A DNA stretch of 64,000 bases from Phanerochaete sordida (taxonomy: Eukaryota; Basidiomycota; Agaricomycetes; Polyporales; Phanerochaetaceae): positions 1 through 64,000 of the forward strand of contig BPQB01000069.1 in NCBI GenBank assembly GCA_019973155.2, in the 5' to 3' direction. Positions 1 to 64,000 of this stretch are shown one piece after another; position 1 is the first letter of the stretch; each line of letters begins with the position of its first letter. Below the pieces are notes generated by a model, which saw nothing but the letters and a program-made list of their open reading frames with translations, was not told the DNA's origin and ran no database searches. Position numbers and translations under genes: made by a program.

Positions 1-810
1 CGACTTGTATCGTGTTACTGACTCATAATATAGGTCAGATGTGCATCGAAAGCAAGTTCAGGCATGCCGTGACTTTCGGTACGCGTGTACGGCACTCCGG
101 TCTCCCAACATGCTCACCAACGGGTACTCAGCACGGCGCACTATGTTGCAGGTATGTAGGGGCGTGCGAGTCACTTGGATTGCGTTACTGAGCTATAATA
201 TAGGTGAAATATACATCGCTGGCACGTACGGACGTGCCAAAGCATTCGGTACACATGCACGGCACTTTGTTATTGCAGTAGGCTCACCATTCGGCGCACC
301 GTGCGGCGCACCATATTGCAGTTATGTAGCGGCGCGCGACCGACTTGTATCGTGTTACTGACTCATAATATAGGTCAGATGTGCATCGAAAGCAAGTTCA
401 GGCATGCCGTGACTTTCGGTACGCGTGTACGGCACTCCGGTCTCCCAACATGCTCACCAACGGGTACAGAGCACGGCGCACTATGTTGCAGGTATGTAGG
501 GGCGTGCGAGTGACTTGGATCGCGTTACTGAGCTATAATATAGGCTAGATATGCGTTGCAAGCAAGCCCAAACGTGCCGAAGCATTCGGTACGCATGTAC
601 GGCACTTCGGTGTCCACCATGCGACACACGACTGGTGCGCCGTATTCAAGGTATGTAGGGGAGCGCGAGTTGCCTATTACTGAGTCGCTATATAGCTCGT
701 ATTTACATCGCACGCTAGCCCTGTCGCGCAGGCACTTGGGGGGATCCATGCACGGCATCTCGGTGCCCATGCTTCAAGCATGTGGCGCGTTTCACGGCCG
801 CGACGTACGA
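1..810. repeat. ~170 bp satellite with 340 bp higher-order period
   Basis: About five tandem monomers of roughly 170 bp, each with a TATAATATAGG-like block followed by a GGTACGCRTGTACGGCACT-like block. The blocks recur near 25, 194, 365, 534 and, degenerately, 690. Bases 1-127 are repeated almost exactly at 341-467, so alternate monomers are more alike than neighbours and the array has a dimeric 340 bp period. The last copy (about 670-810) is strongly diverged, as expected at an array edge. The array is open at the left window edge. Short open frames across it follow from the repeat and I do not treat them as genes. Confidence 0.85.
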
Positions 811-1609
811 TCAATTTGAGCCGCGTCATGTCGAACAGAACTGCGGGTCTTCATTGAGAAGAAAGAGTATAAATGTAGATATCTCATACGCCCGTTCATG
901 CCTGACGTAGCTTTCAATACACCGTACTGCGCGTCGAAAGGGCGCTTAGCGCTCTGGTTACGCCACAAACGTTAACTTCTGCTCGTCTCGCGTGAATGAT
1001 TCCGCAACAGACCTATGGCATCTACGAGAACTATGTAAGAACCGCGTTTAGCTACTGCAGGGCTCTGTGCCGACCTGGCGTGCGTGGTAATCGCTCTGCT
1101 GGCCGAGGCGGTCCACCGGCATCATCGTCGACGCTGGGGACGAACCACAGCCGTCGCACGCATATATGCTGCAACAGCAAAGCGCGCTATACGTCAGAGA
1201 GGTACACACGTATGACGTTTGAGCGGGCAGCTGCGAAGGGGAGCGACGAGTTGTCCGGAGGCGAACGGGCGGGCAGTCGCGAGGCGGACGAGCGGGCAGT
1301 CGCAAGGCGAACGGGCGGGCACAGCATGGTCTCACCCTATCGCGATGACGTCGACATCCGAGACCGGCAGCTGGAGGCCTGGTGGCTGAGATTATCGCGA
1401 GATAACCAGGCACAGGCACTCGCCGAATCAGCGCGCCATCGCGATGGCTTCGATAGAGCGCGAAAACTTCAAAGCAATAACAGTGCCTTACACGAAGCGA
1501 CGCGGCGCGCGGACGATGCGGACACGGACGGCTGAATCAGTCCAAACTTTTCACACTGCGACGAGGCGTACAGGATTGACTACGAAGTACAGGTCACAGC
1601 CGCAAGACG
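811..1609. other. Intergenic stretch, no gene supported
   Basis: I see no coherent gene here. A 179-codon plus-strand frame (996-1535) has no recognisable domain, and its charge comes from a short imperfect direct repeat of GGCGAACGGGCGGGCAGTCGC type at about 1258-1322. A TATA-like GTATAAATG lies at about 868. Confidence 0.5.
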
Positions 1610-2906
1610 TTAACGAGAAAGGGTTCGGGAGGACGGGAAGTGTTCGATATACAGGGCGTCGGCGGCCTCGACCGTGGAGGCGGGAAAGGCCCAGGCGGAG
1701 CGGCTGTTGCCGCGGGCAGCCATGTAGGCGTCGCTGAAGGAGCATGAGTCAGCCGCTAAGCGATGAGACACAAGGACACTCACCGGTCATAGTATACGCC
1801 GGGGCGTAATCCACGCACGACAACCCAGGCCGCCGGCGAAGGGATAACGCGCGCCACGAAAGCAGCTACGCAGATCAGATAAGCTCGAACGATTGCCGGA
1901 AGGAACTTACCGCATGAAGGCGTCGGTGCCGGCGTTGAACCGGTAGAGCCCGAGGCGAAGGGCGCCGCAGTCGGGGCAGTCGGCGCGTCGTCGGCAGTCG
2001 CAGTCGGGGCGGCAGGTGCGTCAGTGGCGGTTGGGGCAGCGGGTGCGTCGGTGTCGGCGTCGGCAGGGGCAGCGGGGGCAGCAGGGGCAGCGGGGGCGTC
2101 GTTGGCAGTAGCGGGCGCATCGTTCGCGGCTGTCTGCGGCCCACCTTCGTCTTCGCTCATCGAGGCATCATCGAACTGAGACAGCAGGTATTGAAGGCGC
2201 TCCTGCGCCTCGACGTCGGAGACGATGTACGGGACCAGCGACTGTGGAGACACCTTGCCGTGGACGCGCCCCTGCATGCACCCGGCCTTCCAGGCGCAGT
2301 ACATGTCCCGGTACGACGAATACTTCTTGCTGGAGTTGTTCGGCCAGCCGGTCGTCAAGGACATGACGAGGTCGCTGGAAGCGGGCGTGAGTGGAGATTT
2401 GCGACGAGCGAGATATACGTACACGTTGGTGAAACAGCCGACGTAACGGCCGCAGTAGACGGCGTACCAGCCGTCGATGATTTCGACGACAGGCTGGGGG
2501 GGCATCGGAGAGTGCTCGCTCATCTCCAGCTGCCGATTGATCAGCTCCAGCTGCGCATACCTGGTGAGTCGAGCCGCATGATTAGCCGAGCACATCAGAG
2601 ACAATGGCATGCTTACACTTCAGCTGGAACCCGTCGAGCAGCGGCGACCTGAGCGATCGATCGGTAAGACGGACCGGCCGCCGCTGGTGCAGCCTGGTCG
2701 GAAGCGGGCGTAGCCTGAGGCGAAGACGTCGGTGGGGTGGTCTGGGACGGCGGCGGCGGCTGGGTGGCTTGGCTCGACGGCAGGTCGCTAGAGGGCACCG
2801 ACGTCTCCCTGCGAGGACAAGGTGTCAGTGTCAGGTTCAGTCCGAAGACGTGCGAGGCTTACCGATCGGGGCCCATTTCTCCAGACGCGGTCGCCTTGTA
2901 CTGCAT
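1610..2906 (-). CDS. Protein with two RNase H1 N-terminal (viroplasmin-type) domains
   Basis: Six exons read on the minus strand: 2906-2863, 2808-2617, 2560-2423, 2374-1911, 1865-1784 and 1733-1610. All introns are 45-60 nt and GT-AG. The product is about 347 aa. After a Pro/Ser/Gln-rich N-terminus comes a first domain with W-Y-A-V-x-C-G-R-x-x-G-x-F, then G-W-P-N-N-S-S-K-K-Y and an A-W-K-A-G-C helix. An Ala/Pro/Asp-rich linker follows, then a second domain starting W-V-V-V-R-G-L-R-P-G-V-Y. This pattern is the small Cauli_VI/RNase H1 N-terminal fold that binds RNA/DNA hybrids or dsRNA. No RNase H catalytic domain is present, so a nuclease role is not indicated. The start was chosen because a minus-strand TATA (about 3018-3026) lies ~115 bp upstream and this is the first ATG after it. 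The gene is divergent from the neighbour at 3217. Confidence 0.75.
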
Positions 2907-3216
2907 GTCGGCGGACAGGCAGCAGAAGGCGGCGGGACGAGGGGGAGGGCTGAACGAGTCGCGAGAGGGTGGTGGTGCAGGAAAAGGAGCGTTGGGGCGA
3001 CGGGGGCGCCGGCAAGACTTATATACCTGAAAAGCCGCAATCAGAACGCAAGTCCAGGCGGGAAAATCAGGGCGCACCGCGAATCGCGCCATCGCGCCAT
3101 CGCGCCATCGCGCCATCGATCCGACGAGAGTCGTCCGAAACTTCGTCAGGAGGGCGACGCCCTGGCTTGTCTCCACCACGCCGGACACCTCTGCGGTCAG
3201 CTCTGTCACTCTCGCC
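2907..3216. promoter_or_regulatory. Shared divergent promoter with 8 bp tandem repeat
   Basis: This 310 bp space separates two divergent genes. It holds a TATA-like GTATATAAG on the minus strand at about 3018-3026, serving the leftward gene, and four perfect copies of ATCGCGCC at 3083-3114 plus a partial fifth. The repeat sits about 100 bp before the rightward ATG. Whether it binds a factor cannot be told from sequence. Confidence 0.5.
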
Positions 3217-6200
3217 ATGCTTACCATGCAACCGCCGAGCAGCCCATCGCAGCCAGAAAATAACCCCACTCAGACGGACAGTTCTCTGGACGGTCCCGAC
3301 CAAGACTCGGTGACCACGACAGCTTCTGCCCAGGTCGACCCGGTCGCCCCTACGGCCAGCAACAGCGATCCCCCGCCGCTGGGCCCTCCCTTGACCCCCG
3401 TGTCCGATGACGACGACGACGACGAGATCAAGTTCGTCCACGCCAGCGGCAGGTCGAGGACGAAGGAGCAACGGCTGGCGGCCGTCGGCAAGAAGTCTGG
3501 CCATCCTGGGCGCTTCACCGGGGCGTCTGCCGACTACCTGCAAGGCTTCGTCAAGCAGTACGAAGACATCATGAGAACGTACGGGGGGAAGTCGAACGAG
3601 CTCGAAGAGTTCTACGTCGACTTACGCAAGACCTTCTGGGAGACCTTCAAGTGGCAGGAGATCCGCGAGATGTACGGCGAGGGGGGGAGGAAATGGGACA
3701 AGGGTCGAACGATGCGCGCCGCAAACGACGTGAGTCTAGTGATTAACCCAGGATCAGTGCCGTGCTCACTACCAGCAGTCGATAAAAGGATACTACACTT
3801 ACCGGTGGACGCGCCTCAACGGACGCGGCGATCGCAATAACCCGTTCAAGGGGTTCGCGAAGAACTTGCGCAAGCCGACCGCCCCGCGCCCCAAGAGCGT
3901 CACCGCGGTTCAGCTCTACCTGTCGGAAAACATCGCGCGCGTCAACGAGCTGTACACGACTCGTAAGGAGGATTCCGGCAGAAGCGGTATCGCATTGCGT
4001 ACCATAATTGCCAAGGAGCTGCTGCTGGAAGAGGACGAGGAGACGCAGGGGGAGTGGGCAAGGAGGGCGAAGGAGGCGAACCAGGCGGCAGATGAGACGT
4101 ACCGCGAGCAGAACGCGGGCGCGCCGTCCGACGACCCAGAGGACCAAGAGGAGTACGTTGCTGTACTTTAAGACTGTCGTGATTCAGGTGTTGACGTTCC
4201 GTGGGTCCCGCAGAGCGCGAAACCGCCTAGTCGTGTTCTTGAAGCCGTTCTGGAGCTTGCTGACGCAGTACACCGGCCTGCGAAACTTCACCCTTCTCGC
4301 TGGGAATCCCCCCGAGGAAGGGGAAGAAGAGTACTTGTTAGCGGTAGTGAGTTCGGGGAAGACGGCGGAGAAATGTCCACGTCACTTTCACCTTTTCGAC
4401 CCCGAGAAGTTTGAGAAGCAGGTCCTCGGGACTTTCATGGAGTACCTGCAAGCGACCAAAGGTGCGCATTAGCTACAAAGTGCAGACAGAGCCTTACTGA
4501 AACAATGGCTGCAGAATCAGGGGGTGCACCTGCAGCTGGTGGTGGGGGCGGCGGCGAGTTACCTCGGTTCCGCATGCACGGCTGCGAGGACGACTCTACC
4601 GATGGTACGCGCGATCCAGAGCCAGAGGGTGCCGCGGGCGATGCACACGGAGCCATTCCTTCCGGCACTACGAGCCGCGCGACCACCGCGACGTCTGCGA
4701 ATTGTCCCCCCGGCGACACGGTGTCTGGCGCGACCAATCCGAGACCGAAACCGAAGCCGAAGCCGCGCGCCAAAAACCTCCAGGTTCCCGAGTGGGCTCA
4801 CCTTGCGCTCCGCACCTTGTTGAAATCCATGTCGCAGAAGGATATGGAGAAGGAGCTGGAGAGGTTGAACAAGATACCGGTCGAGCAGGAGGAGGTGTGG
4901 TCAAAGGAGAATCGCGACGCGATTTGGAGGCTTCGGGAGGTTGAGCGCGAGGATTTCGAAGCGACTCTTGCGCAGGAGCGCGCGCGCAAAGGACCACGTG
5001 ACGAGGCCGACTATGTTCCCGAAGAGGACGAAACGCCCGTTCCTCCCGCCTCCCCTCGTGTCACTCGGGGTCGTGTCGCGGCTCGACAATCCCAGTCCGC
5101 CGAAACTACGCCTCCCGAGCCCGGCGCTCAGACCGCCTTGGCGCAATCTGAGTCTGAGGCCCCTCTCCCGCAAGACGACCGCGGCTCTAGCCCGACACCG
5201 CCATCGCCCACCCGCGTGCAGCGCCAAGATGGCACTCATTCGCGCCATCCGGCTACCCTAGACGTAACGGGTCAACCTGGCGAGTTCCAAGAAGAAGCTC
5301 CCTTGGATCCTAAAGCACAAGGTCTCCCTGCAGGTACGCTCTTCGTCCGTTAGTTGGTACTGCACATAACTAACAGGCACGGCTCTCGCCGACTTTAGAG
5401 CCCACAACACCAGCAGTCACATTCCCTGCGTCGGTCTCAACAGCAGAGCTCTCTCGAGCTGCAGCTACCTTTGCTCCCACCGCCTCGACCGCTGGAGCCC
5501 TCGGAATCGGTGCCGGGCCCCAGGCTTCCCCTTCCCCTCCAGCGCCATGCTTCGACGATCTACCTGACAACGCGCAGTGGATCGAAGAACAGTACGACAC
5601 GCTCGTGAGCGCGCCTGTACCGCCTACCTACGAATATCTGTGGAAGAAGCTGCTGGCGGACTGGGTGGAGTTGGAGCGCGCTCTTGGCTTTGGTTACGCG
5701 GTGCGTCGTGGTTCTATCGTATGCTATCTCTTCCTCACTCTTCGGCGCAGCGATCCGGCTTCACACCTACGCAGAGACCCGCCGAAATCGGAGACTGGAT
5801 TCAACGCGCGCGTGCGAAGACTGTTGCCACCGACAAGGCCGGAGCCCCCACGTACAAAGCGCGGTGGACGGCATGGTGGTCCCTCTGCAACCCAGGCTGG
5901 CGTGTACGCGACGACGACGGACACCCTGCCATCGGGGGGGCTGGCGACTGGTCGACGATGCTGATACCCGGAAAGAATGGGTGGATCAACATAATCTCGT
6001 CGCTGGTCTGCTTGGGGGCCGTCGCAGACGTCGAGGACTGGGCACGCAGCATGCTCGACGTCCAATGGGTCGTGCAGGAGGTTCTCGCCGCGAAGCTGTC
6101 GGAGCCGTACGTGCGCCGTGTCCTCTTATTTGGCTCACGTACTGATCCCTGGGCCTCTAGTGCTGCTGAGGGCGACACTCGCCCTGATTCGAGGAAGCGA

Positions 6201-6278
6201 GGGCCAGGCAAAGGTCCGAAAGGCCAGCCCGCAGCGAAGCGGGTCAAGAAGACGACGGCAGTGAGGAAGAGGAAGTGA
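3217..6278 (+). CDS. Large hypothetical protein of an unnamed agaricomycete family
   Basis: Seven exons fit one frame: 3217-3729, 3776-4152, 4214-4461, 4515-5333, 5399-5700, 5751-6106 and 6161-6278 (about 910 aa, TGA stop). The N-terminal ~70 residues are Ser/Pro/Asp-rich and end in an acidic D6 run. Next come a globular helical part (Y-L-Q-G-F-V-K-Q-Y; F-W-E-T-F-K-W), a Y-Y-T-Y-R-W segment, and a L-T-Q-Y-T-G-L-R-N-F block. From memory, this order matches hypothetical proteins that are highly expanded in agaricomycetes. The second half holds a low-complexity linker, a Trp-rich helical region and a Lys/Arg-rich C-terminus (K-R-V-K-K plus R-K-R-K) that would suit nuclear localisation. A second ATG lies at 3226. 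No enzymatic motif is visible and the function is unknown. Confidence 0.75.
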
Positions 6279-6359
6279 TCGCGGTCACGCTGATCACTGG
6301 TGCGCGGGCGCACCATCGACGGGCGGAAGGGTGGACGAGAAGGGGCAGACAAGCGGGCG

Positions 6360-6735
6360 CGCGGGCGCGTGAGCGGGTGGACGGCAGGTACGAGGCCGCC
6401 GCGTACGCAGCCTGGCACGCAGGGCATGCATGTGCGCGGGCGCACGAGCGGGTGGACGGCAGGCGCAAGGCCGCCGCGTACGCCGCCTGGCACGCGGGGC
6501 GTGCATGTGCACGGGCGCACGAGCGGGTGGACGAGAGGCGCAAGGCCGCCGCGTACGCCGCCTGGCGTGGGTAGCGTGGAGGTGCACGGGTGCGCGAGCG
6601 GGTGGATGGCAGGCGCAAGGCCGCCGCGTACGCCGCCTGGCACGCGGGGCGTGCATGTGCACGGGCGCACGAGCGGGTGGACGAGAGGCGCAAGGCCGCC
6701 GCGTACGTCGCCTGGCGCGCAGGGCGTGCTACGAC
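6360..6735. repeat. 75 bp minisatellite, five copies
   Basis: Five tandem copies of a ~75 bp GC-rich unit containing GAGCGGGTGGA and GGCCGCCGCGTACG blocks. The GAGCGGGTGGA starts fall near 6372, 6448, 6523, 6598 and 6673. Because 75 is divisible by three and the unit lacks stops, long frames stay open on both strands. The array begins about 80 bp after the stop of the preceding gene. Confidence 0.85.
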
Positions 6736-6891
6736 ATGCCCAGCCATCTAGACTGCCTATGTACTGTATCCCTCGATGTATCAGGATTACATTCGTACTG
6801 CAAAACGACCAGCAGGTCCTCGTATAGGCTTGAAAGGGGCGTATTTGCCCGCCCTAGGGCTCCAGAAGCGTGGGAACATATACCCGAAACT

Positions 6892-6990
6892 GGTAGACAG
6901 TCAGTCTACCCAATTTGGCCGGTCTACATAGCCGTACGAGAGCCCTGATGCTCGTGCGTAAGCTGGGTTTGAATCCCTGCCGCATATGGT
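6892..6990 (+). other. Pol III-like A and B boxes, possible tRNA-derived SINE head
   Basis: TAGCCGTACGAG at about 6928 resembles a tRNA A box with two mismatches. About 38 bp on, GGTTTGAATCC (about 6966) matches the B-box consensus with one mismatch. A 7 bp hairpin (GGTAGAC at 6892-6898 with GTCTACC at 6904-6910) precedes them. The sequence does not fold into a cloverleaf: no acceptor stem and a poor T stem. It is therefore not called a tRNA gene. A tRNA-derived SINE running into the following exon is possible but unproven. Confidence 0.3.
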
Positions 6991-7139
6991 AGGCAGCTCT
7001 GCCAGTCTGCACTACAGAGAGCAATGTCCAAAACATCGGGCAGGCTTGCCTGCCACAGGCCTGGCACTGGCCCTGGCCAATACTTTGCCCCGCCTGGGTT
7101 GACCCCTATGCCGATGTTTTGGCGACCACCCATAGGGTG

Positions 7140-9026
7140 CGAACCGTCGGAAACCGGCTGAGGGAGTTCAAGACGAAGCTTTGCGACAAATACGAGACTC
7201 GGGAGCTCAAGGTCGAGCAGAAAGCACGAACACGGCGCACGAAGCGTAAAGACGAGGCCGCAAATGCTGATGGCGATGCCGCGAATGCTAGTGGCAAGAC
7301 CAAAGGTACTGGCGACAAGGCCAAAGGCACTGGCGGCAAGACCAAAGGCACTGGCGGCAAGGCCAAAGGCGCTGGCGACAAGGGCGAAAGCACCAGCGAC
7401 AAGGGCAAAGGCAAGGCTGAAGATGTCGATGACCCATGTAAGCCTGCTCGTTGCTTTTTCATCTCACGAGCGCAGCGCTGACCGGTCACTTCACACTGGA
7501 TAGCTTCGGAGAAGAAGAAGAAGAAGAAGAAGGCCCCCAGGCGTATCGTAAAGTTTAATCTGAACACTGTGAAGGTACATGATATGGGCGATTATTCTCC
7601 AACCATTCGCGGGACGGGCACCGCGGATTCCTACTCCACGCAATTTGTACGACTGAGTCCGCCTACTCCGTCTGCAACAATACTGATGTGCCTTCTAGGC
7701 CGAACAGCTCCACCATAAGTCGAAATCGAGTTTCCCTCTGACAGGGGGGAAGGAAGTTCCGATGCGGTTGGCTGCGATACAAACGCGGGAGGCCGCAGTT
7801 GCAGAGCTGAGCAGAACTACGGAGCGCAACCATCAGGGCAAGCGGAAGCGGCGCATGGCGTTGCTCAGGAACGACCCCGAGAAGCCCTTTACCGTGGCGG
7901 TGAACGACACGAAGTCTCCGATCTCAATTCAAGCCCTCATGCAAGAGGACGATGCGGCTGTAAAGGTATGCAGCGCCTTTCGCTCAGTCTGCCGAGTGAC
8001 GAATAAGCACTACAGGGCTTCTACGGGAAATTAAAGGACCATCTCTTGCCTCGCTTGAAAGCCTTGCATACGAGCGGACGACCCATGAACGCTCAAGAAC
8101 AAGCTTCACCAGGAAAAATTCAGATTCTCCATGACAAGATATACGAACATGGACAGATCTTCGTGAACTACACGACGTACGACGTGAGGCGCGCCCACGA
8201 TCTCCTACGGCCACGAAGCAAGAAATCCAAGCTAGATGTGATGGTCCTTGCCGATCCCACCCTTTCCGAAAACGAAGGACCATGCCCTCGGTTCTGGTAC
8301 GCCCGTGTTCTCGGTGTATATCACGCCTTCGTCAAGTACAACGGTCCCGGGCAACACCACAGCGAGCGCGAGGCCGTCTGCTTCCTCTGGGTGCGCTGGT
8401 ACGAGACGATCAACCCCGAGTCATTCGGATGGGAGAACTCTGAACTCGAAAGGCTCTCTTTCCCTCCGGTTCAGGGGGAGAACTCCTTTGGATTTATCAA
8501 TCCTGCTGACGTCGTTCGCGCTGCACACATCATCCCTTCATTCTCAGATGGCAAGAAGCATCCCGACGGCGGAGGCTCATCATTGCGCGCTGGAGATGCG
8601 GACGAATGGCGGGCATACTTCGTCGGACGGTCAGCCGCAAATATCCCTAGTTCTTGATTTCGGCGTGAACTGACATGGACTCATAGGTTTTCCGATAGAG
8701 ATTTGACCATGCGCGAGCATTGGGGAATGGGAGTAGGCCACGTCTACTCCAAGGATCGCCCTTGTGCTGCTCGGCTAGCGGAGCACCAGCGCAGTGACGA
8801 GGACATGATTTCTGACTTCGCCAGTGAGGAATACGACGGCTACGACGGCGAGATTTCTGACGACCCAAATGCCGAGTGGGGTTTGGAAGATAGGCTGGCA
8901 GAGTTTACAGATTCTGAATACGAAGAAGATGAGGACGAGGAAGATGACGAGGAAGAGGAGTGGGACGAGGGCGAGGACGAGGACGAGGATGGCGAGCGTA
9001 GCTCGAAGAGGCGTAGAGAATACTAG
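7140..9026 (+). CDS. Hypothetical protein of an abundant agaricomycete family, acidic C-terminus
   Basis: Five exons: about 7140-7437, 7504-7646, 7698-7965, 8016-8629 and 8687-9026 (TAG), at least ~550 aa. The true start is unclear. The first exon may follow an acceptor at CCCATAG just before 7140, and no convincing upstream ATG was found. Domains in order are a repetitive Lys/Gly/Thr region (T-G-G-K-T-K-G type repeats), an AAG-codon poly-Lys run, and a globular core with N-Y-T-T-Y-D-V-R-R, W-Y-A-R-V-L-G-V-Y-H and F-L-W-V-R-W-Y. The core ends with F-S-D-R-D-L-T-M-R and G-M-G-V-G-H, followed by a strongly Asp/Glu-rich tail. From memory this core signature recurs in large numbers of agaricomycete hypothetical proteins. 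The role is unknown. A mobile-element link is possible, but no transposase motif is seen. Confidence 0.7.
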
Positions 9027-11129
9027 ATTTAGTAGCGCCCATTTCCATATCAGGATAATCGTTGCTGAAACTGCGAGGGCTCGAGCGCATTTGGTCTAAA
9101 TGATGGCCTTAAACCGCAAGAGCTTTAAGCGCTTCACTACCTGCAGAAACATTCGTCCCTTTCCTCAACCTTTCCTCAGCCCTTCCCCTCAGTCCTCGAA
9201 CAACGTATCGCTATCGACACACATACTTCTCCCGAACGGCCAAGCAATCTATGTCACTCTCCTCCCCCTCCCCCTCCCCTCCGCCCTCCCCCGACGTGTG
9301 CTGAGATTCAGCCACGTCAGGTCAAGATTCCTCTCGTCCTGCCTGTTCCGTGACTCGTGCTGGTTTCAGCCGTGTCTACGAGAACACAGTTCCGTCGCAT
9401 AGCCCCGGGCTTGAAGTTAGGCCACAGCCACAAATTTTCATCCTAGACTTGGACTCGAATGCTCCGCGCACCATCCTTTTCGACTTCATGGCCTATGCAT
9501 AACTTCGCCGTGACCGGATGATTGTTGCGACATGCAGACCCAAATCTCAAGAAGGGCGCGTCGATGACAGGGAGGTCGTGCAGAGAGCTGGGGGGGGGGG
9601 GGGGCGCCGGGAACGGCAAAGCGGAGAGCGGAGGCAGGGAGCGGGTGGGGCTCGCGAAGATTGAGCTCACAATGGCGGCCCCTAGTTGCTTGTGCGCTCC
9701 TTGTGTCAAGCACGGCACTGCCGGTTCAGCAGCGGCGTCTGGAGCCCGCGAAGGCCGCACATGTGAAGAAAACAGTATGTTCTCTCGCTGAAAGTAGGTG
9801 TTTGTATGGACATAGTTGCTGATGCGTTCGCCAGCCTGTCTTCTACGATGTCCCAGATAAAGCCTTCAAGTTCTAAATATCGGTATGATCTCTGTTTAAT
9901 AGCCTATGCCACCAGCCTCACGATGCAGAATGATACAGAAAGCCCTCTCGGTCCCCTCCTTGTGTGACCAAATCATGAGAGCGTCGAAAGCACAACTAGG
10001 CGTATGTAACAAGAGCGCAAGGCTTTCTTCCAGCTCCACAGCCTTGTGGCATCAGCTTCGTGAGTATGGTAGGCATCGACTCGCTGACAAACATCACTGA
10101 GCGACAGACAGATGCTGCTTACTTTGCGCCTGGGAACTCCTGGCTGGGACTCATCGGAGACACTGATATTTGACATCTCTGTCCGAACGACCCTTGTTGC
10201 TGTCTTTCGCGCTGCGCTGTTTCTCCAGCTGTGAACTGGGACAAAGCTTCGCATATGCTAGGGCTATGGTCAGGTGGGCTTGTCGCAGTCTCTCCAGCAT
10301 GCAAGATTCTGATGTCGAGAAGATCCAGCTCATGGTTTCCGAAGATATACGGCCCGCATTCCAACAGAAAAGGACAGCTCGCCCCAGTCTGGTGGCCGTC
10401 TATGTTAGCATCTTGCAGGACGACAGAATGTTCGCGTGGCCGCCTAGGCAATCGCACCACGTTCCATCCTTTACCGTCTCCCCTCCCTCCCTGATACTGG
10501 GCTTCTCTCGTCATGATGGTGTGGTGGTGACACCTCTTTCACATCACTGAAGGTTCTCAAACTTCCGATAAAGCTCCTGTAGTGCCCGTCGTTCGCTGTT
10601 AATGATAAGCTGAGCGGCGCCGATGCTACTGCCGCTCGTAGCTAGCGAAGCGCCCATCTTTCCCCATTCCGATCGGCAGAACAACCCACTCCGACACATA
10701 CAAAACACCACTCGACCGTTTGCCGTGCAATCGCCGTGCTTAGACTGGATTTTGGTGCTGACGCCCTCTCAACTACACAAGGAGGCGACTTTCAAGTGAC
10801 AATCTTGTGCGAGAGCTGGCTGAACGGCCGACCCTAGCCTCCAGCTCCCGTACCAGCACAGTTCTTAAGCCTACGTACCCCCTGACCTTGACCGAGGCGC
10901 GCACCATCACGGCACTTACACCGTCTGGACTCACCGAATGGTGTAGTTCGACGAAGCCATATATCGGGGCCCGACTCAAACTACCCCAGTCGTCTGGCGA
11001 GAATACAGTCATCGTTGCACGACCTGTTCAGCTGGCTGAAACGAGGCCGGAGAGATCCACAAGGGTGCGAATGTCGCGGTTACCATCCACGAGGACGCTT
11101 AGAAGGAGGAGGGAGACGATTAGAAGGAG
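9027..11129. other. Intergenic region, no gene supported; G15 run
   Basis: No frame here has a recognisable domain or a convincing chain of exons. Notable local sequence: a pyrimidine-rich CCCCTCCCC tract at about 9259-9292 and a homopolymer of 15 G at 9590-9604. A weakly coding-like stretch at 10170-10540 is open on both strands, but I could not place it in a family. Confidence 0.4.
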
Positions 11130-14100
11130 GGGAAAGACCACGAGTGTACGAGATTGGGGACAAGTCAGAAGACGAAGACGCGGAGGAGAGGGAGAAAGAA
11201 GTAGAGGCCCCGTAGAGCTTGGAGAGCGACAAGGAGCTGGAGGGCAGCGAAACGTCTGTTGCACGACGCGAATGCAAAGACCGACAAGGATATCGTTCCC
11301 TCGCAGTTCCAACGACAGCGTCAGGGTGCAGCGGCAAGTCGCTGAAGTTCACCCTGACCCTGTCACAGCGGCGGACAAGGCTGCTGTGGTCCTTACCGTC
11401 CTCGTCTCCAAGTTCAACTTACGGGACTGCGAGAACTAGCTGATGAAGCTTTCGACTATCAGAGCTTGCGCGTTATCACAAGTTCCTCAATAACCGCGAC
11501 GTCATTGTCTGGTCCACGAAGCTGGTTCGCAGTGATGCCGAAGAGCGGTTCAACGTCGAGGTCGTGATGTGCGAGAAGGGTCCGGAGTGAACCCTTCGCG
11601 GGCTTGCCGGCGACCGCAAAGCGACAGCGAAAGCGGAGGACGCCATGGATGCTGACGAGAAGCTCAAAGTCCAAGTCCCGAAGACTGCGACGCTCGTCCT
11701 TGGTTCCACAGTTCAGCCGAAGAGGATTATAGACCTGGAGGCGATGACCTTTTCCCTGATGTCGAACAAGAAGCGCAAGCTCCCGAAGGGATCGTTTAAC
11801 CGTGCTCGCAAGGTTTACGAGGACATTCACGTACCCGCTCCCAAGGAGCTTACCGTCAACGCAATCCAGTATGTCCCTATCACGGAACTCCCTCCTTGGG
11901 CACAGGAAGGCTTCAAGGGGATCAAGACCCTCAACCGCGTTCAGAACAAGTTGTTCCCCATCGCGTTTGGTACGGATGAGCCCGTCTTGCTCTGTGCACC
12001 CACCGGTGCCGGAGAGGTGCGTCTACTCGAACGGTGGGGTATGTGTAACACATGCTGATGATTGCACTACAGACGAACGTCGGCATGCTCATTATCCCGA
12101 ACGAGCTGGCGAAGTACCACGACGAGGAGATGGGCCAGTTCGACTTGGACGCAGGATGGCACAGAGAAGGTCTCGAAACGCCGCGCGGCAGAGACGACGG
12201 GCTACGGGTACACCGACAGCATCGAGGCGATGCAGGACGTGGAAGAGTTGACGTACCGACCTCGTTCTGCGGAGACGCACGAAGTGTACGAGCTCATTCT
12301 CTCCTCAGTTCATCAGGCACTCGGTGACCAAGCACAAGATGTAGTCCGCTCGGCCTTCGACGCAGTGCTTGAGGGCTTGAAAAACGAGAACCTGACGGAC
12401 TTCGCAGTGGCTCGGATACACCTACCTTTACGTCTGCATGTTCAGGGAGTCCGTCTTGTACAACGTGGGTGCCGATTACAATGAGGACGGTCCCGCTTTG
12501 GTCCGGAAGGTCGCGGACACTGCACATCGTATCGGCGATGCTGGAGAAGTGCCACCTTATCAAGTACGAGCGCATCTCGGGTCGCTTCCAGAGCATCAAG
12601 CTCGGCCGCATCGCGTCGTATCGTACTACCACGTCACATATAACTCGATAGTTATCTACAACCAGCACCTCCGGCCGATCATGTCGATGATAGAGGCTTC
12701 CGCGTCTGAACCCTGTCAACCGAGTTCAAGTCTATCCCCGTCCGGCAAGACGTGAGTGTTCTTGACGTCTCCTATACAGGCCTCTCTGACGTGCCACTCT
12801 GACATTACTTGTGTGAGACAGTCGAGCTTGGTAAGCTGCGGGAACACGTCCACATCCCGGTGAAGGAGAGGATGGAACAGCCGGCTGCGAAGATTAACGT
12901 CCTTCTCCGAGCCTACGTTTGCCAGTTCGAGCTATGGCTTCGCCCTCGTCGCGAACATGGTGTACATCCAACAGTCCGCGAGGCGTATCATTTGTGCCAT
13001 CTTTGAGATCTGCTTGAAGCGTGGAGAAGCGGTGCCTGTAAAAGCAGCTCTCGACCTGTCTAGGATAATCGAGAGAAGAATGTAGGTCCCTTACTCATGA
13101 GGCTGAACAAGAACCGTTACTCATTCGTCGCGTAGGTGGGGTGACGCTTTTACGCTAGTTCAAGGGTGTGTCAAGGGACATCGTTCGTAAAGCGGGGAGA
13201 GAGCAGTTCGTGTCGCTCATTCTCGCGCGAGGTAGGAAGCTGACGTGGCTTCTTCTGTAGCCCCGGTACCGTTACTTCGATCCCAATCCGCCGGACATTG
13301 GCGAACTCGTTGGCATTCAAAACGCCGGCGAGCTCGTCCATCGCCTGGTCCATGGCTTCCCGAAGCTTCGGCTTCAAACCCAGGCCCAGCCCATCACTCG
13401 CTCGCTTCTGCGCATCGACCTCACTATCATTCCCGACTTTCGCTGGGACGTGAAGATTCGCCGTGGCATGGAGTCGTTCTGGACTTCGTTGAGGATGTGG
13501 ATGGCAAGATCAGCCTCTTCCACGGCGAGTTCATACTTCGTCAACGATGCGCTGAGTATGAACATAACGTGACGCTTATCGTCCCAGTCTTCGAGCCCGC
13601 CCCGCCGAAATACTACACCTTAGTCGTTGGTTGCACGCCGAGACCCGCCTTCCAATCTCCAAGCACCTCATCCATCTCATCCATCCTGAGAAGCTCCCTG
13701 CTCCGACTCCTTTGCTCGACCTCCAGCCTCTCCCTCTTCTTACCTTCTATATTAAAGAGTTCGAGAGTGTCTACTTCTCCACCCTTGTGACCTCGTCAGC
13801 GCGAGGATGGCCAGACAATCGGCCTTCTCTTTGCCGACGAGGTCCAGCAGGTCTGCGGCGAAGTCGGCCCGAACTACGAGGTCGTACTTTCTCGCACTCG
13901 CTACGTATCTGCCCAGAACGACATCAAGACACGCGTCGTTGCTTGCGGCTTGTCGCTTGCCAAGTGACCTTCGGGAATGGCTCGGTACGCCGTCCCACGC
14001 TAACTTCAACTTCCCACCGAGGTAAGTTGTATCCTATATCTCGTCTCGTGGCAGGAACTCATTGTCGGTGTCAGTGCTGGATATGGACTTCCACCTGCAA

Positions 14101-14665
14101 AGCTTCAACCCCGCCCCCGCCTCCCTCTTCACGACTGATGCCCTATGTCGAAACTGCCATATTTCGCCATTGTCGAGCATTTGCCCACGAAGCCCGTCGC
14201 CATCTACGTCCCGTCTCGTCGTCAATGTCATCTCAATGCTGACAATATGACCACTCACTGCGGGCTGACGACGATGCCAAGCGGTTTTCCGACATCGCGG
14301 AGGAGGACCTGGAGCCTCACCTTGACCATCTCTCCAATCAAGGCGTCGTCCAGACGCTGAAGCCCGGCTTTGGCTACTACCACGAAGCGTTGAGCAAGCA
14401 GGACAAGCGTGTCGTCCAACGGCTATCCGAGCCAGGCGCAGCCGCTGCCTGTTCATGTGCCAGCAGACGCGAAAGTAATTCTACCAGAAATTCATTAGCG
14501 AGGGCCTCCCCATCGGATCTCACCTCCCGATTTCTATGCTCCACCGCTACTTGGCCGAGATCGTGGTGAAGACGCTCGAAGAAAACGAGCAGGACGCGAT
14601 AGACATCTTGACCTGGACCTGCTTCTACCGCCGAATGACAGAGAACTCGAACCACTATAATCTGC
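11130..14665 (+). pseudogene. Scrambled BRR2-like spliceosomal RNA helicase pseudogene
   Basis: Fragments of BRR2, the Ski2-like U5 snRNP helicase that unwinds U4/U6, run along the plus strand in shifting frames. In order: an acidic N-terminal region and a V-Q-R-Q-V-A-E-V block (to 11440); a C-T-K-like segment, then P-K-T-A-T-L, H-V-P-A-P-K and the first Walker A (11470-12130); an earlier N-terminal segment containing Y-R-P-R-S-A-E-T (12158-12410), out of order; ratchet/Sec63-type segments from G-Y-T-Y-L-Y-V (12428) to about 13780; remnants of the second helicase cassette (13800-14030); and Q-Q-T-R-K to N-L (14461-14660). Damage includes a TGG-to-TGA type stop at 11588-11590, a TAG at 11213-11215, many frameshifts, loss of most of both RecA cores, and Walker A lysine replaced by GAG (Glu) at 12014-12016. 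An intron at 12017-12072 is kept, so this is a DNA-level duplicate rather than a retrocopy. Confidence 0.85.
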
Positions 14666-16495
14666 AGCCGCCGCGCCGGCGTGGACGAGACGACGTGCGT
14701 GCACTGCTGGGTGACGAAGACGCGCTGGTGCATCGCACGCGCGGCACATCGACGTCGACGTAGGGGGAACAGAGGCGCCGGTATCGACGGAACCCTGGGC
14801 TCAGCGTGCACATGCATGGCGAGACCCAGCGATGTTGTCGATGTGTCGGCTTGCACAGCATCAGGCCGCGCTCTCGAGTCGTCTGTCCAGTGTAGACTGA
14901 GGTTGGGCGTACGGGATTACGAGGTGCGCGTACGCGTCGGTGGCACGCCGCACACGCGTGCGCCTCCGCAGCGCCGACGTCGACAAGACGAAGGCGTGCA
15001 CATCGAAGGCACGCGAGTTGAATCGGTACGTCTCGTCGACGCATGTGCACATCCGCAGTGCCGACGTCGACGAGGTGATTAGCGTGCACGTTGACGGACA
15101 ACGCTGCGGGCCCTTCGATGCAGAGTAAGTCGCGCCGCTGGGTCATCGACGCGCATGTGTGCAGAGACAAGGGCGAGGCCCAATGCTCGTGCGTTGCAAG
15201 ACGGCTAATAAGACTGGAGCGTTGAAGTAAGCCCCTCGAGAGCGCGAGAGAGGTCGTCGAGGCGTCAAACGGGCGCTCGTGCCGCCATCCTCTGCTTTCT
15301 CCTCACTCCGGCATTCCCTGGCCATGCTTCCCCCTTCCGTCTTCTCTGGCCGTTCCCTGGCATCTCTTGGGATCCTGTACGCCATGCCTCGTGCTATCAG
15401 GGTACGTTTGCCAGCCAATATGGTGTGTATGGCTAATCTGAAGGCGCGGGAAGCACATGAGCAAGGCGACAAGCCTGGGCTTTGGCCTAGCTAGCGAGCC
15501 CAGGGAGTTCCCTACCTTCTACAAGATCACGACGCGGTACGAAGAACGAAGGGCAGAGCTCCTGGGGCTCGTGGTGGTGCGGAAGCGGATCGCCATACCG
15601 TGAGTGAGATATTGCCTCTAGTTAAGCTACTCAAACCTTCGTCTAGCGGCGTCCTCGACGTGAGCTTCTCCTCTAACCAAGCATACAAGAACCAGCCGGA
15701 AGTTGGCGACGAAGTTTTACGACAAGTATACAACTCGCCCCAAGCCAAAAGGGCGCGCAAGTGGGCAGATCTCGCGTTCATTATGTGAGTCTGTTGTCCA
15801 CCCTTGAGCTCATCCTGACAGACGTGTGTAGCGCGACCCATCACCAGAGCAAGAGTGATCATAGGGTTCACGTGAACGTGGTCTTTATGACCTTCATGCC
15901 CGACACGCCGTGCAGGATTCAGCACGTCGAGATTCGCCTCTAGAAAGTTGCTCGGCCCTGCTAACCGTCCGACGTTCTGTCTTTCGCTCTTGTAGACGTA
16001 ATTTTGGATCTTTCTCCGGAGTATATTGGACCCTCTGTGCTTCGCTTTCATGTCTCACTTGTTGAACATTCACTTTGGAATAAACCCCCACTCCTATTAT
16101 ATGCCCGGTCGAGCTAGTTGTGTAGAAGTACAGGCGTAGTAATACCAATAACAATGCCACAAAGCGGACATCAGCCTCGTGATTGGCCGGATGCGCAGGG
16201 TGAGTCCGAGGAAACCGAGAACTCTCGCGCTAGGAAAGGCTGGGGGGCCTGCGTTCATAGAACCCCCTGATATGGCAGCTTCGATATTTTGCACTGGATC
16301 GAAATGGGTATGCACGGGTCATGTAACATAGGCAATCATTATATTCAGTTGAAAAGGGCTTATAATCAACAAAAAAATTGCAAAGGCCTTTACAAGCAGG
16401 TTGCAATACGGTTGCGATGATTATCACCCTTTGAAGGACCAAAACGCATCAAAATCTATACAACGCAATACCCGAAAGTCTGATGCACCATCAAG
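14666..16495. other. Intergenic region with possible coding relics
   Basis: From 14680 to 15130 there are diverged repeats around a GCCGACGTCGAC core (about 14972 and 15060). At 15270-15950 several GT-AG-like pairs (for example 15600-15646 and 15785-15831) join short frames, which may be a decayed multi-exon gene, but no family is recognisable. From 15950 to 16495 AT content rises and nothing is seen. Confidence 0.35.
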
Positions 16496-18813
16496 GAGCA
16501 CGAGCTCGTAGTTATCCGTGGCTGGATCAAAACCAGGCCCGACTGGGGTGTCAAAGCGTTCCGTAACATGCACACGAAGATCGGCGCGGCAGCCGAGGGC
16601 GGAGTGGGCGGCATCGCCGGTGCCAGCGCCGGCGTGTTGAGCACGAGCTCCGTCCTCGGTCCAGAGCTCGAGCGACACGGCAGGCTGTTCCCGGATAGCG
16701 CACTGGACGCCGGTAACATGGAGGAGCTGAAGAAGGACCAGGCTGTATTCTTGAAGCGGTTTAGGGTGATGCGACGCTGGCCGTTCATCAGGAAAAGCGG
16801 CAAGCGCCCGCGGATTGGCTGCGAGCGTGTCACCGCATTGCCGCAGGCTGGCGGCTAGAAAATATGTCAGCCGTAGTGCCGCCTACAGTGGAAGCCCCTT
16901 GACTTGCTCAAAATCGGAGACCCCGCCATGGCCGCCGTTATTGGCGGGCTGTAATTCATGGGCGCTAAAAAGCCGACTGAGACTGGTTGATCTGACGGCA
17001 CTGACGAGCACTGATAAAGCTTTATCAGCACTTCTCAGCACGATCGCAACTTTCCTGATGTTGTCCCGGAAGATGGTTGCAGGGGCTGGCTTCCACCAGC
17101 TTCCGCGCCCTGGCGACTCGCGTGGGGGTTCAGGGCAGGGCGAAATTGTGGCGGAGAACGAAAGAGGCGGATTTGACCAACAGCGCGACGATCAGGTTAG
17201 CTAGTCAACGCGATTATCTCGCATGTTCTTCCATGCTGAGGTCATGACAGGAGCCACACGAGGACTCGCTGTACATTCTACTCGACTACATTCTCGAGGT
17301 TGGTCATATTTCAAGCAACATCGCCCAAATCTCTGAACGACCATGCCTACCAGACATCCGATGTTGAAACTGCGATCGCAAGCGACGACGACGTTGAACA
17401 CCTCCTGGTATGTTTCTTTTTGACATGTCATCGACTGGGATACTAATGCTCAATCTTCGCATATCCAGACTGGACAATCGGTGGTCGACTTTTCGAGCTA
17501 CCTTCGGCGCTGTCAGCCCCCGGTTATGGTCGACGGAACTGGTGCGTCACAGTTTGCTCGTGGAAGGCTCTTCAGTACGTCATCTCATACTTGGATATCC
17601 AGTCGGTTCGCTATACATGAAGGAAGTGATAAATCTGGAGCGCACTCGCTCGCACACTCGTCGCTTTATCTCTCGCTCCATCCTTGCCCAATGGCCGCGG
17701 GCAACATACTATGCCGCTGGAGAGCTATTGGATATGCCTGCACGTGTATACCGCCCGGATGCGCCCGGCGATCCTGTCAAATTGAAGTGCCTTTCATTTC
17801 GTGACCCCGAATCTCGCAAATCTCCCAGTCGCTGCCTCTGCACTTCCACAGATGGTAAACTCATGGCGGCATCATTCTACAACAGCAACATTCTGGTGTG
17901 GCGTCCCGCGGACGGTATCATGGTACAACACCTCCGAAGCCCGGATGGCCCTGTGGGCACTTTGTCCTTTTGTCCGGGCACGTACACCCTACTCTACGGG
18001 TCCAAGGGCGGCGTCACGGTTGTCTGGGATGTTCGCTACGCCCACACCATTCTACGTCTCCAGAGTCGCACCACAGGGCTTATAGACACCTCAGCATACT
18101 CTTCCGATGGGGCTTTCATCGCCACCGCCTCCCAGCTCGAGCAGCATGTGGACATTTGGGATGCTGCCACTGGCGCGTGTCTACATTCGTTCACTACCGA
18201 GTGGTACGTGGGCACCCTCAGCTTCTCCGCGGACGCCCGGAAGCTATATGTCGGAATGACGAAGACGCTACTCTTCGTATACGACGTCGCCACCGGTGCT
18301 CAGCTGGGAAGACTCGAAACCAGCTTCTTCGCGACGGCCCCGCAGGACGACCGCGTAGCAACTATTATGCAGAGAAATCGACTGAAGATTTGGGACGAGG
18401 TGCCTGATTCTGACGGTTATCCACGAGTCGTCGTTACCCATCCTAAAACACTCTCAGGCTCTGTATTATTTTCCCCAGACGGCAGCGAGCTGTTGCTTTC
18501 GTGCAACGACAGGGCGTCCGCCGTGTCCTACAACTCCCGAACAGGCCAGCTTTGTCGCACATACGAAACGTTGCACGCGGTGTCTGGTGGCTCGTACTCG
18601 CCGAACGGACGTTATGTTGCGATTGATCAAGCAGGAGGAGTGGTCGAGGTGTTTGACGCGAAGTCAGCAGAACTGATTGCGAGATTTGTCGAGCTTGAGG
18701 ACAGCCAGAGATCCCAATTTCTTCCTGATAGCCATAAGCTCATCGTCCGACGCTCTACTCCAGGTCTATCCATACATGTTTTTGACATAGACGATATCAC
18801 GCGAACTCGATAG
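16496..18813 (+). pseudogene. 5'-truncated WD40-tailed agaricomycete protein, interrupted by an insertion
   Basis: This is the plus-strand paralogue of the gene at 58756-61608. It begins abruptly with a segment matching that paralogue's V-S-G-W-V-K-T region (here I-R-G-W-I-K-T). The first ~150 residues found in the paralogue are missing upstream, where an in-frame TGA precedes the first matching codon. The match then breaks after F-I-R-K (16794) and resumes at M-V-A-G-A-G (17068). Short introns follow, joining L-L-D-Y-I-L-E, a D-D-D-V-E-H-L-L segment and a V-D-F-S-S-Y-L-R-R segment. From 17632 one long exon encodes a WD40-like propeller of 370-400 residues, with repeated S-x-D-G and W-D/V-x-D endings, to a TAG at 18813. 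The WD40 exon is undamaged, so a shortened product is possible. Parent function is unknown. Confidence 0.65.
16794..17067. mobile_element. ~274 bp insertion inside the coding region, candidate small element
   Basis: The block splits a region that is contiguous in the paralogue at 58.8-61.6 kb. It lacks a GT donor at its left edge and carries in-frame stops. A 10 bp perfect inverted repeat brackets it: CATCAGGAAA at 16786-16795 and TTTCCTGATG at 17051-17060. GGAA is found at both host junctions and could be a short target duplication. An internal perfect palindrome, TGATAAAGCTTTATCA, lies at about 17011-17026. A transposon superfamily cannot be assigned. Confidence 0.4.
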
Positions 18814-19014
18814 AATATGTATATACCCAGTGATCCTAGCGACGCGCTGCCAATAGATGCTCTCATATACATTGTCATAGGCCCAGTAATGATAAAATAA
18901 CAGCTTACTGCTACAATGAGATGGCGCTTGATACCGACACGCGCCTCAGTATGTGCACGCAAATAGCTCGCGCCGTCGCTTGTACGCCTGCCACAACCTT
19001 TGGCGAGCCACGAT

Positions 19015-21374
19015 CTACCCGGACAGCGGTTCCAGTTGGACTGGAAGCCTCGGAGCCATTCCGACGGAACCAACAGTCGGATACGCAATCGGGGCGCGGT
19101 TCCAGACGATATCGGCGTTTGCCCCCTTGCAGAGGGACAGCCGGAACGAGGAGACGAGCATCGCGAGCACGACCTCTGCGCCGAATCAGTACCGGAAATA
19201 CTAGCGGAGTAGGGTACGTACTCATCTCGAGCTGCGAGAACTTGAACCCGCTGCGGGATACGTTTGTCAGTCGAGATCAGGTACGGTGTGGAGCTCGGGA
19301 GGACGTACATGCACGAGCGGCCACCTCCAGTGAACGTCATCCTGCAAGGTCATAAGCACGCGTCCGTCGCTACGATGCCGATACACCCACAAATTCGAGT
19401 ATACCCCCGGGATCTTCGCCTCCGTGACCGAACCTGGCAGCTTGCCCTCGAGCCAGCGCTCGGGATTCCACTCGCGCGCGTCCTCGCCCCAGATGTCCTT
19501 GCTACGGTTCGCAGAGTGGATCGCGATGACCACCGTCGTGCCTGCGGGGACGTGCACCGCCTGCGTCGTCGAGCCGTCGCGCAGCGGGAGCGGCGCGCTC
19601 AGCGGGAGCACGGCGTCCCTTGTGCACCTGTGGGTTTCGCCGTCAGCACGAGTCTCATGTGCGGAGAATAGGACGTACACTCTGGACACGAAAGGCACCG
19701 GTGGGAACCTGATACGGGCAGACAATTAGCAGTTGAGCTGAATCGCTTGAGCCGTGCCACTCACAGGCGCAGCGTCTCCCTGCAGATCGCATCGAGATAC
19801 GGCAGGGCGACAAGCTCGTCGTACTCGAGATCGCGCCCCCCGTTCTGCGCGCGCGCCTCGAGCACCTCGGCGCGCAGCTTCTCCTGCACGTCTACGTGCA
19901 GGCAGAGGAGGTGCAGGATGCGCGCGAGCGCGTTCGACGTCGTATCTGTGCCGGCGAAGGTGAAGGTCCTGCGTATTCTGTTAGGGTGATGATGCGGAGG
20001 CGGGACAACGAGACGTGTGTACGTAATCTGCGCGATGATCTCGTGCTCGGGCAGCCTGTCCGCTGCGTCGGCACTCATGTTCTCGCGTACTGGAGAGGGA
20101 GCACGGGTCAGATTGCGGGACGCGTCTGTCTCATTGGACCACTCACGCAAGACACTCATGAGGTCGCGCCCCTCGAGCACGCGCATCTTCGTCTCCGGGT
20201 CCTCGCTCTCGAGCGCCGCCCTCTTCGCCGCATAAATCGCGCGCGACGTCCGGTCGAGCACGTCCGTGATCGCCTTGAGGCGGCGCAGCCCCGCGTGCGG
20301 CACGCGCGCGAAGCAGCGCCCCACGAACGCCGCGAGCGCGGGGCGCCGCTCGCACGCGTCGACGAGCGGGCGGAAGAACGGGAGGAAGACGAGGAAGAGG
20401 ATTAGGCGCGCGGACACCGGGCTGGGATGAGGGGTCAGACGGAATGTGGGAGGGAGCCGCGCGGACGCACATGAAGTCCTTGATTGCGTTGGCGAAGTCG
20501 TTCGGGACGTCCTCCACGAGCGGGTCGAAGGAGTGGCCGAAGCCGCCCTGCCCGATGAGCTCCAGCGCCGCGCGGCCCATCCAGTTGAGGAGGTCGACGT
20601 CGCTGCTTGTAGATAATCTGAGCTGGTCTTCGATCCCGGCACGGAGCTGCCAGCGGGAGTCAGAGAACGTTAAATCGGTGGCGTAACGGATGAACCTACG
20701 CGATTGGTGACTTCGTAGAATATCGGGGTGAGCCTTCTCATGTGTGCCACGGAGAACACGGGGTTCAGTAGCTTGCGCTGTCGACGGTGGTGATCACCTA
20801 GAGAAGATAGTAAGCGGAGGAAGTTCGAGGCCAGCGTTTGCGATCACCTATAGTGGTGAACAGACCCAGACCAACGAAGAGTTTTCTCCCTCTGCGGAGG
20901 TGGTCAGATGAAGCAGGCCATAGTTTGCGTGGAAAGACGAACGTGATGACCGACGGCAGCTCTTCGTAGATGTCCTGGTCCTTGAGGACGATGTGATGCA
21001 GAGCGGTTGGATCGAAAACCCAGAGTGCACGTTTCTGGGAGAACATATCAGCCTGACGAAGGGCAGAGGAGCTGGCAGGACATACATGCAAAAGGCCTGT
21101 AATTTTAACCACCTGTCCGTAGTCGTCCGTGAGTTGTTCGAGGAACGGCCATCCGTCGAGCTTCTGTGCACGGTCCATACTGCCTGCGGAGGGAGATTAT
21201 TCCTAGATTCGTCTGCGGAACGGGATACGCCGGCTTACCTTTCAAAACTGAGTGCGAGGAGGGGCCGGGAATATTGTCCAGAGACGACGGAAAGTAGTGC
21301 CGAATGAGCTTCCAGATGAACCAAAGAACGACTCCCAGCGCCGCCCAAGGTGCAGCGGATCTGACCAGCGACAT
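19015..21374 (-). CDS. Cytochrome P450 monooxygenase (copy A)
   Basis: About 13 exons read leftward from the ATG at 21374 to a TAG at 19015. The N-terminal hydrophobic anchor (A-P-W-A-A-L-G-V-V-L-W-F) and the N-I-P-G-P hinge indicate an ER-bound fungal class II P450 fed by cytochrome P450 reductase. Landmarks are H-I-V-L-K-D-Q-D-I-Y-E-E, L-I-G-Q-G-G-F-G-H-S-F-D, the I-helix A-G-T-D-T-T-S-N-A (19925-19970), K-helix E-T-L-R-L (about 19770), W-N-P-E-R-W, and the heme loop T-G-G-G-R-S-C-I-G, split by an intron at about 19310. Introns are 45-65 nt. Overall style resembles basidiomycete families near CYP5150, but I cannot assign a CYP number or a substrate. The frame is undamaged. Confidence 0.85.
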
Positions 21375-22869
21375 CGTTGAGCTCAGGATGCAGATGAATG
21401 TGAAGGAAAACAAGGCGACGAGCGTGCTCTGGTCGAATGTACACTGCGACTCACATATACTGCCTGTCGCGTCAAGCCTCATCACTCATACGGAGCGCTG
21501 TGCCGGCGCTTGGGATGCGATTGCCCGCGACGTTCGCGACTGTGGTTGACATGTCGAGTCCCAGCCAATTGGAGGAAAGGACACCGTGCATTCGCCGAAG
21601 TGTTGTCGAAAGTACGGTGTCAGCCTGAGCATCCTGCACACACACGGAACAGGTCTCGAATCGTCCAGACCTTCCGAAGATATGGTTAGTGAAGCTGCGG
21701 TCACTCACATGCTGCTGCGAGCCTATCTGACATCCTAGCCAACTTGAGAGCCTGTCGCTAATACTTGATAAGTGGTGAGTTCAGCGATAGAGGCGTGGGT
21801 AGAGTACGCACCCGAGCCGTTCAAATTGAGTGACGGCGTCCTGTAACGAGGGCATGAGCGTCGAGGGCATGGCAAGGAATTTTGTCCTCGTTTATTTGAA
21901 GAAAGGGGTTGTTTAGAGCAGATGTACGTCGTAGTAATAGGCGTGATTGAAGAATGAAAGGGGTGGAAGTGGGAGGATGTTCGCAATCTCACTGGCCAAG
22001 CGTGGCAGCTCCTCAAACACAGATGACCGGACTGCGATGTATGCCAAAGTATGTCCTGGCGGAACATTTAACGATGCATAACTCGTTGATCGGGCGGTCG
22101 TCTCGAGCAGTCAGCAAGCGTCGGCGCGAGTGGGGGACATTCCAGAGTCGGGACCTCGTGCGGAAGATAGAGAGCCAGAGCCGCCGCCACGCTCACGCGA
22201 GCATGGAAGAAGAGGCTTGTATTTGATTAAGTATTAGCAAGAGTTCGATAGTACAACAGAGAGCCCCGTACCGGGTTCATGAGCAAACATGGCAGCAAAC
22301 GCAAAGGAAGTCAGGACGAAGAGCTGTATGGGCGCTCCATCAGATTAGGTAAGCGTAGTTCGAAGGGTACCATAGCCAAAATTCTAGCTGTGACAGTGGG
22401 CAGTAATCGTCAAGCATGGTATGCATGATAGCTCGCACTACGAATCATACTTATACTCTATAGTTACCCTGGGAAGTACTCGTCTTGTACTCGTCGCGGT
22501 CGTGGACAAGTCGTGGAGGGGAGAGGCTAACTAACCCTAACCCTCCTGAGACATTTCTACTTATCACGTGCATCTCTCGGCTCGGTCTCACTCCCGAGGG
22601 CCGACATTCCCACGGCCCCTACAATCTCAACGCGCCCTCCACCTCCGTATGGTACTCGTTCACAGCCACGTCGCCACATAAGTCGTGCACCGGCGAGGTG
22701 TTTTTATACGAAGCGACGCAATCAGCACGTACGGCTGGTCTGTGTAGGGGTCAGATTCTAGTTCGACCGGTAGGTCAAATTTAAAGCTGTGCCTTTTTCG
22801 TAGTCTGAGCCGATGTCTTCCTTGGTGCTGATAATTCTTGCACCGCTAGAACATCCGCTATTATCCGAA
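21375..22869. other. Upstream region of P450 copy A, likely insertion, no gene
   Basis: No gene is supported. The sequence block that lies ~220-470 bp upstream of P450 copy B is found here only beyond 22870, about 1.5 kb from the ATG of copy A. Roughly 1.25 kb therefore seems to have been inserted between them in copy A, or lost from copy B. A telomere-type CTAACCCTAACCCT lies at 22531-22544. Confidence 0.35.
22531..22544 (-). other. Telomere-type (TTAGGG)2 motif, site 1
   Basis: CTAACCCTAACCCT, two units of the standard fungal telomere repeat, preceded by an extra CTAA. Too short to be a telomere relic by itself. Such strings can act as binding sites for Myb-type telobox proteins. Confidence 0.4.
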
Positions 22870-23094
22870 TTGGGCGCGTTCCACGTCAGCGCGTCCCTGG
22901 CGCGACTGCGCAGCATATGCCGAAGTGCCCAACGCCAGAGCTGATACGGGCTAGGCTCGAGGCGACGCTGTGCTTCGCTCAGGCTGGCGATTATTGGAGT
23001 TCGTGGCGTGAAGCAGGTGGCGTTAGAAATGGCCGACGCTGAATATTTGAATTTCGATCCGTGGGAGATCAAACGCCACAAGCTGATTATGTAA
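22870..23094 (+). promoter_or_regulatory. Conserved P450-upstream block with bipartite motif, copy 1
   Basis: This 225 bp block is clearly similar to 46497-46726 upstream of P450 copies B and C. The match is strongest from GCAGGTGGCGTTAGAAA onward. It ends in the motif CCGTGGGAGATC-AAACGCCAC (23059-23079), a 7 bp spacer, and TTATGTAA (23087-23094). Confidence 0.6.
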
Positions 23095-23099
23095 GGTAT

Positions 23100-26000
23100 T
23101 CATTTTCTCGGTTTGCAGGAGCGTTTTCAGCCTTTCAACAGCCTTTTGCTTGAAACCTCGAGCCGATTACTAGACTCCTGGCGCCGTTACCGGCTGACCG
23201 TATACAGCTTTACGGTAATTTGTAAAATTGCGATCCGCTGAGCATAATAGTGACGCAGTGACGTACAAGCCGCCGACTTCGTTTTAACGGCACGGTATGT
23301 CCTCACCTATGCTTCATCTATGTCCGCACATTAATCCCCTTGGACTCCACAGCTGCATCGGCGGGACACACGGCGGTCGCATTCATACATCTCACAGACT
23401 CAACTGGCGGCCTCCGCATTGACACTCCCGCCGGCCCAAATGCGTCATGCCCGAGGGTCCACAGCCGCCCGTTAGCAGGCAGGTGCGAAGGTCGAGGATA
23501 ATTATCGTTCTGATAGGCTTTTGAACTCTACTCCATTGCCAGTGCAACTATCGCCGGGTACGTTCGCCATACACTGGCGTCGTTAGATGCGTTATCACCC
23601 CTGGAGGTTCTGCGGTAGCTTACGCCATCCATCTTTCATGGCCCCCTCGCGCCAAAACCGCTGTTGGAAAAATGCCCCCGAGCTTCCGAGAATACCTCGC
23701 GCAGGGTTGACCCATCCTGTCGACGTCGTCCAGAAATATCGCACTGGATGCTACTACTACACTGAGTGTCGCGTGTACCTTTGCCACGGCCGTGGGGACC
23801 CCGAATGTGGACAGCCACCGTAGGTGCCCTCTACAGGGCTGGGGATTGAGCACATCGCGCCAGAGTCGTGCTGCTTAAAGAACGCGATTGGAGGGCTCTG
23901 CCTTGACGGCGGGGCGCAGTCGAGGCCGCGGGAGGTAGCCCCTCACTCACACCTCCTCGTGCAGGAAGCACGCCCGGATCTGTGCATGATGCGAGCGTGC
24001 GTCCTGTGTATTGTCCGGTATTTCTCTGTGGAGCCGGCGGGAGAGGCTCTACGCAAGATAGCTCGTGCAGGGTAGGCCTCTCCTGGCAGGGCCGTTGCAC
24101 CAAAATATTATACCGGAGACTACCACCCTGGGCATCGTGTGCATCTTCACCGCTCTCGCGAGGAGCGCAGATGGATGCCGCCGTCATATGTGTACGCTCC
24201 TCATGCTGAAGAGCTCGAACCCAGGGTCCAACGCCTGCTGGATTGCACCAGCGCGATGCGGGTAGGAGAACGTGATCTACGATTTAGAGTATGATGTCGC
24301 TAGAACGACCTGGTGGAGCCCTTCCGCGGTAGGCAGCTGGTCGCCCACGCACCGTCGTGCGGGACGTACACGAGGATCTGCACATGATATGGAACTGCGT
24401 CCTGTGTATTGTCCGGTGTCTCTCGCTCGAGCCGGCGGGAGCGGCGCGCACGCTGACTGATGTCGAGCTCATCAAAGCCCGGTAGAGTTTGTTGCGTGAG
24501 GCCTTATTGGTGTCACTGCCTTCATGAAGCATGGGAGACGTAGATCATGCGGCCAATATGGATCGTGTTCTTGGGCGAGGGCGAGGCGTGCTTCCCGCCC
24601 CTCCGTGCGCCGTCGGATCCTGCGGTTGCGCCACACGTCGCGGCGGGATCGACGCTTCCCTCTGTAGTTAAAGGCGTGCCACATTGCATGTCGGCGCCGC
24701 TGTAGACGTCAGGAAGATCGGCGCTGGTGCTTAATGCGGGCCTCATTCGGATTCTGACTATACAGCGGCGCATCTGCGTCCTCGGGCACCAGCCCGAGGA
24801 TCATCGACTGCAGTGCCGCTGTGATGGTCATCTCAAGGAGGTGCCCACTTACATTTCACAAACTAAGACGAGTGATGACAAGAACATAGGCGGATGTAAC
24901 TTCATCGACATCGAACATCTGCACCAGTGACGAGGCATTGCTCGCGAACAACGATATCTGCACAGGAATCAACCAGGGTCATCCACCACCACCCCATGGC
25001 CGTGGCACGATCTGTCCCAGCGTGACCATCACACGCAGTTCTTGCAGTACCCCCACCGAACTCAGCTCTGGCCACGCCGGCAGCCGTCCCACGCAAATCC
25101 GTGCCCTGAAGCTTCTGGCGCAAACTACGCGCAGCCCGCATCCCGCCAGCGGGCCGACCCTGTGCGATCCGCCGGTCGCAGAAGTCTCTCACCGACCCAC
25201 CGGCCCTGCGCGATCTGCGCCGCGCAGACGCAGCAGGCCAAAGAGTAGCGGTCGGTGCTGCCGCTGCGCCGCGCGCGACGTCTCTCCTGGGCCGGGCCAT
25301 GCCGCCCTGAGCAGAGAGAAGTGCTCCAGCCTGAGCCAGAGCACGGCGGCAAGTGCCTGTCCGCAATTCAATGCGAAGGGTACCGCCGCTGCCCTGAGCA
25401 GACCGGTCAGCTCAGTCGGGCGACGGTAGTGCGAGCTCGCCGTGGCCCGGAGCCCGAGAAGTACGGGACGCAGGAGCGTGTCCATTCGCGGGCAGGGTCG
25501 ACATGCTCCAGAGCAGCACGGCCGCTGGAGAGACCGTATGGAGCTGCGGAAGGGCAGGGTATGTGCGATATAGCCGTGGCGTACGCGCGTGCTGAGCAGT
25601 GGGCTGGTGTGTCGGAATCCGGGCGGCCGTGCGAGTGCAGAAGAACGATGGTATTCTGGAGCACGATCAGATAGAAGAGAAGCAAAGTGTAGGGCCCTGG
25701 CAACGGGATCTTTTGCTGCTGGTATCACGGCGCATTGAAGAGAGCGGACGTATTCCTAGTAACAGGCGAACAGGCGCAAAAAGCAAGGCATTCGGTACCT
25801 CGGTCTCGAGCTGGCATGCGCTGCTCTTCCCAGCACGTGACGTCGACGTCACGCACCGCATCGCTCGTAGCAGATACAGCAGCGTCCGCAGAATGGAGGC
25901 CCACGTCGCGTCAGAGGGACCGCCTCTCGATCGCACATCGCATCTGCGAAAAGATGCGCTGCTCAGCCGGTGCGCAATACCAATCGCCAGGGGATGCGTA

Positions 26001-26254
26001 CAGTGTTCTATTTGTGCGGACGCCAAGCGCACGCTCGCCAGCATTCAGAGACAGTGCCTGCGCCGCGCCACGTTACATCCAGCGTGTGTTCGGATGCAGG
26101 GAACGACGTACAGGTGGAGACGCCTCGCGCGGCGTCCAGGCCGCGATATTATACATTGATATATACAGGCAGCACGGCGACCTCGATAGAGATGGAAAAC
26201 GTTAACGCGGCGCACACGCGTTATGGTATATTGGAACAGTTCGAACGAAGCTGG
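23100..26254. other. Intergenic region with a diverged duplicated segment
   Basis: No intact gene is found. Segments at about 23965-24045 and 24358-24438 align in one frame as diverged copies. The shared run TGCGTCCTGTGTATTGTCCGG is followed by GAGCCGGCGGGAG, and both translate to C-V-L-C-I-V-R with E-P-A-G downstream. This points to a decayed duplicated exon or transposon fragment; no family is recognised. From 24950 to 26150 only GC-rich overlapping frames are present. Confidence 0.4.
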
Positions 26255-27017
26255 TCACCGCTGGCCAGCAGGGCCTGGCGGCTGAGGTGGCGGAGGGCGG
26301 GGCGGGTGCTGCTGCCCGAGGTTCAAGACGCCAAAGTGGCCGGCACTCGACGATCCTGCGCTCGACGACCCGCCCGCCTGGGATGCAGCCGTGGCAGGTG
26401 CGCCGGCAGCCAGTGTGCCTGGTCCGGTGGAGGAGCCAGCGACAGGCTCCGGCTCGGGCGCGGCGCCGCCGTGCGTCTGGTGGTGGCGCTTCATGTTCGA
26501 CTTGGACGTGAAGCGCTTCGTGCAGCCGGGGAAGGGGCAGGCGTATGCTGGCGGTGGCGTTAGAGCGCTCTGGCAGGTTCAAGGTGGCGATGCTGCACTC
26601 ACGTCTATCGCCGGTGTGCACGACGGTATGCGCTTTGAGGCTGCTGGGCCTGGCGCGTGCGTCAGCAGAACGTAATGTCGCAGGCGTACAGTCACGCACC
26701 GTAGAAATCGCTTCTGGCACGTCTCGCACACGTACTTGCGCTTCGCATAAGCATCGTCCTGGGCGGCGGCCTAGAAGGCACTCTTGCGTCAGTGGCGGAC
26801 ACTAAAGGTGTCGTGGGACTCACGGGTGCTTCGGGTGCCTGCGCTCCGCCCTGTGGATCCTCGGTCGCGCCCGCTTGTGCGCTCGATGGCGGAAACTGGT
26901 CTAGCAGGGGCGTGCGTGAGTCAGGAGGCCGGTCTGGGGTTCATGCGGGCACTCACCAGGGAACACCTCGCGGATGCTTGGTAACGACTCCGAGGGATGG
27001 TCAGCATCGCCGACCAT
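26255..27017 (-). CDS. Two-finger C2H2 zinc-finger protein (copy A)
   Basis: Five exons from the ATG at 27017 to a TGA at 26255, about 170-180 aa. Exon 1 encodes L-P-S-I-R-E-V-F-P, the N-terminal motif shared by all three local copies. The middle part is Ala/Pro/Gln-rich. Finger 1 is Y-V-C-E-T-C-Q-K-R-F-L-R, spliced to P-S-S-L-K-A-H-T-V-V-H-T-G. Finger 2 is Y-A-C-P-F-P-G-C-T-K-R-F, then S-N-M-K-R-H-H-Q-T-H. The tail is Gly/Ser/Pro-rich and disordered. A minus-strand TATA-like TATATGAAG lies about 35 bp upstream. Linked C2H2 fingers of this type normally bind DNA, so a nuclear regulator is likely. Introns split the fingers at the same positions as in the copy at 29176. Confidence 0.8.
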
Positions 27018-29175
27018 GGGTGGCCTCGGGATGACCAAGAGATCTCGACATCTTCATATACTAGCAATCTTCGCCCCGCCGCGCGGGCGGCCCCGCAAAT
27101 TGTGGGTGCCGCACAGAGCCACCGCTGCCACCCGGCGTCGCGGCGCGTTGATAGACCCGCTTCTCGCTCGTCCTGTCCGCGGGCACATCAGGGCAGGCCG
27201 CCCCGCGTGACCGGCTCCCGCCCACGGCCATTGGCTGCAGCGGCCGTGCTTACCCAGGCGATCAGAAACAGCTGCGCGCAGCATTGGCGTCGCTGGGCGT
27301 GTTTCTGTTTCTGTGCGCACTGGGGCCTTGCGCTTGTGCGTTTCGGGCGAGCTCAGGCTGCGGGGCTCTGCTCAGCGGAGCCAGGAACGATCGTTTCGGT
27401 GATCGAGGGTTTGACAGAAGGAATCAGAAGGGTATGTTGCGCGAGTCCTGTGTCGTCGACGCTTAACATTAGCTCGCCACCCGCGAAGAGGTGATTGCGC
27501 ACCGCCCCTGCTGCTCCTCTGCTCTACCGCACCCTCTGCTCCTTGTCGTGGCGGCACACAGACCGCTTCTATTACGCATGCCGGAGCCCGTGCTTGTGTG
27601 CACACGACGTTGGTGCGTGCTTTGATGACAGCGTGCGACAGCCACGTCACGATGTCTCTGCGCCCTGGTTAGCCCAACGAGCAAATGAGGCAGCAAAAAA
27701 TCTTCGCACATATCAAACGCAGATCCTTTTGGGCCCAAATCTGCGTCCGGCTGACAAAAGGGTGCTCCAGCGCAGAAAATCGGAGCGAGCGTCAGCCTAT
27801 TCTGGACATGCGAATGTCGCCGAATACGTCCAGGATGCTCCGCACGCGTAGTTCATGACGTTGCTAGTGTGATGTCCAATTCTGAAGAGGTGAAGGTCCA
27901 GCGGGACTGTCGTGGATGGTGGTGGTGGTGGTGGTGAAAGCGAGAGACGGGGTAACAGCCGCCCAGGGGGCCAGCGCGGGTAAGCAGGCTTTGTGGCGCG
28001 GGAAGAGCCAGAGCGATAAACCGATTCGCCGAGTCCAGACCCGCGCTGCGCGCGTGCCGACCTGCGCCTCTCGTTCACGCTCCGCCCAAAGAAAAGCTGC
28101 TCAGAAACAATAATCCCTGCGCGCGTAGGCGGCCCCACGGCGACACGGCATGCATATTTCGCGCTACACGTTCCATCGGAAACAAATCCCCTTGTGTACG
28201 CCTGTATCGCTTTCCGAGGCCGTAGCCCGGGAACAAATGCCCATCTTGTATACATACCGTCCAGAATACGGCACATGATTTCCGTGATAGCCTGAAGACA
28301 CCGCGAGTTTGCCCGCGCAAAGCGCGCCGACTACATACACTCCAGGATCGTAAGCTCGCCGCGGGGACAGAGAGAGGCGGATATCGCGCACAATCGCCGG
28401 CACACCGGTGCCTCCCACAAAGGCTGTCCTTACTGCCGATCACCGCCGCCGCGGGACCCCTTGCCGCGATTTACTCACGGGCGGGCGAAGGCCTCGCAAA
28501 GGCCTGTGAGCCCGCACGCGGGCGCACATCCCGCCCTGGGCCCCCGGCCGCTTCTATCTGGCCCATCAGCGTTCTGCCCGAGCCCGCGACGGGCGCCACA
28601 GACAGTCCCATGTCAGGACACACGCCCACGCCAGACGTGCCCCAGAAAAACTCGCACGAAGGACAGGAAAGCGAGGGCAGAAGCCCGTGCGAGTGCGTCC
28701 CGCGGCACACGACCCCTGCTTGATCCGGGCATAATTTTCGGGGCCCGCGCTGGGCGGTGTGCGGGTGCGAATCCGCCGCGTGCGTAAATAGAAGTAGAAA
28801 TTGGCGTGGAAATGGGCGTGGCACCGCACGGGTCGGCGCGGGAGCGCGCCGAGGGGCGATCGTGCAGACTCGCGGACCCGTGCGGCGAGAGCCGGGGACG
28901 TCAGACGTCGTCGACGACGCGACTCCCGCGTGTGCAAATCAATCCGCGTCCTGCATGTCCCACGGAGCAAGGGAAAAGTGGGAGATGCTTAACGTAGATT
29001 ATAACCCGGGACAGGCTACACGGCAAAAGAACCAAAATATAAAGCTATACAATCTAGAGCGACAGCATTCGAATCTAGGCGGCGATAACATCCAAAAAAT
29101 ATGATCATGGTAGCATCGGCATCGGAAGCACCACGCAGGAAGACAGTCCGTTGAAAGACAATTCCTGTAATCTAG
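27018..29175. other. Intergenic region, no gene supported
   Basis: Nothing convincing is coded on either strand. A (GGT)n microsatellite occupies about 27917-27936. A GGTGCGAATCC string near 28767 resembles a pol III B box but lacks a stem and an A box. Confidence 0.45.
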
Positions 29176-29975
29176 CTAAGTTTCCGACGCCCCGGCCTCG
29201 CTATCGAACGATCGCCGGCGCGTCGGCCGAGCCCCTCGACTCGGCCCCGCCTGCGGCGGCCGTGGCAGGGTGAGCGTCGCAAACATCGAGGCCGGGCCTC
29301 CCGGCCTGCGGGTTGCCGGCCGCGCCTCGGACTGCACTGACATTGCAGCTGGCAGATCGGCAGGGCTGGACGTCGTGGCAACAAGCGCGCCCGCGATAGG
29401 CGCGTCGCGAGCCGCAGAGGGCACGGCGATAGACCCCGCTGTGTCCGTCTTGCGCGCATCCTCCGGGAGGACGTGCACGACGGCGTGGCGGCGCATGTTT
29501 GAGCGCGTCGAGAAGCGTTTCCCGCAGCCGGGGTGCGGGCATTCGTGTGCTGGCGGGGCGTCAGCTGCCGTCTCGTGCGCGCTCGGCACTGGAGCAGGAG
29601 AAGTGGACTCACGGCGTTCGCCCGTGTGTGAGGTGATGTGGTTGCGGAGGCTGCTCGGTCTGCGAGATGTGAGCAAGGAGCATATGGAGGACTGGGAGCT
29701 GACTTGCCGCTGGAAGCGTTTGCCGCACGTTCCGCAGACGTAGCGTCTTCGCGGGTCGTCAGCATCTGTCGCAGGTGGCGCAGGCTGGGCCACAGCAGTC
29801 TGGGGAGCGGTTGTTTGCTGAATCGATGGTCCTGCGTCTGCTGTCGGGAAGTGCTCTAGTGGGATGTCAGACGAGGAAGGACGACCTGACTAGACGGACA
29901 TAGCATACGTGGAAAGAGCTCTCGGATGCTTGGCAGCTCCTGCGCTTCGTGTTCCTTCGGCTCAGGACGACTCAT
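29176..29975 (-). CDS. Two-finger C2H2 zinc-finger protein (copy B)
   Basis: Four exons from the ATG at 29975 to a TAG at 29176. Exon 1 carries E-L-P-S-I-R-E-L-F-P. Finger 1 is Y-V-C-G-T-C-G-K-R-F-Q-R, then P-S-S-L-R-N-H-I-T-S-H-T-G. Finger 2 is H-E-C-P-H-P-G-C-G-K-R-F, then S-N-M-R-R-H-A-V-V-H. The tail is Ala/Pro/Arg-rich with R-P-T-R-R-R near the end. The intron inside finger 1 uses a GC donor (GCAAGT at 29707). Frame and homology to the other two copies require this GC-AG splice. Likely a DNA-binding nuclear protein with unknown targets. Confidence 0.85.
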
Positions 29976-31392
29976 CGCTGGGGCGCGCTGTACCGGTGGC
30001 GTATCGCATGGTATCCGACCGCCTCCCTAGTTATAGCGCACGCCAGGGTCCGTGGCGCGTGGCTGACGAAGTGCAAGGCTCCTGCGCATCAATGTGTTCT
30101 GCTGTGCCGGACATTGCGGGGCTCCATAGCCGGACGTCGACGCCCTCGACGAGCTGTGCCACAGCGCAATGCACATTGTGCACACCGTGCTTGGACGTCG
30201 AGGAGCGCGCGAGGAGCGCCATGCGGCAGATTGCTGGGCCGCGTGATTAGGCGGTACAGGGAGCCGCTACAGGTGTGGCGCGCCCGAGAAGCTGCGCAGC
30301 CGTGCCGCCGTCGTTCCCGGCCTATGGCCCACATGCCCGCGCGCAGGCTGCGCGGCGGGCATCGAGAAACAGCAGGAGCGATGCGCCGGAGCGTCGCCAG
30401 GCGGCGCTGCCCTGGGGTGTGCTCGTGGCCCCAGTGCAGGGGGCTATCACACCGGGTGTCTGCAACGCTTCTATGGCGAGAAGAGGGTCCGCGAAGCTGC
30501 AGCTCAAACTCGCATCGGAGAGGCCTGCCGCCGACCTGGGGTCAAGGAAGGCTGGCTGCGCAGTCGTCTTCCCCCTGCTTCATCGCGATCTTTGCGGATG
30601 CCTGTCCCTGGGACCGTGCTTCGTGTTGAGCTTGACGTGCCGCCGCCAGAGTGCATACAAACGAGCGCAGACGCACCGAGCTACGCGAAATCTTCCTACG
30701 GGCTGCAGGTGCTGCAATGGCCGGTCGAGTCCCCGCAGCGCATTGAGATCGCGTGAAGAGGCAGTCGGAGCGCGCGTACAGAAAACAGGAGTCCACGGGC
30801 AGTGAAAGCGAAGGTCATGGTGGGCGAAATGAACGCACGGCGTCGGGTCGGCCCCGTGCGCAGTTGCCTTTCTCGGCACAAGCCCCGTCGGATCAGACCT
30901 CCTTAGGCAGCAGCCTGCCTCGTGGCACACGAGGCTTTACATCGTCCTCCGTCCTTGTCGCGCGCAATATCTGAGCCAGGAGTAATTCCGGCAAGCTCTG
31001 CACTTGACGTTCGCGGGAGGATCTATGGAAACATCGGACCCTAGCACGCCATTCACGATATCCTCCTTCGATTGATATATGGAAACGTCAAGTACAAACT
31101 TTGTAGGAAGGTCCGTCTAGGAAGGCACATTTCGGGATTTGCTATACATAACGGACAAGTTATCATAGCCAGCTAGCGATACATCCGATACATAATCGAG
31201 GCGAGATGGGTGGGGAGACATGCAGCAAAGATCCGATGGGCGGCGCCGACGCGTCTTTGTCGTGCAGCGTTCATGTCCATGGGAGGGCAGCCCGCACGCA
31301 CGATGGCGTGCAGGGACGGCGGGAGGATATATGGAAGTCAAGGCGACCGTCACGGGGCGTCAGCGCGGCACGGGCGCCGGGCGCCCGCGCGC
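29976..31392. other. Intergenic region, no gene supported
   Basis: Open frames overlap on both strands without domains. I see no splice-compatible exon chain. Confidence 0.45.
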
Positions 31393-32337
31393 TCAGCCGC
31401 CGTGCCTAGAGCGGTACACCTGGCTCGACGGGTGCAGCACCGTCGCCCGCCCGCAGTCGCGGCATCCGGGCTGTGCACACGAGCATGCGCGCGGGCGGTG
31501 GGGCGGGCTCGACGGCGGCGCGCGCGGCGAGCTCGCGGTGCTCGACGCCGAGTAGGCGCGCAGCCGCAGGCGGTCGACGCCCACGGCGAGCTCGTGCTCG
31601 TGCTCCCAGCGCTCGCCGTCGGACAGCTCGTCGTCCTCGCTGCCCGAGTCGGAGGCGCGCGCGTACGCGTGGTGCGGGCCTGCGGCGCCCAACGGCGCAC
31701 ACGGCGGGTGCGTCGCGAGCGGGTAGAGCGCGCGGGGCACGGTCGTGAGCGGGTAGGTATACGGCGAGGCGGTGTTGAGCGGGCGCGAGGGCGACGTGTG
31801 GTTGCGGAGGTGTCGGCGCATGTTCGAGTTGACGTTGAAGCGGCGGCCGCAGCCGGGGAACGGGCACTCGAAGGCTGGTGGGGCGGCGTGAGTCACATCG
31901 AGTGCGCGCAAATAGCCAAAACGGGCGACATACGCTTTGCCCCGGTGTGGGTGTTGACATGGATCGCGAGGCTGCTGGGGCGATTGAACGCCTTGCCGCA
32001 TGTCTGGCACGCATGTCTGCGCTCTTCGTCAGACCCGTTTCCGCGCCGCGTGCTGTTTGACGTGTCTGACTGCGAGCGGGGGCTGCTCGGCGCGGGAGGC
32101 GGCGGAGGCGCCTCGAGCGGGGGTCTTGGCCTATGGCTCGCGTGAGGCGGCGCCGGAGTGGGCGACACCAGTGGGTTGACAGGGGGCCCTCGCTGCTCTC
32201 TTCGAGGAGGAAGGCCGATGAGATACTCTGATGAATGGTGAGCGCGGCGCCTAGGAATGCTGTGCGCGATACGGACCTGGGAGCATCTCGTGGATGCTGG
32301 GAAGAGAGACACGAGCGGGCGGCTGCGAGGGGGGCAT
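31393..32337 (-). CDS. Two-finger C2H2 zinc-finger protein (copy C)
   Basis: Three exons from the ATG at 32337 to a TAG at 31393, about 280 aa. Exon 1 encodes S-L-P-S-I-H-E-M-L-P. A Pro-rich linker precedes finger 1, H-A-C-Q-T-C-G-K-A-F-N-R-P-S-S-L with H-x-N-T-H-T-G. After a short intron, finger 2 is F-E-C-P-F-P-G-C-G-R-R-F-N, then S-N-M-R-R-H-L-R-N-H. The tail has an acidic S-E-D-D-E-L-S-D-G-E patch and a Cys-rich C-S-C-A-Q-P-G-C-R-D-C-G segment not seen in the other copies. Finger 1 is not split here, unlike in copies A and B. This copy is closest to the common agaricomycete two-finger form I remember and may be the parent. A minus-strand TATA (TATATATAAAC) lies at about 32404-32415. Confidence 0.85.
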
Positions 32338-32415
32338 GGCTGGCGGGGCTGGACTGGCAGGAAGAGTCAGGGACAAGAATCGAATACACCTGGATCCATA
32401 CCCGTTTATATATAC

Positions 32416-35400
32416 GACGCGGCGATGCTTGTCTGGACTAGGAAGCGCGGCGTCTGGCATCAGAACCAAGCATCTGAGATCTCCGCACTGTCCACTTGGT
32501 CGTCCTCCGTGAGAATGAAGATGCCGCGGCCCTGCACACGGGCGCTTGCCGCAGACGGACGCTTCTGGGGCCGGATGCATCATCGTCCAGCGGCGACGCC
32601 GATGATGGACCAACAAGGTTCGATAATCTCCTTTCGATGGGCAATTGCAGATGTCCGCACGGCCAACCCGCCCCGCGCGCACACCTCCGCAGCACCTCCG
32701 CCTGCGGGGCACCTCCTGCAGGTGTGCGCCCGCCCCGCGCCGACACAAATACACTCCGCGCTTCTTCTCAGCAGTGTCCTGCTGTACAGGCCGCACAGCG
32801 CACGCTCTGCTGCACTGGGCGGAGTCTACGTAACACATCTCCGCTCAGAGGCCTGCGCCGGGGTCACCAGCCACACGCTCCCACACCAGCACCATCAGTG
32901 ACAGCTGGGCGCAGCCTCCGGAAGGAATCTGACCAGAGACTCTTGCACAGAAGTGTTGGGAGTGCGGATAGCGCGCCAACCTTGTGTTAAGGGGACGTAG
33001 GGTCGAGCGGAAGGTACCGATGATTCTACCAAGCCAATTCCTGTTCGTCGGAAATTCGGCGAGAAAAGGTGCGGGACCCTGCTGCCGTACCTATGACGGC
33101 GAGCATGCCTACATCTAATAAAGCAGGACGTGGACACGCGGGAGACGTCCATTCGAGCGTATGCCCCTTTAGAGCAGCATGGGAATCGCGTCGGTAATCT
33201 AAAAGACAAGCGGCTGACGGCATCTCCGTGGTCGTCTAGATCCCACCACGCAACTCACAATTGGGACAGACCTCCCCCGATTCTCCACTGGCCGTATGTC
33301 AGCACCTGATTTACGCATCAGCCTGCTGTCAACATGAAGATCTCCGCCGATGTTCTCGTGCGCACAGGCGGGGACGGACGACACCGGCGCAGGGCTCGCC
33401 GCCCACGGGGACCGGACGACGGGAGACTCGCTTTCTATGCCCACGACGCCCTGAGCTTCTCCGACCGGAGACGCAGACCTCGCCCAGATGCGGCTGCGGC
33501 GACAGGCCATGGGACACGCGCACCCTGACGCGATCCAGCACGGGGGCTGTCCCCTCTCCCGTCCATTCCTGGACGCACACAGCGTCGCTCGCACGGGCAA
33601 TGACACCCCCTGGGATGTGCGCGCCGTACGTGGCCCAGCGCACGGGCTGTGGCCGCGGCATCAGCGGCGCGGTGCAGGGCCTCGACGACGTATGATCCTG
33701 CTGATGTCGCCGACAAGGGCTGCCATGTACAGGAGGCCTGGGGCCTGCGGCAGCAAAGCTTTCGTGTCATTGTATCAACACGATCTGTTCGAAAGGGTCC
33801 GCAGGTCCCGCCGCGCGCGCAGATTCCTCGCACGCCGCGGCCGCTGCGCTGCGCGCGCACGCAGCGCTGGCACCGTCGACACCGTCGCCCGCCGCCGCCC
33901 CAGGCACCGAGCCCGCGCAGGCACCAGGCCACACGCGCGCGGCACACCCGCGAAGAGAACCGTCGCGCGGATCCGAGGAGGCGCCGCGCCTCGGAGGCAG
34001 TAGTCGGGACGCGGCGTCCCTCGCGACGCGGGCCCCAGGCCCCCGCCGCCCTTGCACGCGCACCGCTTGCCGATCCCCTGATACGCGAGGACGCAGCTTG
34101 CGCGCGACTCAATGGCGCGGCGCAGGCGTGCGCGAAGCCGCATGCGGCGCCTGCGTGGGCACAGCGTGCCGCGCGGAGCGCGCGCCGCCTCCAGGATCCG
34201 GGCTCGCGAACGGCGCGGGCGTGCCCCAAGGCCGGGTCTGGGCTTGTGAGGGTCCGCGGACGCTCGCCATGACGCCCCCGCACGACGACGGTGTGTGTGG
34301 CGGCGGGAGCGGCGCCCGCGCCAGGATGCGCTCTGTGCGGTAAATATCGGGTGGAGCGGGTGCGGCTCATGCGCGCGCAGCGATCTCGTGGCAGAAACAC
34401 GCGTCGTCGTGCCCTTGTGCCCAAAATGTTCGTAGCGAGCCAGCTGGGATGGCGTAGGGCGAATGAAACCGTTGATACCGGCTCTAGTTGTACGACTGCT
34501 GGCGCGTCGCCAAGGGCGGTCAAAGCAAGGCGCGAAGGATTACAAAGGACATCTAGAAGGCAACATCGCAATGCGTTTCAGGGAGAGGAGGCGGTGGATG
34601 ATATGTCAGGCAGCCGAGCGGCAGATATAGTCCAGGGCTTCGATACCGCGAGAGGCATAGCGCACTGAAGGTATGTGGGCAGCTATAACAGGATGTCTCA
34701 GGTGAACCCTGGCTCTATAGAAGGAAGAAGAGCTGCGGAGCACTGGCGAACGGTGCGCACATCGGTAGTATGCAGCGCATCAGAGATCCTTGCCATGGCG
34801 TGCTTCTGTATGTTTGAGGCGCATATACGTCGGCGCATACGCATTGACAGTGGCGAAGGAAAGAGCCCTGACGTGAAACGCCTCGATACAGAGACTGGAG
34901 GGCCCTGGAGACTGGTCTGTACAGCACGATTGGCATCAGTCATCCCCATATAACGGTGAGAAGAACATACACCGTGCGCCCAGCCGACGTCCAGCTTGTT
35001 CACCGGGAGGAGTTTGGGTTTGATGCCGAAGCCGCCGCACATTCCTGAACGAGCCCGACGGCGAGCTCCTCTCCGCTTATGATCGGCCGCCAGAGCCACA
35101 GGAACGCGAGCTGGGTGCAGCAGCGTCGCCCAGGACAGTGCCCCAAACGTGCCCCGCCCATGTGCGGCAGAACCCTTGGCAAGCGCAGGCACCATCAGCA
35201 CGCCCGCCGGTACCACCACGGTAGCAGTATAGCTCACCGCGCGCCCTGCCGTCGAACCCCATCTTCCTACCCGACGGCCTCGCCACACCGAAGGTACCGG
35301 CACGCCAGACACCCCATGACGACGCCTGAGCGAGCACGCCGAGGCGACGCGTCCAGCACGCGCCGCGCGCACCTCAAACGCCGCAGCGCCCGCCGCACAG

Positions 35401-38400
35401 ACGCACAGACGCGCCGGCGGCCCACGCCCCGCAGATCGCCCAGGAACGCCCGCGGACGGCCTCCGCCCGGGCGCGCACGTCTGCTCGCGATGCGCGGATT
35501 GGCGCGGTGGGCGGGGCGCTGTGGCGCGCGCTGGCACCGCGAAAGCGAGGCGCGCGCGTGGCGCGCGTCGCCGCGACACGGATTCGGTGCTGGCGAGGGG
35601 CACGCCGCGCAGTGTGGCGGTGCGAGCTCCCAAATATCCGGGCGGAGTGTTGGCGCGCTGGATAGGGAGGGGCGTTTGTCCAGGACGGGCGCAGGCATTT
35701 GTATTATAATCTGCGAGCTCGTCCGCTGCTTCGCAGAGCAGTATTGATCCGAATATCACAGACCGCATGGGCAACCGAGTAGTGCTTTGTGAGATTATCC
35801 AGGGATTGCTGTCGATCTCCGCCCGCGTCGTCCGCCCGAAAGGACGTTGTATTGGTGGCAGTGAGCACGGGCGGGATCGCCTCGGCATGGCCGCCGTCGC
35901 AGATGCGTCGCGGGAGTGCCAACTTTGATGCATCCGTTGCCGGCGGACTGAAGAAGCACGTCAGCAGCAGCTGGTGCGCTTTGCGGACGGTGCTTACAGA
36001 AAAAACATGCCGCAAATCATCCGAGACGTACATGCGCTTTGTCACATCGACGAATTTACCCCTTCGCAGTCGCTGCATGGCAAGCTCCAGCCGCTGCAGA
36101 AGTACGCTGGCCGCAGCCCAGCATGTCCCGGCCGCGAACCACATATCCAAATACTCGCATCCCGATTTGCGCCAGGCCCGCGGGTCCACGGACGCACGGT
36201 CTCGCCCGCCCATTCCGGACCCCCATCGAACAGCGCACCGCCGCACCGTGACGGGCGAACAATGATGCCGCAGCGCCCCGCGCGTGCGGCCACGCCCGCG
36301 GGAAGACGCACCCGGGCCACGTCGCGCGTCGTCGCGGGCCAGCCCTCGGCGTGAGTGCTGCATGGAGGCGCGGGCGTGGTGCGCTGGCCCAGCGCTGGCT
36401 GTCGTGGCCCATGACCCGCGGTGACGTCGTGCGCTGGGGTCCCGCGGCGCGCGCAGGATCGGCGCCACCGGGAGGAGGTGTAGGCAATGAGGACCCGACA
36501 GAAAAGAGCCGTTACGGCATGGCTTAACACATGCTTCTGCACGCGGGGCGCACGGGATCATCGTTGGGACGAATGCGTCGTGTCCTTCGGTAGAATGACC
36601 AGGTTTGGGAGGTCGGCAAGCGTGCAGCTACGCTGGCCTAGTTGATGCGGGTTCCGTGTGAATGTGAGTCGCATCTTCGTCGTTGTGCGGTGCGCCGTGA
36701 CGAGAGCGGGGCAAAAAATACGGTAGATGGCGACAAGTATCGGATAACTGACCCGGCTGGCTGTGTTGTCGAGAAGCTAGTCCGCGAGAGCGTCGGTCAA
36801 CACGCACAACAAGAGATCTGGCAGGGAAGTTCTCCTTACAGGGCAACACAATTGAAGAAGCCCAGTGAACTGTGAGATCGGTGGCGCCATATGACATGGC
36901 GTGGGTTCGGCACGGGAGCTGTGCTTTGGGCCTGATTCGAGCGTGATGAGGGCGATTGGCAGAACAGGACGTGAATGACGGGCGAGATTAACAGCTGTTT
37001 CCGTTGTGAACGGCGGTGCACGAAAGAAGATATGTGCCTGCAATGCACGGTCTCCATCTGCACCAAGGTACGCAGAATATCGGAAGGGTCGTCTGAAAAC
37101 AAATTCGGGTGAACAAACAGACAAAAGCGATGGATACTCGGTGAACGTGCCCTTCTGAACAATTAGATCTGGGTGCACCATCGTCTGCGCGGCATTGCGC
37201 GGCGCGTGGAACGATGCGCCCGCTGTCTGCGTCTCCGAATTCGCATTGAATTTCACTGACCAGCGCGGCAGATCGTGCCCACCCTAGCGCGTGCACCCTG
37301 TCCTTGTTCCCTAAGCAGCACACGTGCAGCCCGCGCACCGCCGCGCGCACACTCGAATCACAATCCGCCAGATACGCTCGTCTCTCGGGCCCGCGGGGGC
37401 CCCCGAGGGCCTCCCGGGAGCTCGCCCCGGGCCCGGCGCACCGGCCGCCGCGGCGGACGGGCGCGGGCAGAATACGTCCGCACGGCTGTTCATTAAGGGT
37501 GGCGGGGGATCAGCGCAGGAGCCGAATAGCGCACGCCAGCGGTTGACAGCGCGGCGTGGGCTATGCATGGAACGCGAGGGCGCCCGCGCGCGCGGCCGAC
37601 GGGCTCTTGGCCCTGGGCATGCGGCGGTACGTCGCGGGTCGTCGCGGAGGGCGGCTGGCCCCCGTATTCTTGCCCGCGGGCCCCCGCGGAATGCGCGCTC
37701 AATGCGGCGCGCAGAGGCGGGCGCGCCGTGCATCCGTGACGGGCGCGGGAGGGGATCGTGCTGGGCACCGCGCTGCGACGTAATCTGGGGAGTCGATGCG
37801 ACGATTCGCGGAGGTGCAGCGCCATCGGACGATGTGGCTGGGTGCGGCTGGGGTCGGTGGTGCCGCCCGCAAGCGTGTCGCCGCATAGTGCGGAGTCTGA
37901 CCTGCGCAGGTCCCATGGCGATAATAGCTCGCGAGCTGGTTTGTTCTGGCCGCAGAAAGCGAATCTACATTTGGGGGCACTTGTGCATCACGTCAGCAGA
38001 CAATCACGGATGTGCAGGGATGCTACCATCTGCGCCCTGCCGCATAGACCCACCAGGTATGATGAAGGACGGGCAGCGAGCGGTCTGAGGCGTCGAGAAT
38101 GCGTGATATAGGCGTACTCAGCCCGTCGATGCTGTACGATGCGCGTGAACTTAGAGCATGTGCATGATAGGCCCGGCGACCAACGCGCGTTGCTTACCAT
38201 CCCGGGAACAGAGCATATCTGGCTTCAGCCTGTCGAGGCACGGCCGCCGAGGCCTGATGCGCTCTAGCCGGAGATTTGCGCGGGGGTCCTGCCCATCGCG
38301 GCTAGTCCTCGGGTGTGCAGCCCTGGCGGCGCAAGGGTCGTCCTGGTCGACTTGTCGCGCGACGTCGCTAGCGCAGCGCAAAAGCGTCCGTCGGCGCCGC

Positions 38401-41400
38401 TCCAGCCTCGCGCGGTCGCACGCCAGCGTGCGATCGGGCCCGAAGCACGGCTGGCGAGGCACCTGGCACCGCTAGCGTTGCGCGGCGCAGGCGAGAAGGC
38501 CGCAGACGCGCAGGCGCGCGCGAGCATGGGCACGGGGGCAGCACGCAGGCGCAGGCAGAGCCAGGCGGAGTTTGCACGCTGCGGTGTCGCCGCCTCGTTC
38601 GGCGCGCGGTCCGCACGCCGCACGCGGACGCATGGGCGTGTGAGCGCACCCGCGGCTGCGTCTCCGCTCGCGCCCCTGCCTGCACGCGTCCTGCCGCCTT
38701 TCCGCGCACAGACCCAGCCGCGCGGGGGCACACGTAAGGCTGGGGCCCGTGCTCGCCAGCGCGGGCGCGCAGGCGCGCTGCAGGGCCCGCCAGAGGCACG
38801 CACGGCGCCCAGGGCAGCGCACGGAACGCAGGCGGAGTCTGCGCGAGGCACGGCGGAGTTTCGTGGTGGGAGAATCGCCGCATCGGGGGCCTGCTGGGCC
38901 CACGCGCGTTGGGGCTCCGACAGGCCCCGGGCGTGTGCGCGTGCTGTGGCGTCTTCGCGCTCCCACGCGCGCGCGCGCGCGGCCCACGGCGCCCCTCGCG
39001 CGACGCGCACCCAAGTCGCCGCCTGCGCCGCCGCAACGCCCCGCGCGGCCCAGGCGCACGACGAGCCCTCGTGCGGGCCTGCCGCAGGGCACCCCAAGGG
39101 CACGCCGATCGCCTCCCGCCGCGCCTGTCGTCATGTGCACCCACGCCTCGGCGACCAGGCTGGACGCCGGCCCCGTGCGCCCTGCGTCCGCGAAGCACGG
39201 CCGCATGAAGCCAGTGCAAACGCTTCGCGGGAGGGCAGCGGCGCCAGTGCGTGTCTTCGTGCGGCGCAGGCGCCTCGGCCTCCGCCTGGCCAGCGCGCGC
39301 AGGGTCCCGCACGCAGCGCGGGCTTCATAACGCGCGTGCATTGCGCACGGTTCTGGCGAAGACGAGGCGTAGAAAAGGACCCGGCGACCAGCCAAGCCCT
39401 CGAGCGCGCGCGAAGCCTGCGGAGGAATGCCCTTTGAATGCCCCCGCTGCGCCTGCGGATCCGCGGCAGGCGGGCGGGAGCGTGGATCCTCGCAGGACCG
39501 ATCGATATGCGAGGCTCCGATGGCAAGCGGAGCGAAGCCCAGCAGGCTGCTTCTGTGCTGCCGCAGGAGGCTGCACGCCCCCGTCTGCCCGCAGTGCGCG
39601 CATGCCGTCATCGCGCGCCCCGCGGGCGAGGCAGCCCGCCTTCCTGCTGGGCCCGCCTATTCTTGCGCTCGGGACGTGCGCCCGCGGCAGAAGCGCCGGG
39701 CGCGGCGGCAGAATGGGGCGTCAGGGGAGGGATCGCAGGGCGTCCAAGGAAGGCGAGAAGAGGGGCAGCGGGGGCAGCGCGCGGGCGTGCTCCCGCGAGC
39801 CTTCGGGGCGATCGAGGGTGGCTTCCCGCCGGCGCGAGTGTAGGAGCCCGGTTAATTGCCTGGCGATGGGAGGCCCGCCCGGCGAGTGCGGATCTGGCGC
39901 GGCGTGCGTGTTGCACACGTCGATAGGGGATAATCCTGCGACGCGCAGGCAGCCGTTGTGCCGTGCGCGGTCCCTACGGCGCTGCAGCAGATGCGGCGCG
40001 GGCGTGACATGCACGGGCTGACATGGGCGCAGCAGACTGACGGAACGCCGCCGTGGCATGATTAGCCCACGGGCGACGACGCGCCGCAGTGGCGCGCTGC
40101 TGGCATGCATTGTCGCCAGGTGCAGCGATGCCGAGCCCAGGGTGCGATACGCCGCCGGTAGCAGGCGTTCGAGCCAATCTGAAACACAGAAAAGAGTCAG
40201 CAGTGGTCGCGCAGAACTGTGTGGTTCTTCGGTAGATACCTGAGGTACCGTCACCAGAGGCTCTTCTCCGCTGCTTGCCGGCGAGGCGGCGCTGCGCGCG
40301 AGGCGCCGCGTCGATAGTGCACGACAATGCCACGCCTGATGCGGGTAATTCCGAATTGCGCTGGCTGGAATTGCTGTGGAATGGGGATGGTGGGTTCGGG
40401 AGACCGTGACAGTCGGCGGCAGGGCATGATGCATGATAAGCGCAAGCTCGGTCTTCTCGGACAGAACGATCTAGGATGGTCGTCAAAAACCAGCAACGCG
40501 ACCGCGACGGAAGGCACGGTACGGCTTGGTGCGGAGTCTGCCAGAGTGCGCCGACCGACCACGCACAGAGGGTATCTCATCACGCCGCGGCCGCCTGGTA
40601 CGACCCGTTGTAATCTTTAAAGCAATCTAGCGAGGACGTTTTGCGAAGAGGATGGTCCCATGGTCGTCCGCGGTGGGTTGCTACCACGGGTGGAACGTAC
40701 ACCTGTTCTGGCAGAAGAGCAGACGTGGCCCGCCGTGCACCACCGCTCCACGTCAGCAACACGCCGACGTGCACGGCGGAGCACCGCACCTCTCGTACAG
40801 CTGCACCACACGAACGTGCCCCTTGTCTTGCACCGCTGCATCATTCGCACTTTCGCACTGAAGGTTAGGAGCGTTGGCCGTTTCACAACGCGATGACGAA
40901 CCCTCGCCTGCACGGCTCGGCTTCGCGTCCGTGCCCGCGCGGAGTCGGCGCCATTGACGCGCCCAAGCATCGGCGAGGCGAGACGGCGCCGCTGGCGGAG
41001 TCGGGCGCATGTTAGCATCCCGACGCGGACGGCCGGCTGAGCGTCGCCTTTGATAAGGGGCGAGGTATCCCTGACATGGGGCGTCAGCGCAGTGTTCGTG
41101 TCTCCGGATAGTAGGATGTGGATTCGCCTGTCGCAGGCGCTCCTGCGGAAGCCTGACGTCGCGCCGGTGGGGCTGGTCGCTCTCAAGGCTCGGTGGTACG
41201 GCAGAGCCGTAAGAGGACGTCGGCGTGCTTGGCCCGCGGTGGGTGGCTTAACTGAGCGCACGTGCAGCGGCGTCCGCAAGGGTGCTTCGACGCCGTGTGG
41301 GGGATGTATGCACCTTCGGGAATTCATATCGGCGCGGCGCCGAATTACCTAGCGGAGAGAGTGCACCTCTGTCTCACCTGTCGAACAGGCCCCTGAGGCA

Positions 41401-43925
41401 AGCATAGACCAGCTGTACATGCTGAAAGAGGAATATCTTCGACGTCATACGCTTCCTTGGAGGATGGCTTCAACTTTGGCGCGCATATACCCTGGTGGAA
41501 CGGCTATCGAGATATCTTACAAAGTTATTCGTGGTTCGCTGTAGATGGCGCGGCTTATGCATGCCAAAGCTCAAGCTCACCTTCAATAGAGGACGGCAGA
41601 TAGTGAGCAGGAGACGGGTGTGGGCTGCCGGGACGCCTCGGAAAGCGGATGTCTTGGAGTGGTATCGAAAACGCCGCGTGCTTCTTCCTTGGCCGCGTTG
41701 CCAACACGAGGAGACTTTGTCATTTGAGTTTGGGTGTTGGAAGCAGGAAACGATTACGACGCACGTTTGGCACGCACAAGGCTATTACTTGGACGGGCCG
41801 TCGACGGGCTAAAGCGAGTCGCGGTGTTCGTGATAGGCATGCCGATGCATGCCCTGGTCGACGATTCTGGCGTTTTCCTAGCGCACAGTCAGCTTCTCTG
41901 TCAACGCATAGGAGTGGTATGCCAACCAAAGGATAGAGCTAGACGGCAGAGCAGATTTTCGGCGCATATAGCGACCTTCCGCGAGACCAACACCAGTGGA
42001 GGAGCGCACCATTCCTACATGTCGTGTATGCCCGTCTGGCGGGTTTGGACAGGCATTACGGTCTTCTCCTGATACGAAGAATGACTGAAAAATACACCTA
42101 AGTGCACAGATACGAGGGTGTGGAAATAGGGGGAGAAAAAGATTGCTCACCTGTAGTACGCGAACGTGTGGAACGCCGTACAGACGTGCTGCAGAGCCCA
42201 CACGTTCCGCTACCCACAAAGCCGACGTTTTTGACGAGCGAGTGTTGTCGACGTTCGTCGCGGTGGCGACGAGGAAGAAAAGAAGAGGGTCATATCGAGG
42301 CGGAGGGCGCGTTGAGAATTTGCGAGGCGTGGGAACGTCGGCCGCTCGGGCCGTCGTGGGTACCCGAGCCGAAGAGCACACGTGACAGAGAACATAAGAT
42401 GGGTTAGGGTTGCCCTTCCCCACGACGGGATTTTTGAAGCGTGCTCGCAGCACCAGAGATCCACCAACGCGAACTACCAGTCGACGCTCGACGATTTTAC
42501 ATCAACCTGCTGCCCGGCACGGTCTCGTTCTGGAAGCCGCCTTTTGAACCTGAGGAGCCCTCGCCGGACGGCGGGTTCCGCGTCGACCGACGAAACGCGC
42601 TTTCGCTTCGCTACACGCCTGCTGCTCTCGTGGCGGCGGGTATTGTGACGGCGCCCATTCATGCGAGGGCACTTCCCCAAACCGATCTGTGTATTAGAAT
42701 CTAGCGCGACCAGGATACTCTCCACTGACAGCCGTCGGCTCGCGATATACCGCCTCGTCGTGTCCCCGGCCATGACGATCCCCGTAGAGCCAGTCTCTCG
42801 CGAGCAAGCGGGGCGGATACTGGCGTGGCGAGCCGGGCAGAACTCTGAGGACGCACGTGTTGCGGCAAGGTAGCTACTCAGGCGATACACCACCCGGGAC
42901 GGGGGCTACTCTATTCTGACCCGTGGTAGCGGGACCATAATCTCACAAGGAGGCGGTTCCCTCCCGGGGCCTTGCATGGTACGATGCCTTGGGTCGGCAT
43001 ACCGCTGATGCTCATCCGCTCCCGTAGACAGACGGCGACAGGAACACCCAATCAGACACAGAGAGCACCACGCAGGGCCCAGGCGTTTTCCTCACGATGA
43101 ATTTTAGGTCCAGGAGGGGGGCAGACATAGAGGGCGTATGCAAAGGGCAGTGTATTTTTAAGGACGTCCTGGTGGCGTCTTGTAGTATGGTTCGAATGTA
43201 AAATATTGGACGTGTCGTCTGGCCTACTTGTCCGTTATTATGGCTGCCTACGCTAACAACTCGTCCTTAGAGTTTGTCCCTGTCTACAGAAGTTGCGAAG
43301 GAGCCTACAGATACAGGGATCCTTGTCATGTCTTTTAGCATGCAGACTTGCGGAAGATATATGGCTGAAGTCTAGGCGAGGCAGTGACGATTTCAGGCTT
43401 GTGTGAAATTAGCTCTCCCAAGCGAGGCCATGATAATAGACCCGCGGGAGATCACGCGGGAGTGCCATGTTGAACCAACACATCAAGCCTCATCATATCC
43501 AACAAATACAAAGAATACGATGAGCAGGGCACTTCCAGGCTGCTTCTCGGTGTTGAGCCCTGGCGGAATGGCTAGCATCACGAAACTGACTGCATGTCCT
43601 GCATCTGCCTACTTACTGACAACTCGCGTATCCGCTTTCACACAAATGGACCGGCGTTAGGTAGAGTCCTGACGCCCAGCGACCCCCACTCGCGTCAGAT
43701 AAATACGGGATATATTGACTCAGACTCAACAGCAAATGGCGTGATACAAGTGCGGTGGCGTGAGCAAGGGTAAACAGACTGCAGTCCGTCGAGATCAGAT
43801 CGACGACATGGTTCCTGAGTAATATATCAAAATAACTGCGCACGACATGTCAGCCACTACAACAACGATTCGTCAGATGGGCCCTCACCTCGACAGCCCG
43901 GCACACATCTCAGACCCGCATGTCG
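32416..43925. other. 11.5 kb region without a supported gene, GC-rich core
   Basis: No domain-bearing or splice-coherent gene was found. From about 33.4 to 39.9 kb the DNA is extremely GC-rich, and open frames of 250-380 codons overlap on both strands (for example 38313-39437 plus and 38472-39611 minus). Stop codons are simply rare there. Local structure includes a 10 bp inverted repeat CGCCGTGCAC at 40731-40740 with its complement at 40769-40778, and a telomere-type GGGTTAGGGTT at 42401-42411. A frame at 43403-43660 is unrecognised. Confidence 0.5.
42401..42411 (+). other. Telomere-type motif, site 2
   Basis: GGGTTAGGGTT within a gene-free stretch 1.5 kb beyond the 3' end of P450 copy B. 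Confidence 0.35.
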
Positions 43926-46268
43926 CTACGCACCAACCCGCTCGAGCCTCAGCGGCAGCCGCGCCTCCGTCCCGATCTTTCCGACCGTGGGGTACGCAAT
44001 CGGCGCGCGGTTCCACACGATCTCCGTGCCCGGCGCGAGCGCCAAGCGGTACGAGGACACGAGCATCGCGAGCACGACCTCTGCGGCGTGTCAGCGAGCC
44101 CACGGCAGGACGGGAGGAGCGGGGGAGCGCTTACTCATCTCGAGTTGCGAGAACTTGAACCCTCTGCAGAAGCGTCAGCGTCGGCCAGGGAGCGGGCAGG
44201 CGGGAGAGGAAAGAGACGCACATGCACGACCGCCCACCGCCCGTGAACGTCATCCTGCGCGCATCAGCGCACCACCGACACCCCGCACGCGCACGCGACT
44301 CACAGATTGGCGTACACCCCCGGCATCTTCACCCCCGGCATCCGCACCTCCGGCACCGCGCCATCCAGCCACCGCTCCGGCCGCCACGCGCGCGCGTCCG
44401 CGCCCCACACCGCGCGGCTGCGGTTCGCGCTGTGGATCGCGACGACGCACGTCGTGCGCGCGGGGACGTGCAGCGCGCGCGTGGTGGTGCCGTCGCGCAG
44501 CGCGAGCGGGGCGCTCAGCGGGAGGAGCGTGGCTTTGGCCGTGCTGTGGGTGCGTCAGTGATGTATTTACAGTGAGCTGGGACAGGACGTACACGCGGAA
44601 GACGAACGCGACGGGCGGGTACCTGCGCCGGTGCTCTCATGTCAGAGTGCGCGCGGGAGGGCGGCGGGGCGGCTCACAGGCGCAGCGTCTCGCGGCACAC
44701 CGCGTCGAGGTACGGCAGCGCGGCGAGCGCGTCGTACGCCAGGTCTTCGGCCCCGTGCGCGGCGCGCGCGGCACGCAGCTCCGCGCGCAGCGTTTCCTGT
44801 GCGGCTGGGTGCAGGCAGAGCAGGTGCAGGATGCGCGCGAGCGCGTTCGAGGTCGTGTCTGTGCCGGCGAAGGTGAACGTGCTGTGCGTGCCGTCAGCTG
44901 CAAGATGGCAGGGGGAGGGCAGGGAGGGCGGGGACGGACGTGATCTGCGCGATGATCTCGCGCTCGGGCAGCCGGTCGGCGGCGTCGACATTCATGTTCT
45001 CGCGCACTGCAGAACGCGGACGCAGCGTCAGCGCGCTGCGGACAGGCGGCGCCGGCGGCACGTACGCAGGACACTCATGAGGTCGCGCCCCTCCACGACA
45101 CGCATCTTGCTCTCGGCGTCGTCGCCCGCGAGCGCGGCCTTCTTCGCCGCGTAGATCGCGTGCGACGTGCGGTCGAGGACGTCCTTGATCGCCTTGATGC
45201 GGCGCAGCCCGGCGTGCGGGACGCGGTCGAACGCGCGCCCGACGGCGGCCGCGAGCGCGGGGCGCGCGTCGCACGCGGCGATGAGCGGGCGGAAGAGCGG
45301 GAGGAGCGCGATGAAGACGACGAGGCCCGCCGCCGTCGGGCTAGCGGCACGCCGTCAGCGCGCGCGGGCGGCGAACGAGGAGGAGGAGGAGGAGGAGGAG
45401 GAGGGGGAGACGCACATGAAGTCCTTGATGGCGCGCGCGTATGCGTTCGGGACGTCCGCGACGAGCGGGTCGAAGGAGTGGCCGAAGCCGCCCTGCCCGA
45501 TGAGCTCGAGCGCCGCGCGGCCCGTCCAGCCGAGCACGTCGACCTCGCCGTCTGGCGCCGCGGCGAGCTGCGCGTCGATCCCGGCGCGGAGCTGCGGGGG
45601 CAGTCAGCTGGGGGTGTGCAGGCTGGGCGGGCGGGGGCGTACGCGGTGCGCGACTTCGTGGAAGAGCGGGGTCAGGCGGCGCATGTGCGCCGTGGAGAAC
45701 ACGGGGTTGAGCATTTTGCGCTGGCGCCGGTGGTGTGCGCCGACTGTGGACATGACGCCGGGGCCCACGAACAGCTTTCGCCCTCTTTTATGGCATCAGG
45801 GGATGAAGATCGGGTACTGGACGCGGGAGGACAGACGTGATTATTAACGGCGCCTCCTCGTAGATGTCCTGGTCCTTGATGAGGACGTGGTGTAGCGCAA
45901 GGGGGTCGAAGATCCACAGCACGCGCCGCTAGACGGCGCATTCAGCGACTCAAAGCCGGTCACAGGCGGCGCGACGTACCCCCAGGATGCCCGTGAGCTT
46001 CACGACCTGCCCGTAGTCGTCGGTGAGCTCGTCCAGGAAGGGCCACGCATCGCGTTTCTGCACGCGATCCATGCTGCCTATCGCCTCACCGTCAGTCTCT
46101 CGCCGATGTCAGAACAGAACGGACGGCGAGACCTTTCAGCAACGAGTGCGCACGCGGCCCGGGGATGTTATCGAGCGGCGACGGCAGATAGCGCCGGAGG
46201 AGTTTCCACGCAAGCCAGAGCACGACGCCCGAGACGGCCCAAGGGGCGGCGGAGCCGGCGAGCGACAT
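43926..46268 (-). CDS. Cytochrome P450 monooxygenase (copy B)
   Basis: About 12 exons from the ATG at 46268 to a TAG at 43926. The anchor is A-P-W-A-V-S-G-V-V-L-W-L, followed by D-N-I-P-G-P. Later landmarks are L-I-G-Q-G-G-F-G-H-S-F-D-P, A-G-T-D-T-T-S-N-A (about 44840-44880), E-T-L-R-L (about 44690) and T-G-G-G-R-S-C-I-G (about 44215-44255, split by an intron). The intron that interrupts the G-x-H-H-R-R-Q-R-K region in copies A, C, D, E and F is absent here: S-T-V-G-A-H-H-R-R is continuous near 45740. One intron holds a (GGA)n run at about 45378-45405. It is the copy most similar to copy A. Catalytic residues are present, substrate unknown. Confidence 0.85.
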
Positions 46269-46496
46269 CGTGGAGCGGACGTCGTGGTAAGAGGAGAGCA
46301 ATGAGGAGAGCGACTGCTGCGATCGCGCCTCATATGGGCGGCGCGCTTCGCGACAAAGCGTGCTGACGCAAGCGGGCGCTGACGACCGGCACGTGCAGGA
46401 CACGTCGGGCGCTGCTGCGCGTGCGGGGGCTGGTGGCGATGTACGTGGAGCACGATGAGCCTTGGACAGACGAGGGCGGCGGTCTCGCCCAGCGAA

Positions 46497-46726
46497 GGAC
46501 GTATTCCACGTCAGCGCGCTGCGCAGCATCCGTCGAAGCGCCCAAAGCCCACGTTAAACCAAGTTTGGCTCGAGCGACCGTGGCTTGGTACTCACTGCGT
46601 CCCAGGCTGCCGCTCGCTCGAACTTGTGGCGTGGAAGGAGGGAGGCAGGTGGCGTTAGAAACGGCAGACATTGGATATTTGAATTTCGCTCCGTGGGAAA
46701 TCAAACGCCACAAGGTGCTTATGTAA
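46497..46726 (+). promoter_or_regulatory. Conserved P450-upstream block with bipartite motif, copy 2
   Basis: This is the counterpart of 22870-23094. The motif CCGTGGGAAATC-AAACGCCAC occupies 46691-46711, then 7 bp, then TTATGTAA at 46719-46726. It lies between divergent P450 copies B (ATG 46268) and C (ATG 47251), so it could serve both. Confidence 0.6.
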
Positions 46727-46877
46727 GGCACCCATTCTCTTGCAGCCAAGCAAGCCTCGTATGGGGACTTTGCGGGTGCAATGTCGTACGTAGGGCTCTG
46801 CGTGGGCTTACCTGCCAATCACTGCTGTCTATAAGTAAGAGCTCGACGGGGAGAGGCAACCCGGGAAGTGGACAATT

Positions 46878-46910
46878 GTGGGAAACAAGCGCCACGACAG
46901 AATTATGTAA
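46878..46910 (+). promoter_or_regulatory. Bipartite motif, copy 3
   Basis: GTGGGAAACAAGCGCCAC at 46878-46895, a 7 bp spacer, then TTATGTAA at 46903-46910. This is the second copy within the divergent B-C intergenic space, 341 bp before the ATG of copy C. Confidence 0.6.
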
Positions 46911-47250
46911 GCTTCCCACTTCGTCGTCAGATCGGATCGCCGGCAGCGCGCGCTCGGAGCCTTCCTGTCAGACTCGCCGACAAATCCGAGGCGCATCATT
47001 CGTCGCGGGCACTGCTGGGCGCGTTTGCGTGCACTTGCGCCCGGTTTCGCGCCGAAGAAGGCCAGAAGAATGCCTCGTTCGTCGCCTGCCAAGCGTCCGC
47101 AGCTCGACAGACTGGTCAGAGGAAGGATGCGATCGCCATGGCTCCGCTGCCGAGCGGATGCCGCGCGCGGAGAGTCACAGTCGGAGCCGCCACGAGCTGC
47201 TCAAATGCCCGCGGCGCGCCTCGCCGGCCTGCACTTCCTCTTCCCTCACC

Positions 47251-49542
47251 ATGCTCTCGACTGCGCTCCCGTGGGCCGCGGCCGCCGCGCTGCTCTGGCT
47301 GCTGTACAGGCTCGCGCGCGGCTTCCTCGCGCCGTCGCCGCTCGACGCCATCCCCGGCCCCGCGCCCAAGTCCGCGCTCGCAGGCAAGCGTCCGCGTTCG
47401 CTCACGCACCGCACATGGCTGACTGCTCGCCGCAGGCACCATGGCCGACCTCGCGGACCGCAACGCGTGGCCGCTCCTAGACAAACTCACGAATGACTAT
47501 GGGCAGGTCGTGAAGTGTGCGGGCCCGTTGGGGGTGAGCATGACCGTGCGTCGTGAAAAGTCTTGGTGCTCACTGTATGCGCTCAGGGACGCATGCTGTG
47601 GGTCTTCGACCCCAAAGCGATGCACCATATCGTCGTCAAAGACCAGGACGTCTACGAGGAGCCCGCCGCGGCCATCGCGTAGGTCGCGCGTCCTCCGCTC
47701 GGCGCGATGCTCATCCGGCCATCTTCCAGAATCGGAAAACTGCTCATTGGTCCAGGTCTTATGGCAACCACAGGTACGAGCGTCGGCCCATACTCCGCTC
47801 ATCTAGCTGACAGCGCTGCGCACAGGCGAACACCACCGCCGCCAGCGCAAGCTGCTCAACCCCGTCTTCTCCATCGCGCACATGCGCCGGCTCACGCCCG
47901 TCTTCTACGAAGTCGCCAACCGCGTACGCCCTCCCCTCCTCTCCCGCACCCCCGCTCACCCTGCCGCAGCTCCGCGCCGGCATCGAAACCCAGCTCGGCG
48001 CCGCGCCCGCCGACGTCGACCTCCTCAACTGGATGGGCCGCGCCGCGCTCGAGCTCATCGGCACCGGCGCCTTCGGCCACTCCTTCGACCGCCTCGTCGA
48101 GAACGTCCCGCACCCCTTCGCGGACGCCATCAAGGACTTCGTGTGCGCCCTTCCCTCCTCTCCTCTCCCCTCCCCCATTCCCCTCCTCTACCTGACTATC
48201 CGTCACTCACGCGAACAACAGCCCCGCATCGGCAGCACTCGGCCCCCTCATGGCCCTCATCCCGCTCTGCACGCCGCTCCTCGACTACGCACGCGCGCGC
48301 CCCGCGCTCGCCGCGCTCCTCGCCCGCCTCGCGGCCCGCGCGCCGCACGCGGGCGTGCAGCGCATGCGCCGCGTGCTCGCCACGCTCGGCGCGACCGCAC
48401 ACGAGATCTACTCTCAAAAACAGGCCGCGCTCGACGGCGAGGACGCGGAGGAGCGCATGCGCGTGCTCGAGGGCCGGGATCTCATGAGCGTCCTGCGTAC
48501 GTGCGCGCGCAGTCCGTGCGGTGTATGCGCTGATGATGGTTGGTAGTGCGCGAGAACATGCACGCGGACGCGCAGGACAGGCTCCCCGCGGAGGAGATCA
48601 TGGCGCAGATCACGTACGCCCCGCCCCTGCCGCACGCACGCGCCGCTGACGCGCCCGCAGGACGTTCGTCTCCGCCGGCACGGACACGACCTCGAACGCG
48701 CTCGCGCGCGTGCTGCACCTGCTCTGCGTGCACCGCGACGCGCAGGAAAGGCTGCGTGACGAGATCCTCGAGGCTCGTGCTCAAAATGGTGGGGATTTGG
48801 GGTATGATGAGGTGGTGGCGCTGCCGTACTTGGATGCGGTCTGCCGCGAGACGCTGCGGCTGTACCCGCCCGCGTCGTTCGTGGTTCGCGAGTACGCCCC
48901 GCCCTCCTCCTCCCTCCCTCCCCCACCCCACTAACCCCTCTCCAGAGCGACCAAGGACGCCTCCCTGCCCTTGAGCACGCCCCTCCCGCTAGCGGACGGC
49001 AGCACCACGTCCGCGCTGCCCGTGCCCAAGGGCACGACGCTCCTCGTCGGCATATACTCCGCGAACCGTGCGCCGCGGTGGGGCGCGGACGCACATCTCT
49101 GGCGCCCGGAGAGGTGGCTCGAGGGGCTGCCCGAGGCGGTGCGCGGGGCGGGGGTGCCGGGGGTGTATTCGCATTTGTGAGTCGGCGTGTGCGCGGATGG
49201 GTGGGGGGTGCTGATGATGATGGGTAGGATGACGTTCAACGGCGGCGCGCGCGCGTGCATGTACGTCCTCCCCCCCTCCCTCTCCCATCCCTCCACTCAC
49301 CCCACCATTTAGTGGCTTCAAGTTCGCGCAGCTCGAGATGAGTGCGCCCTCCCCTCCCCCTCCCCCTCTACAGTTGCTGACGAGGAGCAGAGGTCGTGCT
49401 CGCGACGCTCGTCGGCGCGTTCCGCTTCGCGTGCGCGGAGGGAGAGGAGGGAGAGGTGGTGTGGAACGCGACGGGCATTGCGTACCCCACGGTTGGGCAG
49501 GGGGAGAGGGCGCGGTTGCCGTTGCGTGTCGAGCGTGTGTAG
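47251..49542 (+). CDS. Cytochrome P450 monooxygenase (copy C)
   Basis: Thirteen exons, about 550 aa, ATG at 47251 to TAG at 49540-49542. Features in order: anchor A-L-P-W-A-A-A-A-A-L-L-W-L, D-A-I-P-G-P, M-L-W-V-F-D-P-K-A-M-H-H, G-E-H-H-R-R-Q-R-K, G-T-G-A-F-G-H-S-F-D, A-G-T-D-T-T-S-N-A (about 48677), E-T-L-R-L-Y-P-P (about 48850), W-R-P-E-R-W, and F-N-G-G-A-R-A-C-I-G (from 49230, split by an intron). Intron 1 uses a GC donor at 47384, required to keep K/A-G-T-M-A-D in frame. The intron that follows E-T-L-R-L in copies A, B, D and E is missing. No TATA is seen near the start. It is probably a working, ER-anchored enzyme; substrate unknown. Confidence 0.87.
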
Positions 49543-49785
49543 GGGAGCGGGGGGATGGGAGTGGGCGGACAGGCGTGGGAGGTTTGGGGCGGCGGGCGGC
49601 GGGATCTTCGGACGCTCAGTCATCGCAAATACACACCATGCGCGTTCTCCACGGGAATACACACCCGCGTGCCTCCATCCGCACACTGCCGCCGAACCGC
49701 GTCCCAGCGCACCCGTCCTGCACGGCGCCGGCAGACATGCACGCAGCGCCCACCAGCGCGTCGGCCGCTGGAGCGCGTCCGTGCG
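49543..49785. other. Short intergenic space between copy C and the P450 5' fragment
   Basis: No gene. It separates the TAG of copy C from the duplicated copy D promoter. Confidence 0.5.
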
Positions 49786-50310
49786 CTTGACGCGACCTGC
49801 GCGGTATATGAGGTCGCTTGGGGCGAGGCGCGCCTTCTCTCTCCCTCCTTTCCCTCGAGACGACTCTGCTCACCGTCTGCGCACGGTGCGCCACGCGTGG
49901 GCGCTGCTCAAATGCTACGTTCTCCCTTCGCCGCGCACCACCTACCCGGCCCGAGCGCGCACTCGCTGCTCAGCGCTCACAGGCACGCTGTCCGCGTCTC
50001 GAAGTGTTCGGGCGCTGGGCCCGCGCGGCGCGGCGCGTGCGGACGCTGGGCCGGCGAACGCGGGCGGGCAGGGCGCGGGCGCGCGAGGCTCTTCTGCGTA
50101 GGTGCCGTCTGGGCCGGAAAGCCGTGCGCCTGCTGAGCGACGTGCGCAGAAACACGCCGTCTGGGTGCTCGGCCCCCGCGCTGTGCCACGTCGTGCGCGA
50201 GACCAGGACGTCTACGAGGCGTCTCCTTGGATGCTGATGACGTTCACAACGGACAGAAGCTGTCCATGGGCCCGGGGCTGTTGTCGACGACAGGCAGCTC
50301 TGGTCCCTAG
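49786..50310 (+). pseudogene. 5' fragment duplicate of P450 copy D
   Basis: This aligns with the promoter and first four exons of copy D (about 50400-51020). A shared TTGACGCGAC leads to GTATATGAGG (TATA-like, here about 49805), then the region encoding W-A-L-L-K-C-Y-V-L-P-S-P. Further on come parts matching the D-Q-D-V-Y-E exon and the G-P-G-L-L-S-T-T exon. The initiator ATG is replaced, the frame shifts before the hinge, and the sequence ends after the fourth exon. All later P450 motifs are missing, so it cannot encode an enzyme. It sits just upstream of its parent, consistent with an incomplete tandem duplication. Confidence 0.75.
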
Positions 50311-50489
50311 CTGCCACAGCGCGTCCAAGGCATATACGCTGTACACATATCGCGCCGCGCGTAACGGATCGTCGGAGGCCCGTTTCGGCCAGCAAGGTTT
50401 GACGCGACTGTGCGCGCAGTATATGAGGCACGGTCGCACTGAGCGATGTGCGCCCCTTCTCTCTCCGCCCTCCCCTCTCTGCGCGCTAG

Positions 50490-52847
50490 ATGTACCTGCT
50501 CACCGTCGTAGGACTGTGCGCCGCGGCCACGGCCGCGCGACTCGCGTGGGCGCTGCTCAAGTGCTACGTCCTCCCCTCGCCACTCAACGACATCCCCGGC
50601 CCCAGGTCGCACTCTCTGCTCAAAGGTACGCTCTCCTCGTCGCAGAGTGGTTAGACGCTAAGCCCGCGGGACACTGGCAGGCTCCGAGGACCGCCTGCAG
50701 CAGCGCGACGCGTGGCCGTTCCTCGACCAGCTCACCGAGGACTACGGGCAGGTCGTGAAGCTCACGAGCCTCTTCGGCGTGCGCCTCATCTGGGCCTGCG
50801 AGCCGTACGCCTGCTAATCTCCGCGCGCAGAAACACGTCGTGTGGGTGTTCGACCCGCTCGCGATGTACCACATCGTCCTCAAGGACCAGGACGTCTACG
50901 AGGAGTCTCCCTGGATCATCATGTTCGTTGTCTTGCATCTGCGATGCATCTCTCTGGTTGCTGATGATGACCTTCACAGCGGACGAAAGCTGTTCATGGG
51001 CCCAGGACTGTTGTCGACCACCGGTAGCTCAAACCACCAACTGCTTCTCGATGCCGCTGATGTCGTCCTGCAGGCGCGCACCATCGCCGCCAGCGCAAGC
51101 TGCTGAACCTTGTGTTCTCCATCGCGCATATGCGGCGCCTCACGCCGGTGTTCGGCGAGGTCGCCAGTCGTGTGAGCACACCTGTCACACTATGGGAAGG
51201 TATCAAATATCCTCACATACCTCGCGCAGCTCCGGACCGGCATAGAGACGCAGCTGCAGGCATCCGCGGACGGCGAGGTCGACGTGCTCGGCTGGATGGG
51301 CCGTGCTGCGCTGGAGCTCATCGGACAGGGCGGCTTCGGGCACTCCTTCGACCCGCTCGTGCAGGACGTTCCGAACGATTTTGCTAGCGCTATCAAGGAC
51401 TTCGTGTATGTCATCTATCTTGTTATGCTGTGCAGTGACCTAACGACCTTCCGCAGCCCAACGATCCAAAGCCTGATGATCTACCTCGCCTTGATCATCC
51501 CGTTCAGCCCGCTCATCGACGCGTGCGAACGATACCCAGCGCTGAGCGCGTTCGTCGGACGCTGCTTCGACTGCCTACCCCACGCCGGCCTCCGTCGTCT
51601 GAAAGCGATCGTGGACGTCCTCACCAGCACGTCGCGCAGCATCTACGCTGAGAAGCAGGCCGCACTCGAGAGCGACGCCGCAGAGACCAAGATGCGCGTG
51701 CTGGAGGGCCGCGACCTCATGAGCGTCCTGCGTACGCACGATCGTTTCCTCGAGGCGCCATCCCGAACGCTGACCCGCTTCCGTTCGCAGTGCGCAAGAA
51801 CACGCGCGTGGACGCCGCAGACAGGCTGCCCGCGCGCGAGATCATCGCGCAGATCACGTACGCCGCACTCCCCTCCCTCGAGACGCCGCCGCGATGCTGA
51901 GCGCACGCTAGCACGTTCACCTTCGCCGGCACGGACACGACGTCGAACGCGCTCGCGCGCATCCTGCACCTGCTCTGCCTGCACCGCGACGCGCAGGCGG
52001 CGCTGCGCGCGGAGCTGCTCGAGGCGCGCGCTCGCAATGGTGGGGCGGATCTGGAATACGACGCGCTCGTCGCCCTGCCCTTCCTCGACGCGGTCTGCCG
52101 CGAGACGCTGCGCCTGTGAGCCGCGGCGCCGCCTCCCTCGTGCCCCGTCTCACCTTACCGCAGGTTCCCGCCGGTGCCCTGGGTGTCTCGAGTGTACGCA
52201 GCACCACCAGCGCTCGAGCGAGGTCTGACGCGGCCATCCACAGAACCAACAAAGACGCCCGCCTCCCGCTCGCCGCGCCCCTCGCGCTGCGCGACGGCAC
52301 GCGCGCGTCTGCGCTGCACCTGCCCGCGCGCACCACCGTCGTGCTCGCGATCCACTCCGCGAACCGCAGCACGCAGATCTGGGGCGCGGACGCGCGCGAG
52401 TGGAGGCCGGCGCGCTGGCTCGGAACGCTGCCTGCGGCGGTCGCGGAGGCGAAGAGTCCGGGCGTGTACGCGAATTTGTGGGTTCCGCGCGGACGTGCGG
52501 CGGCGATGCTGATGCTGCTGCAGGATGACGTTCACGGGGGGCGGACGGTCGTGCATGTACGCCTCTCCGCGCTGTCTCTGTCCTGGCTCGGCTGATATCC
52601 TGCCTTCGCAGCGGTTTTAAGTTCTCGCAGCTCGAGATGAGTGCGTCGATGTCGGCTTCAGTGTCTTCGCCGCTGACGCGGCGCAGAGGTTGTACTCGCC
52701 ACGCTCGTGTCGTCCTTCCGGCTCTCCCTCTGCGAGGGCGCGAACGCCGACATCATCTGGAACCGCGCGCCGATTGCGTACCCGACGGTCGGCCCCACGG
52801 ATAAGACGCCGAGGCTTCCGCTGCGCCTTGAGCCCTTGGGTCACTAG
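50490..52847 (+). CDS. Cytochrome P450 monooxygenase (copy D)
   Basis: ATG at 50490, TAG at 52845-52847, about 13-14 exons. The anchor differs from the other copies (V-V-G-L-C-A-A-A-T-A-A-R-L-A-W-A-L-L), followed by N-D-I-P-G-P. Landmarks are H-I-V-L-K-D-Q-D-V-Y-E-E, G-W-M-G-R-A-A-L-E-L-I-G, A-G-T-D-T-T-S-N-A (about 51925), E-T-L-R-L (about 52106), W-R-P-A-R-W in place of PERW, and T-G-G-G-R-S-C-I-G (from 52525, split by an intron). The usual G-E-H-H-R-R motif reads G-A-H-H-R-R and the conserved L-N-P-V-F is L-N-L-V-F. A TATA-like GTATATGAGG lies about 65 bp before the ATG. The bipartite motif was not found upstream of this copy. Confidence 0.85.
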
Positions 52848-52936
52848 TCGTTCTATACGGCAAGGAGTCACAGCTGTGGTTGGTGACTGTCGCTAATGAA
52901 CTCGTTCTTCTCGACGCGAGCTGCTCGACAGATATA

Positions 52937-53549
52937 CTGTCAGGTGGGGGGAAGTGGGAAAACGCGATATTTCCCACTTCCCCCGACTTCGCACCTTGCG
53001 CTGCACCGAAAAATTTCGTCGTTGGCAGGCATGTAGTTAAGCAGTATGCAAGTGTATTCAGCGCATAGCATAGGCAATAAGAGTCTGTGGTAAGCCACAG
53101 GACGGTGAAAGAAGAGAAAACAGACATCAGAGATCGGGCTTCTGGATCTTAAAAGTTGATGGCGCATTCACTCAAGCTCGTACGAGCCAGAAGAGGCATA
53201 CACCAACTTGGACCACATTATCACTACGGGTTGTTCATTTTCAACCAGATACCCAAGTATCAGAATATTTCACGAAGTAGTGGGTGGTTTATGGACGGAT
53301 TCGCAAACGAGCTCTTCGGCGTCTCGCTTGTGTGATCACGGCGTCTGAGATTTCCCAGTTCCCCCTCCCGTACGCGCGTCCCATTTCGCCCGCCTCTCCT
53401 CCATGCCCCTCCCAGAAATTCTCATATTTTCAACGCAGGTGCTTTAGATAGTAGCTTACGCTGCTGCATAACTGTTTGGAGCGTTCCGGCCCAGGCGAAG
53501 TCAGAAAGTGACAAGCGCCGAAACCTTCCCACTTCCCCCCATCCGACAG
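52937..53549. mobile_element. 613 bp MITE-like element with TA target duplication
   Basis: Terminal inverted repeats of about 24 bp match at 22 positions. The left end starts CTGTCAGGTGGGGGG at 52937. The right end, read inward from 53549, starts CTGTCGGATGGGGGG; both continue AAGTGGGAA. TA dinucleotides flank both ends (52935-52936 and 53550-53551), as expected for the Tc1/mariner/pogo superfamily. No transposase frame exists inside, so it is non-autonomous. The left terminus folds back: GGGGGAAGTGGGAAA (52947-52961) pairs perfectly with 52970-52984 across an 8 nt loop. A related TTTCCCAGTTCCCCC lies internally at about 53350. It sits between convergent P450 copies D and E. Confidence 0.75.
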
Positions 53550-53579
53550 TATGTGGTGCTCGTAGACACTTGTGATTAA

Positions 53580-53776
53580 TCCGGATTCATTTGTGATGCA
53601 AACTCGACCGTATTGCTCCAGGTTATCGAGAGATTCGAGCGGCGCGTGAAGACCTTGTCTCCGAGGGATAGAGCTATCGCGATACGATTTCTGGCAGAGG
53701 ATGATACTCTTTTGTTGGGCGCGACCACTATGTCCACTTGATCAACGTCGCAGGCGCAGTTCGCATGCGCGTGTGA
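53580..53776 (+). pseudogene. 3' scrap of the WD40-tailed family
   Basis: One frame reads D-A-N-S-T-V-L-L-Q-V-I-E-R-F and then R-F-L-A-E-D-D-T-L-L-L-G. After a single frameshift it ends H-L-I-N-V-A-G-A-V-R-M-R-V-stop at 53776. This matches the last ~60 residues of the gene at 58756-61608, whose end is H-L-I-N-V-A-D-T-A-R-M-R-A. Only this end survives, 30 bp past the MITE. Confidence 0.7.
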
Positions 53777-53825
53777 TGCAACATATCATTCGATTGACAC
53801 CCTAGCCACGCCCTCCAAGAGCTAC

Positions 53826-56185
53826 CTAACCGTTCAACGGCTCGACACACAGCGGGAGACTCGGCCTCCTGCTGTTGCCGACGGACGGGTATGCAATGCC
53901 CGCGCGGTTCCAGACAATCTCGCCGTTCTTGCCCTCGCAGAGCGAGAAGCGGAAGGACGAGACGAGCATCGCGAGGACAACCTCTGTGTCGCGTCAGCGT
54001 CCCGGCGACATTCAAGACCAGAAACGACGTACTCATCTCGAGCTGCGAAAACTTGAAGCCGCTGGAAAAGCACGTCGTAGTCAGAGACGGAGGCAGAGAA
54101 CGATGCGGGGACGTACATGCACGCGCGACCGCCGCCGATAAACGTCATCCTGCACGCGCGTCAGCACCCCACCAAAGCTCTGCCGCGCCAGCACTCACAG
54201 GTTCGAGTACACGCCGGGGATGTGCGCGTCCGCGACGGCCTCGGGGAGCTTGCCGTCGAGCCAGCGCGCGGGCTTCCACTCGCGCGCGTCCGCGCCCCAG
54301 AGCGCCGTGCTGCGGTTTGAGGACCAGATGCCGACGAGGATGTTCGTGCCCTTTGGTATGTGCAGTGTGTCTGTCGTGCGCCCGTCGCGCAGCGCGAGCG
54401 GCGTGCTCAGCGGGAGCACGGTGTCTTGCGTGGCCCTGCAGAGAGTGAGCAGAGGTCTCGACTAGCGCGGGGCGGGGCGTACTCGCGGTTCACGAATGCC
54501 ACGGGCGGGTACCTGCGGGCGGCGCGTCGTGTCAGATGGGGATTGGCGTTCGAGGGCTGGTGGTACGCACAAGCGGAGGGTCTCGCGGCAGACCGCGTCC
54601 AGGTACGGCAGGCCGACGAGGGTGTCGTAGTCGAGCTCGGCCGAGCCGTTCTGCGCGCGGGCCTCGAGGACCTCGGCGCGCAGCTTCTCCTGGACGTCCG
54701 GGTACAGGCAGAGCAGGTGCAGGATGCGCGCGAGCGCGTTCGAGGTCGTGTCCGTGCCGGCGAACGTGAAAGTGCTGCGCTCAAAAAGTCAGAGGCGTGC
54801 AGGACCGGCGCGAACGGGCCGACATACATGAGCTGCGCAATGATCTCGACCGCGGGGAGCCTGTCCGCCGCGTCTGCGCTCATGTTCTCGCGCACTGCAC
54901 GACGGGCACCGTCAGCGAGCACACCCAGCCAGCCACGCCTGCGCACGCACACATGACGCTCATGAGGTCGCGGCCCTCGAGCACGCGCATCTTCGTCTCG
55001 GCGTCGTCGCTCGCGAGCGCGGCGCGCTTCTCCTCGTAGATCGCGACGGACGTGTCGTTGAGGACGTCGAGGATGTTCTTCATGTGCCGCGCGCCCGCGT
55101 GCGGCACGCGCCGGAAGAACGCGCTGAAGCACGCGCCGAGCGCGGGCCACGCCGCGCACAGGTCGACGACCGGGTCCGCGAAGAGCAGCATGTACCGGAA
55201 CACGCCGAGCTGCGAGATGCTCGGGCTGCGCGCGCGTGCGTTAGTGCGGGGCGGGCGGCGGAGTGCGGAGGGCGTACACGAAGTCCTTGACGGCGTCGGC
55301 GTATGCGTTCGGCGTGTTCTCGACGAGGGCGTCAAAGGAGTGCCCGAAGCCGCCTTGCCCGATCAACTCGAGCGCGGTGCGGCCCATCCAGTTGAGCACG
55401 TCGACCTCGTTGGAGTGCGAGGCCTTGAGCTGGGCCTGCATGCCTCTCTGGAGCTGGGGCGGCCATGAGTATGGTGTCCCGGAGGAGAGTCTCGCCTACG
55501 TACACGGTTGACGACGTCAGAGAATACCGGCATCAGCCTGCGCATGTGCGCGATCGAGAACACCGGGTTGAGCAGCTTGCGCTGTCTGCGGTGGTGATCG
55601 CCTAGAGGACTGCGGTCAGCGAAACGCGCAGAGGGCACAGCCGTTTCCATACCGAGAGTCGCCAGCAGACCGGGACCCGTGCTCAGCTTCCGTCCACTAC
55701 AAAAGGGACCTGTAAGCTCAACAGCGCCGTCATATGAAAGCGACGACTGACGTAACAAGGGGATCGTAGCTCGCCTGGTCCTTGACGATGACGTGGTGCA
55801 ATGCCTTCGGATCAAAGACCCACAACGTGCGTTTCTGAACAATCATAAGCACTGTTCAAGGGATATGGTCTAGAGAGCAAGGAATCAGACTGCGCACCCC
55901 AAATCTTCCTGGGAATTGCACGACCTGCCCGTAGTCGTTGGAGAGATGTTCAAGGAATGGCCATGCTTCACGATGTGTGAGGTCAGCCATACAGCCTTGC
56001 AGAGAAACAGGTCAGCATGAGGAGAATTTGGATTTCAAAAGCATACCATCTGTCCAAGAGTGCGAGGCGGGGCCTGGAATCTTGTCCAGAGGCGACGGCA
56101 GAATAAAATTCCGCGCGAGCTTCCAGAATAGCAGCGCAAGGAGTCCCAGCAAGGCCCACGGGGCTACTGAGACTAGCAATGACAT
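53826..56185 (-). CDS. Cytochrome P450 monooxygenase (copy E)
   Basis: About 13 exons from the ATG at 56185 to a TAG at 53826. The anchor is A-P-W-A-L-L-G-L-L-A-L-L-F-W, then D-K-I-P-G-P. Landmarks are G-D-H-H-R-R-Q-R-K, L-I-G-Q-G-G-F-G-H-S-F-D-A, A-G-T-D-T-T-S-N-A (about 54730-54775), E-T-L-R-L (about 54570), W-K-P-A-R-W and I-G-G-G-R-A-C-I-G (about 54110-54145, split by an intron). A palindromic TATA region (CCCTATATAGGG) lies about 80 bp upstream at 56262-56273. It faces copy D tail to tail and is divergent from the PaiB-like gene. No damage seen. Confidence 0.85.
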
Positions 56186-56788
56186 ACAGAAAGAGGCTTA
56201 GGAGGGATTGAGAGTGGTCGAATAGAGAGACGGTGATTTGCGCAGGCAGCACGCACCTGAAACCCCTATATAGGGCGTTTGGGCCAAAAGCGGGCCGTCT
56301 ACACATGTTGATGACGCACGTCGGTCGGTCGGTCGGCCAGACGACGCTTCTTCAGCATAAATTGGGAGCGAAAGAAGGCACCGTGGGCGCAGCTTTCGCC
56401 TGGTAACACGATAGCTACATTGACTGGCAATTGACTGCGCGCCGAGCACCGGGGCCGCGCGACATCTCCTCGATGACATCTCGGGCCCGTCCTCCACAAA
56501 ATCGAGGAAAATCTCAAAAATCCTCACTCCTTGTCTACCCGCTCAGAAGCGATGCTGCATGGTGTCTGGACAGCGACCATCGGACACGAACTATTGCGGG
56601 GGCAATTGTCGTGGATGCTGCAGTCCGGGGCACTCGAGCAAGTCTGAGGGGGCTTGCAGCCCTGAGAGATGTCGAACGGATTCTTGGTAGAGAGTACTGA
56701 GAGGCGTGCAGGAGGGCGTAGACAAAAAGACGATATGGTTGTCTGTCACGTTGCAGGCACACCGAAATTTGCACCCGGACATGGCTGG

Positions 56789-56824
56789 TTACATAATCCC
56801 TTCGTGGCGTTTGATTCCCCACGG
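56789..56824 (-). promoter_or_regulatory. Bipartite motif, copy 4
   Basis: On the minus strand it reads CCGTGGGGAATC-AAACGCCAC, a 7 bp spacer, then TTATGTAA. On the plus strand TTACATAA is at 56789-56796 and GTGGCGTTTG onward is at 56804-56824. It lies 75 bp before the PaiB-like ATG (56899) and 600 bp upstream of P450 copy E. Confidence 0.6.
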
Positions 56825-56898
56825 GGCGGCCTCCCGGGATCCGAGTCACGAAATACTGCCACCTTTCCGCCAACGACGACCTCCTCCTGGCCACCACC

Positions 56899-57654
56899 AT
56901 GTACATACGCCCAGTCCACGCAGAACACGACCTGCCCACCCTCCACGACTTCATTCGCTCGAATCCCCTCGGCGTCCTGACGACCGCGATCGAGTCCTCG
57001 ACGCACCACTTCCTCCAGTCCAGCCATATCCCCTGGCTGCTCGACGAAGGCGGCGAAAAGGGCCTGGGCGTCCTCCGCGGACACATAGCCCGCGCAAACC
57101 CACAAGCGAAAGCGATCATCGAGGACCTCACCGCGGGCGCGTCGCGCGCCAGCGCGCCGCAGCTGCACAAGGACGTGCTCGTGCTCTTCACGGGGCCCGC
57201 GCAGCACTACATCACGCCCAAGTTCTACACCGAGACGAAGCCGGCGACGGGCAAGGTCGTGCCGACGTGGGACTACGCCGCCGTGCAGGCATACGGGCGC
57301 GCGACGCTCTTCGTCGAGCCCGCGGACCCGCGCACGGACGCCTTCCTCGCGCGCCAGGTCGCCGACCTCTCGCGCTTCGCCGAGGGCACTCTCATGGGCT
57401 ACGAGCGCCCCTGGAGCGTCGACGACGCGCCCGAGAACTACGTCGCGCTCCTCAAGAAGGCTATCATCGGTATCGAGATCGAGATTACGGACATCGCGGG
57501 CAGGTGGAAGATGAGCCAGGAGTTGTCCGCGGGCGACCGCGAGGGCGTCGTCAAGGGCTTCGAGGCCCTTGGGACCCCGCTCGCGTGTGATATGGCGCAA
57601 GCGGTGCGGGAGAGGGACGAGCTGGCGCAGGCGAGGAAGAAAGCGGAGGCGTAG
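56899..57654 (+). CDS. PaiB/PAI2-type FMN-binding split-barrel protein
   Basis: One uninterrupted exon of 251 codons, unlike the intron-rich neighbours. The start M-Y-I-R-P-V-H, then L-H-D-F-I-R-S-N-P-L-G-V-L-T-T, the middle S-S-H-I-P-W-L-L and G-H-I-A-R-A-N-P-Q, and later T-W-D-Y-A-A-V-Q-A-Y-G and G-I-E-I-E-I-T follow the FMN_bind_2 (PaiB) family over its full length. Bacterial PaiB is described as a negative regulator of protease and sporulation genes. Fungal homologues are common, and a flavin-linked redox or regulatory role is only inferred. The bipartite motif lies just upstream, shared with the P450s. Lack of introns is usual for this family, so transfer is not implied by that alone. 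The opposite strand is open across it by GC bias. Confidence 0.85.
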   Translation: MYIRPVHAEHDLPTLHDFIRSNPLGVLTTAIESSTHHFLQSSHIPWLLDEGGEKGLGVLRGHIARANPQAKAIIEDLTAGASRASAPQLHKDVLVLFTGPAQHYITPKFYTETKPATGKVVPTWDYAAVQAYGRATLFVEPADPRTDAFLARQVADLSRFAEGTLMGYERPWSVDDAPENYVALLKKAIIGIEIEITDIAGRWKMSQELSAGDREGVVKGFEALGTPLACDMAQAVRERDELAQARKKAEA

Positions 57655-58755
57655 ACGAGCGGACGTTACATGCCTGCTAGGGGCAGACGCAGGAATCCTT
57701 CACCTGTGAGTCATTATTCTTATCTTGGGAACATAGACTGACGAGCTATCTAGAATATCCTCCATGTCACTGATACCCGCGCCGGACTCAGCATCGTCCC
57801 CCAACTCTGCTGCTTCGTAGAGTATTGCTCTCTATCCCCTTCCCCATTCGCATCCACGCTTTTAAAATCATGCTCAGCGTGGCTTTGCATGTAACTCCTG
57901 GCCAACCAGAGCCTCCAACGAACTGGGCATCTCTCATAACCATCATACCACGCTTCAGCGCCGCTCAGACGCAGTGCCGACCATATAGACTGGCACGCTC
58001 CTCCATTACGACACTGTATACGACCCCTGCCTGCCCAGCGCGGGAGCTTTGCAGCCTTCGACGCCCTGGTGACCTCCTCCGCTCGCCTCCACGACGGGCT
58101 CACGAGTCACACACCGTGCCTTCGGATCATCTGGGTTATCGGCACACAACCCCTCGCCCGCATCGTGCTCACTATGTCGCCAGCATTATCGTCGCCCTCG
58201 TCCACGTCATGCCCTACCCTCCCTAGCCCCGCCTTCACCTTCGGGCATGTCGTCCATGGCCGAACTCCGAAGCGCGTAGGTCGGGTTAGGGTTACCGACG
58301 GCCGCCCACTGGCCCGACCTGCCTCGCCAGACTACATCTCTTGCGGTCAATACTTCGGCACATATCTCGCCGCTCACTAAGTCACAGCCTCCATGCGCGT
58401 ATTCAATGCGACATCGGCAGACCCTCGGCGTATCCATGCTCACGCCGCCCGGCGCGACGTTCGGCTCGCTGGAGACGCTTCAGCGCCAGCGCGCGTGTAC
58501 TGTACGTCGTCGCCCCGCCCCTTGGTGCCTCTCTGGATTTAACTGTCAGGTGCGCGCACCTATGAGCGCGCTCATCGCGGTGCGCCTGTCGCCCTGCGAG
58601 AGTGAGATGGACGACGTCGTCTAGGACTGCGGGCGTCGGGTACGCGTCTGGCAGCGCCAGCAGGCGTACGGGCCTTCTGCTGTGGCTCGAGCTATGCGGC
58701 GCTCAAGCAGCTCGAAGATGGTGAGGCTGAGGTATTGATCTAGATATACTTTGGA
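57655..58755. other. Intergenic region, no gene supported
   Basis: The frames at 57825-58226 and 58406-58624 have no recognisable domain. A telomere-type GGGTTAGGGTTA lies at 58283-58294. The second frame may be a relic, but nothing identifies it. Confidence 0.4.
58283..58294 (+). other. Telomere-type motif, site 3
   Basis: GGGTTAGGGTTA between the PaiB-like gene and the WD40 gene. The flank CGTAGGTC precedes it. Confidence 0.35.
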
Positions 58756-61608
58756 CTACGCGCGCATGCGAGCTGTATCTGCTACATTGATCAAGTGGGT
58801 GTCGTCCACACGCTCGACAAGGAGTGTCTCGCTGTCTGCCAGAAATACGAATTTATCAATCGGAACGGGGGCGAAGGTGACTCTCGTATTCCACCCTTCG
58901 GAGAACAAGGCCCTGGCAAAGCCGCGGTGGTCCCTGAGATTCGCTTCCCCTCCCTCGATTGTCAGAAGCAATTTGGTAGACCTCGAGTCGTAGACTTGGA
59001 TATCCCCTGACATGAGGGCCACGGCGAGGAAGCGACCATCGGGCGAGTATGCACCACGAGCCGCGTCGCCTTGTATCTGGTAAACGTGCCGAAGCGCTCC
59101 CGTCCGGATGTCATACGTCAACAGCGCATGCTCTTCACGACACGTTACAAACGCCTCCGTGCCGTCGGGAGAGAGTCCTGCGGGGAGTATCAGGGGATTC
59201 GGGTGGGACAGTTGCAGGAGCTCATCGCCTGTGTACGCATCTCGGACTGCCATCGCCTTTCCTTTCTCCAGCTCGGATAGCAGACGGACGCCGGGAGAGG
59301 GATGTATCCCAGCTGGAATAACGGTTGCGGGGCCGGCGAGGAGGTGAGATGAAGCATGGATGGAGGACAGGTAGGATTTAGCTTCCAGATCGTAAATGTG
59401 ACATGATTCTGGACCACCGAAGCAGATTATGTCGTTTCCAGCCGAGTTTCGTATGAAGTCAACTCGAAAGATCGTCGATAGCCGAAAATCTGAAGGAAGC
59501 TGTATGGTGGATAGACGGTACCCGCTCGCGACGTTCCAGATGTCGAGGGACGGAACGCCAGAGGTCTGGGTGGCTAGGGCGATACGAGCCTGGGACAGAT
59601 CCCACGCGATAGTGGTCACTGTCGCACTCCCGTTTGGCGATGCTATGCGTGCGGGTGTGGCGCAGCCACTCCGAACGTCCCAAAATACGACAACAAAGCT
59701 GGTGTTCAGGCCGTTCGTTTGCCATACAGAGACGAGGGTGCGCCCATCGGGGCTAAACTTGAGATAGCTTGCGTCCACTAAGGACTCTGAGGCTCGGTGC
59801 TGGTCGCCGCGAACGGATTCAGCATGGCTAAGATGCGCTTCAAGTCTACGATCCTCGAGGCGCAGGCGTTGGATCGGCCTAGCGTCGTCAGCGCGAAATA
59901 TGGTGATGTCGGATGAGCCGAAGACTGCTGCGATGTAGCTTCTATCTGCGGATACCGCGAGATGGGTCGGTCCGCCTTTCGAGGGATTACACGGATCTTT
60001 GAGTGCGAGGGCAGGCAGCAGGACGGGTCGACCTCCATGGAGGGAGGCTCCGATGCGACCGCGTACATCTTTGACAGTGAGGAAACGTCCAGAGTTGGTT
60101 CCAGGTTCCACATCGGGGCGGAACCGAGATCTCCTGGTCCTGGCTCCCAGTAGTACATGCCGCAGGCATTTGTGTCGTACAACATCGTCGACAGAAAAAA
60201 GACCGGCGCCTGAACCACAAGCCAAAGTTAGAACGCATGCACACTGAGAGGTATTCGTACAACTGACCGCCTGTGACGGTAACTGGAGGCCGAACTTTGC
60301 GAAGGTAACTTGAGAGATCCACAATCCTGTTCCCGCCCTGAGCGTCGATTGTGAGCCTTACTACTCATGCCAGACTCAGTTCGCAGAACGTACAGTGATC
60401 GCGTCGACGTCGTCGTCGCCGGCGATAGCGACATCCACCGGAGAAGTCTGTCGTCGCGGAAGCGAAGTGAGCATAATGTTGTTTCGTCGCAATCGCGCAT
60501 ACCTCGAATATATACCCCAGCAGAACATCAACGGGGTCGTCCGTGGACTACTGGTCTGTCAGCTCTATGTGTCTACTTAGGAGCGCGGGGCATTTGCGTA
60601 CCTCACCATCGTCGTCTTCACAACTGCATCCGACATACTCCTCTTCTCTCGCTTCCAGCTTCATTTCTCCTAGAGTGCCTCCGCCACTGGAGCGCGGCAG
60701 CTGGTGGTTGCCTGCGCCCGCCACAATCCTTCGCAGGAATGCCATCCGATGCCGCACCTTGTAGCGCTTGACAAACACGCACTGATCCGTCGCGTGCTGC
60801 AAAGTCGTGTCCGCACTCCCCTCCAAAAAAGCCTCGCCGTGCCTATGCATCGTTGGGCCTGTCATGGACGTCGCGCGCGATGCGCCTGTGCTGACAGAAG
60901 CGACACCACCGGCCTGGCCGCTCAGCGACACGCTCGAGCTCACGTGCGTGCTTGCAAATGCTGCCGCAGCCCAATTTGCCTCAGTCTTCACCCAGCCGCT
61001 GATCATGACCAGGTCACGACCCCGAACCGGTTGCTTCAGGACGTTCGTCACGTACGTGCGCCACTTTCCGTGGTTGCGCAGGATGTACTCCTTCAGCTCC
61101 GTGTTCTCGTAGATCGTCTGCGCGTGTGGATCGCTCTTGAGCTCGAGCACCGCGCCGAAGGTCGCTTTGCAGCTGTACTCGGCGCTGAGCCCGACTGAGG
61201 CGTTTGGGCCCGCCGTACTGAAGATCCTCAGCGATAAGACACGAGCGATGCGATACGCACTCACATGTCTGCTGACGCGTGCACCTTCCTCTTCTCTACT
61301 CCATGGCTGCTGTATTCTCCACGCGCAAGCGGCTGCCGCCTTCTATCAATCTTGAGCACGCCCTCAGGCAGCTCCTCATCTACGACGAAGGAACGCGGCT
61401 TCCAGTACGTGACCTTCTTGTTGGGATCCGAGGTATCGAGGTTGAACAGGCGAACAAACGCGCCGTCGCTGAGGTAGCCGACGTCGCCGACCTGGGGTTC
61501 GCCCGTGTCGTGCGGTTCGGGATACCAGAGCGCGCGGCCGAGACTGAGCTGCTTCAGGCTATGCGCGTAAATCTGGGCGGGAGTCGATGGCTGGTGCAAT
61601 TTGAACAT
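58756..61608 (-). CDS. WD40-tailed protein of an unnamed agaricomycete family (complete copy)
   Basis: Read leftward from the ATG at 61608. Exon 1 has an A-L-W-Y-P-E-P-H segment, then G-D-V-G-Y-L-S-D-G-A-F-V-R-L-F-N-L. Exon 2 has Y-S-C-K-A-T-F-G-A-V-L-E-L, R-N-H-G-K-W, M-I-S-G-W-V-K-T, T-G-P-T-M-H-R-H-G and a K-R-Y-K-V-R segment. Three short exons follow, with D-P-V-D-V-L-L-G-Y-I-F-E, A-I-A-G-D-D-D-V-D and V-D-L-S-S-Y-L-R-K. The last, long exon holds a WD40-like propeller with repeated S-P-D-G-R blocks and ends H-L-I-N-V-A-D-T-A-R-M-R-A. Total length is about 850 aa. A TATATA lies only ~20 bp upstream of the ATG, so the exact start is less sure. It is probably a scaffold; no catalytic motif. 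It is the inverted paralogue of 16496-18813. Confidence 0.75.
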
Positions 61609-62867
61609 AAGGTCTGAAGGAAATGGTGTATATAGTCTGCGGAGGCCTTTGGTAAGCGTAAGAAGGAAATGAGAAGCGTGCAAGCGAACGGACCTTGGAC
61701 GATTTGCCTCGTGGCGAGTTCGCACGAACAAGAACGCCCAAGCATCCGAGCATTCTCCGGCTCAGATGGGTATATCCGGCCCTCTCGAGACGCAAGGAGC
61801 AAATTTTATGAGCCCAATAGTTGCGATAGAGCTGTAGAGGATTCAATTCAGGACTGTAATTTGATTGAAGCGTTTTGGCAGACGTACCAGCTGGTTCGGG
61901 GCAACGTGTACGACTGGCCGCGGGCCCTTTGGAAGATGAGAAGAGCTCTAAATCGAAAAGAGATGAGCAATTGCCAGGCTGTAGACACAAAAAAAATAAC
62001 AGGTAAGCCTGAAATATCAAAAATATGGCGACCCAAGTGACGACGAGGCCTGTCTGAGGCGTCGATGTATATGATTGAGCACAGAGTGGGAGCGTCGAGG
62101 CTAGGTAACCGCCACGAGGTCATTATGTAAGCTGCCTCTTTCGTCCGCGGGAAGCGCCGGCTCTCTCGAACTCAAGTTACTCCTTCACCGTTCAGATATT
62201 CCAGTGCACGACTCGCGATTCTGCCAGCCTAGTCGGCTGCCAACGTGACCGGCCTCCTCAACTTGTTTGCCAGTTCACCATGAGCCTTGCAACATAGCGA
62301 AGGATGGAACCTTTTTTACCTCTGAAAATATCATTTGGTGAGTCATTGTACAGGCCAATAAGCCAGAATGATCACAGAGCTCAATCAGATTCAAGTACGC
62401 TTCTTTCAGGCTATCGACCCGCCACCTGCAGCGCACCTCTTGGAGCGTATGTCAGACCGACTGGCACCTGACTGGGTGTTTAGAGAGATTTCAACGTAGC
62501 ACAAACTACCACAGAGCCCGACATGCTACTCTCGGGCGCTGGACAGGCCCGCCATGTCATTCCAGCTGTGTCCATGGGTTGCCCATCTCGCGGTCCAGAA
62601 GAGCCGCTGTCACATTGAACCTAGAGCTCTGCAAAGGCGCGTGTACCAACTTCTCATGCAATACATCGAAGACAGCACTCATTTCTCACAGCGCCGTGTG
62701 CGTCATGGACGCGCTGTCTACGGCCCGCGCTTACAGGCTACCGAGCGTGCTGCCGCCAGGATCAAAGCGCAGTGTTTGGTGCCGCCGCACATCATATATA
62801 AGGGATACAGGTGCGTCACGCTTTGGCAATCACGACTGCTTTTTTCTCATTACTATCCACCGTCAAG
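61609..62867. promoter_or_regulatory. Divergent upstream region of the WD40 gene and P450 copy F, with bipartite motif copy 5
   Basis: No gene is supported here. GCCAC at 62111-62115, a 7 bp spacer and TTATGTAA at 62123-62130 give the fifth copy of the shared element; its GTGGG half is displaced to about 62085. Downstream bases (GCTGCCTCTTTCGTC) resemble those after copy 3. A TATA box ATATATAAGG at about 62796 lies ~70 bp before the ATG of copy F. Confidence 0.55.
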
Positions 62868-64000
62868 ATGTCGCTCCTCAGTCCTTTCGTACTTTGGGCA
62901 GCGTCCGCCCTCGCTCTCCTGCTCCTCTGGAAGCTAGTGCACAACTATGTCCTCCCTTCTCCGTTGGACAACATACCCGGCCCCACAGCGCATTCCTTTA
63001 TCAAAGGCCAGTCATCGCAGGGCATCTGTCTTGCTGAGATCTCAAGAGTGTTCTAGGCAGCATGGCCGACCTCCAGGACCGCGGTGCATGGCCATTTCTC
63101 GATCAGTTGACGACCGACTATGGGCATGTCGTAGGCTTCACGGGAATGCTCAGGGTGCGTGACTTGTGCGATCGCCAATGAAACTGAGGACGCTATCAGT
63201 GATGCTCACGTCTTGCAGAGGCGCGTGCTCTGGGTCTTCGACCCAAAGGCGATGCACCATGTCATTGTCAAAGACCAAGATATCTACGAAGAAGCACCCT
63301 CTACTATCACGTGTGTAAACAACCTCATGTTATGGTACTCTGACTCTGACTCGCTTCGCAGCGGACGGAAGCTGAGCACAGGGCCGGGTCTGCTGGCGAC
63401 GCTCGGTATGTCCAGGCGTTCCTCGTCCACAATCCGTCTTATTTAATTCTATCAGGCGACCATCATCGAAGGCAGCGCAAGATGCTGAACCCTGTGTTTA
63501 GCATTGCGCATATGCGCAGGCTGACGCCCGTCTTCTACGAGGTCGTCAACCGCGTAAGTGCGCCAGCCCATCTTGCGCTACACGCCCCGTAATTAGTACG
63601 TGCGACGCAGCTCCGGAAGGGCATGCAGACACAACTGAAGACATCGCAAACGCACGAAATCGACGTGCTCAACTGGATGGGCCGCACCGCACTCGAGCTT
63701 ATTCGGCAGGGCGGCTTCGGCCACTCCTTCGACGCGCTCGTAGAGCACACGCCAAACGCGTACGCCGATGCCATGAAGGATTTCGTGTGCGCCACTCCTT
63801 TGTATCTTGCTGCACTCCGGCTGACGCGACCGCAGCCCGACGATGTCGCGCCTGATTTCCTTCCGGCTGCTCATCCACGTTGCGGACCCGCTCGTCGATC
63901 TGTGCGCGGCGCACCCTGCCCTCGGTGCGCTCGTCGGCAGGTTCTTTCGGGCACTGCCACACCCCGCTGTGCGCCGCATCATGGACATCCAGAGGGTCCT
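62868..64000 (+). CDS. Cytochrome P450 monooxygenase (copy F), cut by the window edge
   Basis: ATG at 62868. The anchor V-L-W-A-A-S-A-L-A-L-L-L-L-W and D-N-I-P-G-P are followed by M-A-D-L-Q-D-R, V-L-W-V-F-D-P-K-A-M-H-H, G-P-G-L-L-A-T-L-G, then D-H-H-R-R-Q-R-K, and L-I-R-Q-G-G-F-G-H-S-F-D-A. The window ends within the exon before the I-helix, so the catalytic half is not seen. Intron 1 again uses a GC donor (GCCAGT at 63007). The nearest GT would shift the frame. The glycine of L-I-G-Q-G-G is Arg here. It is most like copy E in the N-N-D/A-L-V-E and N-A-Y-A-D segments. Confidence 0.85.

Follow-up and report, generated by a model that had tools for sequence, protein, structure and literature searches.

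A two-part element upstream of clustered P450 genes in Phanerochaete sordida is probably a site through which a pair of regulators controls the cluster

White-rot fungi carry many P450s, which are implicated in the breakdown of wood extractives and pollutants. To our knowledge, the way in which clustered P450 copies are switched on in these fungi is mostly unknown. Around a tandem family of six P450 genes (A to F) on contig BPQB01000069.1 of P. sordida (191 kb, hereafter C69), a short two-part sequence recurs. The window analysed here comprises 64,000 nucleotides (C69:1-64000). A sequence-only reading of the window had reported five copies of GCCAC-N7-TTATGTAA, and all five are present at the positions claimed, at 23075-23094, 46707-46726, 46891-46910 and 62111-62130 on the plus strand and at 56789-56808 on the minus strand. 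We consider it likely, with a probability of about 0.68, that they belong to a composite upstream site of ~20-36 bp, (GTGGGRRATCAAAC)-GCCAC-RA-N4-M-TTATGTAA, that puts the P450 cluster under shared control. The features of the locus are as follows. Gene models were obtained with our own simple gene finder and the gene ends rest on them; the starts of P450 B, C, D and E agree with P. sordida proteins and the start of P450 F agrees with P0002.

19015-21374, minus strand: P450 A, ATG at 21374, own gene model
23010-23108, plus strand: 99-bp block with element A, 85 of 99 positions identical to 46642-46740
23061-23095, plus strand: element A, GTGGGAGATCAAAC-GCCAC-N7-TTATGTAA-G, at 1701 bp from the start codon of P450 A
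43926-46268, minus strand: P450 B, ATG at 46268, P0010
46642-46740, plus strand: 99-bp block with element B, paired with 23010-23108
46693-46727, plus strand: element B, between P450s B and C, at 439 bp from the B start codon and 525 bp ahead of the C start codon
46878-46911, plus strand: element C, co-oriented with P450 C, whose ATG follows 341 bp downstream
47251-49542, plus strand: P450 C, ATG at 47251, P0011
50490-52847, plus strand: P450 D, P0009, no element upstream
53826-56185, minus strand: P450 E, ATG at 56185, PF00067, 98% to P0001 of Phanerochaete sordida
56788-56822, minus strand: element E, with the ATG of P450 E 604 bp downstream and that of the divergent PaiB-like gene 91 bp away
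56899-57654, plus strand: PaiB-like gene, FMN_bind_2 (PF04299, E 1.6e-52)
58756-61608, minus strand: WD40-type gene, transcribed divergently from P450 F; by eye a member of the 'YPEP...GDVG' family
62110-62131, plus strand: element F, with the ATG of P450 F 738 bp downstream and that of the divergent WD40-type gene 503 bp away
62868-64000, plus strand: P450 F, running past the window end to C69:65237, P0002

The specificity of the element was assessed by a genome-wide search, a check proposed along with the original claim. Genome counts refer to one assembly (40.84 Mb, 222 contigs) and to a DNA search that skips simple repeats. Six exact copies were found in 40.8 Mb, all of them on C69, compared to none for the reversed control; the sixth copy, C69:93013, lies outside the window. 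The exact two-part form is confined to one contig of the assembled genome. An order-3 Markov model trained on C69 predicts 0.0009 exact copies on this contig and ~0.2 in 40.84 Mb. Allowing one mismatch added 15 genome matches, one of which is on C69 (67311, minus strand, reading TTATATAA). With up to two mismatches, the reversed control is the more frequent (462 matches, compared to 293 for the pattern), so that only the exact form is in excess. Within the window, a search with up to three mismatches returned 13 matches, five exact and eight with three mismatches, where shuffled sequence gave a mean of 6.57. The copies at P450 A and B both lie inside one duplicated 99-bp block and are therefore not independent; counting them once leaves five separate places for the exact copies. 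No Rfam family matched in the window.

The two halves are held at a constant distance. On both strands of C69, six TTATGTAA octamers occur where 0.7 are expected, and each is paired with a GCCAC exactly 7 bp away, the only GCCAC within 60 bp. For gaps of 0-30 bp, the whole genome holds 19 GCCAC/TTATGTAA pairs (reversed control 16); the six at gap 7 are all on C69, and none of the 13 at other gaps is. The 7-bp gap is thus identical in all five window copies while its filler varies, as had been claimed, and the filler follows the pattern R-A-N4-M in five of five. When seven copies are aligned on the core, C-GCCAC-R-A-N5-TTATGTAA is kept, the sole departure being A for G at 67311. In four copies a GTGGG(A/G) half and AA(A/G)C had been placed directly before GCCAC. 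This is true of AA(A/G)C, but the GTGGG half is not adjacent and lies 14 bp before GCCAC in A, B and E and 13 bp before it in C. GTGGGRRATCAAAC precedes the core in A, B and E and a version one base shorter does so in C, whereas F, 93013 and 67311 have the core alone, without ATCAAAC. Flank identity was measured without gaps per 10-bp bin between six copies, with B left out. The 20-bp core scores 0.78-0.85. Identity drops to 0.48 and 0.37 in the two bins that precede the core and to 0.37, 0.39 and 0.32 in the three that follow, and beyond roughly -20 to +50 it is 0.17-0.29, which is chance. A transposon or dispersed repeat, which would have spoken against a regulatory site, is ruled out by this flank identity, which is at chance beyond ~30 bp except in two related pairs.

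Location relative to genes was claimed for P450 A, B/C, E and F and for the PaiB-like gene. An element does lie upstream of five of the six P450s (A, B, C, E and F); with six of six exact genome copies on C69, the motif is over-represented in the cluster's promoters relative to the whole genome. Upstream of P450 D, no element was found in a search to three mismatches, and the copy near P450 A, although upstream, is 1.7 kb from the start codon. Copies sit between the divergent pairs B/C, E/PaiB-like and F/WD40-type, and the element is opposite in orientation to the nearest P450 at A and B and in the same orientation at C, E and F. The PaiB-like gene may be a further target, for which the copy in the divergent E/PaiB promoter is the one piece of evidence. 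For the copies at 67311 and 93013, the closest predicted gene start is 4.2 and 1.2 kb away, respectively. As candidates for an explanation of these lone copies, P450 pseudogenes were rejected: tblastn pieces outside the six genes were found only at 49889-50298 and none at 67311 or 93013. P450 pieces outside C69 match P450 E at 30-63% per piece, and the exact element occurs 0 times off C69. Relatives of the WD40-type gene form an array on C69. No PKS or NRPS was seen among the genes examined; the cluster is a tandem P450 family.

Shared ancestry without function would be another way to explain the copies. They would then be left over from promoter duplication or from a small dispersed repeat, and would have spread by gene conversion or along with the duplicating P450 and WD40 genes. 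All exact copies are on one contig rich in tandem duplication, A and B share the duplicated 99-bp block, which aligns without gaps, and 67311 and 93013 have 53 bp in common at 79%. Additionally, A and B resemble each other over the 150 bp before the ATG (0.76, with 100 of 132 aligned positions identical, compared to 0.62 shuffled), so that promoter ancestry may account for part of their similarity. On the other hand, homology beyond the motif is limited to the pairs A/B and 67311/93013; past these two there is no longer homology with common ends, and across six copies the identity outside the element is at chance. The A/B introns have an identity of 0.68 compared to 0.63 shuffled, near the shuffled level, while the block keeps 85 of 99 positions, which argues that the block was kept by selection or gene conversion. 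With introns near saturation, neutral DNA this old would hardly be expected to have retained 13 of 13 bases at six places. We therefore regard ancestry without function as unlikely.

To characterise the left half, we searched the genome with the upstream half at three mismatches, which gave 23 matches, three of them on C69 (reversed control 10). Its right part recurred among these matches, from which the left box ATCARACGCCACNA was recognised. This box has 43 exact genome matches, compared to one for the reversed pattern; they include three on C69, the C89 copy described below and six on the 118-kb contig C95. The octamer TTATGTAA is absent from 13 of the 17 matches (43 in total) that were read in sequence, and GGCG(C/G) precedes the box in 8 of these 13. 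The left half is thus part of a wider box that is common in the genome and not special to the cluster, and it is the octamer that marks the cluster. A second, inverted left-box-like word, TTTCTAACGCCACC, lies ~59 bp before the element in the A and B blocks, and a weaker one at ~55 in element E. Ten left-box loci of 320 bp, chosen from the three-mismatch search and so already favouring the P450-type upstream half, were scored for coding potential. Their scores of -3.3 to -20.7 are below the lowest tenth of coding pieces (8.7) in a model tested on its own training data. Seven of the ten have one frame open over 160 bp, which differs between loci (frame 0 four times, frame 1 once and frame 2 twice), and there is little likeness past the box and its edges, bar one tandem pair. 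These ten loci look noncoding. In the literature searched we found no name for the left box, and the string matches listed had no titles on fungal regulation. The Phanerochaete promoter motifs in the excerpt consulted of PMC7038570 (SGTATAAA, Adr1 and ACE2) are all different from it.

Relatives of the full element elsewhere in the genome are few. The pattern CGCCACRAN5TTAYGTAA has eight exact matches, the six on C69 plus C23:61820 and C39:16939. Both outlying relatives carry TTACGTAA, which occurs 0 times on C69. With up to two mismatches, 34 matches compare to 45 in the control, so only exact and one-mismatch matches are meaningful; that the pattern is then no commoner than the control counts against the best explanation. 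When gaps of 0-12 after RA were allowed, 10 matches were observed compared to one in the control. Among the 13 pairs with other gaps is C89:109187, which reads CGCCACGAAGG-CTTATGTAA with a 6-bp gap and looks like a copy with a spacer one base shorter. It lies 3' of a gene, and no gene was seen in the 2 kb downstream. The C23 relative also has TGGGAAAC, in the same place as in copy C, and is located 373 bp before a But2-domain gene (PF09792, just above cut-off) and 1.1 kb before a UstYa gene (PF11807). The C39 relative is located 726 bp before a gene with a 'YPEP...GDVG' N-terminus, the family of the C69 WD40-type array; this assignment was made by eye, with 0 Pfam matches.

The claim that the octamer resembles bZIP DNA is borne out: the element and its relatives read TTAYGTAA, and TTACGTAA, one base off TTATGTAA, is the Pap1/Yap site in the excerpts consulted (PMC4232046, PMC3111461). 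By that account, the CBC:HapX bipartite element of Aspergillus and other fungi has two conserved half-sites and a poorly conserved spacer, and HapX, of the Pap1/Yap1 bZIP subfamily, knows TTACGTAA and TTAGTAA and binds cooperatively beside another factor (PMC4232046). The element described here likewise has two half-sites and a variable spacer, but its 5' half is ATCAAACGCCAC, it lacks a CCAAT box at a constant position and it lies at P450s, whereas the HapX system serves iron genes. CCAAT or ATTGG was found within 60 bp in one of seven copies, as an ATTGG 37 bp before GCCAC in B that is absent from its twin A. The 3' half, TTATGTAA at exactly 7 bp, is bZIP-type by resemblance. Since the first half is not CCAAT, the element may work like CBC:HapX but is not a member of that system. 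The Yap response element YRE-A is given as TTACGTAA (PMC3111461). The two outlying relatives match it exactly, whereas the cluster copies have T for C at the fourth base and on C69 always stand beside GCCAC; looking there for TTACGTAA or TTASTAA, the sites known for Yap/Pap1, we found copies reading TTATGTAA and one reading TTATATAA. Motifs concentrated in one fungal cluster are of a known kind: the excerpt of PMC4198257 describes GTGGtgCCAC in the promoters of 12 of 16 genes of Fusarium graminearum cluster C02. That motif shares with ours the GTGG and CCAC words and the concentration in one cluster's promoters relative to the genome, but our element is not palindromic, is two-part and contains a bZIP-like octamer. 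Among the literature matches listed for TTATGTAA, vertebrate PAR-bZIP and D-box papers predominate.

From the positions, uniqueness and spacing of the copies, their conservation against diverged flanks and the left-box excess, we infer protein binding, the kinds of protein, their cooperativity and the direction of control as follows. The left half ATCARACGCCACNA would be a general site, read by a factor that serves many loci. For the right half TTAYGTAA, the simplest candidate for the second factor would be a bZIP dimer of the Pap1/Yap/HapX type, as the octamer itself suggests. Assuming that the fixed gap places the two factors side by side and lets them act cooperatively, a response should occur only at promoters carrying both halves. 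For P450s B, C, E and F, the element would act 341-738 bp ahead of the start codon, and for A at 1.7 kb. In A, B, E and F this is upstream of the TATA-like box, and the neighbouring divergent genes may be served as well. Thus, the two-part transcription factor site proposed earlier is still the best reading and the element is probably one through which a pair of regulators controls the P450 cluster, with the reservations that its left half is not cluster-specific, that five of six P450s carry it, that its orientation to the nearest P450 varies, that F, 93013 and 67311 have the core alone and that two copies lie off gene starts. The 67311, 93013 and C89 copies are outside obvious promoters, and the two-factor model leaves them unexplained. 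More tentatively, and with considerable doubt, the general site ATCARACGCCACNA might have been made a private address of the P450 cluster by a bZIP octamer added at a fixed distance, the regulon might be split into branches by the fourth base of this octamer (T in the cluster but C at the UstYa and C39 loci), and the left box might be an unnamed white-rot regulatory element with clusters of its own (6 of 43 on C95). A site this specific is a direct handle for fishing out the factors, and the genes beside it (five P450s, the PaiB-like gene and perhaps the UstYa locus) are a testable regulon. The left box, over-represented genome-wide, would be a basidiomycete regulatory word.

Instead of two factors, a single large DNA-binding protein could read both halves, for example the product of a regional C2H2 zinc-finger gene. 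Cluster-encoded regulators are common in fungi according to the part consulted of PMC4006717. At least three C2H2 genes are on the contig (26255-27017, 31393-32460 and C69:86908-89827), and one of them has its best genome relatives on C69 and C18. However, two zinc fingers read about 6 bp, not 20, and the left box is widespread without the right half. A single protein is therefore rather improbable.

The octamer might also be a core-promoter or transcript element, either as a TATA variant or through its ATGTAA as a start-stop upstream ORF. ATGTAA is present in all six exact copies, 67311 reads TTATATAA and element E is only 91 bp before the PaiB-like ATG. On the other hand, P450s A, B, D, E and F each have their own TATA-like box at -68 to -87 relative to the ATG; in those that carry the element, the box lies downstream of it. 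The element is opposite in orientation at A, B and PaiB. P450 C has no TATA-like box. Given the boxes of A, B, E and F, and at A and B also the orientation, the reading is rejected for these four genes but not for C; as a general explanation it is very unlikely.

That the element encodes a conserved peptide end (...RH[K/D/E]x[I/L]M-stop), as could be suggested by one frame that stays open over the final 66 bp of both the A and B blocks and ends at TAA, has hardly any chance of being right: it is rejected by the A/B differences, which fall 3/4/2 on codon positions 1/2/3, and the wobble bases of CGC, CAC and TAA are invariant in seven copies, the residues before RH are not common to C, F and 93013, and the frame is broken in the C89 copy. 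With flanks at chance and A/B differences not on wobble positions, the element is neither a dispersed repeat nor coding. A two-part site thus fits it better than coding or random sequence, as the sequence-only reading had held, the element being noncoding and ~0.001 copies being expected on C69.

The left box ATCARACGCCACNA, a wider word containing the left half of the putative two-part site GCCAC-N7-octamer, has a second cluster on contig C95 of the same assembly. This contig (118545 bp) carries six of the 43 exact genome matches, at C95:17825, 22694, 24825, 46606, 70471 and 96461, and flanking bases were common to two of the three C95 matches examined in sequence.

In the promoter of P450 A, about 1.3 kb between the ATG and the element (about 21500-22870) was not seen in the P450 B promoter. 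This extra DNA includes a telomere-like CCCTAACCC stretch at about 22530. GGTTAGGGTTAG also adjoins the copy of the element on contig C89. Further features of the P450-bearing contig C69 are as follows.

1-607 and 6356-6729, tandem repeats with 75-bp units (6356-6729) and 170-bp units (1-607)
49787-50298, partial copy of the P450 D 5′ end, directly upstream of D (tblastn, blastn)
26255-27017, 31393-32460 and C69:86908-89827, three C2H2 zinc-finger genes
C69:58756-61608, 70190-72855, 94907-96769, 101856-104531 and 108708-110554, array of WD40-type genes
C69:81983-82841, reductase fragment, NAD_binding_4 (PF07993)

The three zinc-finger genes near the P450 cluster are related, sharing an N-terminal SLPSI word, and are candidate regulators. 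The reductase fragment may be the terminal portion of an NRPS-like enzyme.

Further tblastn pieces of the WD40-type array were found as far as about 153 kb on C69. The array genes carry an N-terminal 'YPEP...GDVG' part, for which no Pfam match was obtained in the two members tried. A relative was also observed on contig C39.
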